Part shown: positions 1 through 64,000 of the stretch, piece by piece
Layout of the letters: each line of letters begins with the position of its first letter
Numbering within the stretch: position 1 is the stretch's first letter
DNA from: Halichondria panicea
Lineage: Eukaryota > Porifera > Demospongiae > Suberitida > Halichondriidae
Reading direction: 5' to 3'
DNA: 64,000 nucleotides
NCBI RefSeq assembly: GCF_963675165.1
Contig: NC_087382.1
Span: 4,627,963-4,691,962, forward strand
Program-made: the position numbers and the translations under genes
The notes under the pieces: generated by a model
Told to the model about the DNA's origin: nothing
Databases searched by the model: none
What the model saw: only the letters and a program-made list of their open reading frames with translations

Positions 1-416
1 ATTTTTTTTGTAAGAAGAATTTCATTTTATCTTTCTTGTTTTGGGTGTAAAATTTGTGCAGCGTTTGCAGGCACGCATAAATCTGGGAAACTGTTATTTT
101 TTCTATTTAAAGCCCCCTTATTATATATGCGTATTTAAAGTATCCGCTGAACTAAAAATGCTGGACAATTTTTCCAGGCACCACAAGAAAGATAAAATGA
201 AGATCTTTTTCCTAAAAAAATTTGGGGGTGGCTGCACTTGTATGCATTCCGGATTTTCAATTCAAGGTAATTACACTGTAACACCACCCTCAAAGGTCAC
301 ATGACCTACAAATTTGTTCAGCATGTAGCTTCTTTATGAGACTACATTCCTACAAAATTTCATTGATTCATATGAAACTATCTCAAAGATATGATCACTT
401 GTACAAAAAAAATCAC
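1..416. other. A+T-rich spacer with a small inverted pair
   Basis: No convincing gene is seen here. A stretch around 14-40 (…TTCATTTTATCTTTCTTG) recurs inverted at 184-208, which suggests the remains of a short inverted-repeat element. The longest open frame, an 87-codon one at 41-304, has no recognisable domain and is probably chance. Confidence 0.5.
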
Positions 417-529
417 GGTTGTTTCTCCATGTAACCAATCCTAGATTACATCATCTATATACCTTCCTAATGACGTCATAGTAGCTGGTAGGTGAATATA
501 GTAGGTAACTAGTAGCATGCAGCAGTACA

Positions 530-2047
530 GTAGCACTGGTAGCAGCAGTAGCAGCAGTAGCACTGGTAGCACTGGTAGCACTGGTAGCAGCAGTAGCACT
601 GGTAGCAGTAGTAGCAGCAGTAGCACAGGTAGCACTGGTAGCAGCAGTAGCACTGGTAGCAGTATAGTAGCAGCAGTAGCATTGGTAGCAGTAGTAGCAC
701 TGGTAGCAGCAGTAGCACTGGTAGCAGTAGTAGCAGCAGTAGCACTGGTAGCACTGGTAGCAGCAGTAGCACTGGTAGCAGTATAGTAGCAGCAGTAGCA
801 TTGGTAGCAGTAGTAGCACTGGTAGCAGCAGTAGCACTGGTAGCAGTAGTAGCCGACTGGTAGCACTGGTAGCGCTGGTAGCAGCAGTAGCACTGGTAGC
901 AGCAGTAGCACTGGTAGCACTGGTAGCAGCAGTAGCACTGGTAGCACTGGTAACAGTAGTAGCATTGGTAGCATTGGTAGCAGTAGTAGCACTGGTAGCA
1001 GCAGTAGCACTGGTAGCAGTAGTAGCACTGGTAGCGCTGGTATAGCACTGGTAGCACGCACTGGTAGCAGCAGTAGCACTAGTAGCGCTGGTAGCAGCAG
1101 TAGCACTGGTAGCGCTGGTAGCACTGGTAGCACTGGTAGCAGCAGTAGTCTAGCACTGGTAGCAGCAGTATAGCATTGGTAGCACTGGTAGCAGCAGTAG
1201 CACTGGTAGCGCTGGTAGCACTGGTAGCAGTAGTAGCACTGGTAGCGCTGGTAGCACTGGTAGCAGCAGTAGCACTGGTAGCACTGGTAGCAGCAGTAGC
1301 ACTGGTAGCACTGGTAGCAGCAGTAGCACTGGTAGCGCTGGTAGCAGCAGTAGCACTGGTAGCACTGGTAGCAGCAGTAGCGCTGGTAGCAGCATGCAGT
1401 AGCACTGGTAGCGCTGGTAGCAGCAGTAGCACTAGTAGCACTGGTAGCAGCAGTAGCACTGGTAGCGCTGGTAGCAGCAGTAGCACTGGTAGCACTGGTA
1501 GCAGCAGTAGCACTGGTAGCGCTGGTAGCACTGGTAGCAGTAGTAGCACTGGTAGCGCTGGTAGCAGTAGTAGCACTGGTAGCGCTGGTAGCACTGGTAG
1601 CAGCAGTAGCACTGGTAGCACTGGTAGCAGCAGTAGCACTGGTAGCACTGGTAGCAGCAGTAGCACTGGTAGCGCTGGTAGCAGCAGTAGCACTGGTAGC
1701 ACTGGTAGCAGCAGTAGCGCTGGTAGCAGCATGCAGTAGCACTGGTAGCGCTGGTAGCAGCAGTAGCACTAGTAGCACTGGTAGCACTGGTAGCACTGGT
1801 AGCAGCAGTAGCACTGGTAGCGCTGGTATATAGCAGTAGTAGCACTGGTAGCGCTGGTAGCAGCAGTAGCACTGGTAGCACTGGTAGCAGCAGTAGCACT
1901 AGTAGCGCTGGTAGCAGTAGCAGTGGTAGCAGCAGTAGCACTGGTAGCAGTAGTAGCACGTACTGGTAGCGCTGGTAGCAGCACTGGTAGCACTAGTAGC
2001 AGCAGTATAGCAACAGTAGCACTACTGGTATAGCGCTGGTAGCAGCA
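530..2047. repeat. Minisatellite, left arm (GGTAGCACT / GGTAGCAGCAGTAGCACT)
   Basis: This is about 1.5 kb of 9- and 18-base units on the plus strand with scattered CGCT and TAGTAG variants. Near-identical higher-order blocks recur, for example 1380-1440 and 1720-1780, both containing GCAGCATGCAGTAGCACTGG. Unit length is a multiple of three, so five of six frames stay open and give low-complexity peptides. These are not taken as genes. Confidence 0.95.
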
Positions 2048-2755
2048 GTGAAACAATTTTTGGAGTTTTCTTTTATCTACTATATACACAATGGTATTAT
2101 CAGCAAAATTTCTTAGCCTATTATTCACATTTATGTAGCATGGGCACTCTCTACACAGTAGGCCGCAGACACCGCGTATAATTTACATGCAGTGACAACT
2201 GACAAACTATAAGGCGTGATGATTATGAAAACAACATAGCAAAACAATCACATATAATAATCGCAATGCAAAGTCAAGTCATAATTATATAGAGTAACCA
2301 CAATAGTTACTGTGAGTATGAAGAGTCACCCTTGCACAGCCTCTTCGAAATTGGAGGAGCCTCGGCTTTTGATCTCGTATAATATCGTTTTCGGGGAATC
2401 CATTGCTTAGCACTCTCCGGTGGCGGCTCATGAGGATGGGTGGAGTTTGGGTTCTCTGGCTCGGGAGTGGAGTTTGGGTTCTTCTCTGGCTCAAGAGTGG
2501 AGTTTGGGTTCTTCTCTGGCTCAAGAGTGGAGTTCGAGTTATCTGACTCGGGGGTGGAGTTTGGGTTCTCTGGCCGCTCGGTAGTGGAGTTTGGATTCTC
2601 TGGCTCGGGAGTGGAGTTCAGGTTCTCTGGCTCGAGAGTGGAGTTAAGGTTCTCTGGCTCGAGAGTGGAGTCGGTAGTGTTCTTTGACGGTTCGAGAGCA
2701 GTACACTTTCATTGCAATATTAATTTTGTAACATTATATATATAATTTTTTCAAT
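2048..2755. other. Central spacer of the foldback element
   Basis: This non-minisatellite segment separates the two arms. It holds A+T-rich sequence (2050-2330) and a second tandem array at about 2435-2690 with a 27-33 base unit containing GTGGAGTTTGGGTTCTCTGG. The array reads through as short peptides on both strands, but nothing else supports coding. No transposase signature is seen. Confidence 0.6.
2435..2690. repeat. Minisatellite of about 27-33 bases
   Basis: About eight imperfect copies of a unit containing GGAGTTTGGGTTCTCTGGCT, some extended by an extra TTC. It lies inside the central spacer of the foldback element. Confidence 0.85.
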
Positions 2756-2767
2756 GAAAGATATTTC

Positions 2768-4160
2768 CCCCCAGTGCTACTGCTGCTACCAGCGCTACCA
2801 GTGCTACCAGTGCTACTACTGCTACCAGCGCTACCAGTGCTACTACTGCTACCAGCGCAACCAGTGCTACTGCTGCTACCAGTGCTACCAGTGCTACCAG
2901 TGCTACTGCTGCTATATACCAGTGCTATACCAGTGCCACTGCTGCTATACCAGTGCTACCAGTGCTACCATGCAGTGCTACTGCTGCTACCAGCGCTACC
3001 AGTGCTACCAGTGCTACTGCTGCTACCAGCGCTACCAGTGCTACTGCTGCTACCAGCGCTACCAGTGCTACTGCTGCTACCAGCACTACCAGTGCTACTA
3101 TACTACTACCAGCGCTATACCAGTGCTACTATTGCTACCAGTGCTACCAGTGCTACTATACTACTACCAGCGCTATACCAGTGCTACTATTGCTACCAGT
3201 GCTACCAGTGCTACTACTGCTACCAATGCTACCAGCGCTACCAGTACTACTATACCAATGCTACTGCTGCTACCAGTGCTACCAGTGCTACTGCTGCTAC
3301 TGCTGCTACTGCTGCTACCAGTGCTACTATCTAGTGCTACTGCTGCTACCAGCGCTACTAGTGCTACCAGTGCTATACTGCTGCTACCAGCGCTACCAGC
3401 GCTACCAGTGCTACTGCTGCTACCAGTGCTACCAGTGCTACTGCTGCTACCAGCGCTACCAGTGCTACTGCTGCTACCAGCGCTACTGCTGCTATACCAG
3501 TGCTACCTGTGCTACTGCTGCTACCAGTGCTACTGCTGCTACCAGTGCTACCAGCGCTACCAGTGCTACCAGTGCTACTGCTGCTACCAGTGCTACTACT
3601 GCTACCAATGCTACTGCTGCTACTACTGCTACCAGTGCTACTGCTGCTACCAGCGCTACCAGCGCTACCAATGCTACCAGCGCTACCAGTGCTATACTAC
3701 TGCTACCAGTGCTACTGCTGCTACCAGTGCTACCAGTGCTATACTACTGCACTGTAAAAAATGATTGAAAAAAAGTGCGGTGGACACACTAAAACCGTCG
3801 CATATAGCACGCTTTTTTGAAAAAGTGTGCTATATGCGACGGTTTTAGTGTGCTCACCGCACTTTTTTTTTTACAGTGTGCTACCAGTGCTACTGCTGCT
3901 ATACCAGCGCTACCAGTGCTATACTACTGCTACCAGTGCTACTAGTGCTACCAGTGCTACTACTGTTACCAATGCTATACTGCTGCTACTACTGCTACCA
4001 GTGCTATTGCTGCTACCAGTGCTACCAGTGCTACTACTGCTACCAGTGCTACCTGTGCTACTGCTGCTACTGCTGCTACCAGTGCTACTGCTGCTACTAG
4101 CGCTACTAGTGCTACCAGTGCTACTACTGCTACCAGAGCTACCAGTGCTACTGTACTGCT
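2768..4160. repeat. Minisatellite, right arm (AGTGCTACC / AGTGCTACTGCTGCTACC)
   Basis: This is the reverse-complement counterpart of the left-arm array and forms the right arm of the foldback element. It is interrupted by the hairpin element at 3750-3878. Frames read as LPVLLLL, CYQCYCC or SATAATS peptides, which are expected from the repeat and not taken as proteins. Confidence 0.95.
3750..3878. mobile_element. Hairpin MITE inside the minisatellite
   Basis: A near-perfect 129-base palindrome with ends CACTGTAAAAA…TTTTTACAGTG and an inner inverted pair containing AAACCGTCGCATATAGCA. It interrupts the right-arm array. Removing it and one copy of the flanking TG (3748-3749 and 3879-3880) restores the repeat phase ACTACTGCTACC, so the insertion and its two-base duplication can be read directly. 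Superfamily is uncertain; the 2-base target and the ends are loosely Tc1/mariner-like. Confidence 0.8.
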
Positions 4161-4256
4161 GCATGCTACTAGTTACCTACTATATTCACCTACTAGCTAC
4201 TATGACGTCATTAGGAAGGTATATAGATGATGTAATCTAGGATTGGAGAAACAACC

Positions 4257-5039
4257 ACAATCACAGGGACAGTCCTTAACTACATTGAGTAAGAAGTACT
4301 AGCTGTACATAGCTATAGTCTTTGCATGTGAACAGAATGACTGCTCGCCAAATTATGGTCATTTTTGTAACGAGTACTATATGCGTCGAGTAGAACTTCA
4401 ACTTGAGGAACTTTGCTAACGAGAAGAAATGGCTGTCCTTTGACATACTTAGTGTAGGGGTGCATTGTCGAAATGTGAATGATATGTATAATTATATACA
4501 TATTTAGTATCATGAGAACAAACGAGTTATGCACATGCAAAGTGAAGCCACACAGTGTAGTGAATCTACAAATGGGCAATTTAGGAAGCCTTAGGGAAGT
4601 TAACACACACACAAGCAACTCCAGTGGAACTTGAATCCAATATGCATGCCTATACGCTGGTGGTATATAGTAGTTGGTACAAAAATAACCACCTCTATAT
4701 ACTTAGGCCAAATTTTTGTTGTATTGATTGAGGATTGAGGATTGACAATAATTTATAACACTACCGCCTGGGCACATCATGCACTAAACAATCTCTGCAT
4801 GCAGGCTTGGTGTAGGCATTCGTTTATCTATGGTTTAGCCTTATCCACTAGGTTAAATACACTTTTTATAATGATCTTATAATTATACAGGTCAGCTATA
4901 ATAATTAAGTATAATTATATAGACATCATCGTCATTGACAGGCAACGGGGAGACCATGCATGCAGCTGTTACAATTAAGCACCATGCATGCATTATATAG
5001 TTCTTTGTACATGCACATGCACTATTGTAAGTACTGTAT
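4257..5039. repeat. Spacer block shared with other intergenic regions
   Basis: No gene seen. The stretch from about 4385 to 4830 (including GTAGAACTTCAACTTGAGGA, CACACAGTGTAGTGAATC and AACACTACCGCCTG) recurs, diverged, at about 11130-11540, 19850-20090, 35120-35450 and 41350-41490 continued at 43800-44010. In the D and E loci it lies upstream of a receptor gene. This copy probably marks an old duplicated unit whose gene is gone. Confidence 0.65.
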
Positions 5040-5777
5040 CAGGGGCGTAGGGAGGGGTAGGGCTTTGGGGGCTGGAGCCCCCCCTTCCTCTACAAAAACC
5101 ACACTACTGAGAGCCCCACCTTTTGATGACTGTCTTCAGCCTGGGAATTACTGATATAGATTAGTGGCAGCCAAAAAACAGCATGTCCAAGAGCTAGCTA
5201 TACTATACTAGTAACTTTAATTCTTCAGTGTAACTAAGCTAGCTAGCTAGATCTAGCTTCTTTAATTTAGCATGCATGCAATTAATATTTAATTGAAGCA
5301 GGTGTGGCTATAAACTATTTCTTGCCATCATGCGCAATGCACTGTGCAACTGATTAATAATCTACCACAGAGGTTGATTGAGAGCAGCAACTATGTCGCA
5401 AAAACTGGACCACTATTTCTCAAGGCCAAGATCTATACATGTAGTGCCAACTTGCCAAGCTCTAGTACTGCCAGCCTGAGTACTGATGAAGAGCCAGCAA
5501 AGTAACTGATCAGCTACATTATCATAATATGATTATATTATGTAAATGATTATTAGCAATGTTTTCATGCATATTAATTGTTATATTACAAGTACAAAAA
5601 AAATTATAACATCATAAAATTATTACAAGTAACAAGTACAACAAAATTAATATTCCCAGAAAGAGTCATTAATTAGGAGGTGTGGTTTCCGGTCGCCGAA
5701 AATTTTCGGCGACTCCGTGCCAGAAACCAGCTTTTCAGCTCAGCCCCCCCTTCCTCAAAATCCTGCCTACGCCCCTG
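5040..5777. mobile_element. hAT-like non-autonomous element
   Basis: Perfect 12-base terminal inverted repeats CAGGGGCGTAGG / CCTACGCCCCTG bound a 738-base segment. The sub-terminal GGGGGCT…AGCCCCCCC tract is typical of a repeat common in marine invertebrate genomes. CTGTAT flanks both sides (5034-5039 and 5778-5783) as a probable target duplication; hAT elements usually give 8 bases, so assignment to hAT is tentative. No transposase is present. Confidence 0.7.
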
Positions 5778-6060
5778 CTGTATATAGGGTATACACATTC
5801 GGTTAGCATATATACGCTACTATATAGTGTATACTATCCATGTATTATGCAGGATTAAAATAAAAAAATTGTTGAGAGTGCATAAATCCGGCTCGTGACA
5901 TTGATGTCACACCACAAGTGTGGCAGTGATATAGAAGGGCCTAATCACCTGATAAATTATGGTCAATTCTTTAAAGATGTGCCTATTATTCTCATAAAAA
6001 AATCCTCAATCATTCCCTGACATAGACAAAATCAAGACATAGACATAAACACAGCACACA
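5778..6060. other. Spacer with dispersed repeat copy
   Basis: About 5875-5945 (GAGTGCATAAATCCGG … CCACAAGTGTGGCAGTGATA) recurs inverted at about 11715-11790. No gene seen. Confidence 0.5.
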
Positions 6061-6088
6061 ATTGACACACGACATAATTAATATCATG

Positions 6089-6610
6089 GTTCTCGATCAG
6101 TGTTATCTTGCTGATTGAACTGATTCACCTTCACATTTTTTGTCATGAGAACATCGTTATGCAATCCACCTTGAAGGCTCTGTACTGGGAATAATGGACT
6201 GTATAGGGGTGTGCTGTAGGTGTAACTAGTGGAAGTGGCAGTGGCCTGGCTGTCTCCAGAACTCTCCCCCTGAAGTCTCTCATTTTGCAACGTTATTTTT
6301 CTTTTACTTTACTGTCCAAGTCTTCAGTCTGTGGGGGTGGATTGAGTGAGGGGAAGGGTGGTAAGAGGTGAAGGTGGTGGAATGAGTGAGGATGTGTGTG
6401 TGTGGGTGGGGACAACTGAGGGGGAGGTGAAATAGGAACTCTTATGTTTTAACAATCAACCAGGTCTCTGCACATCTCTTGAGATCTGCAATGCTGTCTC
6501 CTGTAAGTTGCCGATCATGCTAGCCTCCCAAAATTCATATGAATGCTTGTTTGGTCTATGAATGCTTTATAATTAATTGTTGGTTGGTTGTTGTGTCACC
6601 CACACAGGAC
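6089..6610. repeat. Spacer segment duplicated upstream of gene B
   Basis: Bases 6160-6530 match 20145-20500 closely, including CTGTACTGGGAATAATGGAC and TGGAAGTGGCAGTGGCCTGG. The piece at 6089-6160 matches the inverse of 12600-12720. The tail (TGGTCTATGAATGCTTTATA, about 6550) matches about 21100. A minus-strand open frame of 68 codons at 6084-6290 and one of 80 codons at 20288-20530 lie in the two copies and share the peptide GESSGDSQATATSTSYTY in part. Their frames differ between copies, so coding is doubtful. Confidence 0.65.
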
Positions 6611-6615
6611 TACAG

Positions 6616-7118
6616 GCTGGCATTGATGGTGGTGGAGAGATTGGTGTAAACTCAGGTAGTGTGTCCGTTTCCCACAGCACTCTAACAAACAACAGAGCTG
6701 ACTAGGTGGAGCAATTTATGTTAGCGAAGGCGGTAGAGTATCCATCTTCAACAGTAGGTTGGCAAACAACAGAGGTACTAAAAATAGTGGTGGAGCGATT
6801 GGTGCGAACTCAGGCAATGTGTCTATCTCCCACAGCACTCTGACAAACAACAGAGCTGATTATGGTGGAGCGATTAGTGTTAGCAAAGACAGTACTTTGT
6901 CCATCTCCATCTGTGAGCTGACAAACAACAGTGCTGATAAGGGTGGAGCTATTGATGTTAGCCCAGGCAGTAATGTGTTCATCTCTGACAGCATGGTGAC
7001 AAACAGCAGTTCTGATAAAGGAGTAATTTATGCTTCAAGATCCAACTTAATCCTTAACAATACTAACATTACCAATAATGTGGTCAGTTTGAACATTAAC
7101 CAGCAATCAAATGTGACA
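6616..7118 (+). pseudogene. Truncated type II receptor-gene relic (beta-helix rungs only)
   Basis: About 500 bases closely match gene B from roughly 22850 to 23352, covering five or six GGAI-type rungs and the NNTNITNN segment. The match starts abruptly near 6616 and stops abruptly at 7118. Compared with B, a one-base loss near 6704 (GCTGACTAGGTGGAG) breaks the frame and brings in a stop; downstream an open frame of 144 codons from 6759 remains. There is no signal peptide, no cysteine-rich module and no membrane region. The preceding spacer also resembles that upstream of B, so this is best read as the remnant of a former copy of the B locus. Confidence 0.85.
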
Positions 7119-7513
7119 AAAGGCGTACACAAATACCACACACATTCCACATACGTATACATTATATTCATGCATGCATGCCTGATTGTATAGTTGGAGA
7201 TGTGGGTGTGCATATAATTATAGTAAGTTGGACAAGTTATTTATGGTCTAATTTATTCATGGTCTGATGGTTTGATAGCTTGCTAGAGACACTCCCCAGG
7301 TTTGTCTCCTCACAAGAAAGAGAAAAGTGCAGCATTCATTTTAGCGCACATGCCGTAAGCGGCGCGCCACTGGACACATGCATGGGATTTTCCCCAGGAT
7401 CAAAATGGGTGTGGTTTATCCAACAAAGTTGAGCTGTCTATTCGATATTCAGCTAGATCATATCAGCCGGCTTCAGCTTCTCACTACCGTACCGAGATTC
7501 AGACAGAATCAGG
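7119..7513. other. Spacer and presumed MCEE promoter region
   Basis: No gene or repeat family is recognised. It separates the receptor relic from the epimerase start codon and should contain the MCEE promoter and 5' leader, but no clear core element can be named. Confidence 0.4.
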
Positions 7514-8890
7514 ATGGCTACTCAATGGAGATCAGTGACTAAACTACTCACACAACATCTGTCCAGTCGTCTGGCAGCTGCCCCTCTGGCTGGAGCAACA
7601 CAGGTGATCAGGCTATAAAAATACGCTAGCGATAAAAATAACTTTCCCAGTATATACAATCATGATAAACTAGGTCAACTGTATTCATTATATTAGTGGC
7701 ACAACACGCCATAGATTGAACAATTGCACGTAATACATGAATGGTTCATCTCTCCGCCCCAGTTGTGCAGGAGACAGTTCTCAGCCACCCCCACCCCCTC
7801 ACAAGCCACGCCCCTCAAGTCCTGGAAACTGGGTCGTCTGAACCACGTTGCCATAGCAGTACCGGACCTGGAGGCGGCCACACATCTGTACAGGGATGTG
7901 CTGGGAGGGGAGGTCAGCGAGACAATGGTGAGCTGGGTAGGGCCATAAGAAACAATAACTGCACATTATACCAAGAGTGCATGAATATACTGTACATTAT
8001 ACATAATAACACTGTGCATTGTGGTCATTTTATAATTATGTTATCCTGTAGTATATATAGTTGCTAGCCAAACAGTCTCCATAGCATTGTGTTTCAACCT
8101 GCATGTGTTAGCAGGCCACCTCTTTATTACAGCTGTTAGTCTGCCCAAGGATGACAGCTATAAAAACAGATTTCACTGGTATAAATGTATAGGTGAATGA
8201 ATTGCTGTGATTGTTTCTACATAGCCCCTACCTGAGCATGGCGTGTACACAGTGTTTGTGAATCTGGGGAACACTAAAATTGAGGTGAGCTTATAGATAA
8301 AAAAAATAGTGCCTAAAATTACTGATACAATACTATATAGTTTAATGATCGAATGTTCTTGGCTCTGTTTTACATGCAGTTACTCCACCCCCTCGGTGAG
8401 AACAGTCCGATAGAGTCGTTCCTCAAGAAGAAACCAGAGGGAGGCATGCACCACGTCTGTATTGAGGTGCAAAAATTTAGTAATAGTACTTACAAATATA
8501 GTATAGCTAGTTCCGGTTAGTAAGTGCCTGCAGCTACAGGTTCATTGGTAGACTGCATGGTACAGCCTTCATTACATGGATGCTAAGTTGTGTGTTTGTG
8601 TTGCCGTCCTGTGCAGGTCGACGACATCAGAGCAGCTTTAAAGGACCTGGAAGGCAAAGTGAGGGCGCTCAACCATGAGCCGAAGGTGGGTCACTGCATT
8701 ACAGTGTGAATAAGATATTTTGTATTTTGAAGCAATGATCTTTACCAATTCACTAAATTTACAAACTGTGTACAATCATCATTAGTTTACCTGTATAATT
8801 ATTATGCAGATTGGAGCTCACGGAAAGCCTGTCGTGTTTCTCCATCCAAAGGACTGCAATGGAGTACTAGTTGAACTGGAAGAAGCATAG
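7514..8890 (+). CDS. MCEE: Methylmalonyl-CoA epimerase, six exons
   Basis: The product interconverts (2R)- and (2S)-methylmalonyl-CoA in mitochondrial propionate breakdown, between propionyl-CoA carboxylase and methylmalonyl-CoA mutase. Inferred exons are 7514-7603, 7778-7927, 8225-8284, 8380-8466, 8617-8685 and 8810-8890, all phase 0 with GT/AG introns, giving 178 residues, close to the usual animal length of about 176. Residues 1-45 are basic and Ser/Thr-rich, as in a mitochondrial targeting peptide. The VOC/glyoxalase fold follows: LNHVAIAVPDLEAA with the first metal-ligand His, PLPEHGVYTVFVNLGNTKIE, LLHPLGENSPI, GGMHHVCIEV with the second His, and GAHGKPVVFLHPKDCNGVLVE with the terminal Glu. 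The start of exon 2 is the least certain point: an AG at 7770 would break the frame, so the AG at 7776-7777 was chosen. Confidence 0.93.
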
Positions 8891-8986
8891 AACGTGCTTA
8901 TTTCCTAGCTACTGATTTTGTCCATCTGTTTGTTCTATTCGTTGTGTGTAATTATGAACTCATGAACTGATAAATTTACTAATTGT

Positions 8987-9265
8987 TTATGAGGTGTGGT
9001 TTAGACACATTTTATCCAAGAAGAGCTTGCAACTCCAGTAAGGAACTTCGAATGGCCAACGCTTGGACCAAGCTAGGGGCTCTTGAGTATCTGTATAGGA
9101 GTCGACGTGTTGCTCAACTAGCTCTTTGACGGCTGCAAAATCCGGCATAGTCTTGCAGTCTGCATCATAGAGTTGAATTGTTGCTATAGGGGGAGTTCTA
9201 GTGCTGCGGTCATGTATATAGTATAAGTCAGATATACCACACCTACTCGGAGGATATGCATCCAT
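8987..9265 (-). CDS. Unrecognised open frame, possible 3' exon
   Basis: A 92-codon frame with balanced composition, ending 97 bases beyond MCEE and convergent with it. The stretch DFAAVKELVEQHVDSYTDTQ and the end WPFEVPYWSCKLFLDK look protein-like, not random. A possible acceptor (…TGACCGCAG) lies inside it near 9204, so it could be the last exon of a minus-strand gene. No family is recognised and no upstream exons were identified, so it may equally be chance or a relic. Confidence 0.3.
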   Translation of the reverse strand: MDAYPPSRCGISDLYYIHDRSTRTPPIATIQLYDADCKTMPDFAAVKELVEQHVDSYTDTQEPLAWSKRWPFEVPYWSCKLFLDKMCLNHTS

Positions 9266-10060
9266 ATAATATCCTCTGCTACCATGGTTACTCTGAGGCG
9301 TATATTATATGGGTGCATGTATACCCTTCTCTTAGGTGTAGTATAAATACAAAAAACAAATTGAATAATCGAAATACTGTATAAGTAACATTGAAGGTCC
9401 TATACATGTGTACATGTACACGCTTGTTACCTTGACAACGTAATGAAATTGCTAATGTGCACATATACAGAGAACATTCAACAGTATCTCCTGAGACGTA
9501 TACATATTCAATATGACGCATTACAAATGCACATGACAGAAATTAAGTAACTGGACACTTATAGCCCCGGCATTCGTTTTTGTTCATAATCACCAGGCAA
9601 CCAGTCAACATAAATGTCCTGATTCACTTTTTTCCTAGGTGATTCAGTGTCAAATCGCATTCAGTGATTTCCCACTAATTACTCGTACCTTCAGATTTTA
9701 GCACACCATGTCAGCTGGTTTCTGGGGTGATCTTTAGCCCATGCAGTGTCAGGGGAGGGGGGAGTTAATGCAAGGGTCCTTACCCCCCACAGCTAGTAAG
9801 TTGGACGCAGGACTGAAACAGAGTGGGTGGAATTAGGGGGTGTATATATATATGGTTTTACCTTTGAGTTGGCAATATGAGCTACCGCTCTCACTTCCGT
9901 CCTATTGTAACACACCATCCACTCTGTGGGGGGGGGGGGGGTGGGGGTAACATGTTTAATGCATTTAATTAGGACTCTCCCCAGAGAAAGCCACTACTTA
10001 AAACGCATCTGTGTAATTTGTTATGTCTGAGTGTTTAACTGGATCAAATGTGATCACCAT
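9266..10060. other. Spacer with dispersed repeat and poly-G tract
   Basis: About 9415-9510 (ACACGCTTGTTACCTTGACA … CAGTATCTCCTGAGACG) recurs diverged at about 33955-34045. A run of about twelve G lies near 9928-9940. No gene seen. Confidence 0.5.
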
Positions 10061-10482
10061 TAGGCCTTGCCCAATTGCGCTAGCATAATTTTGAGACTAA
10101 TAGGTGCGGTGGAGCATTGAGCATTATACCAGCCTAATAGGTAAAAAATATTAGCCTATTAAGCAATTTTTATCAAATTTTGTAAAAAGTATGAAGCACT
10201 ATATCCTCAATAGCATGAGTAATGCTAATACTGAGATAATTTATGTATGGAAGGTACTATATGGTAGACTTTCTAGTACAGTTAACTCTTTTCTAAGATT
10301 TCTTTCACCGATATAGTTCCTTAGAAGATTATGTAGAAGCATCTGTGATGTTGCAATATTCTTCTCGTGACGTTGATGATTTTTATTGAGACTAATGGTA
10401 TAAAGACTAATATAGGTACAATGCATGAGACTTGAAGACTAGACTAATAGGCAACATTTTGAGCATAATTGGGCAAGGCCTA
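10061..10482. mobile_element. TA-flanked MITE (TAGGCCTTGCCCAATT ends)
   Basis: The 16-base end TAGGCCTTGCCCAATT at 10061 returns inverted at 10467-10482, and similarity continues inward (TTTTGAGACTAATAGG on the left against its inverse on the right). The outermost TA on both sides fits a Tc1/mariner-type target duplication. It is 422 bases long with no transposase. Confidence 0.75.
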
Positions 10483-10502
10483 GTCAGTAGTCACCATGCT
10501 GG

Positions 10503-10524
10503 TGATGTAATCTAGGATTGGTTA
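10503..10524. repeat. Solo copy of the foldback-element end
   Basis: A 22-base exact match, in inverse orientation, to 432-453 at the left end of the foldback element (core TAATCTAGGATTGG). No minisatellite follows, so it may be a solo end or a related element. Confidence 0.6.
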
Positions 10525-11145
10525 ACCCATGTTTGTATATAAACACACATCAAACTGTGAAGGTATACCACATGCAACCCACATATAAACACATGCTGCC
10601 GGTCATTGAGGCTACCACCACTTCAAAATTTCCCTAGCATATGTTTCCACTTGTGTAAACAAGCTGTTAATTGGTCTGCCCAAGGGTGGCCACAATAAGC
10701 ACATTTCGATCTCACTATTTAACCACAGGAACAAAAGTGCATAATTATAGTAGTTGAACACTGCATGCACATGTCACCCAAACACTATACATGCACATCA
10801 CCTTCTTTGGACTTGGTTTTATTTCTGTTTTAAAGTCCGAGGAGTGGTGACTATAATAGTCCTGGAGAATCAGTACATCCAACAGGTCAATCGTGCCTGG
10901 CCTGTGCGTGTGTGTTGTGTGTGTGTGCATGTGTGTGGATGTGTGTGCATGTGTGTGTGTTTGGGGTGAGAGGTTTGAAGCTAGCACTAGAGTCTAGTAC
11001 TGGCAAAGTACTAAAAAAGCGAGAGGTTCAAATTAATAGGAAGTCAAACTAATTACTGTAACAGCGCTTGATCAAAGTAAAGAAATGGCTATATAGAAAT
11101 GAGATTAGTGCTGCATGTTGTACTTTTACATTACAATATGGTGTG

Positions 11146-11201
<56 letters not shown>

Positions 11202-12067
11202 CAACGTACTGGAAAGCATGAGAACAATCAAACGAGTTACACAAAGTGAAGCCACACAGTGTAGTAAATACAAATGGGCAATTAAGGAAGGGAAGTTAAA
11301 CACATGCACACAAGCACTCCCATTGCAATTGAAGGGATATGCATGCCTACACTGGTGGACCTGGTGGTGGTTGCATGGTACTATTATTGCCGTTTTTAGA
11401 CAAAAATAACCACCTCTTAGGCTTAGTTTCACATGTTAGGCTATAAGAGAGACAAATTTGTGTATTGAATTGAGATTGAGGATTGACAATAACACTACCG
11501 CCTGAAAATTCTGGGCACATGACAACAATCTCTGCAGGCTTGGTTTAGGCCAGTGCCTTATACATTATAGGTCAAATACGCTTTTCATTATCGTATACAG
11601 GCTAATTAAGTTTTCCAGTATACCATTGGATGGCATACTGGAAAACCTCACTTTGCACTTGAACAGAAACATTCTACAGTTCAACTTTTGCTAAAATTAT
11701 TGCATCACCATGCAGGCCTTTCTATATCACTGCCACACTTGTGGTAGTGACATCAATGTCATGCACGGAATTTATGCACTCTCAATAGTTTATATCTCCC
11801 TGTTGCACAATGCTGTCTATATACTTAGCTAGCCTGCATACGATGTTTATAAAGCGTATTATGAATTAAAGTTTCTGCATGTTCTAGTTTTAACCCAGAT
11901 GTACAACTTGACGAAAATCAGAACAGTAGCTACCAAACAATTGGCAACTAAGTGACACCCATAGCAATGCATGGACTTGTTTAACATGGCTTCAATTATC
12001 ATGGTATAAAATTATAGTTAAGCATCAGAAACAGAAAAGAATGCAACAGTCCATGGATTATTAAAAA
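10525..12067. other. Spacer upstream of gene A built from shared blocks
   Basis: About 10600-10720 (TTCAAAATTTCCCTAGCATA, GGTCTGCCCAAGG) recurs at about 34525-34680 and inverted at about 19635-19700. About 10860-10910 (AGTACATCCAACAGGTCAA) recurs at about 34875. About 11210-11540 is a copy of the shared spacer block also seen at 4385, 19850 and 35220. A small hairpin (GTTTTCCAGTATACCATTGG and inverse) lies at 11610-11647. The last bases before 12068 resemble the leader exon of the other receptor genes. Confidence 0.6.
11141..11200. repeat. (TG)n microsatellite
   Basis: About 30 near-perfect TG dinucleotides after GGTGTGCA. A shorter, interrupted TG tract lies at 10903-10962. Confidence 0.95.
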
Positions 12068-12199
12068 GTGAGTTCAAAACTATAATCTGCACTATAGATG
12101 TGTATGCAATGTATATACAGCTAGATCTATTTAGCTATGGGGAGTACACCTTAACCAAATTTACTAGCAAAATTTTAAAGAACTTGAAAGCATGAGCAA

Positions 12200-13492
12200 T
12201 TTGCTATAGAGGAATTGGAAGCAAAGGGTACCCTCGAGTAAGATCACGCTATGCTGTGGTTTAATCGAGGCCATCTCAACAATGCCTTATTTCTACACAC
12301 AGTGCATAATAAACTACAAGCAAACTGTGCTCATTTCGAAAAAGAGGGATGGCATGCACGCGTCATGTGATGCTAGTTAAATGCAGTGTGTGATGTCACA
12401 CCCTCTGGTTAGAGGCTTGTTGCGCTCAAGAAAGTATACACTAGCTGCTTCCTATAACTGCTTAGTTTTCTTGTAGAGGGCCTAAAAGAGAAATTCAAAA
12501 AGCAATCCTGCATCATGTACATATACATCCAACACTACTGATTTAGGCCCTGATAAATTATGCATGGAATATTTTAGGTGTCTAAAGCAACAATGTCCAT
12601 TTTTGGTAAAGATCATTGCATTTAAGTTTTGCATAACGACGTTCTCATGGCAAAAAATGGCTGAAAGTAAATAATTATTATGAATCAATTCAAGTCAGCA
12701 AGATAACACTGATTTTTCCAAGAATTAAAGAATAGAATAATGGGTGAAAAAAAGCGTAATTTATCAGGGCCTACTACTGATAGCTACAGCTGCTATGTTA
12801 GGGTAGCACTTCCTTTTATTCAGCTTGATTTGTGTGAAAAACACGAAAATGCTGCAAAAGTTTCCAGACCTAATCCTAGCTCTACTTGATTTTGCCCCTG
12901 ACATCAATGCATTGAACTTGTAGTGATTCGAGCACGCATATCAGGCCTCCTCAAGAGGAGGTCGGATATCACTTGAGGGTTCACTGATTATGACCTTTTA
13001 CCAAGCCAAATTGCTTTACGTTTTTGCTGACTCAGCAGCAGCTAGTGTCTTCTTCTGTGGGTCTAAGCAGCCACCATTACCTTACTTCAGCAATCTTTGA
13101 GTGAGCGTTTTCTCAATACTGCTGATTCACAGCATTGCATGAAACGAGATATGTGCACACTAAGCATATCAATGCGTAGGCAATTTTTCACTTTATCACT
13201 CTGGTGTAATATTATATAGATCGTAAAAATCATAGCTTGCGCTGATTATTTCCCAGAGCCTGTCATATATATAGGCGAGTGCATGGAGTGGTGCACGCGA
13301 TGCTTTTACATATTGCATCTGTAGTGAAGCCTCGAAATCTATCCGCTTTTCACCCTTGAAAAGAGGATTTTTTGCCAAGTATAACTGGCTCAAAATAAGA
13401 TGTGTTTCCTCGATCTCTTTCAGAAAATTAAAACATGCCTATTCTGTGAGCCACGTAAAGCGTTACTCGAGGGTACCTTCGTTTCCAATCCC
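12200..13492. mobile_element. Probable composite insertion in the leader intron of gene A
   Basis: Inverted ends are visible: ATTGGAAGCAAAGGGTACCC at 12212 with CTCGAGTAA following, and its inverse around 13457-13492 (TTACTCGAGGGTACCTTCG). They enclose about 1.25 kb without a recognisable gene and including the MITE at 12544-12773. Exact ends and target duplication are not resolved. Confidence 0.5.
12544..12773. mobile_element. TA-flanked MITE (TAGGCCCTGATAAATTA ends)
   Basis: The end TAGGCCCTGATAAATTATGC at 12544 returns inverted at 12754-12773 with one mismatch. The element is 230 bases with TA at both tips. Its inner part (12600-12720) matches the inverse of 6089-6160, so a diverged copy lies near 5936-6160. 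Confidence 0.75.
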
Positions 13493-13551
13493 TCTCTTTC
13501 CTGGTATCTATAATGAGGCCCATGCACATGCTGTTTGCATCTTGCACACAA

Positions 13552-13604
13552 GCCTCGTTCTCAGGCCGATTTATTTTTAAGAAAATTGGCCTGAGAATGA
13601 GGCC
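13552..13604. mobile_element. Hairpin MITE (GCCTCGTTCTCAGGCCGATT)
   Basis: A compact palindrome with arms GCCTCGTTCTCAGGCCGATT and AATTGGCCTGAGAATGAGGC around an A+T-rich loop. The same family appears at 43252-43309. Confidence 0.75.
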
Positions 13605-13794
13605 ATTTAATTGCACACTTCCTGGTTGTGAGATTGTTTATAGTAAAATTCGTTGAGTTGTACCCTTACATGAGTAACACTAGCAAAATGGGTAGAATTT
13701 GAGCAAAGCAAAATGGGTAAAAAAAAAGCAAATATACTTATTTGAGAGCAGCATATAACATAAACATGCCAATCATCATACACTCACCTCAGAG

Positions 13795-16700
13795 ATGCTG
13801 TCTAGAAATATTCTCAACTGGTTAGTGCTGCTACTGACCCTAGCTACTGTTACCAGGAGTGAGCACTATCACATTGTGCCGGTGGATTCAACCAGCTTGT
13901 GTCATGACTATCGAAATGGAACCTGCTTTACTCTCGAGAAACTTCAAACAGACCTGTTATCTGGTGGAGACAATCTCACCTTGAGCTTTCTACCTGGAGA
14001 TCATGTGTTAACTGAGCAGTTATTGATTAGTAAATTTTCACATGTGCATATTACTGGCCAAAACGAATGTACAACTGTAGTCAGATTCAATAGCAAAGGT
14101 GCGATACATTTTGTTAATGTTACCAAATTGAGTATTGAATGCTTGGGTTTCATTGGAGCGAATGTTGGACCACCAAACTCACATCAAAGATTGATCGTTG
14201 ACGGTGCCCACGATGTCTATATCAACCACTGCTACTTTAATTACGCAAACAGCCACATAGTTAAGATTTTTAATACTCGAACTGCAACAATTGAGAGCAC
14301 TCTTTTTATGAACAACACTGGTCGGGCACTGCACGTTGAGGCTGATGATGTGTATATAACAAATAGCAAGTTTACTAGAAATGATGGAGGTGCAGTTTAT
14401 ACTAAATCAAACAACACACTGATCAACAACACAGAGTTCAACTACAACAGTGCCCTGAGTGGAGGAGCAGTAAAAATGTTGTCTGGTACTCTTGTGATCA
14501 CTTGGTGTAACTTCACAAGCAGCAAATCTTTAAAGCATGGTGGAGCAATTCATGTTAACTTAGGTAGTGTGTCTATCTCCAAATGTGAGCTGACAAACAA
14601 CTGTGCTGGCTATGGTGGAGCGATTTTTGTTAACTCAGGCAGTGTGTCTATCTCTGGCAGCACACTGAAAAACAACCGAGGTACCTATGGTGGAGCGATT
14701 TATACTAACTCTGGCAGTGTGTCTATCTCCAACAGTGTGTCCATCTCTGGCAGCACACTGACAAACAACAGTGCTAACGAGATAGGTGGAGCAATTTATT
14801 GCTCGGGAAGTAATATGTCCATCTCCAAATGTGAGCTGACAAACAACCGAGGTACCTATGGTGGAGCGATTTTTACTAACTCTGGCAGTGTATCCATCTC
14901 CAACAGTGTGTCTATTTCTGGCAGCATACTGACAAACAACAGTGCTAACAAGATAGGTGGAGCAATTTATTGCTCGGGAAGTAATATGTCCATCTCCAAA
15001 TGTGAGCTGACAAACAACCGAGGTACCAATGGTGGAGCGATTCATACTTTCTCTGGCAGTGTGTCTATCTCCAACAGTGTGTCCATCTCTGGCAGCACAC
15101 TGACAAACAACAGTGCTAACGAGAAGGGTGGAGCGATTCTCGTTCACTCGGGCAGTAGTATGTCCATCTCCAAATGTGAGCTGAAAAATAACGGAGGTTC
15201 CGATGGTGGAGCGATTTATGTTAACTCAAGCAGTGTGTCTATCTCTGGCAGCAGTGTGTCTATCTCTGGCAGCACACTGATAAACAACAGTGCTAACGAG
15301 ACAGGTGGAGCAATTTATTGCTCAGGAAGTAATATGTTCATCTCTAAATGTGAGCTGACAAACAACCGAGGTACCTATGGTGGAGTGATTTATGTTAACT
15401 CAGGCAGTGTGTCCATCTCTGGCAGCACACTGACAAACAACAGTGTTAACGAGACGGGTGGAGCAATTTATTGCTCAGGGAGTAATATGGTCATCTCTAA
15501 ATGTGAGCTGACAAACAATCGAGGTTCCAATGGTGGAGCGATTTATGTTAACTCAGGCAGTGTGTCCATCTCTGGCAGCATACTCACAAACAACAAAGCT
15601 AACTACTATGGTGGAGTGATTCATGTTTTCTCAGGCAGTGTGTCTATCTCTGACAACACACTGACAAACAACAGAGCTGACTTTGGTGGAGCAATTTATG
15701 TTATCTCAGGCAGTGCGTCTATCTCTGACAGCACACTGACAAACAACACTGCCAATATGAGTGGTGGAGCGTTTTATGGTAACTTAGGTAGTACTGTGTC
15801 CATCTCCCATAGTACGCTGAAAAACAACATAGCTTTCTACGGAGGAGGGATATTTCTGAAAGTATGTACGCTCTTTGTAAATGAGCCAATAGAGATCTAT
15901 CACAACACAGCACACCAAGATGGTGGAGGCATTTATGCTCATTCAAGTAAAGTTGAATTTCAATCTGCGTTACGAATTCCTGCAAATGTACAAAGTGAGA
16001 TTGCTGACAACATTGCTGAGAATGGTGGAGGTATTTATGCAGTAGCTACAACCATTAAACTAACTCATTCACACGTTAACATTGACTCAAACACAGCAAC
16101 TGCTAAAGGAGGTGGAGTGTTTCTACAGCAAAGTTCAAAACTTTACTTATTTAAGAAAGAGTACGAAGATGTGGCAGAAAAGCCTCTTGTCACATTAACA
16201 ATTAACAACAACTCGGCTCAGTACGGAGGGGGGATATTTGTAGCAGATAACACACAAAAGAGTGTGTGTGGAGGAGAGGTAACAGAAAATGGTGCCGTTT
16301 TTGAGGACTGCTTTATTCAAACAATGGATGTGCATATATTCAAGCTGAAATTAAACTACTTCAACACATTCATGACTAACAACACAGCTACCCAGTCAGG
16401 AGCAGACATCTATGGAGGTCTGTTGGACAGGTGTACAGCAAATAGAAATGCGGAATATCAAAATTCCTTAAATGGATTGGACTACATAAAAAAAACTGTA
16501 AAACCCTCCACTGAGTTATCAATCTCCTCTTCACCTGTTCAAGTAATTATTTGTAACTATTCACAAAGTGACTTTGTTCTTACTAGAAAAGGACACACAT
16601 TTAAAATCAGTGTTATGGCTGTTGACCAAGTTGGAAATCCAGTGAATGCAACAATTCAAAGTTCAGTTGTCAGTGAGAATGGAGTTGATCGCCTCAAAGA

Positions 16701-18624
16701 AGGACAGGCAGAACAAAGAGTTGGCAATCAGTGCACAGAATTAGAGTACAATGTATTCTCACAAGACAGCTTTGTTCAAGTGGAACTCTATGCCAAAGGT
16801 CCATGCAACAATTTGGGAATTTCAAAACAATTTATTAATATATATTTTCTACCCTGCACATGTCCTATTGGACTGAAACCAATTCTGTCCCAAATTGAGT
16901 GCAAGTGTGACTGTGATCCAGTCTTGCAACAAGGATATCAGATAGGAAACTGCTCAGAGAAAAATGAGACCATAAAGCTGGAAAGTAACATATGGATAAG
17001 AGTCGCAAATACCACCAACGGAACAGGTTATGTTGTTAGTAACTGTACTTTTGACTATTGTGTAGAAAAACCAGTCATTATCAGTCTAAGCAACCCTGAC
17101 GATCAGTGTGCTTTCAATCGAAGTGGTATCTTGTGTGGAGAATGTGAACCAGGACTGAGTCTTGTGTTAGCTACATCCAACTGTAAAGAATGCTCTAATC
17201 TTTACCTTCTTCTACTAATACCATTTGTGCTGGCAGGCATATTGCTTGTTGCTTTAATTCTGGTGCTCAACATCACTATAGCAATGGGAATGATTTATGG
17301 CCTTATTTTCTATGCGAACATACTAGCAGCTAATAAAGTCATTTTCTTGCCTAATTTATACAATTTTTTAACAATTTTTGTATCATGGTTGAATCTTGAC
17401 TTGGGAATCGAAATATGCTTTTATGATGGAATGAACTCTCAAGCAAAAGTACTTCTTCAACTTGTCTTTCCCGCTTACCTGTTTCTTCTTATGTTTCTTG
17501 TTATCATTTTAAGCAAGTATTTTGACTCATTTTCAAAGCTCCTCTCCAACAGGAACCCAGTTGCTGCCCTAGGAACACTTGTCCTTCTCTCTTATTCCAA
17601 ACTCTTACGGTTTATTATTGCTGCACTACGATACAGGGTCTTATATTATCCTGATAATACAAGTGATATAGTTTGGCTGTACGATGGCAATGTGCAATAC
17701 TTCACTCCTGATCACATCCCTCGGTTTGTTGCTGCTGCTATAATCCTCATTACTGGTGGATTGTTCACTGTATTGCTCTTCTTTGGACAATGGTTTTCAC
17801 GCTGTTCAAATATTATGATATGGACCAAGAATACGAAGTACAATGGCTTCATGGACGCATACCATGCTCCATTCACTCCCAAGCATCGCTACTGGGTGGG
17901 ACTGCTCCTCCTTGCACTGATTGCTCATAATATAGTAACTGCTATGGCTTCAAACACTTACCTCCCTATTCTATCATCTGGAGTTCTATCAGTTGGACTG
18001 ATTGGATGGAAACTATTGAATAATCGTTTGTATAAAAATACATTCTGTGGTTCCCTTGAAACTCTGTATCTACTCAATATTGCTACTCTAGCATTTGGCA
18101 CCTTCTATGTCAAAGATACCAAGAAAAATCAGTCAGCACTAGCCAATATTTCGATTGCTATATCATTCACCTTATTTGTCACAACACTCTGCTACCATTT
18201 TTACCAATTTGTACTCAAGAAGAGTAATACATGGCTGAAGATAGAGGACACCATAAGGAACTTACGAGCTGGTGCTGCAGACATGAGACTCCGACGAGCT
18301 AACAATGTCCGAGAAATGTATCAGCTGGTAGCTGAGGAAAACGATGAAGATCAATTACTCGAAGTAGTAGACGACTATGAACAAAGAGACGCCTTGAACC
18401 CACCTTACACTGATGAAGCTGTGGAAGAAGCTGACCCTGATCGTTACATCACTCCTCCCATTATCAGACCAGCCACGAGGCCCGAACAGTTGAGACTTTC
18501 CTACATGGATGAACTAGCCCCCCTCACCACAGAGGACTACAGACCAGCCCCTCCCCCTCCAAGAGTCAACCATTGTCCTGCTGTTACACACACAGAAATC
18601 GGCCCCATACGCAATGAAATATGA
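13795..18624 (+). CDS. Receptor gene A, type I beta-helix multi-TM protein, 1609 aa
   Basis: A signal peptide (residues 1-22, ending TVTRS) precedes a cap region to about 245 and 17 GGAI-type rungs from about 247 to 685. A further beta-helical stretch runs to about 900, with paired cysteines near 823 and 843. An Ig-like segment (VDQVGNPVNATI at 942) and a cysteine-rich module (CTCPIGLKP, ECKCDCDP, GILCGECEPG, NCKEC; about 1020-1135) follow. Ten hydrophobic stretches lie at about 1136-1475 with the motif LSNRNPVAALGTLVLLSYSK between the fourth and fifth. The tail (about 1478-1609) carries MYQLV, DRYITPP, YMDEL and PPPP. Many N-x-S/T sites suit a glycosylated surface protein. The rung block contains near-identical tandem pairs alternating YCSGSNMSISKCELTNN with SGSVSIS units, a sign of recent internal duplication. 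The start codon sits at the same place as in all paralogues. Function unknown; surface recognition or adhesion is inference. Confidence 0.9.
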   Translation: MLSRNILNWLVLLLTLATVTRSEHYHIVPVDSTSLCHDYRNGTCFTLEKLQTDLLSGGDNLTLSFLPGDHVLTEQLLISKFSHVHITGQNECTTVVRFNSKGAIHFVNVTKLSIECLGFIGANVGPPNSHQRLIVDGAHDVYINHCYFNYANSHIVKIFNTRTATIESTLFMNNTGRALHVEADDVYITNSKFTRNDGGAVYTKSNNTLINNTEFNYNSALSGGAVKMLSGTLVITWCNFTSSKSLKHGGAIHVNLGSVSISKCELTNNCAGYGGAIFVNSGSVSISGSTLKNNRGTYGGAIYTNSGSVSISNSVSISGSTLTNNSANEIGGAIYCSGSNMSISKCELTNNRGTYGGAIFTNSGSVSISNSVSISGSILTNNSANKIGGAIYCSGSNMSISKCELTNNRGTNGGAIHTFSGSVSISNSVSISGSTLTNNSANEKGGAILVHSGSSMSISKCELKNNGGSDGGAIYVNSSSVSISGSSVSISGSTLINNSANETGGAIYCSGSNMFISKCELTNNRGTYGGVIYVNSGSVSISGSTLTNNSVNETGGAIYCSGSNMVISKCELTNNRGSNGGAIYVNSGSVSISGSILTNNKANYYGGVIHVFSGSVSISDNTLTNNRADFGGAIYVISGSASISDSTLTNNTANMSGGAFYGNLGSTVSISHSTLKNNIAFYGGGIFLKVCTLFVNEPIEIYHNTAHQDGGGIYAHSSKVEFQSALRIPANVQSEIADNIAENGGGIYAVATTIKLTHSHVNIDSNTATAKGGGVFLQQSSKLYLFKKEYEDVAEKPLVTLTINNNSAQYGGGIFVADNTQKSVCGGEVTENGAVFEDCFIQTMDVHIFKLKLNYFNTFMTNNTATQSGADIYGGLLDRCTANRNAEYQNSLNGLDYIKKTVKPSTELSISSSPVQVIICNYSQSDFVLTRKGHTFKISVMAVDQVGNPVNATIQSSVVSENGVDRLKEGQAEQRVGNQCTELEYNVFSQDSFVQVELYAKGPCNNLGISKQFINIYFLPCTCPIGLKPILSQIECKCDCDPVLQQGYQIGNCSEKNETIKLESNIWIRVANTTNGTGYVVSNCTFDYCVEKPVIISLSNPDDQCAFNRSGILCGECEPGLSLVLATSNCKECSNLYLLLLIPFVLAGILLVALILVLNITIAMGMIYGLIFYANILAANKVIFLPNLYNFLTIFVSWLNLDLGIEICFYDGMNSQAKVLLQLVFPAYLFLLMFLVIILSKYFDSFSKLLSNRNPVAALGTLVLLSYSKLLRFIIAALRYRVLYYPDNTSDIVWLYDGNVQYFTPDHIPRFVAAAIILITGGLFTVLLFFGQWFSRCSNIMIWTKNTKYNGFMDAYHAPFTPKHRYWVGLLLLALIAHNIVTAMASNTYLPILSSGVLSVGLIGWKLLNNRLYKNTFCGSLETLYLLNIATLAFGTFYVKDTKKNQSALANISIAISFTLFVTTLCYHFYQFVLKKSNTWLKIEDTIRNLRAGAADMRLRRANNVREMYQLVAEENDEDQLLEVVDDYEQRDALNPPYTDEAVEEADPDRYITPPIIRPATRPEQLRLSYMDELAPLTTEDYRPAPPPPRVNHCPAVTHTEIGPIRNEI

Positions 18625-19044
18625 CCTGTATTATTAAATTTTAGCTAAGGTACCCCAAAAATGTTAATGTTTATAAGCAATTCATTAACTATTCGCAATT
18701 TAGATTTCTCTTTTATTTTAACAATAGTGATGGTGATGAGTTCATATTCTGTATATTTGATTCCCAAAATGTCGGCTAATAATAATTAATTTATGTAATT
18801 GCAAAACTACTGCATAAAGACAGCAAAGCTACAATGACCCACTGACAGCAATCATGAATGAAAGCACCGCGGGTGCTGATGCCTTGGACTTGGTGGAGGA
18901 GCCAATTAAGCTTTTTATGGTAATGAAGCTACAGTACTAGCAGCAGAGCACATAATGGTGAAAAATAGTGGGAAATGATTGACTATTAAGACCTACAGTA
19001 TGCACTTATGCTACTAATCACCTGACAGCTAACATGCACATACA
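18625..19044. other. Spacer downstream of gene A
   Basis: This contains the probable 3' end of gene A (ATTAAA at 18631-18640 region) and no other gene. GTACCCC after the stop is shared with the 3' flanks of D and E. Confidence 0.4.
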
Positions 19045-19250
19045 TTGAAGGTAGTTATCATCCAACAGTACGTCCCCATTGCTCTCTTTAGACGGATCAT
19101 GAATCGACTTCTCATGGAGCCCTTCAAATCGAACACCTTGTTGGTGCTGTGCTCCATCACTAGAACGTCCAATTGTCTTGAGGAACCGGTACGAGAGTTG
19201 CGAAATCCAATACTGTACGCACCGAGGATCTCGGCCAAGGTCAAAGGTAT
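19045..19250 (-). pseudogene. PIKfyve-like lipid kinase exon relic
   Basis: The minus strand reads TLAEILGAYSIGFRNSRTG, then RQLDVLVME and KVFDLKGSMRSR, which matches the C-terminal catalytic domain of type III phosphatidylinositol phosphate kinases (PIKfyve/Fab1). An acceptor-like TTTCAG precedes it. After MRSR the frame is lost; the expected GDVLLDDNYLQ appears in another frame, and the usual residues between VLVME and KVFDLKG are shortened. So it is a broken exon. Related fragments occur in three other spacers of the cluster. Confidence 0.75.
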
Positions 19251-20144
19251 CTGAAAGGTATAGGCAACCACAGGTAGATCTATAATTATAATGTGCATAT
19301 AGAGGTCAACACTCATCTTTTGTACGATCTCCTTTCCAACGTACATACGAGACTCATGGTTACTATAATCTAAAATGCTGAGACACTGTTTAGAAAGTTT
19401 CCACGTGATTTAGAAGCCCTCAGGGCTTAGTAGAACCCCCACTCATTCGAGATACTACAACAAGCCTTTTGGGTTTCTAAATCACGTGGAATTTGCAGTG
19501 CTTGAAGTGTTGGGTTCAACTACTATAATTATATGCTCTGTCTCTTTCCCAGTGCACATTATGATCATACATAGCATGTGTTTAAGTGTATTACAGTGAG
19601 CTCAGTGCTGTGAAATGTGCATGGTTATGCATGGGTGGCCACCCTTGGGATGTTTACACATGCATACTAGGGAGATTTTGAAGTTTTGTATTTGGTACCC
19701 TCAACGACATTTTGTGGTGTGTCTGTGTGCCTTCACAGCTGGATGTGGTGTGTTTACAATTTGACTGTTCTTATAATCTTTGCTACATAATTTTCTAGAA
19801 CACTACCTCTCTAGCCAATCAGATTGTATGAGTTTATGGCTGTTAAATGATGGGCAGTTAAGGAAGGGAAATTTAGTGTTCATGGGAACAAAACACAAGT
19901 TACGCACAAAGTGGAGCCACACTGTGTAAACACAGAACCAACTCTGGTAGGACTGCATGGCACCAACAACATGCATCAGTGATGGTTGTACTATATAACC
20001 ATGAACCTCCTTGATGTTCAGTTGGGCTATAAAAGAGGCAAATTTGTGTATTGAAATTGAGACTGAGGACTGACAGTACCTTAATGTTACTATTATAAAC
20101 GGGTACTAACTTTGCAGTCACTTATAGTTGCAGTATAGTACGTA
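19251..20144. other. Spacer with shared blocks
   Basis: About 19850-20090 is a diverged copy of the shared spacer block (ACACAAGTTACGCACAAAGTG). About 19635-19700 is an inverse copy of the block at 10600. No gene seen. Confidence 0.5.
19399..19491. mobile_element. Small MITE (TTCCACGTGATTTAGAA ends)
   Basis: The 17-base end TTCCACGTGATTTAGAA is repeated inverted at the right edge (TTCTAAATCACGTGGAA), with inner partial pairing of AAGCCCTCAGGGCTT and AAGCCTTTTGGG. It is 93 bases and non-coding. Confidence 0.75.
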
Positions 20145-21283
20145 CTGCATGCAAACCACCTTGAAGACTCTGTACTGGGAATAATGGACTGTATAGGGGT
20201 GTGCTGTAGGTGTAACTAGTGGAAGTGGCAGTGGCCTGGCTGTCTCCAGAACTCTCCCCCTGAATGTCTCTCATCTTGCAACGCTAGCTACTTTTCTCTT
20301 ACTTTACTGTCCAAGTCTTCAGTCTGTGGGGGTGGGTTGAGCGAGGGGGAGGGTGGTGAGAGGTGAAGGTGGTGGAATGAGTGAGGATGTGTGTGTGGGT
20401 GGGGAACAACTGAGGGGGAGGTGAAATAAGAACTCATCACATTTCTTGAGATCTGCAATGCTGTCTCCTGTAAGTTGCCGATCATGCTAGCCTCCCTCTC
20501 GCGGTTAATCATGTTGTCTTTTTCGTACATTTAACAAGTACGACCAGCTAGTCCTTTAGTTGCCTCAACTTTTGATCAGGCATCTCGCTCGGCCAAGATA
20601 TAGATGGACATTGTTTAGTATACTACAAGCCAAATTCACAGAATCAAATTCCCCAGGAAAATTATCCGCCGAATAATAATGCTACTTGTATAGTAACCAT
20701 GACAACAATGCCAACGTATGCTATAGAGTTGCAGCAATAATATTATAGTTGTCAATATCGAGGGCCGCTGGTTCCTTTCTGCCGCTCCAGTTTCTGTCTG
20801 ACATAATAATAACACATTCTCCACTGCATGGGAAGGGGTAACATACATCAACGCACTAAATCCGGGAAAGCACTAGTGTTTGAGTGCTGAATGTATACAT
20901 GATCACAACTATTATTTGTACAGGAAGTATAAGCTTCCAGCAAAATTAGTTTACCCACATGAATGCTTAGTTGTGAGCACACATCCCACATATAGTCAGT
21001 CCCCACTGTCTATACTGTGGGTACCCTGCATATATGGTTGCATAGTCTATGAATGCTTTGTTGGTGTTCGCTGTGACACCTACATATGAATGTTTCAATG
21101 TTTGGTCTATGAATGCTTTAATTAATTGTTGTTGTTGGTTGTGCTGAATTAATGTATATAAATGGTCACAACTATTAATTTGCACAGGAAGTGTAAGCTT
21201 CCAGCAAAATTAGTTTACCCGCATGAATGCTTAGTTGTGAGCACACAGGACCACATATGAATACTTTCCATATGGTCAGTTCG
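20145..21283. repeat. Spacer upstream of gene B: copy of the 6.1 kb block plus a tandem duplication
   Basis: Bases 20145-20520 are a copy of 6160-6530. Further on, about 20885-21003 and 21140-21281 are direct repeats of each other (both with AAGCTTCCAGCAAAATTAGT and TGAATGCTTAGTTGTGAGCA). No supported gene. Confidence 0.7.
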
Positions 21284-21550
21284 CACTTTCTGCAAAATGT
21301 AGCCACATTTACAAAATTTCTCGGCATAAAGTATAACAGCCTCTTCCTGTAAGCTTCAAAATATCCCTATATGGCCTTACGATGCAACTCGTTAAATTAT
21401 TACAGCCATGCACTGTTAGTTTGCCCGCGACCATACACAACCATGGACACATTTCACAGCACTGAGCTCACTATAAAGATACAAAAATTAACGTTTCAGC
21501 ATTAAAAGCAGTAAAACAGAAAAGAGTGCAACATCCTTAATAATTAAACG

Positions 21551-21645
21551 GTGAGTTGATGCAGTAGCTCTATACGAACTAGATCCATACTCGGAGAAGT
21601 ATAATCACTAATATACAATCATTATCATATATACATGCACCTCAG
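21551..21645 (+). other. Inferred leader intron of gene B
   Basis: Donor ACG|GTGAGTT and acceptor CACCTCAG bracket 95 bases directly before the start codon. The layout is conserved in all seven paralogues. Confidence 0.7.
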
Positions 21646-21647
21646 AT

Positions 21648-24600
21648 ATGCTGTTCAACTGGTTAGTGCTGCTACTGACCCTAGCTACTGTTACCAGGAG
21701 TGAGCACTATCACATTGTGCCAGTGGATTCAACTGACTTGTGTCATGACTACTATCGAAATGGAACTTGTTTCGCTCTCGAGCAGCTTGTTCAAACAAAC
21801 CTGTTATCTGATGGAGACAATCTCACCTTGAGCTTTCTACCTGGAGATCATGTATTAACTGAGCAGTTATTGATTCGTAACTTCTCACACGTGCAAATCA
21901 CTGGCCAGAACACAGGTACAACTGTAGTTGGTTTCCATAGCAATGCTACGATACTTTTTGTTAATAATACTGAATTGAGTATTGAAAACTTGGGTTTCGT
22001 TGGAGTGAATGTTGGACCACAAACCAATCGAAGTATGATTATTGACAATTCCCACAACGTTTATATTAAAGATTGCTACTTTATGGACTTTGTATTACTC
22101 AATCAGGTGGAAACCCACATAGTTAAGATTGCTAATACTCAAACTGCAACAATTGAGAGCACTCTCTTTATGAACAATACTGGTCAGGCACTGCACGTTG
22201 AGGCTGATGATGTGTACATAACAAATAGTGTGTTCACTAGAAACGATGGAGGTGCAGTTGACATTGATTTAAACAAGGTACTGTTCAGCAACAGCATAGA
22301 GTTATACTACAATAATTCTTGGAGCGGAGGAGCAGTAGAAGTGGTGTCTGGTACTCTTGTGATCACATCGAGTACCTTCATCGATAACAAATCTCAGTTT
22401 GGTGGAGCAATTTCTATTTTCTCAGGTAGTCTGTCCATCTCTGACAGTACACTGACTAACAACAGTGCCTATGGCAGTGGCGGAGCGATTAGTATTTACT
22501 CAGGTAGTGTGTTCATCTCTGACTGTACGCTGACAAACAACAGAGCTGACGGTGGTGGGGCGATTGGTGTTTTTACAGGCAATGTGTCCATCTCCAACAG
22601 CGAGCTGACAAACAACAGAGCTGACTCTGGTGGTGGTGGAGCGATTGGTGTTTCCACAGGCAGTGTGTCCATCTCCAACAGCGAGCTAACAAACAACAGA
22701 GCTGATTATGGTGGAGTGATTGGTGTGACCTCAGGTGATGTGTCCATCTCCCACAGCACTCTTTCAAACAACAGAGCTGTTGGTGGTGGAGCGATTGGTG
22801 TTTTGACAGGCAGTGTGTCCATCTCCAACAGCACACTGACAAACAACAGAGCTGGCTTTGATGGTGGTGGAGCGATTGGTGTGAACTCAGGAAGTGTGTC
22901 TGTTTTCCACAGCACTCTAACAAACAACAGAGCTAACTTTGGTGGAGCAATTTATGTTAGCGAAGGCGGTAGTGCGTCCATCTTCAACAGTAGATTGGCA
23001 AACAACAGAGGTACTAAAAATGGTGGTGGAGCGATTGGTGCGAACTCAGGCAATGTGTCTATCTCCCACAGCACTCTGACAAACAACAGAGCTGAATATG
23101 GTGGAGCGATTAGTGTTAGCGAAGACAGTACTTTGTCCATCTCCATCTGTGAGCTGACAAACAACAGTGCTGATAAGGGTGGAGCTATTGATGTTTGCCC
23201 AGGCAGTAATGTGTTCATTTCTGACAGCATGGTGACAAACAGCAGTTCCAATAGAGGAGTAATTTATGCTTCAAGATCCAACTTAATCCTTAACAACACT
23301 AACATTACCAATAACATGGTCAGTTTGAACATTAACCAGCAATCAAATGTGACATTCACAGGAATGAATATTGTCAGCAATAATAATGGCCCCATTAATG
23401 CTTCTAATAGTCGAGTCGACTTTAATGGACCTACAACACTCAGTAACAATCATGGTGTGTTTGGCGGAGCCATCAGCGCTGACCAGAGTCAAATATACAT
23501 TAACGCAGAAGGAGTAATCATCACCAACAACACGGCTACCTCTGGAGGAGGGATATTTCTGAGAGAGAGTACGCTCTTTGTAAATGAGCCAATAGAGATC
23601 AATCAGAACACAGCACATAATGGCGGAGGGATTTATGCTTATTCAAGCAGAGTTGAGTTCAAATCAGTGCAGATGGTAGGTGCTGATACTTATCCAAATA
23701 AACAGAGTGAGATCGCTCACAACATTGCTGAGAATGGTGGAGGTATTTATGCAGTATCTTCAAGTGTTGAACTTACTCAGTCATACGTCAACATTGACTC
23801 AAACACAGCAGCCACTAAAGGAGGTGGAGTGTATCTACAGCAAGGTTCAAAACTGTACATATATAAAAATGACCCTGACATTTCGGCAAAGGATCCATTG
23901 GTCAAGCTAATGATTAACAACAACTTGGCTCAGTACGGAGGGGGAATATTTGTGGCAGATGACACAGAGAGTGGTGCCTGCAGAGGAGGGGCCACAGAAA
24001 CTGATGCAACTCAAACCATTTTTGCTGATTGCTTCATTCAAACAATTAAATTGCATAGTGACTCCATCAAAATAAACCATATCAACACATTCATGACTAA
24101 CAACACGGCTACACAGTCAGGAGCAGACATCTTTGGAGGTTTGTTGGACAGGTGTACAGCAAGTCAAAATGCTGAATATAAATCTTCAAAAGGATTGGAC
24201 TACATAATTAAAACCGTAAGATCCACCATTGCATCGATCTCCTCTAGGCCTGTTCGATTGACGTTTTGTAACTATTCACAATATGACTATGTTTCTACAA
24301 AAAAAGGACATACATTTAAAATCAGTGTTATGGCTGTTGACCAAGTTGGAAATCCAGTGAATGCAACAATTCAAAGTTCAGTTGTCAGTGAGAGTGGAGT
24401 TAATCGTCTCAAAGAAGGACAGGCTGAACAAAGAGTTGGCAATCAGTGCACAGAATTAGAGTACAATGTATTCTCACAGGACAGCTCTGCTCAAGTGGAA
24501 CTCTATGCCAAAGGTCCATGCATCAATTTGGGAATTTCCAGACAACTTATTAATATTTCTTTTCTACCCTGCACATGCCCTGTCGGACTCAAGCCAATTC

Positions 24601-26333
24601 GGTCCCCAATTGAGTGCAAGTGTGACTGTGATCCAGTTTTGCAAACTGAAGAATATCAGATAACAAATTGTTTTGAGCAAAATGGAACCATAGCGCTGGA
24701 AAGAAATAACAACACATGGATAGAAGTCATAAATACTACCAACAGAACGGAGTATGTTGTTAGTAACTGTGCATTAGACTATTGCGTAGAAATTCCAATT
24801 AATATCAGTCTAAGTAACCGTGACGAACAGTGTGACTACAATCGAAGTGGTGTCTTGTGTGGAGAATGTGAACCAGGACTAAGTCTTGTGCTGGCTACGT
24901 CAAACTGTCAAGAATGCTCTAATCTTTACCTTCTTCTACTAATTCCATTTGTGCTGGCTGGCATATTGCTAGTTGCTTTAATTCTCGTGCTCAACATCAC
25001 TATAGCAACTGGAAATCTTCATGGCATCATTTTTTACGCAAATATAGTAGCTGCTAATAGAGCAATTTTCTTTCCTAGTTTAAACAACTTTTTAACAGTT
25101 TTCATATCATGGGTGAATCTTGACCTGGGAATCAACACGTGCTTTTATGATGGAATGAACTCTCAAGCAAAAGTACTCCTTCAACTTGCCTTTCCCACTT
25201 ATCTGTTTCTTCTAATACTTCTTATTATAGTTTTGAGCAAGTATTTTGACTCATTTGCAAAACTCCTCTCCAACAGGAACCCAGTTGCTGCCCTAGGCAC
25301 ACTCGTCCTACTGTCTTATTCTAAATTTTTACGATTTATCGTTGCTGCACTACAAAGCAGGGTCTTGGAATATTCTGATGGTTCAATCAAGACTGTTTGG
25401 TTGTTTGATGGCAACGTAACATACTTTACTTCCAAACACATTCCTCAGTTTGTTGCTGCTATTATAATCCTCATTGCTGGTGGATTGTTCACTGTAGTGC
25501 TCTTCTTTGGGCAATGGTTTCCACGCTGTTCCAAGGTTATGATATGGACCAAGAACACATATTACATTGGCTTCATGGACGCATACCATGCTCCATTCAC
25601 TCCCAAGCATCGCTACTGGGTGGGACTGCTCCTCTTTGCTCTGATTGCTCATAATCTAGTAGCTGCCATGGCTGCAGACACTTCTCTCCCTGTGCTATCA
25701 GCTGGGTGTATTGCATTCGAGCTGATATCATTGAACAACCGAGTGCACAAAAAGCAATTTAATGGATATCTAGAAACCTTCTTTCTGCTTAATCTTGGCA
25801 TTCTATCTATTGGCACTTCCTATGTTGTTGAAACACACCGACAGCAAGAAACACTGATCAATGTTTCAATGTCCATAGCTTTCATCCTTTTTGTGATAAT
25901 AATCAGCTACCATTTCCACCACTTTATACTAAAGAAGACCAAAATATGGCTTAAAATAAAGGAAGTCACAAAGAACTTGAGAACTGGTGCTGCAGACAAA
26001 AAGAATCAACAACCTAACAACGCCATGGCAATGCATCATCTTGCAGCCATTGATGACGATGAGCAACTTAAAGCTGAGCATATAGATCTAGACATGGTGG
26101 ACCCACCATCTTACACTGATGGAGCCGTGGAACAAGCTGACCCTGATCGTTACATCACTCCTCCCATCATCAGACCAGCCACGAGGCCGGACCAGTTGAG
26201 AGAGCCTGCCCTGGACGTACTAGCCCCCCTCACTACAGAGGACTACAGAAGACCAGCCCCTCCCCCTCCAAGAGTCAACCATCGTCCTGTTGTTACGCAC
26301 ACAGAAATCGGCCCCATACGCAATGAAGTGTGA
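21648..26333 (+). CDS. Receptor gene B, type II beta-helix multi-TM protein, 1561 aa
   Basis: The overall plan is that of gene A: signal peptide 1-19 (MLFNWLVLLLTLATVTRS), about 14 rungs between roughly 240 and 640, Ig-like segment near 898, cysteine-rich module from about 974, first membrane segment at about 1092, and a tail from about 1428. Type II marks are the second-half helix motif NNTNITNN…NGPTTLSNNHGVFGGAIS, and a last membrane third reading LISLNNRVHKKQFNGYLETF and SYHFHHFILKKTK. The front of the tail is unlike every paralogue (NAMAMHHLAAIDDDEQLKAE) and lacks MYQLV, but gives a true PPxY motif (DPPSYTD). The end of the tail (DPDRYITPP … PIRNEV) is the common one. Rungs use GGAIGV with NNRAD more than in A. 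Ligand and role are unknown. Confidence 0.9.
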   Translation: MLFNWLVLLLTLATVTRSEHYHIVPVDSTDLCHDYYRNGTCFALEQLVQTNLLSDGDNLTLSFLPGDHVLTEQLLIRNFSHVQITGQNTGTTVVGFHSNATILFVNNTELSIENLGFVGVNVGPQTNRSMIIDNSHNVYIKDCYFMDFVLLNQVETHIVKIANTQTATIESTLFMNNTGQALHVEADDVYITNSVFTRNDGGAVDIDLNKVLFSNSIELYYNNSWSGGAVEVVSGTLVITSSTFIDNKSQFGGAISIFSGSLSISDSTLTNNSAYGSGGAISIYSGSVFISDCTLTNNRADGGGAIGVFTGNVSISNSELTNNRADSGGGGAIGVSTGSVSISNSELTNNRADYGGVIGVTSGDVSISHSTLSNNRAVGGGAIGVLTGSVSISNSTLTNNRAGFDGGGAIGVNSGSVSVFHSTLTNNRANFGGAIYVSEGGSASIFNSRLANNRGTKNGGGAIGANSGNVSISHSTLTNNRAEYGGAISVSEDSTLSISICELTNNSADKGGAIDVCPGSNVFISDSMVTNSSSNRGVIYASRSNLILNNTNITNNMVSLNINQQSNVTFTGMNIVSNNNGPINASNSRVDFNGPTTLSNNHGVFGGAISADQSQIYINAEGVIITNNTATSGGGIFLRESTLFVNEPIEINQNTAHNGGGIYAYSSRVEFKSVQMVGADTYPNKQSEIAHNIAENGGGIYAVSSSVELTQSYVNIDSNTAATKGGGVYLQQGSKLYIYKNDPDISAKDPLVKLMINNNLAQYGGGIFVADDTESGACRGGATETDATQTIFADCFIQTIKLHSDSIKINHINTFMTNNTATQSGADIFGGLLDRCTASQNAEYKSSKGLDYIIKTVRSTIASISSRPVRLTFCNYSQYDYVSTKKGHTFKISVMAVDQVGNPVNATIQSSVVSESGVNRLKEGQAEQRVGNQCTELEYNVFSQDSSAQVELYAKGPCINLGISRQLINISFLPCTCPVGLKPIRSPIECKCDCDPVLQTEEYQITNCFEQNGTIALERNNNTWIEVINTTNRTEYVVSNCALDYCVEIPINISLSNRDEQCDYNRSGVLCGECEPGLSLVLATSNCQECSNLYLLLLIPFVLAGILLVALILVLNITIATGNLHGIIFYANIVAANRAIFFPSLNNFLTVFISWVNLDLGINTCFYDGMNSQAKVLLQLAFPTYLFLLILLIIVLSKYFDSFAKLLSNRNPVAALGTLVLLSYSKFLRFIVAALQSRVLEYSDGSIKTVWLFDGNVTYFTSKHIPQFVAAIIILIAGGLFTVVLFFGQWFPRCSKVMIWTKNTYYIGFMDAYHAPFTPKHRYWVGLLLFALIAHNLVAAMAADTSLPVLSAGCIAFELISLNNRVHKKQFNGYLETFFLLNLGILSIGTSYVVETHRQQETLINVSMSIAFILFVIIISYHFHHFILKKTKIWLKIKEVTKNLRTGAADKKNQQPNNAMAMHHLAAIDDDEQLKAEHIDLDMVDPPSYTDGAVEQADPDRYITPPIIRPATRPDQLREPALDVLAPLTTEDYRRPAPPPPRVNHRPVVTHTEIGPIRNEV

Positions 26334-26709
26334 AATCAGTCTGTGTCTTAATTAGCTATACCCTGCATTTTTGGAGGCTACATCAAATTTAATTGTATAT
26401 CATTAGTATATTAATTGTCGCTTGTATCTTTTGTACTGAATATTGATTCCATTAATAACGAATTCCAATACTATAAAGATATGTTATACCTAGTAACCTA
26501 GTATAGGAGTATACTTACTTCGTAATTGTCACAATTAATTGTTGATAACAATACTTGTCTATGATGTTCATCGAAAAACAGTGTGTAGGCTATCTCCAAA
26601 TCAGAGTTATAGCCATACTTCAAAAGTTATTTGAGAATACAAGCATAAAATTAACATGCACGTGATATGAAGCTTGCTAATAAGCCACTTATAATGCACT
26701 TACATGTCC
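26334..26709. repeat. 3' flank of gene B, shared with gene C
   Basis: Bases from the stop codon (GAAATCAGTCTGTGTCTTAA, CCCTGCATTTTTGGAGGCTA) to about 26710 match 33122-33480, although B and C belong to different subclasses. No gene seen. Confidence 0.75.
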
Positions 26710-27009
26710 TGCTTACCATTTTTTCCGACAAATTTTCCAACAACAGTCACCAATGCAAGTGAGTTACTGTAGAGAGTCAGTCCATGATGGCGTTCTGTAT
26801 ACCAGGAACTCAATGTCAGCTAGTGTGGCCTTACTAATCACCTGACATCTTAAATAAGTAACATGCACATTCACGTACATGCATTGAAGGTAGTTTTCAT
26901 CCAACAGTACGTCCCCACTGCTTTCTTTAGATGGATCAATGAATGTACATCTCAAATCAAACACCTTGTTGGCTGTGCACGTTGCTTGCATCAATATAGG
27001 TACCCCCTT
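26710..27009 (-). pseudogene. PIKfyve-like lipid kinase exon relics
   Basis: On the minus strand one exon-like piece reads NKVFDLRCTFIDPSKESSGDVL and continues LLDENYLQC (about 26890-26970), and a second reads ATLADIEFLV (about 26800-26835). This is the order of the phosphatidylinositol phosphate kinase catalytic domain, where a D-I-x-FL stretch precedes the IMDYS motif. IMD is present but out of frame. Intact flanking exons are missing, so it is a relic. Confidence 0.65.
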
Positions 27010-28271
27010 GGAGTGGGAGTACACGTATACTGGGACACTTGCTAAACTCAGAATATACTGAATGGCCATACTATAATAGCCACTGCATGCTGTATACTAC
27101 TATAGTAGTCAAAATAGTTATACTTAGTATACAGCATGCAGTGCATGCCTTTTAGGCTATACTAACTTCCACAGACACTTCCAACTAAAAACATATATCA
27201 GTATAGGTTGTACATAGGATTGACAGTGCAATTGCAATATTGTGTGTGTTTTCAATTATTGCACAAATTTTTATAATTGTGACATATAACATAATTATAC
27301 ATGTGTGTAGTATAAAATTAAAACCTACATGCAGTGTGCACATCACCTGATAGCTTAAACAAGTAGTAATACGTAGACATTAACACGTACATTGAAGGTA
27401 GTTCTCATCCAACAGTACGTCGCCACTGTTATTTTTTTATATCCCTATAGCTTTTTCTATCATCTGTGGAGAAAATACAAGTAAAGAATTGTGGGTATAC
27501 AATGTACTGCCATTGCATGGACATATAAAGAAGCTTGCACACAAACATAGCTTTTTTTTGTAAACGTTACAATACAAGACTAATTTCGTCTTTCCTTCTT
27601 TAGCATCGTGCTTGATACAAGAGACAGCAAACAAATAAAACTGAAAGCTCACATGTATTATATTAATCACTCACAGAAAGTGATATACAGTGGTTTCAGT
27701 CATACTCAGAGTAGTAGGCGATGGCTCTCGAGTGTGTTGTGGTTTTGTGGTCTGTTCATCTGCTGCATGTTGATGTGGATTGCAGTGTTGATGTTGTACC
27801 ATGTCAGAAGTATCACAAGTGTGGCAACAAAAGAAGGACCTGGGGGAACAATAGTTGTGTTGTACTGAGAATTATTGTTTTATGTTGTACTGCGATGCTC
27901 CCAGGATGTTTATACTCGGACAATAAATCGATTAGTAAAGAGAGTGTGCCTATTTGTATAGTATATACATCTGGCAAGGCCATCAGGGAAATACTGAAGT
28001 CCAATGTTACGTTTCCATGAAACAGGATGTTTAAACATAAAACAAAAGTAAATATTGTGCCTGTAAGTCTATTAGGCTGGCATATAGAAAAGACAACAGG
28101 AAAGTTAAGTATAATTAGTGGCTATGCTGCTTATGCATGCATGCACTGGTGGTTTACTATCAAACTCCCCTTAGGAGAAACTGTGTTATTTAAGGCTGTT
28201 ATAAGTGCATGGGATGTGGCAATCACTGTAAGACAAAAAAGAAGAACATTCAGAACTGAAAGTGCAAACAA
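27010..28271. other. Spacer between B and C
   Basis: A further kinase fragment (ACATTGAAGGTAGTTCTCAT, about 27389-27428) matches 50453-50495. About 27720-28260 is closely related to the region upstream of gene F (51350-52040), including CAAGGCCATCAGGGAAATAC and AGTCTATTAGGCTGGCATAT. Open frames of up to 99 codons here (27721-28020) are not preserved in the F copy and are not called. The last bases form the inferred leader exon of C. Confidence 0.55.
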
Positions 28272-28386
28272 GTGAGTTATGCGTAGATTATCTTACAGGG
28301 TATGCATGCGGTGTACACATGCAGTTATCTATACGAGCAGCATAACTATTATCTTTTTAACATGCCAACAATCATATGCACCTCAG
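28272..28386 (+). other. Inferred leader intron of gene C
   Basis: Donor AAACAA|GTGAGTTATG and acceptor GCACCTCAG enclose 115 bases and end two bases before the start codon. Confidence 0.7.
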
Positions 28387-28388
28387 AT

Positions 28389-31300
28389 ATGAAGTCTAAG
28401 AGTATTCTCAGCTGGTTAGTGTTCCTCCTGTCCCTAGCTACTATTACCAGGAGTGATCATGAGCACTATCACATTGTACCAGTGGGTTCAATTGACTTGT
28501 GTTATAACTATCGAAATGGAACCTGTTTCACTCTCAAGCAGCTTGTTCAAACCGACTTGTTATCTGGTGGAGACAACCTCACCTTGAGCTTTCTACCTGG
28601 AGATCATTTGTTAACTGAGCAGCTATTGATTCGTAACTTCTCACATGTGCAAATCACTGGCCAGAACACAAGTACAACTGTAATTGGATTCCATAGCAAT
28701 GGTACGATATGTTTTGATGGTACTGCTACATTAAATATTGAACACTTGGGTTTTGTTGGAGCGAATTTTGGACCTCAAAACTCTGATCAAAGTTTTATCA
28801 TTTATGGTGCCCATGACATCTATATCAACAACTGCTACTTCATGGACTTTAAACTACTCGATCAGGTGGAAACGCACATAGTTAAGATTACTAAAACTCA
28901 AACTGCAACAATTGAGAGCACTCTCTTTATGAACAACATTGGTCGGGCACTGCACGTTGAGGCTGATAATGTGTACATAACAAATAGTGAGTTCACTAGA
29001 AACGATGGAGGTGCAGTTGATGTTGAATCAAACAACGTACTCATTAACAACACAGAGTTCAACTACAATACTGCCAAGAGTGGAGGAGCAGTAGAAGTTA
29101 TATCTAGTACAATAGTGATCACTTGGTGTAACTTCACATATAACGAAGCTTTTCTGTATGGTGGAGCGATTTATTTTGGCCCAGGAAGTAGTGTGTCCAT
29201 CTCTGACAGCATACTGACTAGTAACAGAGCTGAATTTGGTGGAGCAATTCACATTTGGTTAGGCAGTGTGTTTATGTCCAACTGCACAGTTACAAACAAC
29301 ATGGCTGACGTGAATGGTGGAGCGATTAGTGGTAATGTAAGTAGTACTTTGTCCATCTCCGACAGTATACTGACAAACAACAGAGCTGACTATGGTGGAG
29401 CGATTGATGTTTATTCGTGCAGTGTGTCCATCTCCGACAGCGAGCTGACAAACAACAGTGCTGACAAGAGTGGTGGAGTGATCAATGTTGACTCAGGTAG
29501 TGTGTCCATCTCTGACAGCATACTGACTAGTAACAGAGCTGAATTTGGTGGAGTGATTGACGTTTGGTTAGGCAGTGTGTTTATGTCCAACTGCACAGTT
29601 ACAAACAACATGGCTGACGGGAACGGGGGAGCGATTCATTGTAATGCAGGTAGTACTGTGTCCATCTCCGACAGCACACTGACAAAAAACAAAGCACATG
29701 ACTATGGTGGAGCGATTGATGTTTATTCATGCAGTGTGTCCATCTCCGACAGCGAGCTGACAAACAACAGTGCTGGCTCTGATGGTGGAGCAATTGGTAT
29801 TTACACAGGCGGTGTGTCTATCTCCAACAGCACACTGTCAAAAAACAAAGCTGACTATGGTGGAGCGATTAGAGTTTCCTTAGGTAATGTGTCCATATCC
29901 TACAGCACCCTGTCAAAAAATGAAGCTGACTATGGTGGAGCAATTAGTATTTTCTCAGGTACTGTGTCCATCTCTGACAGCACACTGAAAAAGAACAGTG
30001 CTGACCATAATGGTGGAGCGATTCGTATTTTCGCAAGCAGTAGTGTGTGTATCTACAAAAGCACACTGACCAACAACAGAGCTGCCCATGGTGGAGGAAT
30101 GATTCATGTTTACTCAAGTAGTGTGTCCTTCTCCTACAGCACGCTGACAAACAACAGAGCTGAATATGGTGGAGCAATTGTTGTTTACTCAGGCAGTGCG
30201 TCTGTCTCCGACAGCACCCTGACACACAACACTGCTGACGGGAGTGGTGGAGCGTTATATGGTAATCTAGGCAGTACTGTGTCCATCTCCAATAGTACGT
30301 TGAAAAACAACATAGCTACCTATGGAGGAGGGATATTTCTGAGAGTGAGTACACTTTTTGTAAATGAGGCAATAGAGATCTATCACAACACAGCAAAGAA
30401 TGGTGGAGGCATTTATGCTGATTCAAGTAAAGTTGAATTTCAATCTGCATTACGAATTCCTGCAAACATACAAAGTGAGATTACAGACAACATTGCTGAG
30501 AATGGTGGAGGTATTTATGCAGTAGCTACAACCATTAAACTAACTCAATCACACGTTAACATTGACTCAAACACAGCAACTGCTAATGGAGGTGGAGTGT
30601 TTCTACAGCAAAGTTCAAAACTGTACTTATTTAAGAAAGAATATGAAGATGTGGCAAAAAGGTCTCAGAATATATTAGTCACTTTACTAATTAACAACAA
30701 CTCGGCTCAGTACGGAGGGGGAATATTTGTGGCTGATGACACAGAGAGTGGTCCCTGCAGAGGAAGGGTCACAGAAACTGGTGCTAGTCAAACTATTTTT
30801 GATGAATGCTTTATCCAAACTATCAATGTGTATGGATTCAAGTTAAACATAAACTACTTCAACACATTTATGACTAACAACACGGCTACCCAATCAGGAG
30901 CAGACATCTACGGTGGTGTGTTGGACAGGTGTACAGTAAGCATAAATACTGAATATCAAAATTCATTAAATGGATTGGACTACATAAATAAAACTGTAAA
31001 ATCCTCCACTGAGTTATCAATCTCCTCTTTGCCTGTTCAAGTGATTTTTTGTAACTATTCAAAAAGTGAGCATGTTCTTACAAGAAAAGGACACACAATT
31101 AAAATCAGTGTTATGGCTGTTGACCAAATTGGAAATCCAGTGAATGCTGCAATTCAAAGTTCTGTTGTCAGTGAGAGTGGAGTTGGTCGTCTCACAGAAG
31201 GACAGGCAAAACAGGAAGTTGGCAATCAGTGCACAGAATTAACGTACAATGTATTCTCAAAGGACAGCTCTGCTCAAGTGGAACTCTATGCCAAAGGCCC

Positions 31301-33122
31301 ATGCATCAATTTAGGAATTTCAAAACAATTTTTTAATATATATTTTCTACCCTGCACATGCCCTATTGGACTCAAACCAATTCTGTCCCAAATTGAGTGC
31401 AAGTGTGACTGTGATCCATTGTTGCAACAAGGATATCAGATAGGAAACTGCTCTGAGAAAAATGAGACCATAAAACTGGAAAGTAACATATGGATAAGAG
31501 TCGCAAATACCACCAACGGAACAGGTTATGTTGTTAGTAACTGTACTTTTGACTATTGTGTAGAAAAACCAGTCATAATCAGTCTAAGTAACCCTGACGA
31601 TCAGTGTGCTTTCAATCGAAGTGGTGTCTTGTGTGGAGAATGTAAACCAGGACTGAGTCTTGTGCTGGCTACGTCAAACTGTCAAGAATGCTCTAATCTT
31701 TACCTTCTTCTAGTGATACCATTTGCGCTAGCTGGCATATTGCTAGTGGCTTTAATTCTGGTGCTCAACATCACTATAGCAACAGGAAATATTCATGGCC
31801 TTATTTTCTACGCCAACATACTAGCAGCTAATAAAGTGATTTTCTTTCCTAATTTATATGATTTTTTGACAATTTTTGTATCATGGTTGAATCTTGACTT
31901 GGGAATCGAAATATGCTTTTATGATGGAATGAACTCTCAAGCAAAAGTGCTTCTTCAACTTGTCTTTCCTGCCTACCTGTTTCTTCTTATGTTTCTCGTT
32001 ATCATTTTGAGCAAGTACATTGACTCATTTGCAAAGCTCCTCTCTAACAGAAACCCTGTTGCAGCCTTAGGCACACTCATTGTACTCTCTTATTCCAAAC
32101 TCTTACGGTTTATTATTGCTGCACTACGATACAGGGTTTTAGATTATCCTGATGGTAGAAGTGATATAGTTTGGCTGTACGATGGTAATGTGCAATACTT
32201 CACTCCTGATCACATCCCTCGGTTTGTTGCTGTTGCTATAATCCTCATTGCTGGTGGATTGTTCACTGTAGTGCTCTTTTTTGGACAATGGTTTCCTCGC
32301 TGTTCTAACGTTATGAAGTGGACCAGAAATACGAAGTACATTGGCTTCATGGATGCATACCATGCTCCATTCACTCCCAAGCATCGCTACTGGATGGGAC
32401 TGCTCCTCTTTGCCCTGATTGCTCATAATCTAGTAACTGCTATGGCTCCAGACACTTACCTCCCTATTCTATCATCTGGAGTTCTATCAGTTGGACTGAT
32501 TGGATGGAAACTATTCAATAATCGTTTGTATAAAAATACATTTTGTGGTTCCCTTGAAACTCTTTATCTACTCAATGTTACTGCTCTAGCATTTGCCACC
32601 TTTTATGTCAAAGATATCAAGAAAAATCAGTCAGCACTAGCCAATACTTCACTTGCGCTATCATTCACCCTATTTGTGATAACACTCTGCTACCACTTTT
32701 ACCAATTTGTACTCAAGAAGAGCAATACATGGCTAAAGGTTGAGGACACTATAAGGAAATTAGGAGCTGGTGCTGCAGACATGAGACTCCGACGAACTAA
32801 CAATGTCCGAGAAATGTATCAGCTTGTAGCTGAGGAAAACGATGACAATGAATTACTCGAAGCAGTAGATGATTATGATCAAAGAGACCCCGTGGACCCA
32901 CCTTACACTGATGGAGCCATGGAAAAAGCTGACCCTGATCGTTACATCACTCCTCCCATCATCAGACCTGCCACGAGGCCAGACCAGCTGAGACTTTCCT
33001 ACATGGATGAACTAGCCCCCCTTACCACAGAGGACTACAGACCAGCCCCTCCCCCTATAAGAGTCAACCATCGTCCTGCTGTTACACATACAGAAATAGG
33101 CCTCATACGCAATGAAGTGTGA
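28389..33122 (+). CDS. Receptor gene C, type I beta-helix multi-TM protein, 1577 aa
   Basis: An in-frame ATG lies upstream at 28302, but it would be inside the inferred leader intron. The ATG at 28389 gives MKSKSILSWLVFLLSLATIT, a good signal peptide that aligns with the paralogues. About 16 rungs follow, including two near-identical triplets (NCTVTNNMAD … SDSILTSNRAEFGG, about 29210-29330 and 29510-29640). The Ig-like segment (VDQIGNPVNAAI), the cysteine-rich module from about 988, the membrane region from about 1103 and the tail from about 1442 are type I (IGWKLFNNRLYKNTFCGSLE; MYQLVAEEND). The tail end carries DRYITPP, YMDELAPLTTEDY and PPPIRV. The 3' end and flank match gene B, and the 5' flank matches gene F, which suggests exchange between paralogues. 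Confidence 0.9.
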   Translation: MKSKSILSWLVFLLSLATITRSDHEHYHIVPVGSIDLCYNYRNGTCFTLKQLVQTDLLSGGDNLTLSFLPGDHLLTEQLLIRNFSHVQITGQNTSTTVIGFHSNGTICFDGTATLNIEHLGFVGANFGPQNSDQSFIIYGAHDIYINNCYFMDFKLLDQVETHIVKITKTQTATIESTLFMNNIGRALHVEADNVYITNSEFTRNDGGAVDVESNNVLINNTEFNYNTAKSGGAVEVISSTIVITWCNFTYNEAFLYGGAIYFGPGSSVSISDSILTSNRAEFGGAIHIWLGSVFMSNCTVTNNMADVNGGAISGNVSSTLSISDSILTNNRADYGGAIDVYSCSVSISDSELTNNSADKSGGVINVDSGSVSISDSILTSNRAEFGGVIDVWLGSVFMSNCTVTNNMADGNGGAIHCNAGSTVSISDSTLTKNKAHDYGGAIDVYSCSVSISDSELTNNSAGSDGGAIGIYTGGVSISNSTLSKNKADYGGAIRVSLGNVSISYSTLSKNEADYGGAISIFSGTVSISDSTLKKNSADHNGGAIRIFASSSVCIYKSTLTNNRAAHGGGMIHVYSSSVSFSYSTLTNNRAEYGGAIVVYSGSASVSDSTLTHNTADGSGGALYGNLGSTVSISNSTLKNNIATYGGGIFLRVSTLFVNEAIEIYHNTAKNGGGIYADSSKVEFQSALRIPANIQSEITDNIAENGGGIYAVATTIKLTQSHVNIDSNTATANGGGVFLQQSSKLYLFKKEYEDVAKRSQNILVTLLINNNSAQYGGGIFVADDTESGPCRGRVTETGASQTIFDECFIQTINVYGFKLNINYFNTFMTNNTATQSGADIYGGVLDRCTVSINTEYQNSLNGLDYINKTVKSSTELSISSLPVQVIFCNYSKSEHVLTRKGHTIKISVMAVDQIGNPVNAAIQSSVVSESGVGRLTEGQAKQEVGNQCTELTYNVFSKDSSAQVELYAKGPCINLGISKQFFNIYFLPCTCPIGLKPILSQIECKCDCDPLLQQGYQIGNCSEKNETIKLESNIWIRVANTTNGTGYVVSNCTFDYCVEKPVIISLSNPDDQCAFNRSGVLCGECKPGLSLVLATSNCQECSNLYLLLVIPFALAGILLVALILVLNITIATGNIHGLIFYANILAANKVIFFPNLYDFLTIFVSWLNLDLGIEICFYDGMNSQAKVLLQLVFPAYLFLLMFLVIILSKYIDSFAKLLSNRNPVAALGTLIVLSYSKLLRFIIAALRYRVLDYPDGRSDIVWLYDGNVQYFTPDHIPRFVAVAIILIAGGLFTVVLFFGQWFPRCSNVMKWTRNTKYIGFMDAYHAPFTPKHRYWMGLLLFALIAHNLVTAMAPDTYLPILSSGVLSVGLIGWKLFNNRLYKNTFCGSLETLYLLNVTALAFATFYVKDIKKNQSALANTSLALSFTLFVITLCYHFYQFVLKKSNTWLKVEDTIRKLGAGAADMRLRRTNNVREMYQLVAEENDDNELLEAVDDYDQRDPVDPPYTDGAMEKADPDRYITPPIIRPATRPDQLRLSYMDELAPLTTEDYRPAPPPIRVNHRPAVTHTEIGLIRNEV

Positions 33123-33469
33123 AATCAGTCTGTGTCTTAATTAGCTATACCCTGCATTTTTGGAGGCTACATTATTATTTCATGTTAGAGAGATAGACAT
33201 TATAGTTGTCGCTTTACTGCATCTTTTGCTGAATATTAATTAAGTTGATTCCAACGAATTCCAATACTATAAAGGTATTACTTCGTAATTGTCACAATTA
33301 ATTGTTGATAACAATACTTGTCTATGATGTTTACCGAAAAACAGTGTGTAACTCCAAGAGTTAAAAGCCATACCTCAAAAGTTATTAGCATAAAGTTAAC
33401 ATGCACATGATATGAAGCTTGCTAATAATTATTATAAGCCACTTACATGCCCTGCCCTTTCCCCACGGC
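33123..33469. repeat. 3' flank of gene C, shared with gene B
   Basis: Close copy of 26334-26709. No gene seen. Confidence 0.7.
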
Positions 33470-33700
33470 GCTTACCATTTTTTAGAACAACAAGCAGTCA
33501 CCAATGCAAGTGAGTAACTGTAGTCCATGATGGCGTTGTGTACCAGGAACTCAATGTCAGCTAGTATGGCCTGCATCAGTATATATGCACTTGGAGTGGG
33601 GGTACACTGGGTGCCCTCAAACACTTACTATACTTGATAGCGAGGAGCCAGCCGAGTGATGATATCGATGTCTCTATAGGACTTGACCATAATAAAACTG
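33470..33700 (-). pseudogene. PIKfyve-like lipid kinase exon relic
   Basis: The minus strand reads MQAILADIEFLVHNAIMDYS, matching the region of phosphatidylinositol phosphate kinases that ends in the IMDYS motif. The expected LLVG does not follow in frame. A second open piece reads MVKSYRDIDIITRLAPRYQ next to it and could be a neighbouring exon; that part is unassigned. Confidence 0.6.
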
Positions 33701-35119
33701 TTGAGAATGCAGTTTAAGCAAATTAAAGAATGGTGGGTATAATGTGTCGTTGCATGAGATTTACAGTTGTTTTATAAGAGAAGCTCGCACGCACACATAC
33801 ACACACATACACACACACACACATAGCTAAGTCTTGTAAACGCTACATTAATACCTGCAATAAATATGTGTTTTATTATAATGACAACCCTTACCAAATT
33901 ATGCTTTACTGTGGAATATAACTATAACACAGAAAAGGGACTGTATGATTTTTATTACACGCTTGTTACCTTAGCAGCATCGTTTAATACGTGCGCAAAC
34001 AGAGAACACAAACAGTACTATCTCCTGGGTAACGTATATAATTCATATAACAACTTGAGTTTTCTATAAAATACTGCATGTATAGCGGGTATATTTTGAG
34101 GGTATAAATGTTCGTGGTTTTCGCTGATAAGTATGTACCGCGAACATTATACACCCACGAATTTACTATCGCATGCATGCATGCATGCTGCAAAAAGGCT
34201 GCTAGCGCGAAAATTAAATCCGCGAAAGGGGGTGGATCATATGACATCCATGCATCATTGCATGGTTTGCACTGCAATAATGCTAATTTGCTTGCCATGG
34301 CTGTGCAATAATTATAACTTGGATCTTGCTTATAGTGCCAATACATGCACTGAATAATCACTCATACCTAGTAAAAAACCATTTGTGTCTGAAGAGTGGT
34401 TTGTCTAACAGAAAGCGGTGTGGTCACAACATTAAATTGTGTAAGTACACCACATCAAGCTATGAAGTCACACACACACACCCACACATGTGACATTGTT
34501 GCCAACTATTGTCTGTGATCTACCCACATCAAAATTTCCCTAGCAATATACCGGTATGTTTCCACCTGTGTAACCATGCATGCAATTCAATATTTCAGTC
34601 ACTGTTGGTCTGCCCATAGATATAGTATCTATGGTCTGCCCAAGGAAGGCTACTATTAAGCACATTTCACAGCACTGAGCTCACTATATTATACTTAAAC
34701 ACATACCATAATTATATGTATGATCATAATTATGATGTGCACTGGAAAAATAGTGCATAATTATAGCAGTTAACCCCCAAGCACTATACATGACATTCCT
34801 TGGATTGGTTTTATTAGTCCAGGTGTAACTTCCAACGAGGGGTGTGGGGATACGAATCCATGATCTTCAGGGGAGCAAGTACATCCAACAGGTCAACCGT
34901 GTTTGGCCTGTGTGTATATGTACTTGTATATGTGTATTGATCATTATACCATTAATATGCTGGCAGGTTGTTTGAGTCTATTGTGCATTTATAGGTTTCC
35001 TCCAATATTTTCTGTACAGGTGTTAGATGCATGCAATTAAGCTAGCCTATACCAGCCCTGCATGCACACAGTACAGGATGCATGTTTACCATCAATTAAG
35101 TTGTGTCTGTGATATGTCT
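33701..35119. other. Spacer with shared blocks
   Basis: A (CA)n tract lies at 33785-33822. About 33955-34240 is a copy of a dispersed repeat, with an inner inverted pair around ATAAATGTTCGTGG and CGCGAACATTATACACCCACG; a diverged copy without the second arm is at 41196-41345. About 34525-34680 and 34820-34915 repeat blocks from 10600-10900. No gene seen. Confidence 0.55.
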
Positions 35120-36667
35120 CGGAGTAGAACTTCAACTCAAAGAAATGTGCAAACGAGAAGAGAAGGTTGTCCTTCGACATATTGGTGTAGCGAGTACACT
35201 GTTGAATGGGAATATCATATAAATTTGGTATCATGCAAGTTGTGCACATTGTGTACTAAATACATGGGCAATTAAAGAAGGGAAATGCCCACGCTGATGG
35301 TGGTTGGTACAAACCCCATGAAACTCTAAACACCTCTTAGGCATTTTACCATCTTAGGCTTTAAGAGAGGCAATTCTGTGTTTTGAATTGAGATTGTGGA
35401 TTGGCACAATAAAATTAATACTGCATGGGCACTACTAAACAATTCCTGTAAGGAGATCTTTGGAACAGATCTCATCAATCGTACCTAGTCCCAAAAATTG
35501 TTCAAGGCCAGCTATGTATGACCATAGTATGACACAATTGTCGTTGCCAGGTAACAGGGAGACCAGCTGTTGTATGTTGATGTAGATTGCTGACAGTAAT
35601 TGTTGTGTCATTGAACTACAGAGGATTTCAAAACACTGCCATAGATAGTAAAAAAAATTACCTGGCAAAGGAATCTTCTCGTTTTTACCGTATTACTAGA
35701 ATGTTTTGCTGGTGAAAACCTTTGCGAATGAGCCAGATCAGCAGAAAATTTGACCCTTTGTGATCTAACTATTGCATGCGTTCTGGCAAGGATTGTGTGT
35801 ATTTACTAGTTTACTAGCATTTACTAATTTAGGTTTTGCGGATTTTATTGTTGCGAATTAATCAACCATCACAAAGTTCGCAAATGTTTGATGCTCGCAA
35901 AACATTCTAGTAATACGGTATGCAATCACTGTAAATACACAAACACCAGTAAAGTTTCAATTTATCCTGCCTGGTGTAGAACAAAGCAGACTGCATGGCT
36001 TCTAATACCAAACAATTGGCAATTAACAAAATGTTTGGATTTGTTGCAACAATTGACTTTTAACAGCAGTGGTAACATAACTTCTTATCATTCGCATCAC
36101 CATGACTATATGCAAATCACACACCTGCAGTATCGAAGCCGAGAGACATGTTGTTACGGCCGTAGTAAAACATTGGTAACTGGACACGGGAATGACACTA
36201 TACATAGGAGAGCAATGGAATGAGCTCTAAATGGGAGAACAAGCAATGCACAAATCTATGGTATTTTTATAGCTACGCCAGTACAATCGTATATGCACAT
36301 ATAGCAGTATTAATTAAGATATAATATTATAAGGGGGACGTACAAATAATAAACAGACGGCCTCATATGCAGGTGGAAAGATTCTCAGACTTGTATATAC
36401 AACCATTGTGGGAGGCAGGTGACAATCACTAAACAGGATGGAGATGCCTTGCTGCTTGATTGGGTCAAAACAATCCATTAGCAGGGGAAAGTCAAAACAT
36501 CAATATGCATTGTATGTATTATCAATACCAAAAGCAGCACCTTGTATCCATGAGATTATGCAAGTTTTCAAAACAGGATACTACTCTCTTCATTGAATTG
36601 TTTTTAAAAGAGTGCTTGTTGACTAGCGAAACAGAAACAGTTACGAGAGTGCAGCATCATTAAACAA
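35120..36667. repeat. Upstream block of gene D, duplicated upstream of gene E
   Basis: From AGTAGAACTTCAACTCAAAG to the leader exon this block matches 41350-44921 base for base over long stretches, once two insertions are removed: the MITE at 35686-35920, present only here, and the foldback element at 41496-43797, present only in the E copy. About 36430-36480 on the minus strand reads MDCFDPIKQQGISILF, an exon-like peptide also found at 44700 and 62540. Confidence 0.75.
35686..35920. mobile_element. TA-flanked MITE with perfect 24-base ends
   Basis: Ends TACCGTATTACTAGAATG… and its exact inverse bound 235 bases. The paralogous spacer of gene E at about 44192-44200 reads GTTTTATGCCATCACTG without the element, that is one TA, so the insertion at TA is confirmed by an empty site. 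Tc1/mariner-type is likely. Non-coding. Confidence 0.9.
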
Positions 36668-36764
36668 GTGAGTTAATTATAGGCATGTATAATTTATATT
36701 TAGGTAGCAGATTAATCATTATAACATGCTAACAATAACTGATTAATCCTCATATGCACCTCAG
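36668..36764 (+). other. Inferred leader intron of gene D
   Basis: Donor AAACAA|GTGAGTT and acceptor GCACCTCAG enclose 97 bases. Confidence 0.7.
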
Positions 36765-36768
36765 AGAG

Positions 36769-39700
36769 ATGCTGTCTAGAAGGATTCTCAGCTGGGTAGT
36801 GCTGCTACTGACTCTAGCTACTGTTACCAGGAGTGAGCACTATCACATTGTGCCAGTGAATTCAACCAGCTTGTGTCGTGACTATCGAAATGGAACTTGT
36901 TTTACTCTCGAGCAACTTGTTCAAACAGACCTGTTATCTGGTGGAGACAATCTCACCTTGAGCTTTCTACCTGGAGATCATGTGTTAACTGAGCAGTTAT
37001 TGATTCGTAACTTCTTACATGTGCAAATCACTGGTCAGAACAAAAGTGCAACTGTAGTTGGATTCAATGGCAATAGTGCGATAAGTTTTGTTAGTATTAC
37101 TGAATTGAGTATTGAACACTTGGGTTTTGTTGGAGTGAATATTGGACGACAAAACTCACATCAAGGATTTACCATTGACAGTGCCAACGATGTCTATATC
37201 AACGACTGCTACTTTATGGACTTCGATTTACTCAATCAGGCAGATACAGTAAAAATTGCTAACACTAAAACTGCAATAATTGAGAGCACTCTTTTTATGA
37301 ACAACACTGGTCGGGCACTACACGTTGAGGCTGATGATGTGCACGTAACAAATAGTGTATTCACTAGAAATGATGGAGGTGCACTTTACAGCGAGTCAAA
37401 CAATGCACAGATCAACAACACAGAGTTCAACTACAACAGTGCGTTGACTGGAGGAGCAGTAGAAGTGATATCTGGAGCTGTAGTGATTACTTGGTGCACT
37501 TTCACAAATAACAAAGTTTCTCAGGATGGTGGAGCGATTCATGTTGGCTCAGGCAGTAGTGTGAACATCTCCAATTGTGAACTGACAAACAACAGTGCTC
37601 ACGGGAGTGGTGGAGCAATCGGTGTTTACTTAGGCAGTATGTCAATCTCTGATAGTACCCTGACATATAACAGTGCTAAAGAAAATGGTGGAGCGGTTGG
37701 TGTTTACTCATGCTCACACAGTGTCACCATCTCCGACAGCATACTGACAAACAACAGAGCTGACAGGAATGGTGGAGCGATCAATTATAATCATTCATTC
37801 AATGTGTCCATATCCGACAGCATACTGACAAAAAACAGTGCTCACTGGAGTGGAGGAGCAATTGGCACTTCCTCAGGTATTGTAAACATCTCTGATAGCA
37901 AACTGACAAACAACAGAGCTGACCGTTGGGGTGGTGCGATTAATGTTGACTCAGGCAGGGTGTTTATCTCCGACAGCACGCTGACAAACAACAACGCTGA
38001 ATGGAATGGTGGAGTGATTGATAATTACTCAGGCAGAGTGTCAATCTCCAACAGCACACTGACAAACAATAGTGCTGATATGAGTGGTGGAGCGATTGGT
38101 GTTACCTTAGGTACTGTAATTATCTCCGACAGCACATTGACAAACAACAGTGCTAACGCAAATGGTGGAGTGATTCATGGTGACCTTGGCAGTACTGTGA
38201 CAATCTGTGACAGTATGCTGAAAAACAATAGAGCTACCTACGGAGGAGGAATATTTTTGAGAGTGGGTACACTCCTAGTAAATAAGCCAATAAAGATCAA
38301 TCTCAATACAGCACACCAGGATGGTGGAGGAATTTATGCTCATTCTAGTAGAGTTGAATTTCAACATTCGTCCAATAATAAATTAATAAATGATATACGG
38401 ACTGTGATTGTTGACAACATTGCTGAGAATGGTGGAGGTATTTATGCAGTAGCTACAACCATTAAACTAACTCACTCACACGTTAACATCGACTCAAACA
38501 CAGCAACCACCAGTGGAGGTGGAGTGTTTCTGCGGCAAAGTTCAAGACTGTACTTATTAAAATATTACTATGAAGATGTGGCACAAAAGCCATTGGTCTC
38601 GTTACTGATCAACAGCAATTTGGCTCGGTACGGAGGGGGAATATTTGTGGCCGATGACACAGAGAAGAGTGGTGCTTGCAGAGCAGGGGTCATAGAAACT
38701 GGTGCTATTCAAACTATTTTTGAGGATTGCTTTATTCAAACAATAAACTTTAATGAACCCAAGTTGAAAACAAACCACTTCAACACATTCATGACTAACA
38801 ACACAGCTACTCGATCAGGAGCAGACATCTACGGAGGTCTGTTGGACAGGTGTACAGCAAGTCAAAATGCTGAATATCACAATTCTTCAAATGGATTAGA
38901 CTACATAAATAACACTGTAAAACTATCCGCTGAGTTATCAATCTCCTCTTCGCCTGTTCAAGTAATTGTTTGTAACTATTCACAAAGTGACTATGTTTTT
39001 ACAAGAAAAGGGCACACGTATAAAATCAGCGTTATGGCTGTTGATCAAGTTAGAAATCCAATTAATGCCACAATTCGCAGTTCTGTTATAACTACGAGTG
39101 GAGTTGGTCGTCTCAAAGAAGGACAAACTGAACAAACAGTTGGCAATCGGTGCACAGAATTAGAGTATAATGTATTCTCAAAAGACAGTTCTGCTCAGAT
39201 GGAACTGTATGCCAAAGGTCCATGCATCAATTTGGGAATTTCGAGACAACTTATTAATATTTATTTTCTACCCTGCACATGCCCTATTGGGCTCAAACCA
39301 ATTCAGTCCAGTATTGAGTGCAAGTGTGACTGTGATCCAGTTTTGCAACAAGATTATCATATAACAAACTGCTCTGAGAAAAAGGAGACCATAAAACTGG
39401 AAAGTAGCATATGGATAAGAGTCGCAAATACCACCAACGGAACAGGGTATGTTGTGAGCAACTGTAGATTTGACTATTGTGTACAAAAACCAGTCAACAT
39501 CAGTCTAAGCAACCCTGACAAGCAGTGTGCCTACAATCGAAGTGGTGTCTTGTGTGGAGAATGTAAACCAGGACTCAGTCTTGTGCTGGCTACGTCAAAA
39601 TGTAAAGAATGCTCTAATCTTTACATTCTTCTAGTAATACCATTTGCGCTGGCAGGCATATTGCTAGTGGTTTTAATTCTGGTGCTCAATATCACTATAG

Positions 39701-41043
39701 CAACAGGAAATATTCATGGCCTTATTTTCTATGCCAACATACTAGCAGCTAATAAAGTGATTTTCTTGCCTAATGTACATGATTTTTTAACAATTTTTGT
39801 ATCATGGTTGAATCTTGACTTGGGAATCGAAGTATGCTTTTATGATGGAATGAACTCTCAAGTAAAAGTGCTCCTTCAACTTGTCTTTCCCGCTTACTTG
39901 TTTCTTCTTATGTTTCTTATTATCATTTTGAGCAAGCACTTTAACTTATTTTCAAAGCTCCTCTCCAACAGGAACCCAGTTGCTGCCCTAGGCACACTCA
40001 TCCTACTCTCTTATTCTAAACTCTTACGGTTTATTATTGCTGCACTACAATACAGGGTTTTAGATTATCCTGATAATACAAGTGATATAGTTTGGCTGTA
40101 CGATGGCAATGTGCAATACTTCACTCCTAATCACATCCCTCGGTTTGTTGCTGCTGCAATAATCCTCATTGCTGGTGGATTGTTCACTGTACTGCTCTTC
40201 TTTGGACAATGGTTTCCACGCTGCTCCAAGGTTATGATATGGACCAAAAATACGAAGTACATTGGCTTCATGGATGCATACCATGCTCCATTCACTCCCA
40301 AGCATCGCTACTGGATGGGACTGCTCCTCTTTGCCCTGATTGCTCATAATCTAGTAACTGCTATGGCTCCAGATACTTACCTCCCTATTCTATCATCTGG
40401 GATTCTATCAGTTGGACTTATTGGATGGAAACTATTGATTAATCGTTTATATAAAAATACATTCTGTGGTTCCATTGAAACTCTCTATCTACTCAATATT
40501 GCTATTCTAGCATTTGGTACCTTCTATGTCAAAGATACCAAGAAAAATCAGTCAGCACTAGCCAATACTTCAATGGCTATGTCATTCACCCTATTTGTCA
40601 CAACACTATGTTATCACTTTTACCAATTCGTACTCAAGAAGAGGAATACGTGGCTGAAGATAGAGGACACCATAAGGAACTTAGGAGCTGGTGCTGCAGA
40701 CATAAGACTCAGACAAGCTAACAATGTCCGAGAAATGTATCAGCTTGTAGCTGAGGAAAATGATGACAATGAATTACTAGGAGCAGTAGATGATTATGAT
40801 CAAAGAGACCCCGTGGACCCACCTTACACTGATGGAGCCGTGGAAAAAGCTGACCCTGATCGTTACATCACTCCTCCCATCATCCGACCAGCCACGAGGC
40901 CGGACCAGCTGAGACTACCCTACATGGATGAACTAGCCCCTCTCACCACAGCGGACTATACACCAACTCCTCCCCCTCAAAGAGTCAACCGTCATCCTGT
41001 TGTTACGCACACAGAAATTGACCTCATACGAAATGAAATATAA
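36769..41043 (+). CDS. Receptor gene D, type I beta-helix multi-TM protein, 1424 aa
   Basis: This is the shortest type I member. An upstream in-frame ATG at 36754 lies in the acceptor region of the inferred intron, so the ATG at 36769 (MLSRRILSWVVLLLTLATVT) was chosen. Only about 10 rungs are present, against 16-18 in A, C and E, and this accounts for nearly all the length difference. The Ig-like segment (VDQVRNPINATI), the cysteine-rich module from about 835, the membrane region from about 950 and the tail from about 1290 are complete. In the tail, PTPPPQRVNRHPV replaces the PAPPPPRVN of A, as also in gene E. D and E share the upstream block and this tail variant, so they are the most recent tandem pair. 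Confidence 0.9.
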   Translation: MLSRRILSWVVLLLTLATVTRSEHYHIVPVNSTSLCRDYRNGTCFTLEQLVQTDLLSGGDNLTLSFLPGDHVLTEQLLIRNFLHVQITGQNKSATVVGFNGNSAISFVSITELSIEHLGFVGVNIGRQNSHQGFTIDSANDVYINDCYFMDFDLLNQADTVKIANTKTAIIESTLFMNNTGRALHVEADDVHVTNSVFTRNDGGALYSESNNAQINNTEFNYNSALTGGAVEVISGAVVITWCTFTNNKVSQDGGAIHVGSGSSVNISNCELTNNSAHGSGGAIGVYLGSMSISDSTLTYNSAKENGGAVGVYSCSHSVTISDSILTNNRADRNGGAINYNHSFNVSISDSILTKNSAHWSGGAIGTSSGIVNISDSKLTNNRADRWGGAINVDSGRVFISDSTLTNNNAEWNGGVIDNYSGRVSISNSTLTNNSADMSGGAIGVTLGTVIISDSTLTNNSANANGGVIHGDLGSTVTICDSMLKNNRATYGGGIFLRVGTLLVNKPIKINLNTAHQDGGGIYAHSSRVEFQHSSNNKLINDIRTVIVDNIAENGGGIYAVATTIKLTHSHVNIDSNTATTSGGGVFLRQSSRLYLLKYYYEDVAQKPLVSLLINSNLARYGGGIFVADDTEKSGACRAGVIETGAIQTIFEDCFIQTINFNEPKLKTNHFNTFMTNNTATRSGADIYGGLLDRCTASQNAEYHNSSNGLDYINNTVKLSAELSISSSPVQVIVCNYSQSDYVFTRKGHTYKISVMAVDQVRNPINATIRSSVITTSGVGRLKEGQTEQTVGNRCTELEYNVFSKDSSAQMELYAKGPCINLGISRQLINIYFLPCTCPIGLKPIQSSIECKCDCDPVLQQDYHITNCSEKKETIKLESSIWIRVANTTNGTGYVVSNCRFDYCVQKPVNISLSNPDKQCAYNRSGVLCGECKPGLSLVLATSKCKECSNLYILLVIPFALAGILLVVLILVLNITIATGNIHGLIFYANILAANKVIFLPNVHDFLTIFVSWLNLDLGIEVCFYDGMNSQVKVLLQLVFPAYLFLLMFLIIILSKHFNLFSKLLSNRNPVAALGTLILLSYSKLLRFIIAALQYRVLDYPDNTSDIVWLYDGNVQYFTPNHIPRFVAAAIILIAGGLFTVLLFFGQWFPRCSKVMIWTKNTKYIGFMDAYHAPFTPKHRYWMGLLLFALIAHNLVTAMAPDTYLPILSSGILSVGLIGWKLLINRLYKNTFCGSIETLYLLNIAILAFGTFYVKDTKKNQSALANTSMAMSFTLFVTTLCYHFYQFVLKKRNTWLKIEDTIRNLGAGAADIRLRQANNVREMYQLVAEENDDNELLGAVDDYDQRDPVDPPYTDGAVEKADPDRYITPPIIRPATRPDQLRLPYMDELAPLTTADYTPTPPPQRVNRHPVVTHTEIDLIRNEI

Positions 41044-41495
41044 ACTGTCTTAGTTAGCTAATGTACCCCAAACAGGAATTCATTTTAAAGCAATTCTGGG
41101 TTAATATAAAAATTATAATTATAGTGAAAGACATTACAATTTTTTGTATTATACTGAATTGATTCCTTCATATCAATTATTAAAGGTACTAACTGGGTAA
41201 CGTATATATGCATTCATAACAACATGAGTTTTTTTATAGGTGTATGATTTCGAGGGTTATGAAAATATTCGTGGTTTTTCACTGATTAGCTAACTGCGAA
41301 TATTTATACTACTATCGCATGCATGCATGCTGCAAAAAGGCTGCTATTCCTAGTAGAACTTCAACTCGAGGAAATGTGCAAACGAGAAGAGAAGGTTGTC
41401 CTTCGACATAATTATTGGTGTAGCGAGTACACTGTCGAATGGGATATCATATAAATTTGGCATCATGCAAGTTGTGCACATTGTGTACTAAAAAA
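41044..41495. other. Spacer between D and E, left part
   Basis: About 41196-41345 is a copy of a dispersed repeat also at 34020-34210. From 41350 the duplicated upstream block starts (matching 35126 on). No gene seen. Confidence 0.55.
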
Positions 41496-41934
41496 TACGG
41501 AAGCCCGTAGGGGCCATTCAGTTCCACTCTAAGATTCCACTCTAGAATGCACTTCCACTCTGAAATTCCACTCTGGAGTGCACTTTCATTCTAAAATTCC
41601 ACTCTGGAATGCACTTCCACTCTGCAATTCTTTCATTCTGATATTCCATTCTAGAATGCATTTCTATTCTGAAATTCCATTGTGTTATTGTCTCCATCCA
41701 GTGTGAAAAATGGCTATAGTGAAGTTGAGAAACTTGTTAATATTTTGAGAGTGCATGGGTATTCTTACAGGCTAATCCGGCCTGTGTTTTTTATCTTGTT
41801 AATCCCCAACAGCTACTGCTTGTAATAATTATTCTGAAACATAGTTAGGACACAATCAAACAACCACTGTTATACGGTGACAGCATTGGGGACATGAATG
41901 CTGTCTCCAACACATGCACAAATTGATATAAATG

Positions 41935-42183
41935 TTACAAATCATCAATAAACGCTAAATTTCTAGCTGCAGTTTTAATGTTCATATAGCTGCCTGTTCT
42001 GTTACTAAGTGCCTGAACACGTACAGACCATGCAGATGATGTCAATCTGACCTTTGTGGTCTTGACATATACCTCCAGGCTCCACTCTGGTTGAACATCA
42101 GAGAGGGCAGAGCTGGTGGGCAGGACTTTATCCTGCATGAGGACACTATACTCCCATGCACACTCCTTTAATACATACCACAC
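41935..42183 (-). other. Exon-like open frame in arm X of the foldback element
   Basis: It reads MWYVLKECAWEYSVLMQDKV and later EWSLEVYVKTTKVRLTSSAW. The inverted arm encodes the same peptide at 42881-43063. Both copies keep the frame over about 50 codons (SALSDVQPEWSLEVYVKT identical). It may be a captured gene fragment or part of a lost element protein. No family is recognised. Confidence 0.4.
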
Positions 42184-42880
42184 TGTTACAGTATGTGTAG
42201 GGGTCAGATTTATAATCTCAAAGATGTGTAGCTATACAACGGCTGAATTTCAGTAGCCCTTGCTACAGAATATCAATTAAATAATTATAACTACTTGCAT
42301 GTGGGAGGTCATCAAAAACATGCACCATTCTCAACTGCAGAGTCCACTAATAAATAGTATACACACACAGTAATAATATACCATACTCACAAACGATTTA
42401 TCAGAGCAGTTTAGTCACTGGTTTTATACGGAAGCCCGTAGGGGCCATTCATTTCCACTCTAAGATTCCACTCTAGAATGCACTTCCACTCTGAAATTCC
42501 ACTCTGGAATGCACTTCCATTCTAAAATTCCACTCTGAACTTCCATTCTGGAGTGCACTTCCATTGTGCCAATCACATGGTATCACGCGTCGGCCTCTCT
42601 GTACCAAGATCGTATCTACCAGTGACTAAACTGCTCTGATAAATCGTTTGTGACTATCATGGTATATATTACTGTGTGTGTGTATAGTATTTATTAGTGG
42701 ACTCTGCATGCAGTTGAGAATGGTGCATGTTTTTGATGACCTCTCACATGCATAATTATTTAGTATACTATTCTGTAGCCAAGGGCTGCTGAAATTCAGC
42801 CGTTGTATAGCTATACATCTTTGAGTATATATATCTGACCCCCCCCCACACATATAGTGTCGTATCTGTATTAAAGGAGT

Positions 42881-43063
42881 GTGCATGGGAGTATAGTGTC
42901 CTCAATGCAGGATAAAGTCCCGCCCACCAGCTCTGCCCTCTCTGATGTTCAACCAGAGTGGAGCCTGGAGGTATATGTCAAGACCGCAAAGGTCAAATTG
43001 ACATCATCTGGTCCTGTACGTGTTCAGGCACTTAGTAACAGAACTGGCAGCTATGAACATTAA
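42881..43063 (+). other. Inverted copy of the exon-like frame
   Basis: It encodes MQDKVPPTSSALSDVQPEWS and then KTAKVKLTSSGPVRVQALSN; a one-codon gap and a few substitutions separate it from the copy at 41935-42183. Confidence 0.4.
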
Positions 43064-43251
43064 AAGTGCAGCTAGAAATTTAGCGCTTATTGATGATTTG
43101 TAACATTTATATCAATTTGTGCATGTGTTGGAGACAGATCATTAGCATTCATGTCCCCAATGCTGTTACCGTATAACAGTGGTTGTTTGATTGTGTTCTA
43201 ACTATGTTTCAAATAATTATTACATGCAGTATAGCTGTTGGTGATTAACTA

Positions 43252-43309
43252 TAGCCTCGATTCCAGGCCGATTAAAATACGTATTTTAATCGGCCTTGAA
43301 TCGAGGCTA
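43252..43309. mobile_element. Hairpin MITE (TAGCCTCGATTCCAGGCCGA)
   Basis: A near-perfect 58-base palindrome inside one arm of the foldback element. The other arm (about 41805) lacks it. GATTAAC occurs on both sides (43243-43249 and 43312-43318) but once in the empty arm, so it is the target duplication. Same family as 13552-13604. Confidence 0.85.
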
Positions 43310-43797
43310 GGGATTAACAAGATAAAAAACACCCATGCACTCTCAAAATATTAACAAGTTTCTCAACTTCACTATAGCCATTTTTTTCACACTGGATGGA
43401 GACAATAACACAATGGATTTCAGAATGAAATTTCAGAATGGAAGTGCATTCCAGAGTGGAATTTTAGAGTGGAAGTGCATTCCAGAGTGGAATTTTAGAA
43501 TGGAATTGCATTCCAGAGTGGAATTTCAGAGTGGAAGTGAATTCTAGAGTGGAATCTTAGAGTGGAACTGAATGGCCCCTACGGGCTTCCGTAGTTTTAA
43601 TAGTAGACACGATCTTGGTACAAGATGAGGCCGACACGTGATATCATGTGATTGGCACAATGGAAGTGCACTCCAGAATGGAAGTTCAGAGTGGAATTTT
43701 AGAATGGAAGTGCATTCCAGAGTGGAATTTCAGAGTGGAAGTGCATTCTAGAGTGGAATCTTAGAGTGGAACTGAATGGCCCCTACGGGCTTCCGTA

Positions 43798-44921
43798 AAA
43801 AATTAATTCAAATGGGCAATTAAGGAAGGGAAATGCCCACACAGGATACGTGGTGGTTGGTACAAACCCCATGAAACTCTAAACACCTCTTAGGTATTTT
43901 ACCATCTTAGGCTTTAAGAGAGGCAATTCTGTGTTTTGACTCTGAATTGAGATTGTGGATTGGCACAATAAAATTAATACTGGGCACTACTAAACAATTC
44001 CTATAAGGAGATCTTTGGAACAGATATGATCAACTGTACCTGGTCCCTGCATGCATGAGAGGAAACAATATAATTGCATCTAAACACACACAGTATGTTG
44101 TTATTTTGTCATTGAACTACAGAGGATTTCAAAACACTGCATGGATAGTAACAAAATTATCTGGCAAAGGAATCTTCTTGTTTTATGCCATCACTGTGAC
44201 ACGAACACCAGTAAAGTAATTTCCTGCGCTTGCCTGGATGGCTTCTAATACCAAACAATAATTATTGGCAATTAATCAAATGTTTGCAACAATTGACTTT
44301 TAACAGCAGTGGGGGAATGTGGTACATGGCTTCTTATCATTCACATCACCATGACTATATATGCACCATGAAAAAATCACACACCTGCAGTATCGAAGCC
44401 GAGAGACATGTTGTTACGTCCGTAGTAAAACATTGGTAACTGGACACGGGAATGACACTATACATAGGAGAGTAATGGAATGAGCTTTAAATGGGAGAAC
44501 AATCAATATGTACAAATCTATGGTATTTTTATCAGCTACGCTAGTACAATCATACATGCACATAGTATTACATGCAGTATTAAGATATAGGGGACGTACA
44601 AATAATAAACTGACAGCCTCACATGCAGGTGGGAAGATTCTCAGATTTGTATATACAACCAATGTGGGATGCATGTGACAGTCATTAAACAGGATGGAGA
44701 TGCTTTGATGTTTGATTGGGTCAAAACAATCCATTAGCAGGGGAAAGTCAAAACATCAATATGCATTGTATGTATTATCAATACCAAAAGCACCCTGTAT
44801 CCATGAGATGATGCAAGTTTTCAAAACAGGATACTACTCTCTTCATTGAATTGCTTTTAAAAGAGTGCTTGTTGACTAGCGAAACAGAAACAGTTACTGA
44901 GAGTGCAGCATCATTAAACAA
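43798..44921. repeat. Upstream block of gene E (duplicate of that of gene D)
   Basis: This matches 35262-36667. It lacks the MITE found at 35686. A minus-strand frame at 44414-44734 (MDCFDPIKHQSISILFNDCH) is the counterpart of the exon-like fragment at 36430. No intact gene besides the leader exon of E. Confidence 0.75.
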
Positions 44922-45034
44922 GTGAGTTATGTATATATAATTATATGGGCATGTACATAGCTATTTATAGGTAGCAGATTAATCATAATTATAACATGCT
45001 AACAATAACTGATTAATCCTCATATGCACCTCAG
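44922..45034 (+). other. Inferred leader intron of gene E
   Basis: Donor AAACAA|GTGAGTTATG and acceptor GCACCTCAG enclose 113 bases. Confidence 0.7.
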
Positions 45035-45036
45035 AT

Positions 45037-48000
45037 ATGCTGTCTAGAAGGATTCTCAGCTGGGCAGTGCTGCTACTGACTCTAGCTACTGTTACCAGGA
45101 GTGAGCACTATCACATTGTCGATTCAACTGACTTGTGTCATGACTATCGAAATGGAACTTGTTTTACTCTCGAACAGCTTGTTCAAACGGACCTGTTATC
45201 TGGTGGAAACAATCTCACCTTGAGCTTTCTACCTGGAGATCATGTGTTAACAGAGCAGTTATTGATTCGTAACTTCTCACATGTGCAAATCACTGGCCAG
45301 AACAAAAGTGCAACTGTAGTTGAATTCAATGGCAATGGTGCGATACGTTTTGTTAGTATTACTGAATTGAGTATTGAACACTTGGGTTTTGTTGGAGCGA
45401 ATGTTGGACCACAAAACTCACATCAAGGATTTACCATTGACAGTGCCAACGATGTCTATATCAACAACTGCTACTTTATGGACTTTGATTTACTCAATCA
45501 GGCAGATACAGTAAAAATTGTTAATACTAAAACTACAATAATTGAGAGCACTCTCTTTATAAACAACACTGGTCGGGCACTGCACGTTGAGGCTGATGAT
45601 GTGTACATAACAAATAGTGTGTTCACTAGAAATGATGAAGGTGCATTTTACAGCGAGTCAAACAACGCACAGATCAACAACACAGAGTTCAACTACAACA
45701 GTGCATTGACTGGAGGAGCAGTAGAAGTGATATCTGGTACTGTAGCGATCACTTGGTGTAACTTTACAAATAACAAAGCTTCTCAGGATGGTGGAGCGTT
45801 TCATGTTGGCTCAGGCAGTAGTGTGAACATCTCCAATTGTGAGGTAACAAACAACAGTGCTGACGGGAATGGTGGAGCGATTTATGCTGGCTCAGGCAGT
45901 GTGTTTATCTCTGACAGCACACTGACAAACAACAGTGCTCATGTGAGTGGTGGAGCGATTGGTGTTTACTTTGGCAGTGTGATCATTTCCGATTGCACTC
46001 TGACAAACAGTAGTGCTAACAAGTATGGTGGAGCAATTAATGTTCACACAGCCAGTGTTTCCATCTTTGACAGCACACTAACAAACAACAGAGCTATAGA
46101 TAGGAGTGGTGGAGCAATTGATAATTACTCAGGCAATGTGTCCATCTCCGACAGCACACTAACAAACAATACTGCTAACAGGGATGGTGGAGCGATTGAT
46201 AATCATCACTCAGGCAATGTATCCATCTCTAACAGTGAGCTGACAAACAACAGTGCTGACTATGAAGGTGGAGCAATTGAAAATTACTCAGGCAATGTGT
46301 CTATCTTTGACAGTATCCTGGCAAATAACAGTGCTAAAATGGGTGGTGGAGCGATTGGTGGTAACTCAGGCACTATCACCACCATCTCCGACAGCACGCT
46401 GACAAACAACAACGCTGGCTCAAATGGTGGAGCAATCGATAATTACTCAGGCAGTATGTCCATCTCTTACAGCACACTAACAAACAATACTGCTAACAGG
46501 AGTGGTGGAGCAATTGATAATCATCACTCAGGCAATGTATCCATCTCTAACAGTGAGCTGACAAATAACAGTGCTAAAAGGGGTGGTGGAGCAATTGGTG
46601 GTAACTCAGGCACTATCACCACCATCTCCGACAGCACACTGGCTAACAACAGAGCTAACTTTGGTGGAGCGATTTATGTTACCTCAGGCAATGTGTTCAT
46701 CTTCGACAGCATGCTGGAAAAAAACAGTGCTCACTGGAATGGTGGAGCGATTCACATCATATACTCAAGCAGGGTAACAATTTCAGATAGTACACTGACA
46801 AAAAACACAGCTGGTAGTTGGGGTGGAGCTATTAATGTGGACTCAAGCACTGTGTCTATCTCCGACAGCACGCTGACAAACAACAACGCTGGCTCAAATG
46901 GTGGAGCGATCGATAATTACTCAGGCAGTATGTTCATCTCCTACAGCACATTTACAAACAACAGTGCTGACAATGGTGGAGCAATTGGTGTTACCTCAAG
47001 CAGTATGACCATCTCCTATAGCTCACTGACAAACAACAGAGCTGACGCAAATGGTGGAGCAATTCATGGTGACCTTGGCAGTACTGTGTACATCTCCGAC
47101 TGTACGCTCAAAAGCAACGGAGCTACTTCTGGAGGAGGAATATTTCTGAGTGTGGGTACACTAATAGTAAATGAGCCAATAAAGATCAATTTTAATGCAG
47201 CAAAACAGGATGGTGGAGGAATTTATGCTCATTCAAGTAGAGTTGAATTTCAATATTCTTCCAATATTAAACGGACTGAGATTGTTGGCAACATTGCTTT
47301 GAATGGTGGAGGTGTTTATGCAGTAGCTACAACCATTAAACTAACTCAATCACACATTAACATTGACTCAAACACAGCAACTGCTAAAGGAGGTGGAGTG
47401 TTTCTGCGGCAAAGTTCAAGACTGTACTTATTAAAAAATTACTATGAAGATGTGGCACAAAAGCCATTGGTCTCATTACTGATCAACAGCAATTTGGCTC
47501 GGTACGGAGGGGGAATATTTGTTGCGGATGACACGGAGAGTGGTGCCTGCAGAGCAGGGGCCACAGAAACTGGTGCTATTCAAACTATTTTTGAGGATTG
47601 CTTTATTCAAACAATCAACTTGAATGAACCCAAATTGAAAATAAACCACTTCAACACATTCATGACTAACAACATAGCTACTCGATCAGGAGCAGACATC
47701 TATGGAGGTCTGTTGGACAGGTGTACAGCAAGTCAAAATGCTGAATATCACACTTCTTCAAATGGATTAGACTACATAAATAAAACTGTAAAACCCTCCA
47801 TCGAATTATCAATATCTTCTTCGCCTGTTCAAGTACTTTTTTGTAACTATTCAAATGACTATGTTTTTACAAGAAAAGGACACAAGTATAAAATCAGTGT
47901 TATGGCTGTTGACCAAGTTAGAAATCCAATTAATGCCACAATTATCAGTTCTGTTATCACTACGAGTGGAGTTGGTCGTCTCAAAGAAGGACAGACTGAA

Positions 48001-49911
48001 CAAACAGTTGGCAATCAGTGCACAGAATTAGAGTACAATGTATTCTCAAAAGACAGCTCTGCTCAGATGGAACTCTATGCCAAGGGTCCATGCATCAATT
48101 TGGGAATTTCAAGACAACTTATTGATATTTCTTTTCTACCCTGCACATGTCCTATTGGGCTCAAGCCAATTCAGTCCGATATTGAATGTAAGTGTGACTG
48201 TGATCCAGTCTTGCAACAAGATTATCTGATAACAAACTGTTCTGAGAAAAATGGAACTATAAAACTGGAAAGTAACATATGGATAAGAGGTGCAAATACC
48301 ACCAACGGAACAGGTTATGTTGTTAGCAACTGTACATTTGACTATTGTGTACAAAAACCAGTCGACATTAGTCTAAGCAACCCTAATAAACAGTGCGCCT
48401 ACAATCGAAGTGGTGTTTTATGTGGAGAATGTGAACCAGGACTAAGTCTTGTGTTGGCTACGTCAAACTGTAAAGAATGCTCTAATCTTTTCCTTCTTTT
48501 GCTAATCCCATTTGCGCTAGCTGGCATATTGCTAGTTGCTTTAATTCTCATACTCAATATTACTATAGCAACTGGAAATATTTATGGCCTTATTTTCTAT
48601 ACCAACATAGTAGCTGCTAATAGAGTGATTTTCTTGCCTAATTTAAATAACTTTTTAACAGTTTTCATATCATGGTTGAATCTTGACTTGGGAATTGAGA
48701 TATGCTTTTATGATGGAATGAACTCTCAAGCAAAAGTGCTCCTTCAACTTATGTTTCCAGCTTACTTGTTTTTTCTTATGTTTCTTATTATCATTCTGAG
48801 CAAGTATTTTGACTTATTTTCAAAGCTCCTCTCCAACAGGAATCCAGTTGCTGCCCTCGGCACACTCGTCCTACTCTCTTATTCCAAACTCTTACGGTTT
48901 ATCATTGCTGCACTGCAATACAGGGTTTTATATTATCCTAATGACACAAGTGACATAGTTTGGTTAAATGATGGCAATGTACAATACTTCACTCCTGATC
49001 ACATCCCTCGGTTTGTTGCTGCAGCCATAATCCTCATTGCTGGTGGATTGTTCACTGTACTGCTCTTCTTTGGACAATGGTTTCCACGCTGCTCCAAGGT
49101 TATGAAATGGACCAAAAATACAAAGTACATTGGCTTCATGGACACATACCATGCTCCATTCACTCCCAAACATCGCTACTGGGTGGGACTGCTACTCTTT
49201 GCTCTGATTGCTCATAATCTAGTAACTGCTATGGCTCCAGACATTTACCTCCCTATTCTATCATCTGGAGTTCTATCCTTTGGACTAATTGGATGGAAAC
49301 TATTGAATAATCGTTTGTATAAAAATACATTCTGTGGTTCCCTCGAAACTCTATATCTGCTCAATATTGCTACTCTAGCATTTGGCACCTTCTATATCAA
49401 AGATACCCAAAAAAATCAGTCAGTACTAGCCAATACTTCAATGGCTATATCATTCACCCTATTTGTCACAACACTATGTTATCACTTTTACCAATTCGTA
49501 CTCAAGAAGAGTAATACGTGGCTGAAGATAGAGGACACCATAAGAAACTTACGAGCTAGTGCTGCACACAGGAGACTCCGACGAGCTAACAATGGCCAGG
49601 AAATGTATCAGCTGGTAGCCGATGAAAACGATGACGATGAATTACTTGAAATAGCAGACAACTATGAACAAAGAGACCCCGTGGACCCACCTTACACTGA
49701 TGGAGCCATGGAAGAAGCTAACCCTGATTGCTACATCACTCCTCCTATAATTAGACCAGTTATGAGGCCAGACCAGCTGAGACTATCCTACATGGATGAA
49801 CTAGCTCCCACCACCACCGAGGACTATACACCAACTCCTCCCCCTCAAAGAGTCAACCGTCGTCCTGTAGTTACGCACACGGAAATTGACCCCATACGCA
49901 AGGAAATATGA
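45037..49911 (+). CDS. Receptor gene E, type I beta-helix multi-TM protein, 1624 aa
   Basis: The longest member, with about 18 rungs. The rung block contains a repeated three-rung unit (GGAIDNHHSGNVSISNSELT, then GGAIGGNSGTITTISDSTL) at about 46190-46400 and 46500-46640, a recent internal duplication. The N-terminus lacks the VP of the usual HYHIVPVDST (HYHIVDSTDLC). The Ig-like segment, cysteine-rich module from about 1035, membrane region from about 1150 and tail from about 1490 are complete and closest to gene D. In the tail NPDCYITPP replaces DPDRYITPP, a departure at an otherwise invariant site. ELAPTTTEDYTPTPPPQRV carries the same variant as D. Confidence 0.9.
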   Translation: MLSRRILSWAVLLLTLATVTRSEHYHIVDSTDLCHDYRNGTCFTLEQLVQTDLLSGGNNLTLSFLPGDHVLTEQLLIRNFSHVQITGQNKSATVVEFNGNGAIRFVSITELSIEHLGFVGANVGPQNSHQGFTIDSANDVYINNCYFMDFDLLNQADTVKIVNTKTTIIESTLFINNTGRALHVEADDVYITNSVFTRNDEGAFYSESNNAQINNTEFNYNSALTGGAVEVISGTVAITWCNFTNNKASQDGGAFHVGSGSSVNISNCEVTNNSADGNGGAIYAGSGSVFISDSTLTNNSAHVSGGAIGVYFGSVIISDCTLTNSSANKYGGAINVHTASVSIFDSTLTNNRAIDRSGGAIDNYSGNVSISDSTLTNNTANRDGGAIDNHHSGNVSISNSELTNNSADYEGGAIENYSGNVSIFDSILANNSAKMGGGAIGGNSGTITTISDSTLTNNNAGSNGGAIDNYSGSMSISYSTLTNNTANRSGGAIDNHHSGNVSISNSELTNNSAKRGGGAIGGNSGTITTISDSTLANNRANFGGAIYVTSGNVFIFDSMLEKNSAHWNGGAIHIIYSSRVTISDSTLTKNTAGSWGGAINVDSSTVSISDSTLTNNNAGSNGGAIDNYSGSMFISYSTFTNNSADNGGAIGVTSSSMTISYSSLTNNRADANGGAIHGDLGSTVYISDCTLKSNGATSGGGIFLSVGTLIVNEPIKINFNAAKQDGGGIYAHSSRVEFQYSSNIKRTEIVGNIALNGGGVYAVATTIKLTQSHINIDSNTATAKGGGVFLRQSSRLYLLKNYYEDVAQKPLVSLLINSNLARYGGGIFVADDTESGACRAGATETGAIQTIFEDCFIQTINLNEPKLKINHFNTFMTNNIATRSGADIYGGLLDRCTASQNAEYHTSSNGLDYINKTVKPSIELSISSSPVQVLFCNYSNDYVFTRKGHKYKISVMAVDQVRNPINATIISSVITTSGVGRLKEGQTEQTVGNQCTELEYNVFSKDSSAQMELYAKGPCINLGISRQLIDISFLPCTCPIGLKPIQSDIECKCDCDPVLQQDYLITNCSEKNGTIKLESNIWIRGANTTNGTGYVVSNCTFDYCVQKPVDISLSNPNKQCAYNRSGVLCGECEPGLSLVLATSNCKECSNLFLLLLIPFALAGILLVALILILNITIATGNIYGLIFYTNIVAANRVIFLPNLNNFLTVFISWLNLDLGIEICFYDGMNSQAKVLLQLMFPAYLFFLMFLIIILSKYFDLFSKLLSNRNPVAALGTLVLLSYSKLLRFIIAALQYRVLYYPNDTSDIVWLNDGNVQYFTPDHIPRFVAAAIILIAGGLFTVLLFFGQWFPRCSKVMKWTKNTKYIGFMDTYHAPFTPKHRYWVGLLLFALIAHNLVTAMAPDIYLPILSSGVLSFGLIGWKLLNNRLYKNTFCGSLETLYLLNIATLAFGTFYIKDTQKNQSVLANTSMAISFTLFVTTLCYHFYQFVLKKSNTWLKIEDTIRNLRASAAHRRLRRANNGQEMYQLVADENDDDELLEIADNYEQRDPVDPPYTDGAMEEANPDCYITPPIIRPVMRPDQLRLSYMDELAPTTTEDYTPTPPPQRVNRRPVVTHTEIDPIRKEI

Positions 49912-50079
49912 ACTGTCTTATTTAAATAAATGTACCCCAAACATTTTTACAAGCTATAGTTCTTTAAAGTAATGTTATAGTTATTATAATTAGATCGAGT
50001 GATAATAATTCTAGAAATGATTGTAAATTGATTCCACTTGATGTCTACGCCCAGTTCTACATGTCCATTTATCAAGCAC
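49912..50079. other. 3' flank of gene E
   Basis: GAACTGTCTTATTTAAATAA and TGTACCCCAAACA after the stop are shared with D. No gene seen. Confidence 0.5.
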
Positions 50080-50500
50080 TACAGTGAAATATTTGTCCAT
50101 TGTATCTCAGAACCTTTTACGGTAGAGTTCAGGGTACACGACAGTTGGTAACGTCTTCTCAGCTGTACCCTCTTAGAGTCTTGCAGTGTCTCAATGTCGG
50201 CTAGTATATATGGCCTGCATGCATCAATATAGGTACCTCCCTGTACTCGGACACTTGTTAAACTCAGAACAGCATGCATGTACACAGTAGTGAATGCCTT
50301 TTAGGCTACTAAATTCCACATGCAGACACCTCCAACTAGTCATAATTACTAATTGTGCATCATACATGTGTAGTATCAAATTAAAACCTATACATGCAGT
50401 GTGCACGTAGTATGTATGCTACTAATCACCTGACAGCTTAAACAAGTAATATGTACATTGAAGGTAGTTCTCATCCAACAGTACGTCCCCACTGCTATTT
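50080..50500 (-). pseudogene. PIKfyve-like lipid kinase exon relics
   Basis: Minus-strand fragments read ILADIETLQDS (about 50180-50220) and, out of the same frame, SGDVLLDENYLQC (about 50453-50495). They correspond to the pieces at 26710-27009 and 33470-33700 but are more decayed. Confidence 0.55.
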
Positions 50501-52077
50501 TTATATCTCTATAGATTTGACCTGCTCAGTTCGATCATCTGTGGAGAAAATACAAGTCCATTTATAGTGTACTGCCATTGCATGCATGGACATATATAAG
50601 AGAAGCTTGCACACACACACATAGCTAAGTTTTTTGTAAACAATACATGCATGCAATATCTGCAGAAGGCTTATCTCGTCTTTCTGCTTGATACAAGAGA
50701 CAGCGAACAAAGCTCATGCCACAATCACTCACGAGCAAGTTCTTATATATGCACTGAATGATATACAATACTCATACTATAGCAATAAGTATATAATAAT
50801 TATACTAGTCTTAGACTAAAAAAATGTGGCAAGTCCAACTTAATGTCCATACCAGACTTAAGCTATACATACATGTCTACTCACTGAAATTGGACCACCT
50901 CTGAAGTTGTAGCCACTACCAAAATAATGATCCACACAAATAAATGAATTGTTACTCCCAAAATTGCCTTACAGTATATATATTTTGGAGAAGAAAATGT
51001 ACAGTAGACGTCTAGTGATCTTTGTGAGGTGTTGGTTCGCGGTACACACACTGTTCATTTGAGACCTGAGTGTCCAGTATGTATATATATCACAAGAAGC
51101 TTTCCTCAGAGGTGAACGAACATGCAGTACTTGCATGCATGCATGCATATGGTCATGCACAGTATAGTAATTTTTGAAGGCTATAATTATAATTATATGC
51201 AGCTAAATAGATTCAATATAATTATTTGTACCATGATGTGCTCTGACACAAAGGAATATCCATTGAAACTCTCAGGATACTCCAGGTACAAATCCCATGT
51301 ACCCTGCTAGGGTGTATATTCATGTACCCTAGGGTACATTGGCTTGTGGTCAGCCTACAGCCTACCTCCACCGTTGCTGCATGTTGATGTGATTGCAGGA
51401 TTTCATGTCAGTAGTACCACAAGTGTGGCAGCGAAAGAAGGGGAACAATAGTTTTGTTGTAAAAGTTGTGGTCATGTATTATGTTACGCTTCCAAGCAGC
51501 ACGCAGGATGTTTATATAAATCGATACTTAAGATTGTGAATTTGGCAAGGCCTTCAGAGAAATACTGAAATCCAATTACGCTTCCATGAAACAGGATGTT
51601 TAAAAAGTAAATATTGTGCCTGGTGGTTTACTATCAAACTCCCCATAGGAAAACTATGTTATTTAAGGCTGTTTATAAGTGTACAAGATGTGGCAATCAC
51701 TATAAACAATAAAGAAGGATGTTTATAATAAATCTTAAGATTGTGCCTATTTGTGTAGTATATAAATTTGGCAAGGCCTTCAGGGAAATACTGAAGTCCA
51801 ATGTTACGCTTCCATGAAACAGGATGTTTAAACATAAACTAAAAGTAAATATTGTGCCTTTAAGTCTATTAGGCTGGCATATACAAAAAGTAGAGAAAAG
51901 ACTACAGGGAAGTTAGTGGCTATGCTGCTCATGCATGCATGCACTGGTGGTTTACTATCAAACTCCCCTTATGTTATTTAAAGACTGTTTATAAGTGCAC
52001 AAGATGTGGCAATCACTATAAAACAATGAACATAATTATAATTATTGAGAACTGAAAGTGCAAGATTATTTAAACAA
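50501..52077. repeat. Spacer upstream of gene F with internal tandem duplication
   Basis: About 51380-51710 and 51720-52040 are two imperfect direct copies of a block (CAAGGCCTTCAGGGAAATAC, CATGAAACAGGATGTTTAAA). Both resemble 27890-28230 upstream of gene C. No supported gene. The last bases are the inferred leader exon of F. Confidence 0.6.
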
Positions 52078-52193
52078 GTGAGTTATGCAGTAGATCTAAG
52101 CTTACAGGATAATATGCATTCAGTGTACACATGCAGTTATCTATAGAAGCAGAATAACTATTATTTTAACATGTCAACAATCATGCACCTCAG
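52078..52193 (+). other. Inferred leader intron of gene F
   Basis: Donor AAACAA|GTGAGTTATG and acceptor GCACCTCAG enclose 116 bases, very similar in sequence to the intron of gene C. Confidence 0.7.
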
Positions 52194-52197
52194 ATAT

Positions 52198-55100
52198 ATG
52201 CAGTCTAAGAGTATTCTCAGCTGGTTAGTGCTACTGACCCTAGCTACTGTTACCAGGAGTGAGCACTATCACATTGTGCCAGTGGATTCAACCGACTTGT
52301 GTGATGAATATCGAAATGGAACTTGTTTCGCTCTCGAGCAGCTTGTTCAAACAGACCTATTATCCGCTGGTGGAGACAATCTCACCTTGAGCTTTCTACC
52401 TGGAGATCATGTTTTAACTGAGCAGTTATTGATTCGTAACGTTAGACATGTGCATTTAACTGGCCAGAACACAAGTACAACTGCAGTTGGATTCCATGGT
52501 ACAATGCGTTTTGATAGTACTGCTAAATTAAATATTGAACACTTGGGTTTTGTTGGAGCGAATGTTGGACCACAAAACTTTGATCAAAGTTTATTCATTG
52601 ATGGTGCCCATGATATCTATATCAACAACTGCTACTTTATGGACTTCAATCAGGTAGAAACCCACATACTTAAGATTGTTAATGCTCAAACTGCGACAAT
52701 TGAGAGCACTTTCTTTATGAACAACACTGGTTGGGCACTGCAAGTTGAGGCTGAGGATGTGTACATAACAGATAGTGAGTTCACTAGAAACGATGGAGGT
52801 GCAGTTGACATTGAATCAAACAACTTTCTGATCAACAACACAGAGTTCAACTACAACAGTGCTGAGAGTGGAGGAGCAGTAAAAGTGGTATCTGGTACTG
52901 TAGTGATCACTTGGTGTAACTTCACAAATAACAAAGCTTCTTGGAGTGGTGGAGCGATTTATGCTGCTGGCTCAGGCAGTGTGTCCATCTTCGACAGTAG
53001 GCTGACAAACAACAGAGCTAGCTATGGTGGAGTGATTTATGTTGACTCAGGCAGTGTTTCTATCTCTGACAGTGAGCTGACAAATAATAGAGCTGACAGA
53101 GGGTGCGGTGGAGCGATTAATGCTGGCTCAGGCAGTAGTGTGTCTATCTCCGACAGTACGCTGACAAACAACAGAGCTCTCTATGGTGGAGCAATTTATG
53201 TTACTTTATGTAGTTTGTTTATCTCTAACAGTGAGCTGACAATTAATAGGGCTGGCTGGAGTGGTGGAGCAATTGCTGCCTCAGGCAGTTTTTTGTCCAT
53301 CTCTGACAATACGCTGACAAACAACACAGCTAACTATGGTGGAGCGATTTATGTTGAATCAAGCAGTGTGTCTATCTCTGACAGTGGGCTGACAAACAAC
53401 AGAGCCGACGGGACTGGTGGAGCGATTAATCTACTCACAGGCCGTGTATCCATTTCTGACAGCACATTGACAAACAACAGAGCTGAAAATGCTGGAGTGA
53501 TTAGTGTTACGTTAGGCAATGTGTCCATCTCCGACAGTACTCTCACAAACAACAGAGCTGATGAGGTTGGATCCGGAGCAATTGACGTTTTGGAATTCTC
53601 CACCTTGATCATACACAACACTGTCATCAGTAATAACATAGATAGTTTGAACATTCAACAATCAAATGTGATATTCACGGGAATAAATATTGTCAGAAAT
53701 AACAATGGTCCCATCAATGCTTTCAATAGTCGAATGGAGTTTAATGGACCTACAACACTCAGTAACAATCGTGGTGTGTTTGGCGGAGCCATAAACGCTG
53801 ACCAGAGTCACATATACATTAACATAAATAATGGAATGATCATCAGCAACAACACGGCTACCTACGGAGGAGGGATATTTCTGAGAGAGAGTACAATCTT
53901 TGTAAATGAGACAATACAGATCTATCAAAACACAGCACACCAGGACGGTGGAGGCATTTATGCTTATTCTAGCAGAGTTGAGTTCCAATCATTAGTGGTA
54001 AGTGATTTTCCTCCAAATAAAGAAAGTGAGATTGCTCACAACATTGCTGAGAATGGTGGAGGTATTTATGCAGTAGCTACTACTATTGAACTAAGTCGAT
54101 CACACGTTAACATCGACTCAAACACAGCAACCACTAGTGGAGGTGGAGTGTACCTACAGCAAAGTTCAAAACTGTACCTATTTAAAAAGAAACCTGAATA
54201 TCAATCATATTATGTCAGGTTAGTGATTAACAACAACTCGGCCGAGTATGGAGGAGGGATATTTGTGGCAGATGACACCGAGAGTGGTGCCTGCAGAGTA
54301 GGGGCCACAAAAAATGATGCTACTAAAATCATTTTTGCGGACTGCTTCATTCAAACAATTAGATTACATTCGGCCAAGAGCATTAATCAAAACTATTTCA
54401 ATACATTCATGACTAATAACACAGCTACCCAGTCAGGAGCAGACATCTACGGAGGTCTGTTGGACAGGTGTATAGCAAGTAAAAACGCTGAATATAACAT
54501 TTCTTTGAATGGATTGGACTATATTAGAAATACCATAGAAGTCTCCACCGAACCACCATCAATCTCTTCTAGGCCTGTTCGAGTAGTTGTTTGTAACAAT
54601 TCACATATTTCTACAAGAAAGGGACACGCATTTAAGATCCGAGTTATGGCTGTTGACGAAGTTGGAAATGCAGTGAATGCCAAAATTCATAGTTCAGTTG
54701 TCAGTGAGAGTGGAGTTGGTCGTCTCAAAGAAGGACAGGCTGAACAAACAGTTGGCAATCAGTGCACAGAATTAGAGTACAATGTGTTCTCAAACGAAAG
54801 CTCCACTCAGATGGAACTCTATGCCGAGGGTCCATGCATCAATTTGGGAATTTCAAGAAAACTTGTTAATATATATTTTCAACCCTGCACATGCCCTATT
54901 GGACTCAAGCCGATTATGTCCCATATTGAGTGCAAGTGTGACTGTGATCCAGACTTGCAAACAGAAGAATATCAGATAACAAATTGTTCTGAGGAGAATG
55001 AAACCATAAAGCTGGAAAGTAATAACAACATATGGATAGAATTCATAAATACTACCAAAAAAACAGGGTATGTTGTTAGTAACTGTGCATTTGACTATTG

Positions 55101-56670
55101 TGTAGAAAAACCAGTTCACATCAGTCTAAGCAACCCTGACGAACAGTGTGCATACAATCGAAGTGGTGTCTTGTGTGGAGAATGTGAACCAGGACTGAGT
55201 CTTGTACTGGCTACGTCAAACTGTAAAGAATGCTCTAATCTTTACCTTCTTTTACTAATCCCATTTGCATTGGCAGGTATATTGCTAGTTGCTTTAATTC
55301 TCGTGCTCAACATCACTATAGCAACTGGAAACATTCATGGCCTTATTTTTTACGCCAACATAGTAGCTGCTAATAGAGCAATTTTCTCTCCTAGTTTAAA
55401 CAACTTTTTAACCATTTTTGTATCATGGGTGAATCTTGACTTAGGAATCGACACGTGCTTTTACGATGAAATGAACTCTCAAGCAAAAGCGCTTCTTCAA
55501 CTTATCTTTCCCGCTTACTTGTTTTTTCTAATCTTCTTAATAATCATTTTGAGCAAGTACTTTGACTCATTTGCAAAGCTCCTCTCCAACAGGAACCCAG
55601 TTGCTGCCCTAGGAACACTCGTCCTACTCTCTTATTCAAAATTCTTACGTTTCATTGTTGCTGCGCTACAATTCACATACTTACATTATCCTGATGGTTC
55701 AATCAAGATTGTTTGGTTGTTTGATGGTAATGTGCAATACTTCACTCCCACTCACATCCCTCAGTTTGTTGCTGCTATCATAATCCTCATTGCTGGTGGA
55801 TTGTTCACTGTACTGCTTTTTTTTGGACAATGGCTTCCGCAGTGTTCAAAGGTTATGATATGGACTAAGAACACAAAATACATTGGCTTCATGGATGCAT
55901 ACCATGCTCCATTCACTCCCAAGCATCGCTATTGGGTGGGACTGCTCCTGTTTGCTCTGATTGCTCATAATCTAGTAGCTGCCATGGCTACAGACACTTC
56001 TCTCCCTGTACTATCTGCTGGGTGTATTGCATTCGGACTAATATCATTGAACAACCTAGTGTACAAAAAGCAATTTAATAAATATCTAGAAACATTTTTT
56101 CTGCTTAATCTCGGCATTCTATCTATTAGCACTTCCTATGTTGTTGAAACACACCAACAGCAAGAAACACTGACCATTGTTTCAATGTCTATAGCTTTCA
56201 TCCTTTTTGTGACAATCATCAGCTACCATTTCCACCATTTCGTACTAAAGAAGACCAAAGTATGGCTCAAGATAAAGGAAGTTGTTAAGGATATCGAAAC
56301 AAAATTACGAGCAGGTGTTGCAGACAAGAGACTCCGACAAGCTAACAATGGTCGGGTAATGTATCAGCTGGTAGTCGATGAAAACGATGACGATGAATTA
56401 CTTGAAGTATTAGACGATTATGAACAAAGAGACCCCGTAGACCCACCTTACACGAATGGAGCTGCTGTGGAAAAAGCTGACCCTGATCGCTACATAACTC
56501 CTCCCAATATCATACTAGCCACGAGGCCGGATCAGCTGAGACTATCCTACATGGATGAACTATCCCCCCTCACCACAGAGGACTACAGACCAGCCCCTCC
56601 CCCTCTAAGAGTCAATCTTCGTTCTATTGTTACACACACAGAAATCGACCTCATACACAATCAAGTATGA
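52198..56670 (+). CDS. Receptor gene F, type II body with type I tail, 1490 aa
   Basis: Upstream in-frame ATGs at 52171 and 52183 lie in the inferred intron; the ATG at 52198 gives MQSKSILSWLVLLTLATVTR. About nine rungs are followed by the type II second half (NGPTTLSNNRGVFGGAINAD). The Ig-like segment is divergent (VDEVGNAVNAKI). The cysteine-rich module starts at about 896 and the membrane region at about 1014 with the type II ending (LISLNNLVYKKQFNKYLETF, SYHFHHFVLKKTKVW). From about 1355 the tail is type I-like (MYQLVVDENDDDELLEVLDD, DPPYTNG) and unlike gene B, with ITPPNIILATRPD and a final LIHNQV. This mosaic suggests gene conversion or unequal crossing-over. Sugar-acceptor and cysteine positions are kept, so the gene looks functional. 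Confidence 0.88.
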   Translation: MQSKSILSWLVLLTLATVTRSEHYHIVPVDSTDLCDEYRNGTCFALEQLVQTDLLSAGGDNLTLSFLPGDHVLTEQLLIRNVRHVHLTGQNTSTTAVGFHGTMRFDSTAKLNIEHLGFVGANVGPQNFDQSLFIDGAHDIYINNCYFMDFNQVETHILKIVNAQTATIESTFFMNNTGWALQVEAEDVYITDSEFTRNDGGAVDIESNNFLINNTEFNYNSAESGGAVKVVSGTVVITWCNFTNNKASWSGGAIYAAGSGSVSIFDSRLTNNRASYGGVIYVDSGSVSISDSELTNNRADRGCGGAINAGSGSSVSISDSTLTNNRALYGGAIYVTLCSLFISNSELTINRAGWSGGAIAASGSFLSISDNTLTNNTANYGGAIYVESSSVSISDSGLTNNRADGTGGAINLLTGRVSISDSTLTNNRAENAGVISVTLGNVSISDSTLTNNRADEVGSGAIDVLEFSTLIIHNTVISNNIDSLNIQQSNVIFTGINIVRNNNGPINAFNSRMEFNGPTTLSNNRGVFGGAINADQSHIYININNGMIISNNTATYGGGIFLRESTIFVNETIQIYQNTAHQDGGGIYAYSSRVEFQSLVVSDFPPNKESEIAHNIAENGGGIYAVATTIELSRSHVNIDSNTATTSGGGVYLQQSSKLYLFKKKPEYQSYYVRLVINNNSAEYGGGIFVADDTESGACRVGATKNDATKIIFADCFIQTIRLHSAKSINQNYFNTFMTNNTATQSGADIYGGLLDRCIASKNAEYNISLNGLDYIRNTIEVSTEPPSISSRPVRVVVCNNSHISTRKGHAFKIRVMAVDEVGNAVNAKIHSSVVSESGVGRLKEGQAEQTVGNQCTELEYNVFSNESSTQMELYAEGPCINLGISRKLVNIYFQPCTCPIGLKPIMSHIECKCDCDPDLQTEEYQITNCSEENETIKLESNNNIWIEFINTTKKTGYVVSNCAFDYCVEKPVHISLSNPDEQCAYNRSGVLCGECEPGLSLVLATSNCKECSNLYLLLLIPFALAGILLVALILVLNITIATGNIHGLIFYANIVAANRAIFSPSLNNFLTIFVSWVNLDLGIDTCFYDEMNSQAKALLQLIFPAYLFFLIFLIIILSKYFDSFAKLLSNRNPVAALGTLVLLSYSKFLRFIVAALQFTYLHYPDGSIKIVWLFDGNVQYFTPTHIPQFVAAIIILIAGGLFTVLLFFGQWLPQCSKVMIWTKNTKYIGFMDAYHAPFTPKHRYWVGLLLFALIAHNLVAAMATDTSLPVLSAGCIAFGLISLNNLVYKKQFNKYLETFFLLNLGILSISTSYVVETHQQQETLTIVSMSIAFILFVTIISYHFHHFVLKKTKVWLKIKEVVKDIETKLRAGVADKRLRQANNGRVMYQLVVDENDDDELLEVLDDYEQRDPVDPPYTNGAAVEKADPDRYITPPNIILATRPDQLRLSYMDELSPLTTEDYRPAPPPLRVNLRSIVTHTEIDLIHNQV

Positions 56671-57159
56671 ACTGTCTTATTTAGCTAGGTAGACCATAAG
56701 TAATGCAATCTTATTTAACTCCTTGCAATTTTTATTGTTAAGTAATATTAACTATAACAATGCTAACATGAAATGTTATAATAATCGCCTTCCTATCTTT
56801 AAATAGCATTAATCTAGTACATTTAATTGTAATACCTATACAAATTCTCCACCTTTGGGCTACCTCCGGGCGTGATTACTTACTGTCGAGGTATTGCACA
56901 ATAATAATAATAATAATATTATTGTCATGTGCATTTTGTTTTAATTGACCTCATAATACAATCTATGGATGTAGAAATGTATCACAAGTACAACGTACCA
57001 TGTTTGTCTCTACAAACATCCTATATCTCTCTTTTAAACTAGTAATAACAAAACAAAACAACCAGTTTCAAACAACAGTCATGAAACTATACACAATGCC
57101 TACAAACTAATTTGTACATGTATAACGGTATACCTCAGCTAAAAAGAACAATTCACACT
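56671..57159. other. Tail-to-tail spacer between F and G
   Basis: 489 bases separate the two stop codons. An (ATA)n tract sits at 56900-56925. It should carry both 3' ends. No gene seen. Confidence 0.5.
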
Positions 57160-60100
57160 TCACTGCATAATTTTTTTTATGGGGCCGATATCCGTATGTG
57201 TAACGGGACGACGGTTAGGATTTGGAGGGGGAGGGGCTGATCTTCTGTAGTCCTCTGTGGTGAGGGGGGCTAGTTCATCCATGTAGGATAGTCTCAGCTG
57301 ATCTGGCCTCGTGGCTGGTCTGATGATGGGAGGAGTGATGTAACGATCAGGGTCAGCTTTTTCCATGGCTCCATCAGTGTAAGGAGGGTCTCTTTGTTCA
57401 TAGTCGTCTACTGCTTCAAGTAATTCATCGTCATTGTTTTCATCGGCTACCAGCTGATACATTTGTCGGGCGTTGTTAGCTCGTCGGAGTCTCATGTCTG
57501 CAGCACCAGCTCCTAAGTTCCTTATAGTGTCCTCTATCTTTAGCCATGTATTACTCTTCTTGAGTACGAATTGGTAAAAGTGATAACAAAGTGTTGTGAC
57601 AAATAGGGTGAATGATATTGCAATCGAAGTATTGGCTAGTGCTGACTGATCTTTCTTGGTATCTTTGACATAGAAGGTGCCAAATGATAGAGTAGCAATA
57701 TTGAGCAGATATAGAGTTTCGAAGGAACCACAGAATGTATTTTTATACAAACGATTATTCAAGAGTTTCAATCCAATCAGTCCCACTGATAGAACTCCAG
57801 ATGATAGAATAGGGAGGTAAGTGTCTGGAGCCATAGCAGTTACTAGATTGTGAGCAATCAGAGCAAAGAGGAGCAGCCCCACCCAGTAGCGATGTTTTGG
57901 AGTGAATGGAGCATGGTATGTGTCCATGAAGCCAATGTACTTTGTATTTTTGGTCCATTTCATAACTTTGGAACAGCGAGGAAACCATTGTCCAAAGAAG
58001 AGCACTACAGTGAACAATCCACCAGCAATGAGGATTATAGCAGCAGCAACAAACCGAGGGATGTGATCAGGAGTGAAGTATTGCACATTACCATCGTACA
58101 GCCAAACTATATCACTTGTATTATCAGGATAATCCAAAACCCTGTGTTGCAGTGCAGCAATGATAAACCGTAAGAGTTTGGAATAAGAAAGTAGGACGAG
58201 TGTGCCTAGGGCAGCAACTGGGTTCCTGTTGGAGAGGAGTTTTGCAAATAAGTTAAAGTACTTGCTCAAAACAATAATAAGAAACACAAGAAGAAACAAG
58301 TAAGCGGGAAAGACAAGTTGAAGGAGCACTTTTGCTTGAGAGTTCATTCCATCATAAAAACATATCTCGATTCCCAAGTCAAGATTCAACCATGATATGA
58401 AAACCGTTAAAAAGTTATTTAAACTAGGAAAGAAAGTCACTCTATTAGCTGCTAGTATATTAGTATAGAAAATAAGGCCATGAATATTTCCCGTTGCTAT
58501 AGTGATATTTAGCGTGAGAATTAAAGCAACTAGCAATATGCCAGCCAGCGCAAATGGTATTAGTAGAAGAAGGTAAAGATTAGAGCATTCTCTACATTTT
58601 GACGTGGCCAACACAAGACTGAGTCCTGGTTTACATTCTCCACACAAGACACCACTTCGATTGTAGGCACACTGTTTGTCAGGGTTGCTTAGACTGATGT
58701 TGACTGGTTTTTGTACACAATAGTCAAATATACAGTTGCTAACAACATACCCTGTTCCGTTGGTGGTATTCGCGACTTCTATCCATATGTTACTTTCTAG
58801 TTTTATGGTCTCATTTTCCTCAGAACAATTTTTTATCTGATAATCTTGTTGCAATATTTGATCACATTCGCACTTGCATTCAATATCCGACTGAATTGGC
58901 TTGAGCCCAATAGGGCATGTGCAGGGTAGAAAAGAAATATTAATAAGTTGTCTTGAAATTCCCAAATTGATGCATGGGCCTTTGGCATACAGTTCCACCT
59001 GAGCAGAGTTGTCTTTTGAGAATACATTGTACTCTAACTCTGTGCACTGATTGACAACTGTTTGTTCAGCCTGTCCTTCTTTGAGACGACCAACTCCACT
59101 CGTAGTGATAACAGAACTGATAATTGTGGCATTCATTGGATTTTCCACTTGGTCAACAGCCTTAACACTAATTTTATATGTGTGTCCTTTTCTTATAGAA
59201 ATATAGTCACTTTGTGAATAGCTACAAACAATTACTTCAACAGGCGAAGAGGAGATTGATAACTTAGTGGAGGATTTTACAGTTTTGTTTATGTAGTCCA
59301 ATCCATCTGAAGAATTGTGATATTCAGCATTTTGACTTGCTGTACACCTGTCCAACACACCACCGTAGATGTCTGATCCTGACTGGGTAGCCGTGTTGTT
59401 AGTCATGAATGTGTTGAAGTGGTTTATTATTGGTCCAGGTTCCATCAAGCTGATTGTTTGAATAAAACAGTCCTCAAAAATGGTTTGAATAACACCAGTT
59501 TCTGTGACCCTTCCTCTGCAGGCACTACTCTCTGTGTCATCCGCCACAAATATTCCCCCTCCGTACTGAGCCGAGTTGTTGTTAATTAGTAATGATACAT
59601 ATGTAATCTGAGACTGATTCTTTTCTGCAACATATTCATACTCTTTTTTAAAAATGTACAGTCTTGAACTTTGGCGCAGAAACAATCCACCTCCTTTCGC
59701 GGATGCTGTGTTTGAGTCAATGTTAACGTGTGATCGAGTTAGTTTAATGTATGTAACTACTGCATAAATACCTCCACCATTCTCAGCAATGTTTTCAACA
59801 ATCTCACTTCGTATATTTGATGGAATCGGTAAAGCAGATTCAAATTCAACTCTACTTGAATGAGCATAAATTCCTCCACCATCCTGTTGTGCTGTATTGA
59901 GATTGATCTTTATTGGCTCATTTACTAGGAGTGTACTCACTCTCAGAAATATTCCTCCTCCAGAGGTAGCTCTGTTGTTTTTGAGCGTACAGTCAGAGAT
60001 GGACACGGTGCTACCAAGGTCACAATGGATCGATCCACCATTTGCGACAGCACGATTGTTTGTCATTGTGCTATCTGAGATAGACACACTGCTTGAGTAA

Positions 60101-61748
60101 ACACCAATCGCTCCACCACTCCCGTCAGCATTGTTGTTTGTCAGTGTGCTATTGAAGATAGACACACTGCCTGAGTAGGTATCAATCGCTCCACCATTAC
60201 CGTCAGCACAGTTGTTTGTCAATTTGCTGTCGGAAATAAAGACACTGCCTGAGTCAATATTAATCCCTCCACCCCAACTGCCAGCTCTGTTGTTTGTCAG
60301 GTTGCTACTGGAGACGGTCACGTTGCCTGATTGCACACCAATTGCTCCACCACTCTCATCAGCTCTATTGTTTGTCAGTGTGCTGTCGTAGATGGACATA
60401 TTACCTGACTTAACACCAATCGCTCACCACCAACACTTATAGCAGTGTTGTTTGTCAGGGTGCTGCCGAAGATAGACAAACTGCCCAAGTAATTATTAAT
60501 AGCTCCACCACTCCAGTCAGCACTGTTGTTTGTCAGTGTGCTGTCATTGATAAGCAAACTACCTGAGTAATTATTAATCGCTCCACCAACTCTGTTCGCT
60601 TCGTTATTTTTCAGTGTGCTGTCGGAGATGGTCACACTGCCTGAATAATTATCAATAGCTCCACCATTCCAGTTAACACAGTTATTTGTCAGTGTGCTGT
60701 AGGAGATAGAAACGTTGCCCGAGTCATCAATTGCAATCGCTCCACCATATTTATCAGCTGTGTTGTTTGTCAAGGTGCTATTGAAGATAGACACACTTCC
60801 TGCGTAAACACTAATCGCTCCACCACTTCCGTCGGCACTGTTATTTGTCAGTGTGCTGTCGGAGATGGACACACTACTTGAGTTAACAAAAATTGCTCCA
60901 CCATTCCAGCCAGCACTGTTGTTTGTCAGCTCACAATTGGAAATGTTCACACTACTGCCTGAGCCAACATAAATTGCTCCACCATACCACCGATAAGCAT
61001 TGTTATTTGTGAAGCTACACCAAGTGATCACTACAGTACCAGATACCACTTTTAATGCTCCTTCGTTCCTAGCACTGTTGTAGTTGAACTCTGTGTTGTT
61101 GATCAGTGAGTTGTTTGATTCAATGTCAACTGCACCTCCACCATTTCTAGTGAACACATTATTTGTTATGTACACATCCTCAGCCTCAATGTGCAGTACC
61201 TGACGAGTGTTGTTCGTAAAGAGATTTCTCTCCATTGTTGCAGTTTGAGTTTTAGCAATATTTATTATCTTCTCTGGCTGACTGAGTAGTTTAAAGTCCA
61301 TAAAGTAGCAGTCGTTGATATAGACATCATGGGCACTGTCAATGGTTAATCCTTGATGTGACTTTTGTGGTCCAAAATTCGCTCCAATGAAACCAAAACG
61401 TTCAATGCTTAATTTGGTAATACTAACCAAACGTATTGCACCATTGCTATGGAATCTGACTACAGTTGTATTTTCCGTCAGGCCAGTGAGATATACATGT
61501 GAGAAGTTAAGAATCAATAACTGCTCAGTTAACACATGATCTCCAGGTAGAAAGCTCAAGGTGAGATTGTCTCCACCAGGTAACAGGTCTGTTTGAACAA
61601 GCTGCTCGAGAGTAAAACAAGTTCCATTTCGATAGTCATTACACAAGTCAGTTGAATCCACTGGCACAATGTGATAGTGCTCACTCCTGGTAACAGTAGC
61701 TAGGGTCAGTAGGAGCACTAACCAGCTGAGAATACTTCTAGACAGCAT
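57160..61748 (-). pseudogene. Receptor gene G, type I, interrupted by one frameshift
   Basis: It begins MLSRSILSWLVLLLTLATVT at 61748 and ends at 57160. About 14 rungs, the Ig-like segment, the cysteine-rich module, the ten hydrophobic segments and the tail (MYQLVADEN, DRYITPP, YMDELAPLTTEDY, PPPP) are all present and type I. Near 60425 one base of the invariant GGTGGAGCGATT rung sequence is missing (GGTGGTGAGCGATT), so the reading frame shifts in the middle of the rung block. No other break is seen on either side, so this is either a very young pseudogene, a segregating null allele, or a sequencing error. The total is 4589 bases, one short of a whole number of codons. The protein end differs from the others (DIGPIKKIMQ). 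Confidence 0.85.
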
Positions 61749-61750
61749 AT

Positions 61751-62082
61751 CTGAGGTGCATGCATGTATAATGATGATTGTAATGATCATACTGCTCCCA
61801 GAATGGCTACATAGATCTTTGTTACCCAATGAGTGGGCAGATCAAAGCAATCCAGTGCTATGGATTGGTAGTGATGCAACTGTGTGGGATGAAATTTGCT
61901 GTTGGAATTATTCTCTACCTTCCCGCCCAATCTCCTGGCTACTATCTTTTGCACTAGTTGTGGGAAGAAAACCCATGGAATTCAGCAAAAAACTAATACA
62001 TCTAATATACATATATAGTTGCGTGCATTGCATAGCATACACCCTATAGTTTTACTGCATATGATTGTAATCTTTAACTCAC
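61751..62082 (-). other. Inferred leader intron of gene G
   Basis: On the minus strand, TTTAAACA|GTGAGTTA at 62082 and CACCTCAG ending at 61751 match the leader-intron borders of the other paralogues. At 332 bases it is longer than in B-F. Confidence 0.65.
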
Positions 62083-62761
62083 TGTTTAAAATGGACGCAC
62101 TTTTTTCTGTACAATGCATGTTTGCTAGTTCATCTTCTTTTGAAACTGTTGTATACTAAGGATTGCATATATACACATAGCACGAATATCTGACCTATAT
62201 GCAGTAGACTTAACATCCTTCTCATAAAAGTTCCCGCAGCTTTCGAAATTATTGTTGGATGCTAACATGTAAAACCATGCACTGAATCCTTACTTGGTGT
62301 GAGTAGATAGATATTGATTGTGTTATGACCTCCTAAAGCTAGCCAAACCGGGAGTTTTATGTATTAACTATAAGTAATGTATTAACTATAAGTACCTTAT
62401 CAAAATAGACTACGTCACTTTCATCCAGCCTGTCCTAGATTTGAGCATATACGATGTAATAGGTCTTTACAAAAGCTTTTAGAGTGCATATAATCATAGG
62501 TATAGGGTATAATAATTATGATTTTTCTCTGCAGTCAGTTGGACTGCTTTGACTGGATCAAGCATCAAGGCATCTCCATTCGATTCAGTATCACATCACA
62601 TGATCGGACTATAGCACCTAGACCCCAGTACCATCATGCAGGTCCCCCTGCTGCTGAGTACATACTAGAGTATAACGGACTAGAGTACAGGCAGCATAAT
62701 TATTATAGGCACATTTTTTGGTAAGAATTATATGCAGGATAAATAATGGGCGGGCAGTAAC
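62083..62761. other. Spacer upstream of gene G
   Basis: On the plus strand about 62530-62595 reads SQLDCFDWIKHQGISIRF after a CTCTGCAG acceptor-like site. This is the same exon-like fragment as at 36430-36480 and 44680-44730 and keeps its orientation opposite to the neighbouring receptor gene. No intact gene seen. Confidence 0.5.
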
Positions 62762-63569
62762 CAGTGGCGTGTACAATGGGGGGCTTTGGGGGCTTGAGCA
62801 CCCCCATGTCCTCCCAGACAACCATGAAATATCACTCAGTAGCTAGCTAGCTAACTGTGCAGCTCCAGAGATACGTGCAGCTCTATCTCGTTGACAACGA
62901 CAAGTCATGATCGACCACGCCCAATTGAGCATGCGCAATCAGTATTGCCATTCCAATGGTTATGTAATGCTAAATAGCTGATCAAGATCCTCTGCACTCT
63001 CCCAGTCACCTCTTGCTCCACTGAGAGATACTGAGAAGCAATGACTAACACCAGAATGACTGGAAATCCCCATTGCAGTGATTGACCAGTTTGCTAGGAT
63101 GTATCCCAGGAGAATAGTGCATGGAGATCCTACAAGATGACTGACTCATAATTATCATGCTATGAGATCCCATTTGAGTGTATTTAGCAGGGAACTATGA
63201 GCTATAGTACCGGTACTATAGATTGCTCTGGGCTACAAACTACAACATTATACATTGTATTGTCATTTACAAGAAGATACACATGTAATAACATAAAAAT
63301 GACTGTAGCTAGATGCTTTATCTAGTAACATAGTAACAGAACTATAGAATGGAAGAGAGAAGCTCTAGAGGAGAATAGTAGGAGCTGCTCTTTTCTTGGG
63401 CAGTGTGCTGTACTTTTTTGCTGCAAGGCTGCATGGGGGAGGAGCTGGATGTATGAAAGATGCGCCGCAATAAATGAGGGGGTGTAAAATCGCGCGCGCG
63501 CTATGCGCGCGGCCCCATTTTTCTGTATTCTTGAGCACCCTCCTGCTTCAATCTCTAGAAACGCCCCTG
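62762..63569. mobile_element. hAT-like non-autonomous element, second copy
   Basis: Ends CAGTGGCGT … ACGCCCCTG and sub-terminal GGGGGCTTTGGGGGCTTGAG, inverted near 63530, match the type of element seen at 5040-5777. GTAAC flanks both sides (62757-62761 and 63570-63574). The interior (808 bases in all) has no transposase. Confidence 0.65.
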
Positions 63570-64000
63570 GTAACATTAACGTCTGTAGGCGTTACAGGTA
63601 CTTTCTCATAGAATTGTTGCGATCCTTGACATGGAATATAATTGTAATGATTCTAGACTACAGTGTCAACAGTCATGCATTGGCTATTATAATGTTTGTG
63701 ACAATTTATTTATTAAATTGTGTAATGTCAATGTGAGGCCCTAGCTCTGTATGCATTGGTGTATGCAGTGTTTTGAAAACCTCTGTAGTTCAGTAGCAAA
63801 GAGCTGATACAACACACCGCATTATTGTGTATCTACATACTGTTTTCTCATGCAGGCTTAGTGCTCAAGTTAATTATTGCTTTTTTCCTGCAGGTCCTTC
63901 TATTATGTCACATTGGTGGATATAATAGCATCAACGTTATTGATTCATGTACTGTCAGCAATCCACAATAATCAACATGCATCAGTTGGTCCCTCCGCGA
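63570..64000. other. Terminal spacer, unassigned
   Basis: No gene is recognised. An acceptor-like TTTTTTCCTGCAG at about 63882-63894 is followed by an open stretch to the window end, so an exon could start there, but no family is recognised. Confidence 0.3.

Follow-up and report, generated by a model that had tools for sequence, protein, structure and literature searches.

The 64,000-nucleotide stretch analysed here, referred to as the window (G000:C6:4627963-4691962), carries part of a large sponge gene superfamily whose products are best read as putative surface receptors, in which a variable beta-helix would stand on a nine-span membrane unit with a tail, and different ligands would feed one shared output. 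We put the probability of this reading at about 0.55; the word receptor rests on architecture, because the membrane part has no sequence match to a solved protein and its structural model is unusable. The architecture itself is established by the present analysis, which covered the window and a genome of 131.5 Mb in 39 contigs.

Six unbroken frames, too long to be chance, lie on the forward strand of the window: gene 1 (13795-18624, 1609 aa), gene 2 (21648-26333, 1561 aa), gene 3 (28302-33122, 1606 aa counted from the first ATG, with a signal-like segment beginning about 30 residues later), gene 4 (36754-41043, 1429 aa, the copy used for structure prediction), gene 5 (45037-49911, 1624 aa) and gene 6 (52171-56670, 1499 aa). 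The original reading of seven paralogues is confirmed, with these six frames of 1429-1624 aa at the positions it gave and a seventh copy that is broken. Gene 7 (57160-61748, reverse strand) is an inverted copy spread over two frames that overlap (57160-60399 and 60375-61829), split around 60375-60430 by a frameshift in the helix-coding part, and hence is not intact as assembled; 61748, formerly given as its end, is an ATG within the second frame. In their membrane-and-tail parts, genes 2-7 are 71-90% identical to gene 1. A degenerate fragment of a gene-2-like beta-helix at 6598-7118 (forward strand) matches gene 2 at the protein level in two adjoining stretches, at 93% and 77% identity. The 5' flank of gene 4 (35919-36753, forward strand) is 84% identical to that of gene 5 (44184-45023) across 882 aligned columns, and several shorter upstream stretches are common to genes 3 and 6; the duplicated unit therefore takes in flanking sequence. 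The array runs on past the window, with four further copies within 35 kb, and its members recur genome-wide, so that the earlier picture of a single seven-gene tandem family proved too small.

The neighbourhood of these single-frame genes includes a methylmalonyl-CoA epimerase gene at about 7800-8890 (TIGR03081 at 188 bits; exons read by eye), and since it is split by introns the window is eukaryotic. At 435-4246 there is a fold-back element, about 3.8 kb long, the outer arms of which (435-661 and 4020-4246) are 95% complementary and both lead into long short-period repeats; the right arm holds a short, near-perfect MITE-like palindrome at about 3760-3880, seen by eye. Elsewhere in the genome, the cathepsin-L-like frame L043 has serine at the catalytic-cysteine position (SSWAFS), as silicatein does; its nearest solved chains are cathepsins, silicatein alpha standing lower in the list, and the comparison was not diagnostic of a sponge.

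A genome search with the membrane part of gene 1 found at least 101 places on ten contigs, the majority on C6, at 61-100% identity and all with E < 1e-130, a lower bound in that 101 of 433 candidates were scored. By hand count, 57 of these places lie in open frames of at least 1300 aa and 44 in shorter ones, and stops occur inside the matched stretch in nine. With the divergent member L009 as the query, 76 places were recovered (five of them window-type), 67 in frames of at least 1000 aa and 75 matching without stops, and a second divergent member, L053, recovered 72. Compared by hand, the three lists contain at least 179 different places (101 + 71 + 7), where a place may be less than a complete gene. 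A rough yardstick is the rhodopsin-like receptor family, which gave 22 matches in the same genome, 19 of them above the cut-off, in a kind of search in which introns split genes. Both the high copy number and the presence of broken copies are established.

Aligned with gene 4, to which they are 31-35% identical, four sister-type frames retain the membrane segments, the majority of the cysteines and a related motif at the C-terminus. In the three that were scanned whole, the Pfam Beta_helix family scored above its cut-off in L054 and below it in L052 and was unmatched in L053; judged by these profile matches, the beta-helix appears less certain in the sister type than in the window type. Between 1.27 and 1.48 Mb of G000:C6, copies of the two types recur as neighbouring pairs (for example 1388783+/1391311-, 1443759+/1446429- and 1478937+/1481468-), which suggests that a two-gene unit spread by segmental duplication. 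Neither the 55 pattern matches in viral contigs nor the 54 in bacterial and archaeal genomes included a confirmed relative, the eukaryotic comparison being the window's own genome alone. As a genome-wide probe PF02415 gave no match at E up to 0.001, a zero that carries no copy-number information, the 19-residue model being too short for a six-frame search.

The window genes begin with a candidate signal peptide, read by eye. In gene 4, an N-cap and a beta-helix with GGAI rungs occupy residues 27-634 (36832-38655, forward strand) of a predicted structure with high confidence for about residues 60-540. The predicted fold has the stacked coils and short parallel strands of a right-handed parallel beta-helix and resembles solved examples, in agreement with the fold proposed at the outset. 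PF02415, the Chlam_PMP repeat, matches all six window frames at 53.2-104.4 bits (cut-off 20.6). GG[AVG][IVFLY] motifs number 15-23 in the unbroken frames, for which 10-18 rungs had been too low an estimate, and 8 + 10 in the two pieces of gene 7; the median rung spacing is 26 or 27 residues in the six unbroken frames. Among fetched frames with a helix uncut by the locus end, the motifs range from 6 (L016) to 29 (L030), mostly 13-23, with a median spacing of 26-29, but 38 in L016. The plan of a variable-length repeat ectodomain over a conserved membrane and tail unit, first described for the window, accordingly holds across many more copies. The copy L031 (G000:C6:4703000-4710000) has 43 GG-type motifs despite its cut start, for a helix of about twice the usual length, in an open frame of more than 2000 aa.

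Before the membrane, gene 4 has a beta-rich, putatively Ig-like segment (38959-39273, forward strand), in which low-confidence models predict seven strands in one case (confidence blocks of 39-52 over its first 80 residues) and eight in the other (blocks of 35-61) upstream of CTCP, and where no Pfam match is listed for the window frames. It is followed by a cysteine-rich module, CTCP ... LCGEC ... CKEC (39274-39612, forward strand), and the motifs CTCP, CKCDCD and LCGEC are indeed kept across the window genes, gene 7 having CKCECD. Residues 922-953 of gene 4 match DUF7630 (PF24633) under the Pfam cut-off of 27 bits, the six window frames all scoring 16.8-19.6 bits; four superfamily places reach 27.6-27.9 bits, above the cut-off, in a six-frame search, one of which, L009, gave 23.8 bits once its protein was scanned. 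DUF7630 aligns the LCGEC...CKEC module in 17 of 17 members of the family profile A4, and every other Pfam family matches at most three of the 17. This 45-residue model has no function assigned in Pfam, the membrane unit described here lies outside its span, and a literature search on it returned no papers.

The membrane unit of gene 4 lies at 39604-40608 (forward strand; approximate boundaries) and contains ten hydrophobic segments. The figure of about ten that had been proposed is recovered in the averaged hydropathy of 17 family members and again in a superfamily alignment of 10 sequences. If the ectodomain is outside and all ten segments cross, the tail and the basic loops (charges +2.4, +4.9 and +1.8) would be outside as well; should one of the two marginal segments that follow the first helix fail to span the membrane, they would be inside, and the positive-inside rule therefore favours nine crossings over ten. 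The structural model of the unit (pLDDT 34.6, pTM 0.22) is too poor for topology or for a fold search, and no PDB sequence matched the A4 and A5 profiles (hmmsearch, E up to 10). A likeness to Mpp10, from three weak tail matches of gene 1 against PDB (E 0.34-0.44), was taken as chance. Rhodopsin-like and other seven-helix receptors were likewise set aside: 7tm families are absent from the Pfam matches of the six window frames (E up to 1) and from the 21 Pfam families listed for 17 A4 members (E up to 10), and there are ten hydrophobic segments instead of seven. Genes 2 and 6 have a distinct, second-type form of the last membrane segments in common, marked by 69 split-supporting sites in two consecutive 80-codon bins, so that this end exists in at least two forms within the family.

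The C-terminal tail of gene 4 (40609-41040, forward strand) comprises PDQLRLPYMDELAPLT and a proline-rich end. Sequence comparison found the tail conserved across the window genes, as had been claimed, and QLR[EL]xx[LIM]D occurs in 33 of 36 fetched window-type frames (it is absent in L012, L023 and L033). After it stand DY and a proline-rich run, which we presume to be similar to an SH3 ligand.

The membrane unit is under purifying selection, with dN/dS of 0.16-0.40 over 21 pairs. For the helix, 51 disjoint pairs of similar 26-residue rungs were compared at positions assigned beforehand as outward or inward by strand alternation, giving dN/dS of 0.92 for the outward and 0.42 for the inward ones; the most one-sided positions by non-synonymous to synonymous changes include 5 (31:3), 25 (49:8) and 26 (37:6). 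Outward positions hence evolve faster than inward ones, with dN/dS staying at or below 1 over the pre-chosen positions. Values of 0.98-1.4 at positions chosen by variability were partly circular and were replaced by this pre-assigned set, and column-wise values for the helix (0.42-0.75) are unreliable because rungs do not correspond one-to-one.

A single history is rejected by the PHI permutation test for the N-terminal part at two window sizes (p 0.0045 and 0.0125) and for the C-terminal part (p 0.0005, the lowest value that 2000 permutations can give). In AU tests, the N-terminal tree weakly contradicts the membrane tree (p 0.059) and the membrane grouping is not rejected by the tail tree (p 0.285). 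We regard recombination as established by the PHI tests, the AU tests on particular mosaics being indecisive. For 29 of 91 window rungs the nearest DNA neighbour belongs to the rung's own gene (16% would be expected), a pattern consistent with within-gene duplication and between-gene exchange alike.

In the receptor model, the putative signal peptide would send the rod-like, length-variable beta-helix outside the cell, placing the N-terminus there. The beta-rich segment, together with a collar that is probably rich in disulphides, would link the rod to a bundle of nine membrane-crossing helices and one marginal segment. The cytoplasmic tail would present its conserved LR-(E/L)-x-x-(L/M/I)-D core to adaptor proteins, to which the proline-rich, tyrosine-containing end may likewise be offered. 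Since copies differ in how long the helix is and in its outward face but have a fixed membrane unit, they would bind different ligands, with glycans or the surfaces of microbes or neighbouring cells as candidates, and would share a common output. Copies would arise by tandem duplication including upstream DNA, swap segments by recombination and often decay. A role in recognition, possibly of self or of microbes, would fit a superfamily of so many copies, some of them broken, that recombine and change faster at the outward positions of their rungs. More tentative, and to our minds doubtful, is a joint extension of this model: that the superfamily is the sponge's main variable surface-recognition repertoire, coupled to a membrane signalling unit of a new type, serving self/non-self or symbiont/microbe discrimination and diversified by changes in rung number and by recombination.

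The same architecture could belong to adhesion proteins or matrix anchors, with the beta-helix as a stiff spacer or glycan-binding adhesin and the bundle and tail anchoring and recycling it without signalling. The predicted ectodomain fold is common to adhesins and polysaccharide-binding proteins, and the trichomonad Pmp proteins, in the parts of the published account used here, raise adhesion and bear endocytic tail motifs (PMC6701047). However, the ten-segment unit is kept between types that are about one-third identical, with invariant polar residues inside the segments, which exceeds what an anchor needs, and the trichomonad proteins of that account manage with a single span; we therefore hold anchoring as the whole function to be unlikely.

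Less probable again is a ligand-gated or mechanically gated channel, with the bundle as the pore and the rod as tether or sensor. The second and third segments, around GLIFYANI and W-NLDLGIETCFYDG, are very conserved and moderately hydrophobic, and as two short predicted helices they could, speculatively, form a re-entrant pore element. Against this, no ion-channel family is among the Pfam matches listed and PDB gave no sequence match; a comparison with TRP/polycystin-like channels likewise yielded no match in Pfam or PDB, with the membrane model at the confidence values given above. It is very improbable that the genes do nothing for the organism and form a repeat-rich array, largely decayed, that duplication maintains. 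One of the seven window copies is frameshifted, a fragment lies nearby and the shorter frames among the gene 1 places could be counted as decay, but the membrane part is under purifying selection and long open frames prevail both there and in the L009 search.

It is an old open question by which surface receptors sponge-like animals discriminate self from non-self, and symbionts from food. If the receptor reading is true, it supplies a concrete, testable gene set with more than 100 copies of one architecture, and PMP-type beta-helices, best known from chlamydial adhesins, would serve as a recognition scaffold in an animal. Neither the repeat nor the fold is new, and recognition families that have expanded are familiar too; the combination of this repeat with this membrane unit matches, on sequence comparison, no named Pfam or PDB family. 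A literature search by title found no paper describing a beta-helix/many-pass family of this sort, and the superfamily is apparently undescribed, though similar uncharacterised proteins may well be unannotated in sponge databases.

Trichomonad Pmp proteins, so far as the published excerpts describe them, are like the sponge genes in being eukaryotic membrane proteins with the same repeats, an expanded copy number and motif-bearing tails; these excerpts place them mainly at internal sites, describe no cysteine-rich collar and give a single span near the C-terminus, unlike the ten hydrophobic segments here, so that the sponge genes were not assigned to that family (PMC6701047). For the chlamydial Pmp proteins (PF02415), the sections of the source drawn on describe rungs of about 26-27 residues, paired LxxN/FxxN and GGA[IVL] motifs and a beta-helix of variable length (PMC10715098), all of them alike in the sponge genes. 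The chlamydial proteins continue into a middle domain and an autotransporter barrel, whereas the sponge genes continue into a beta-rich segment, a cysteine-rich module and a ten-segment helical membrane unit. Membership among the chlamydial autotransporters was rejected, as the Pmp middle and autotransporter families are absent from the Pfam matches of all six window frames (E up to 1) and ten hydrophobic segments stand at the C-terminal end.

Lineage-expanded families of mosaic recognition receptors occur in animals, such as cnidarian Alr and sponge NLR and SRCR. The present genes are like these families in their tandem clusters, variable ectodomain over a conserved membrane or signalling part, recombination and many broken copies, and differ from them in having a PMP-type beta-helix ectodomain and an unclassified multi-pass membrane unit.
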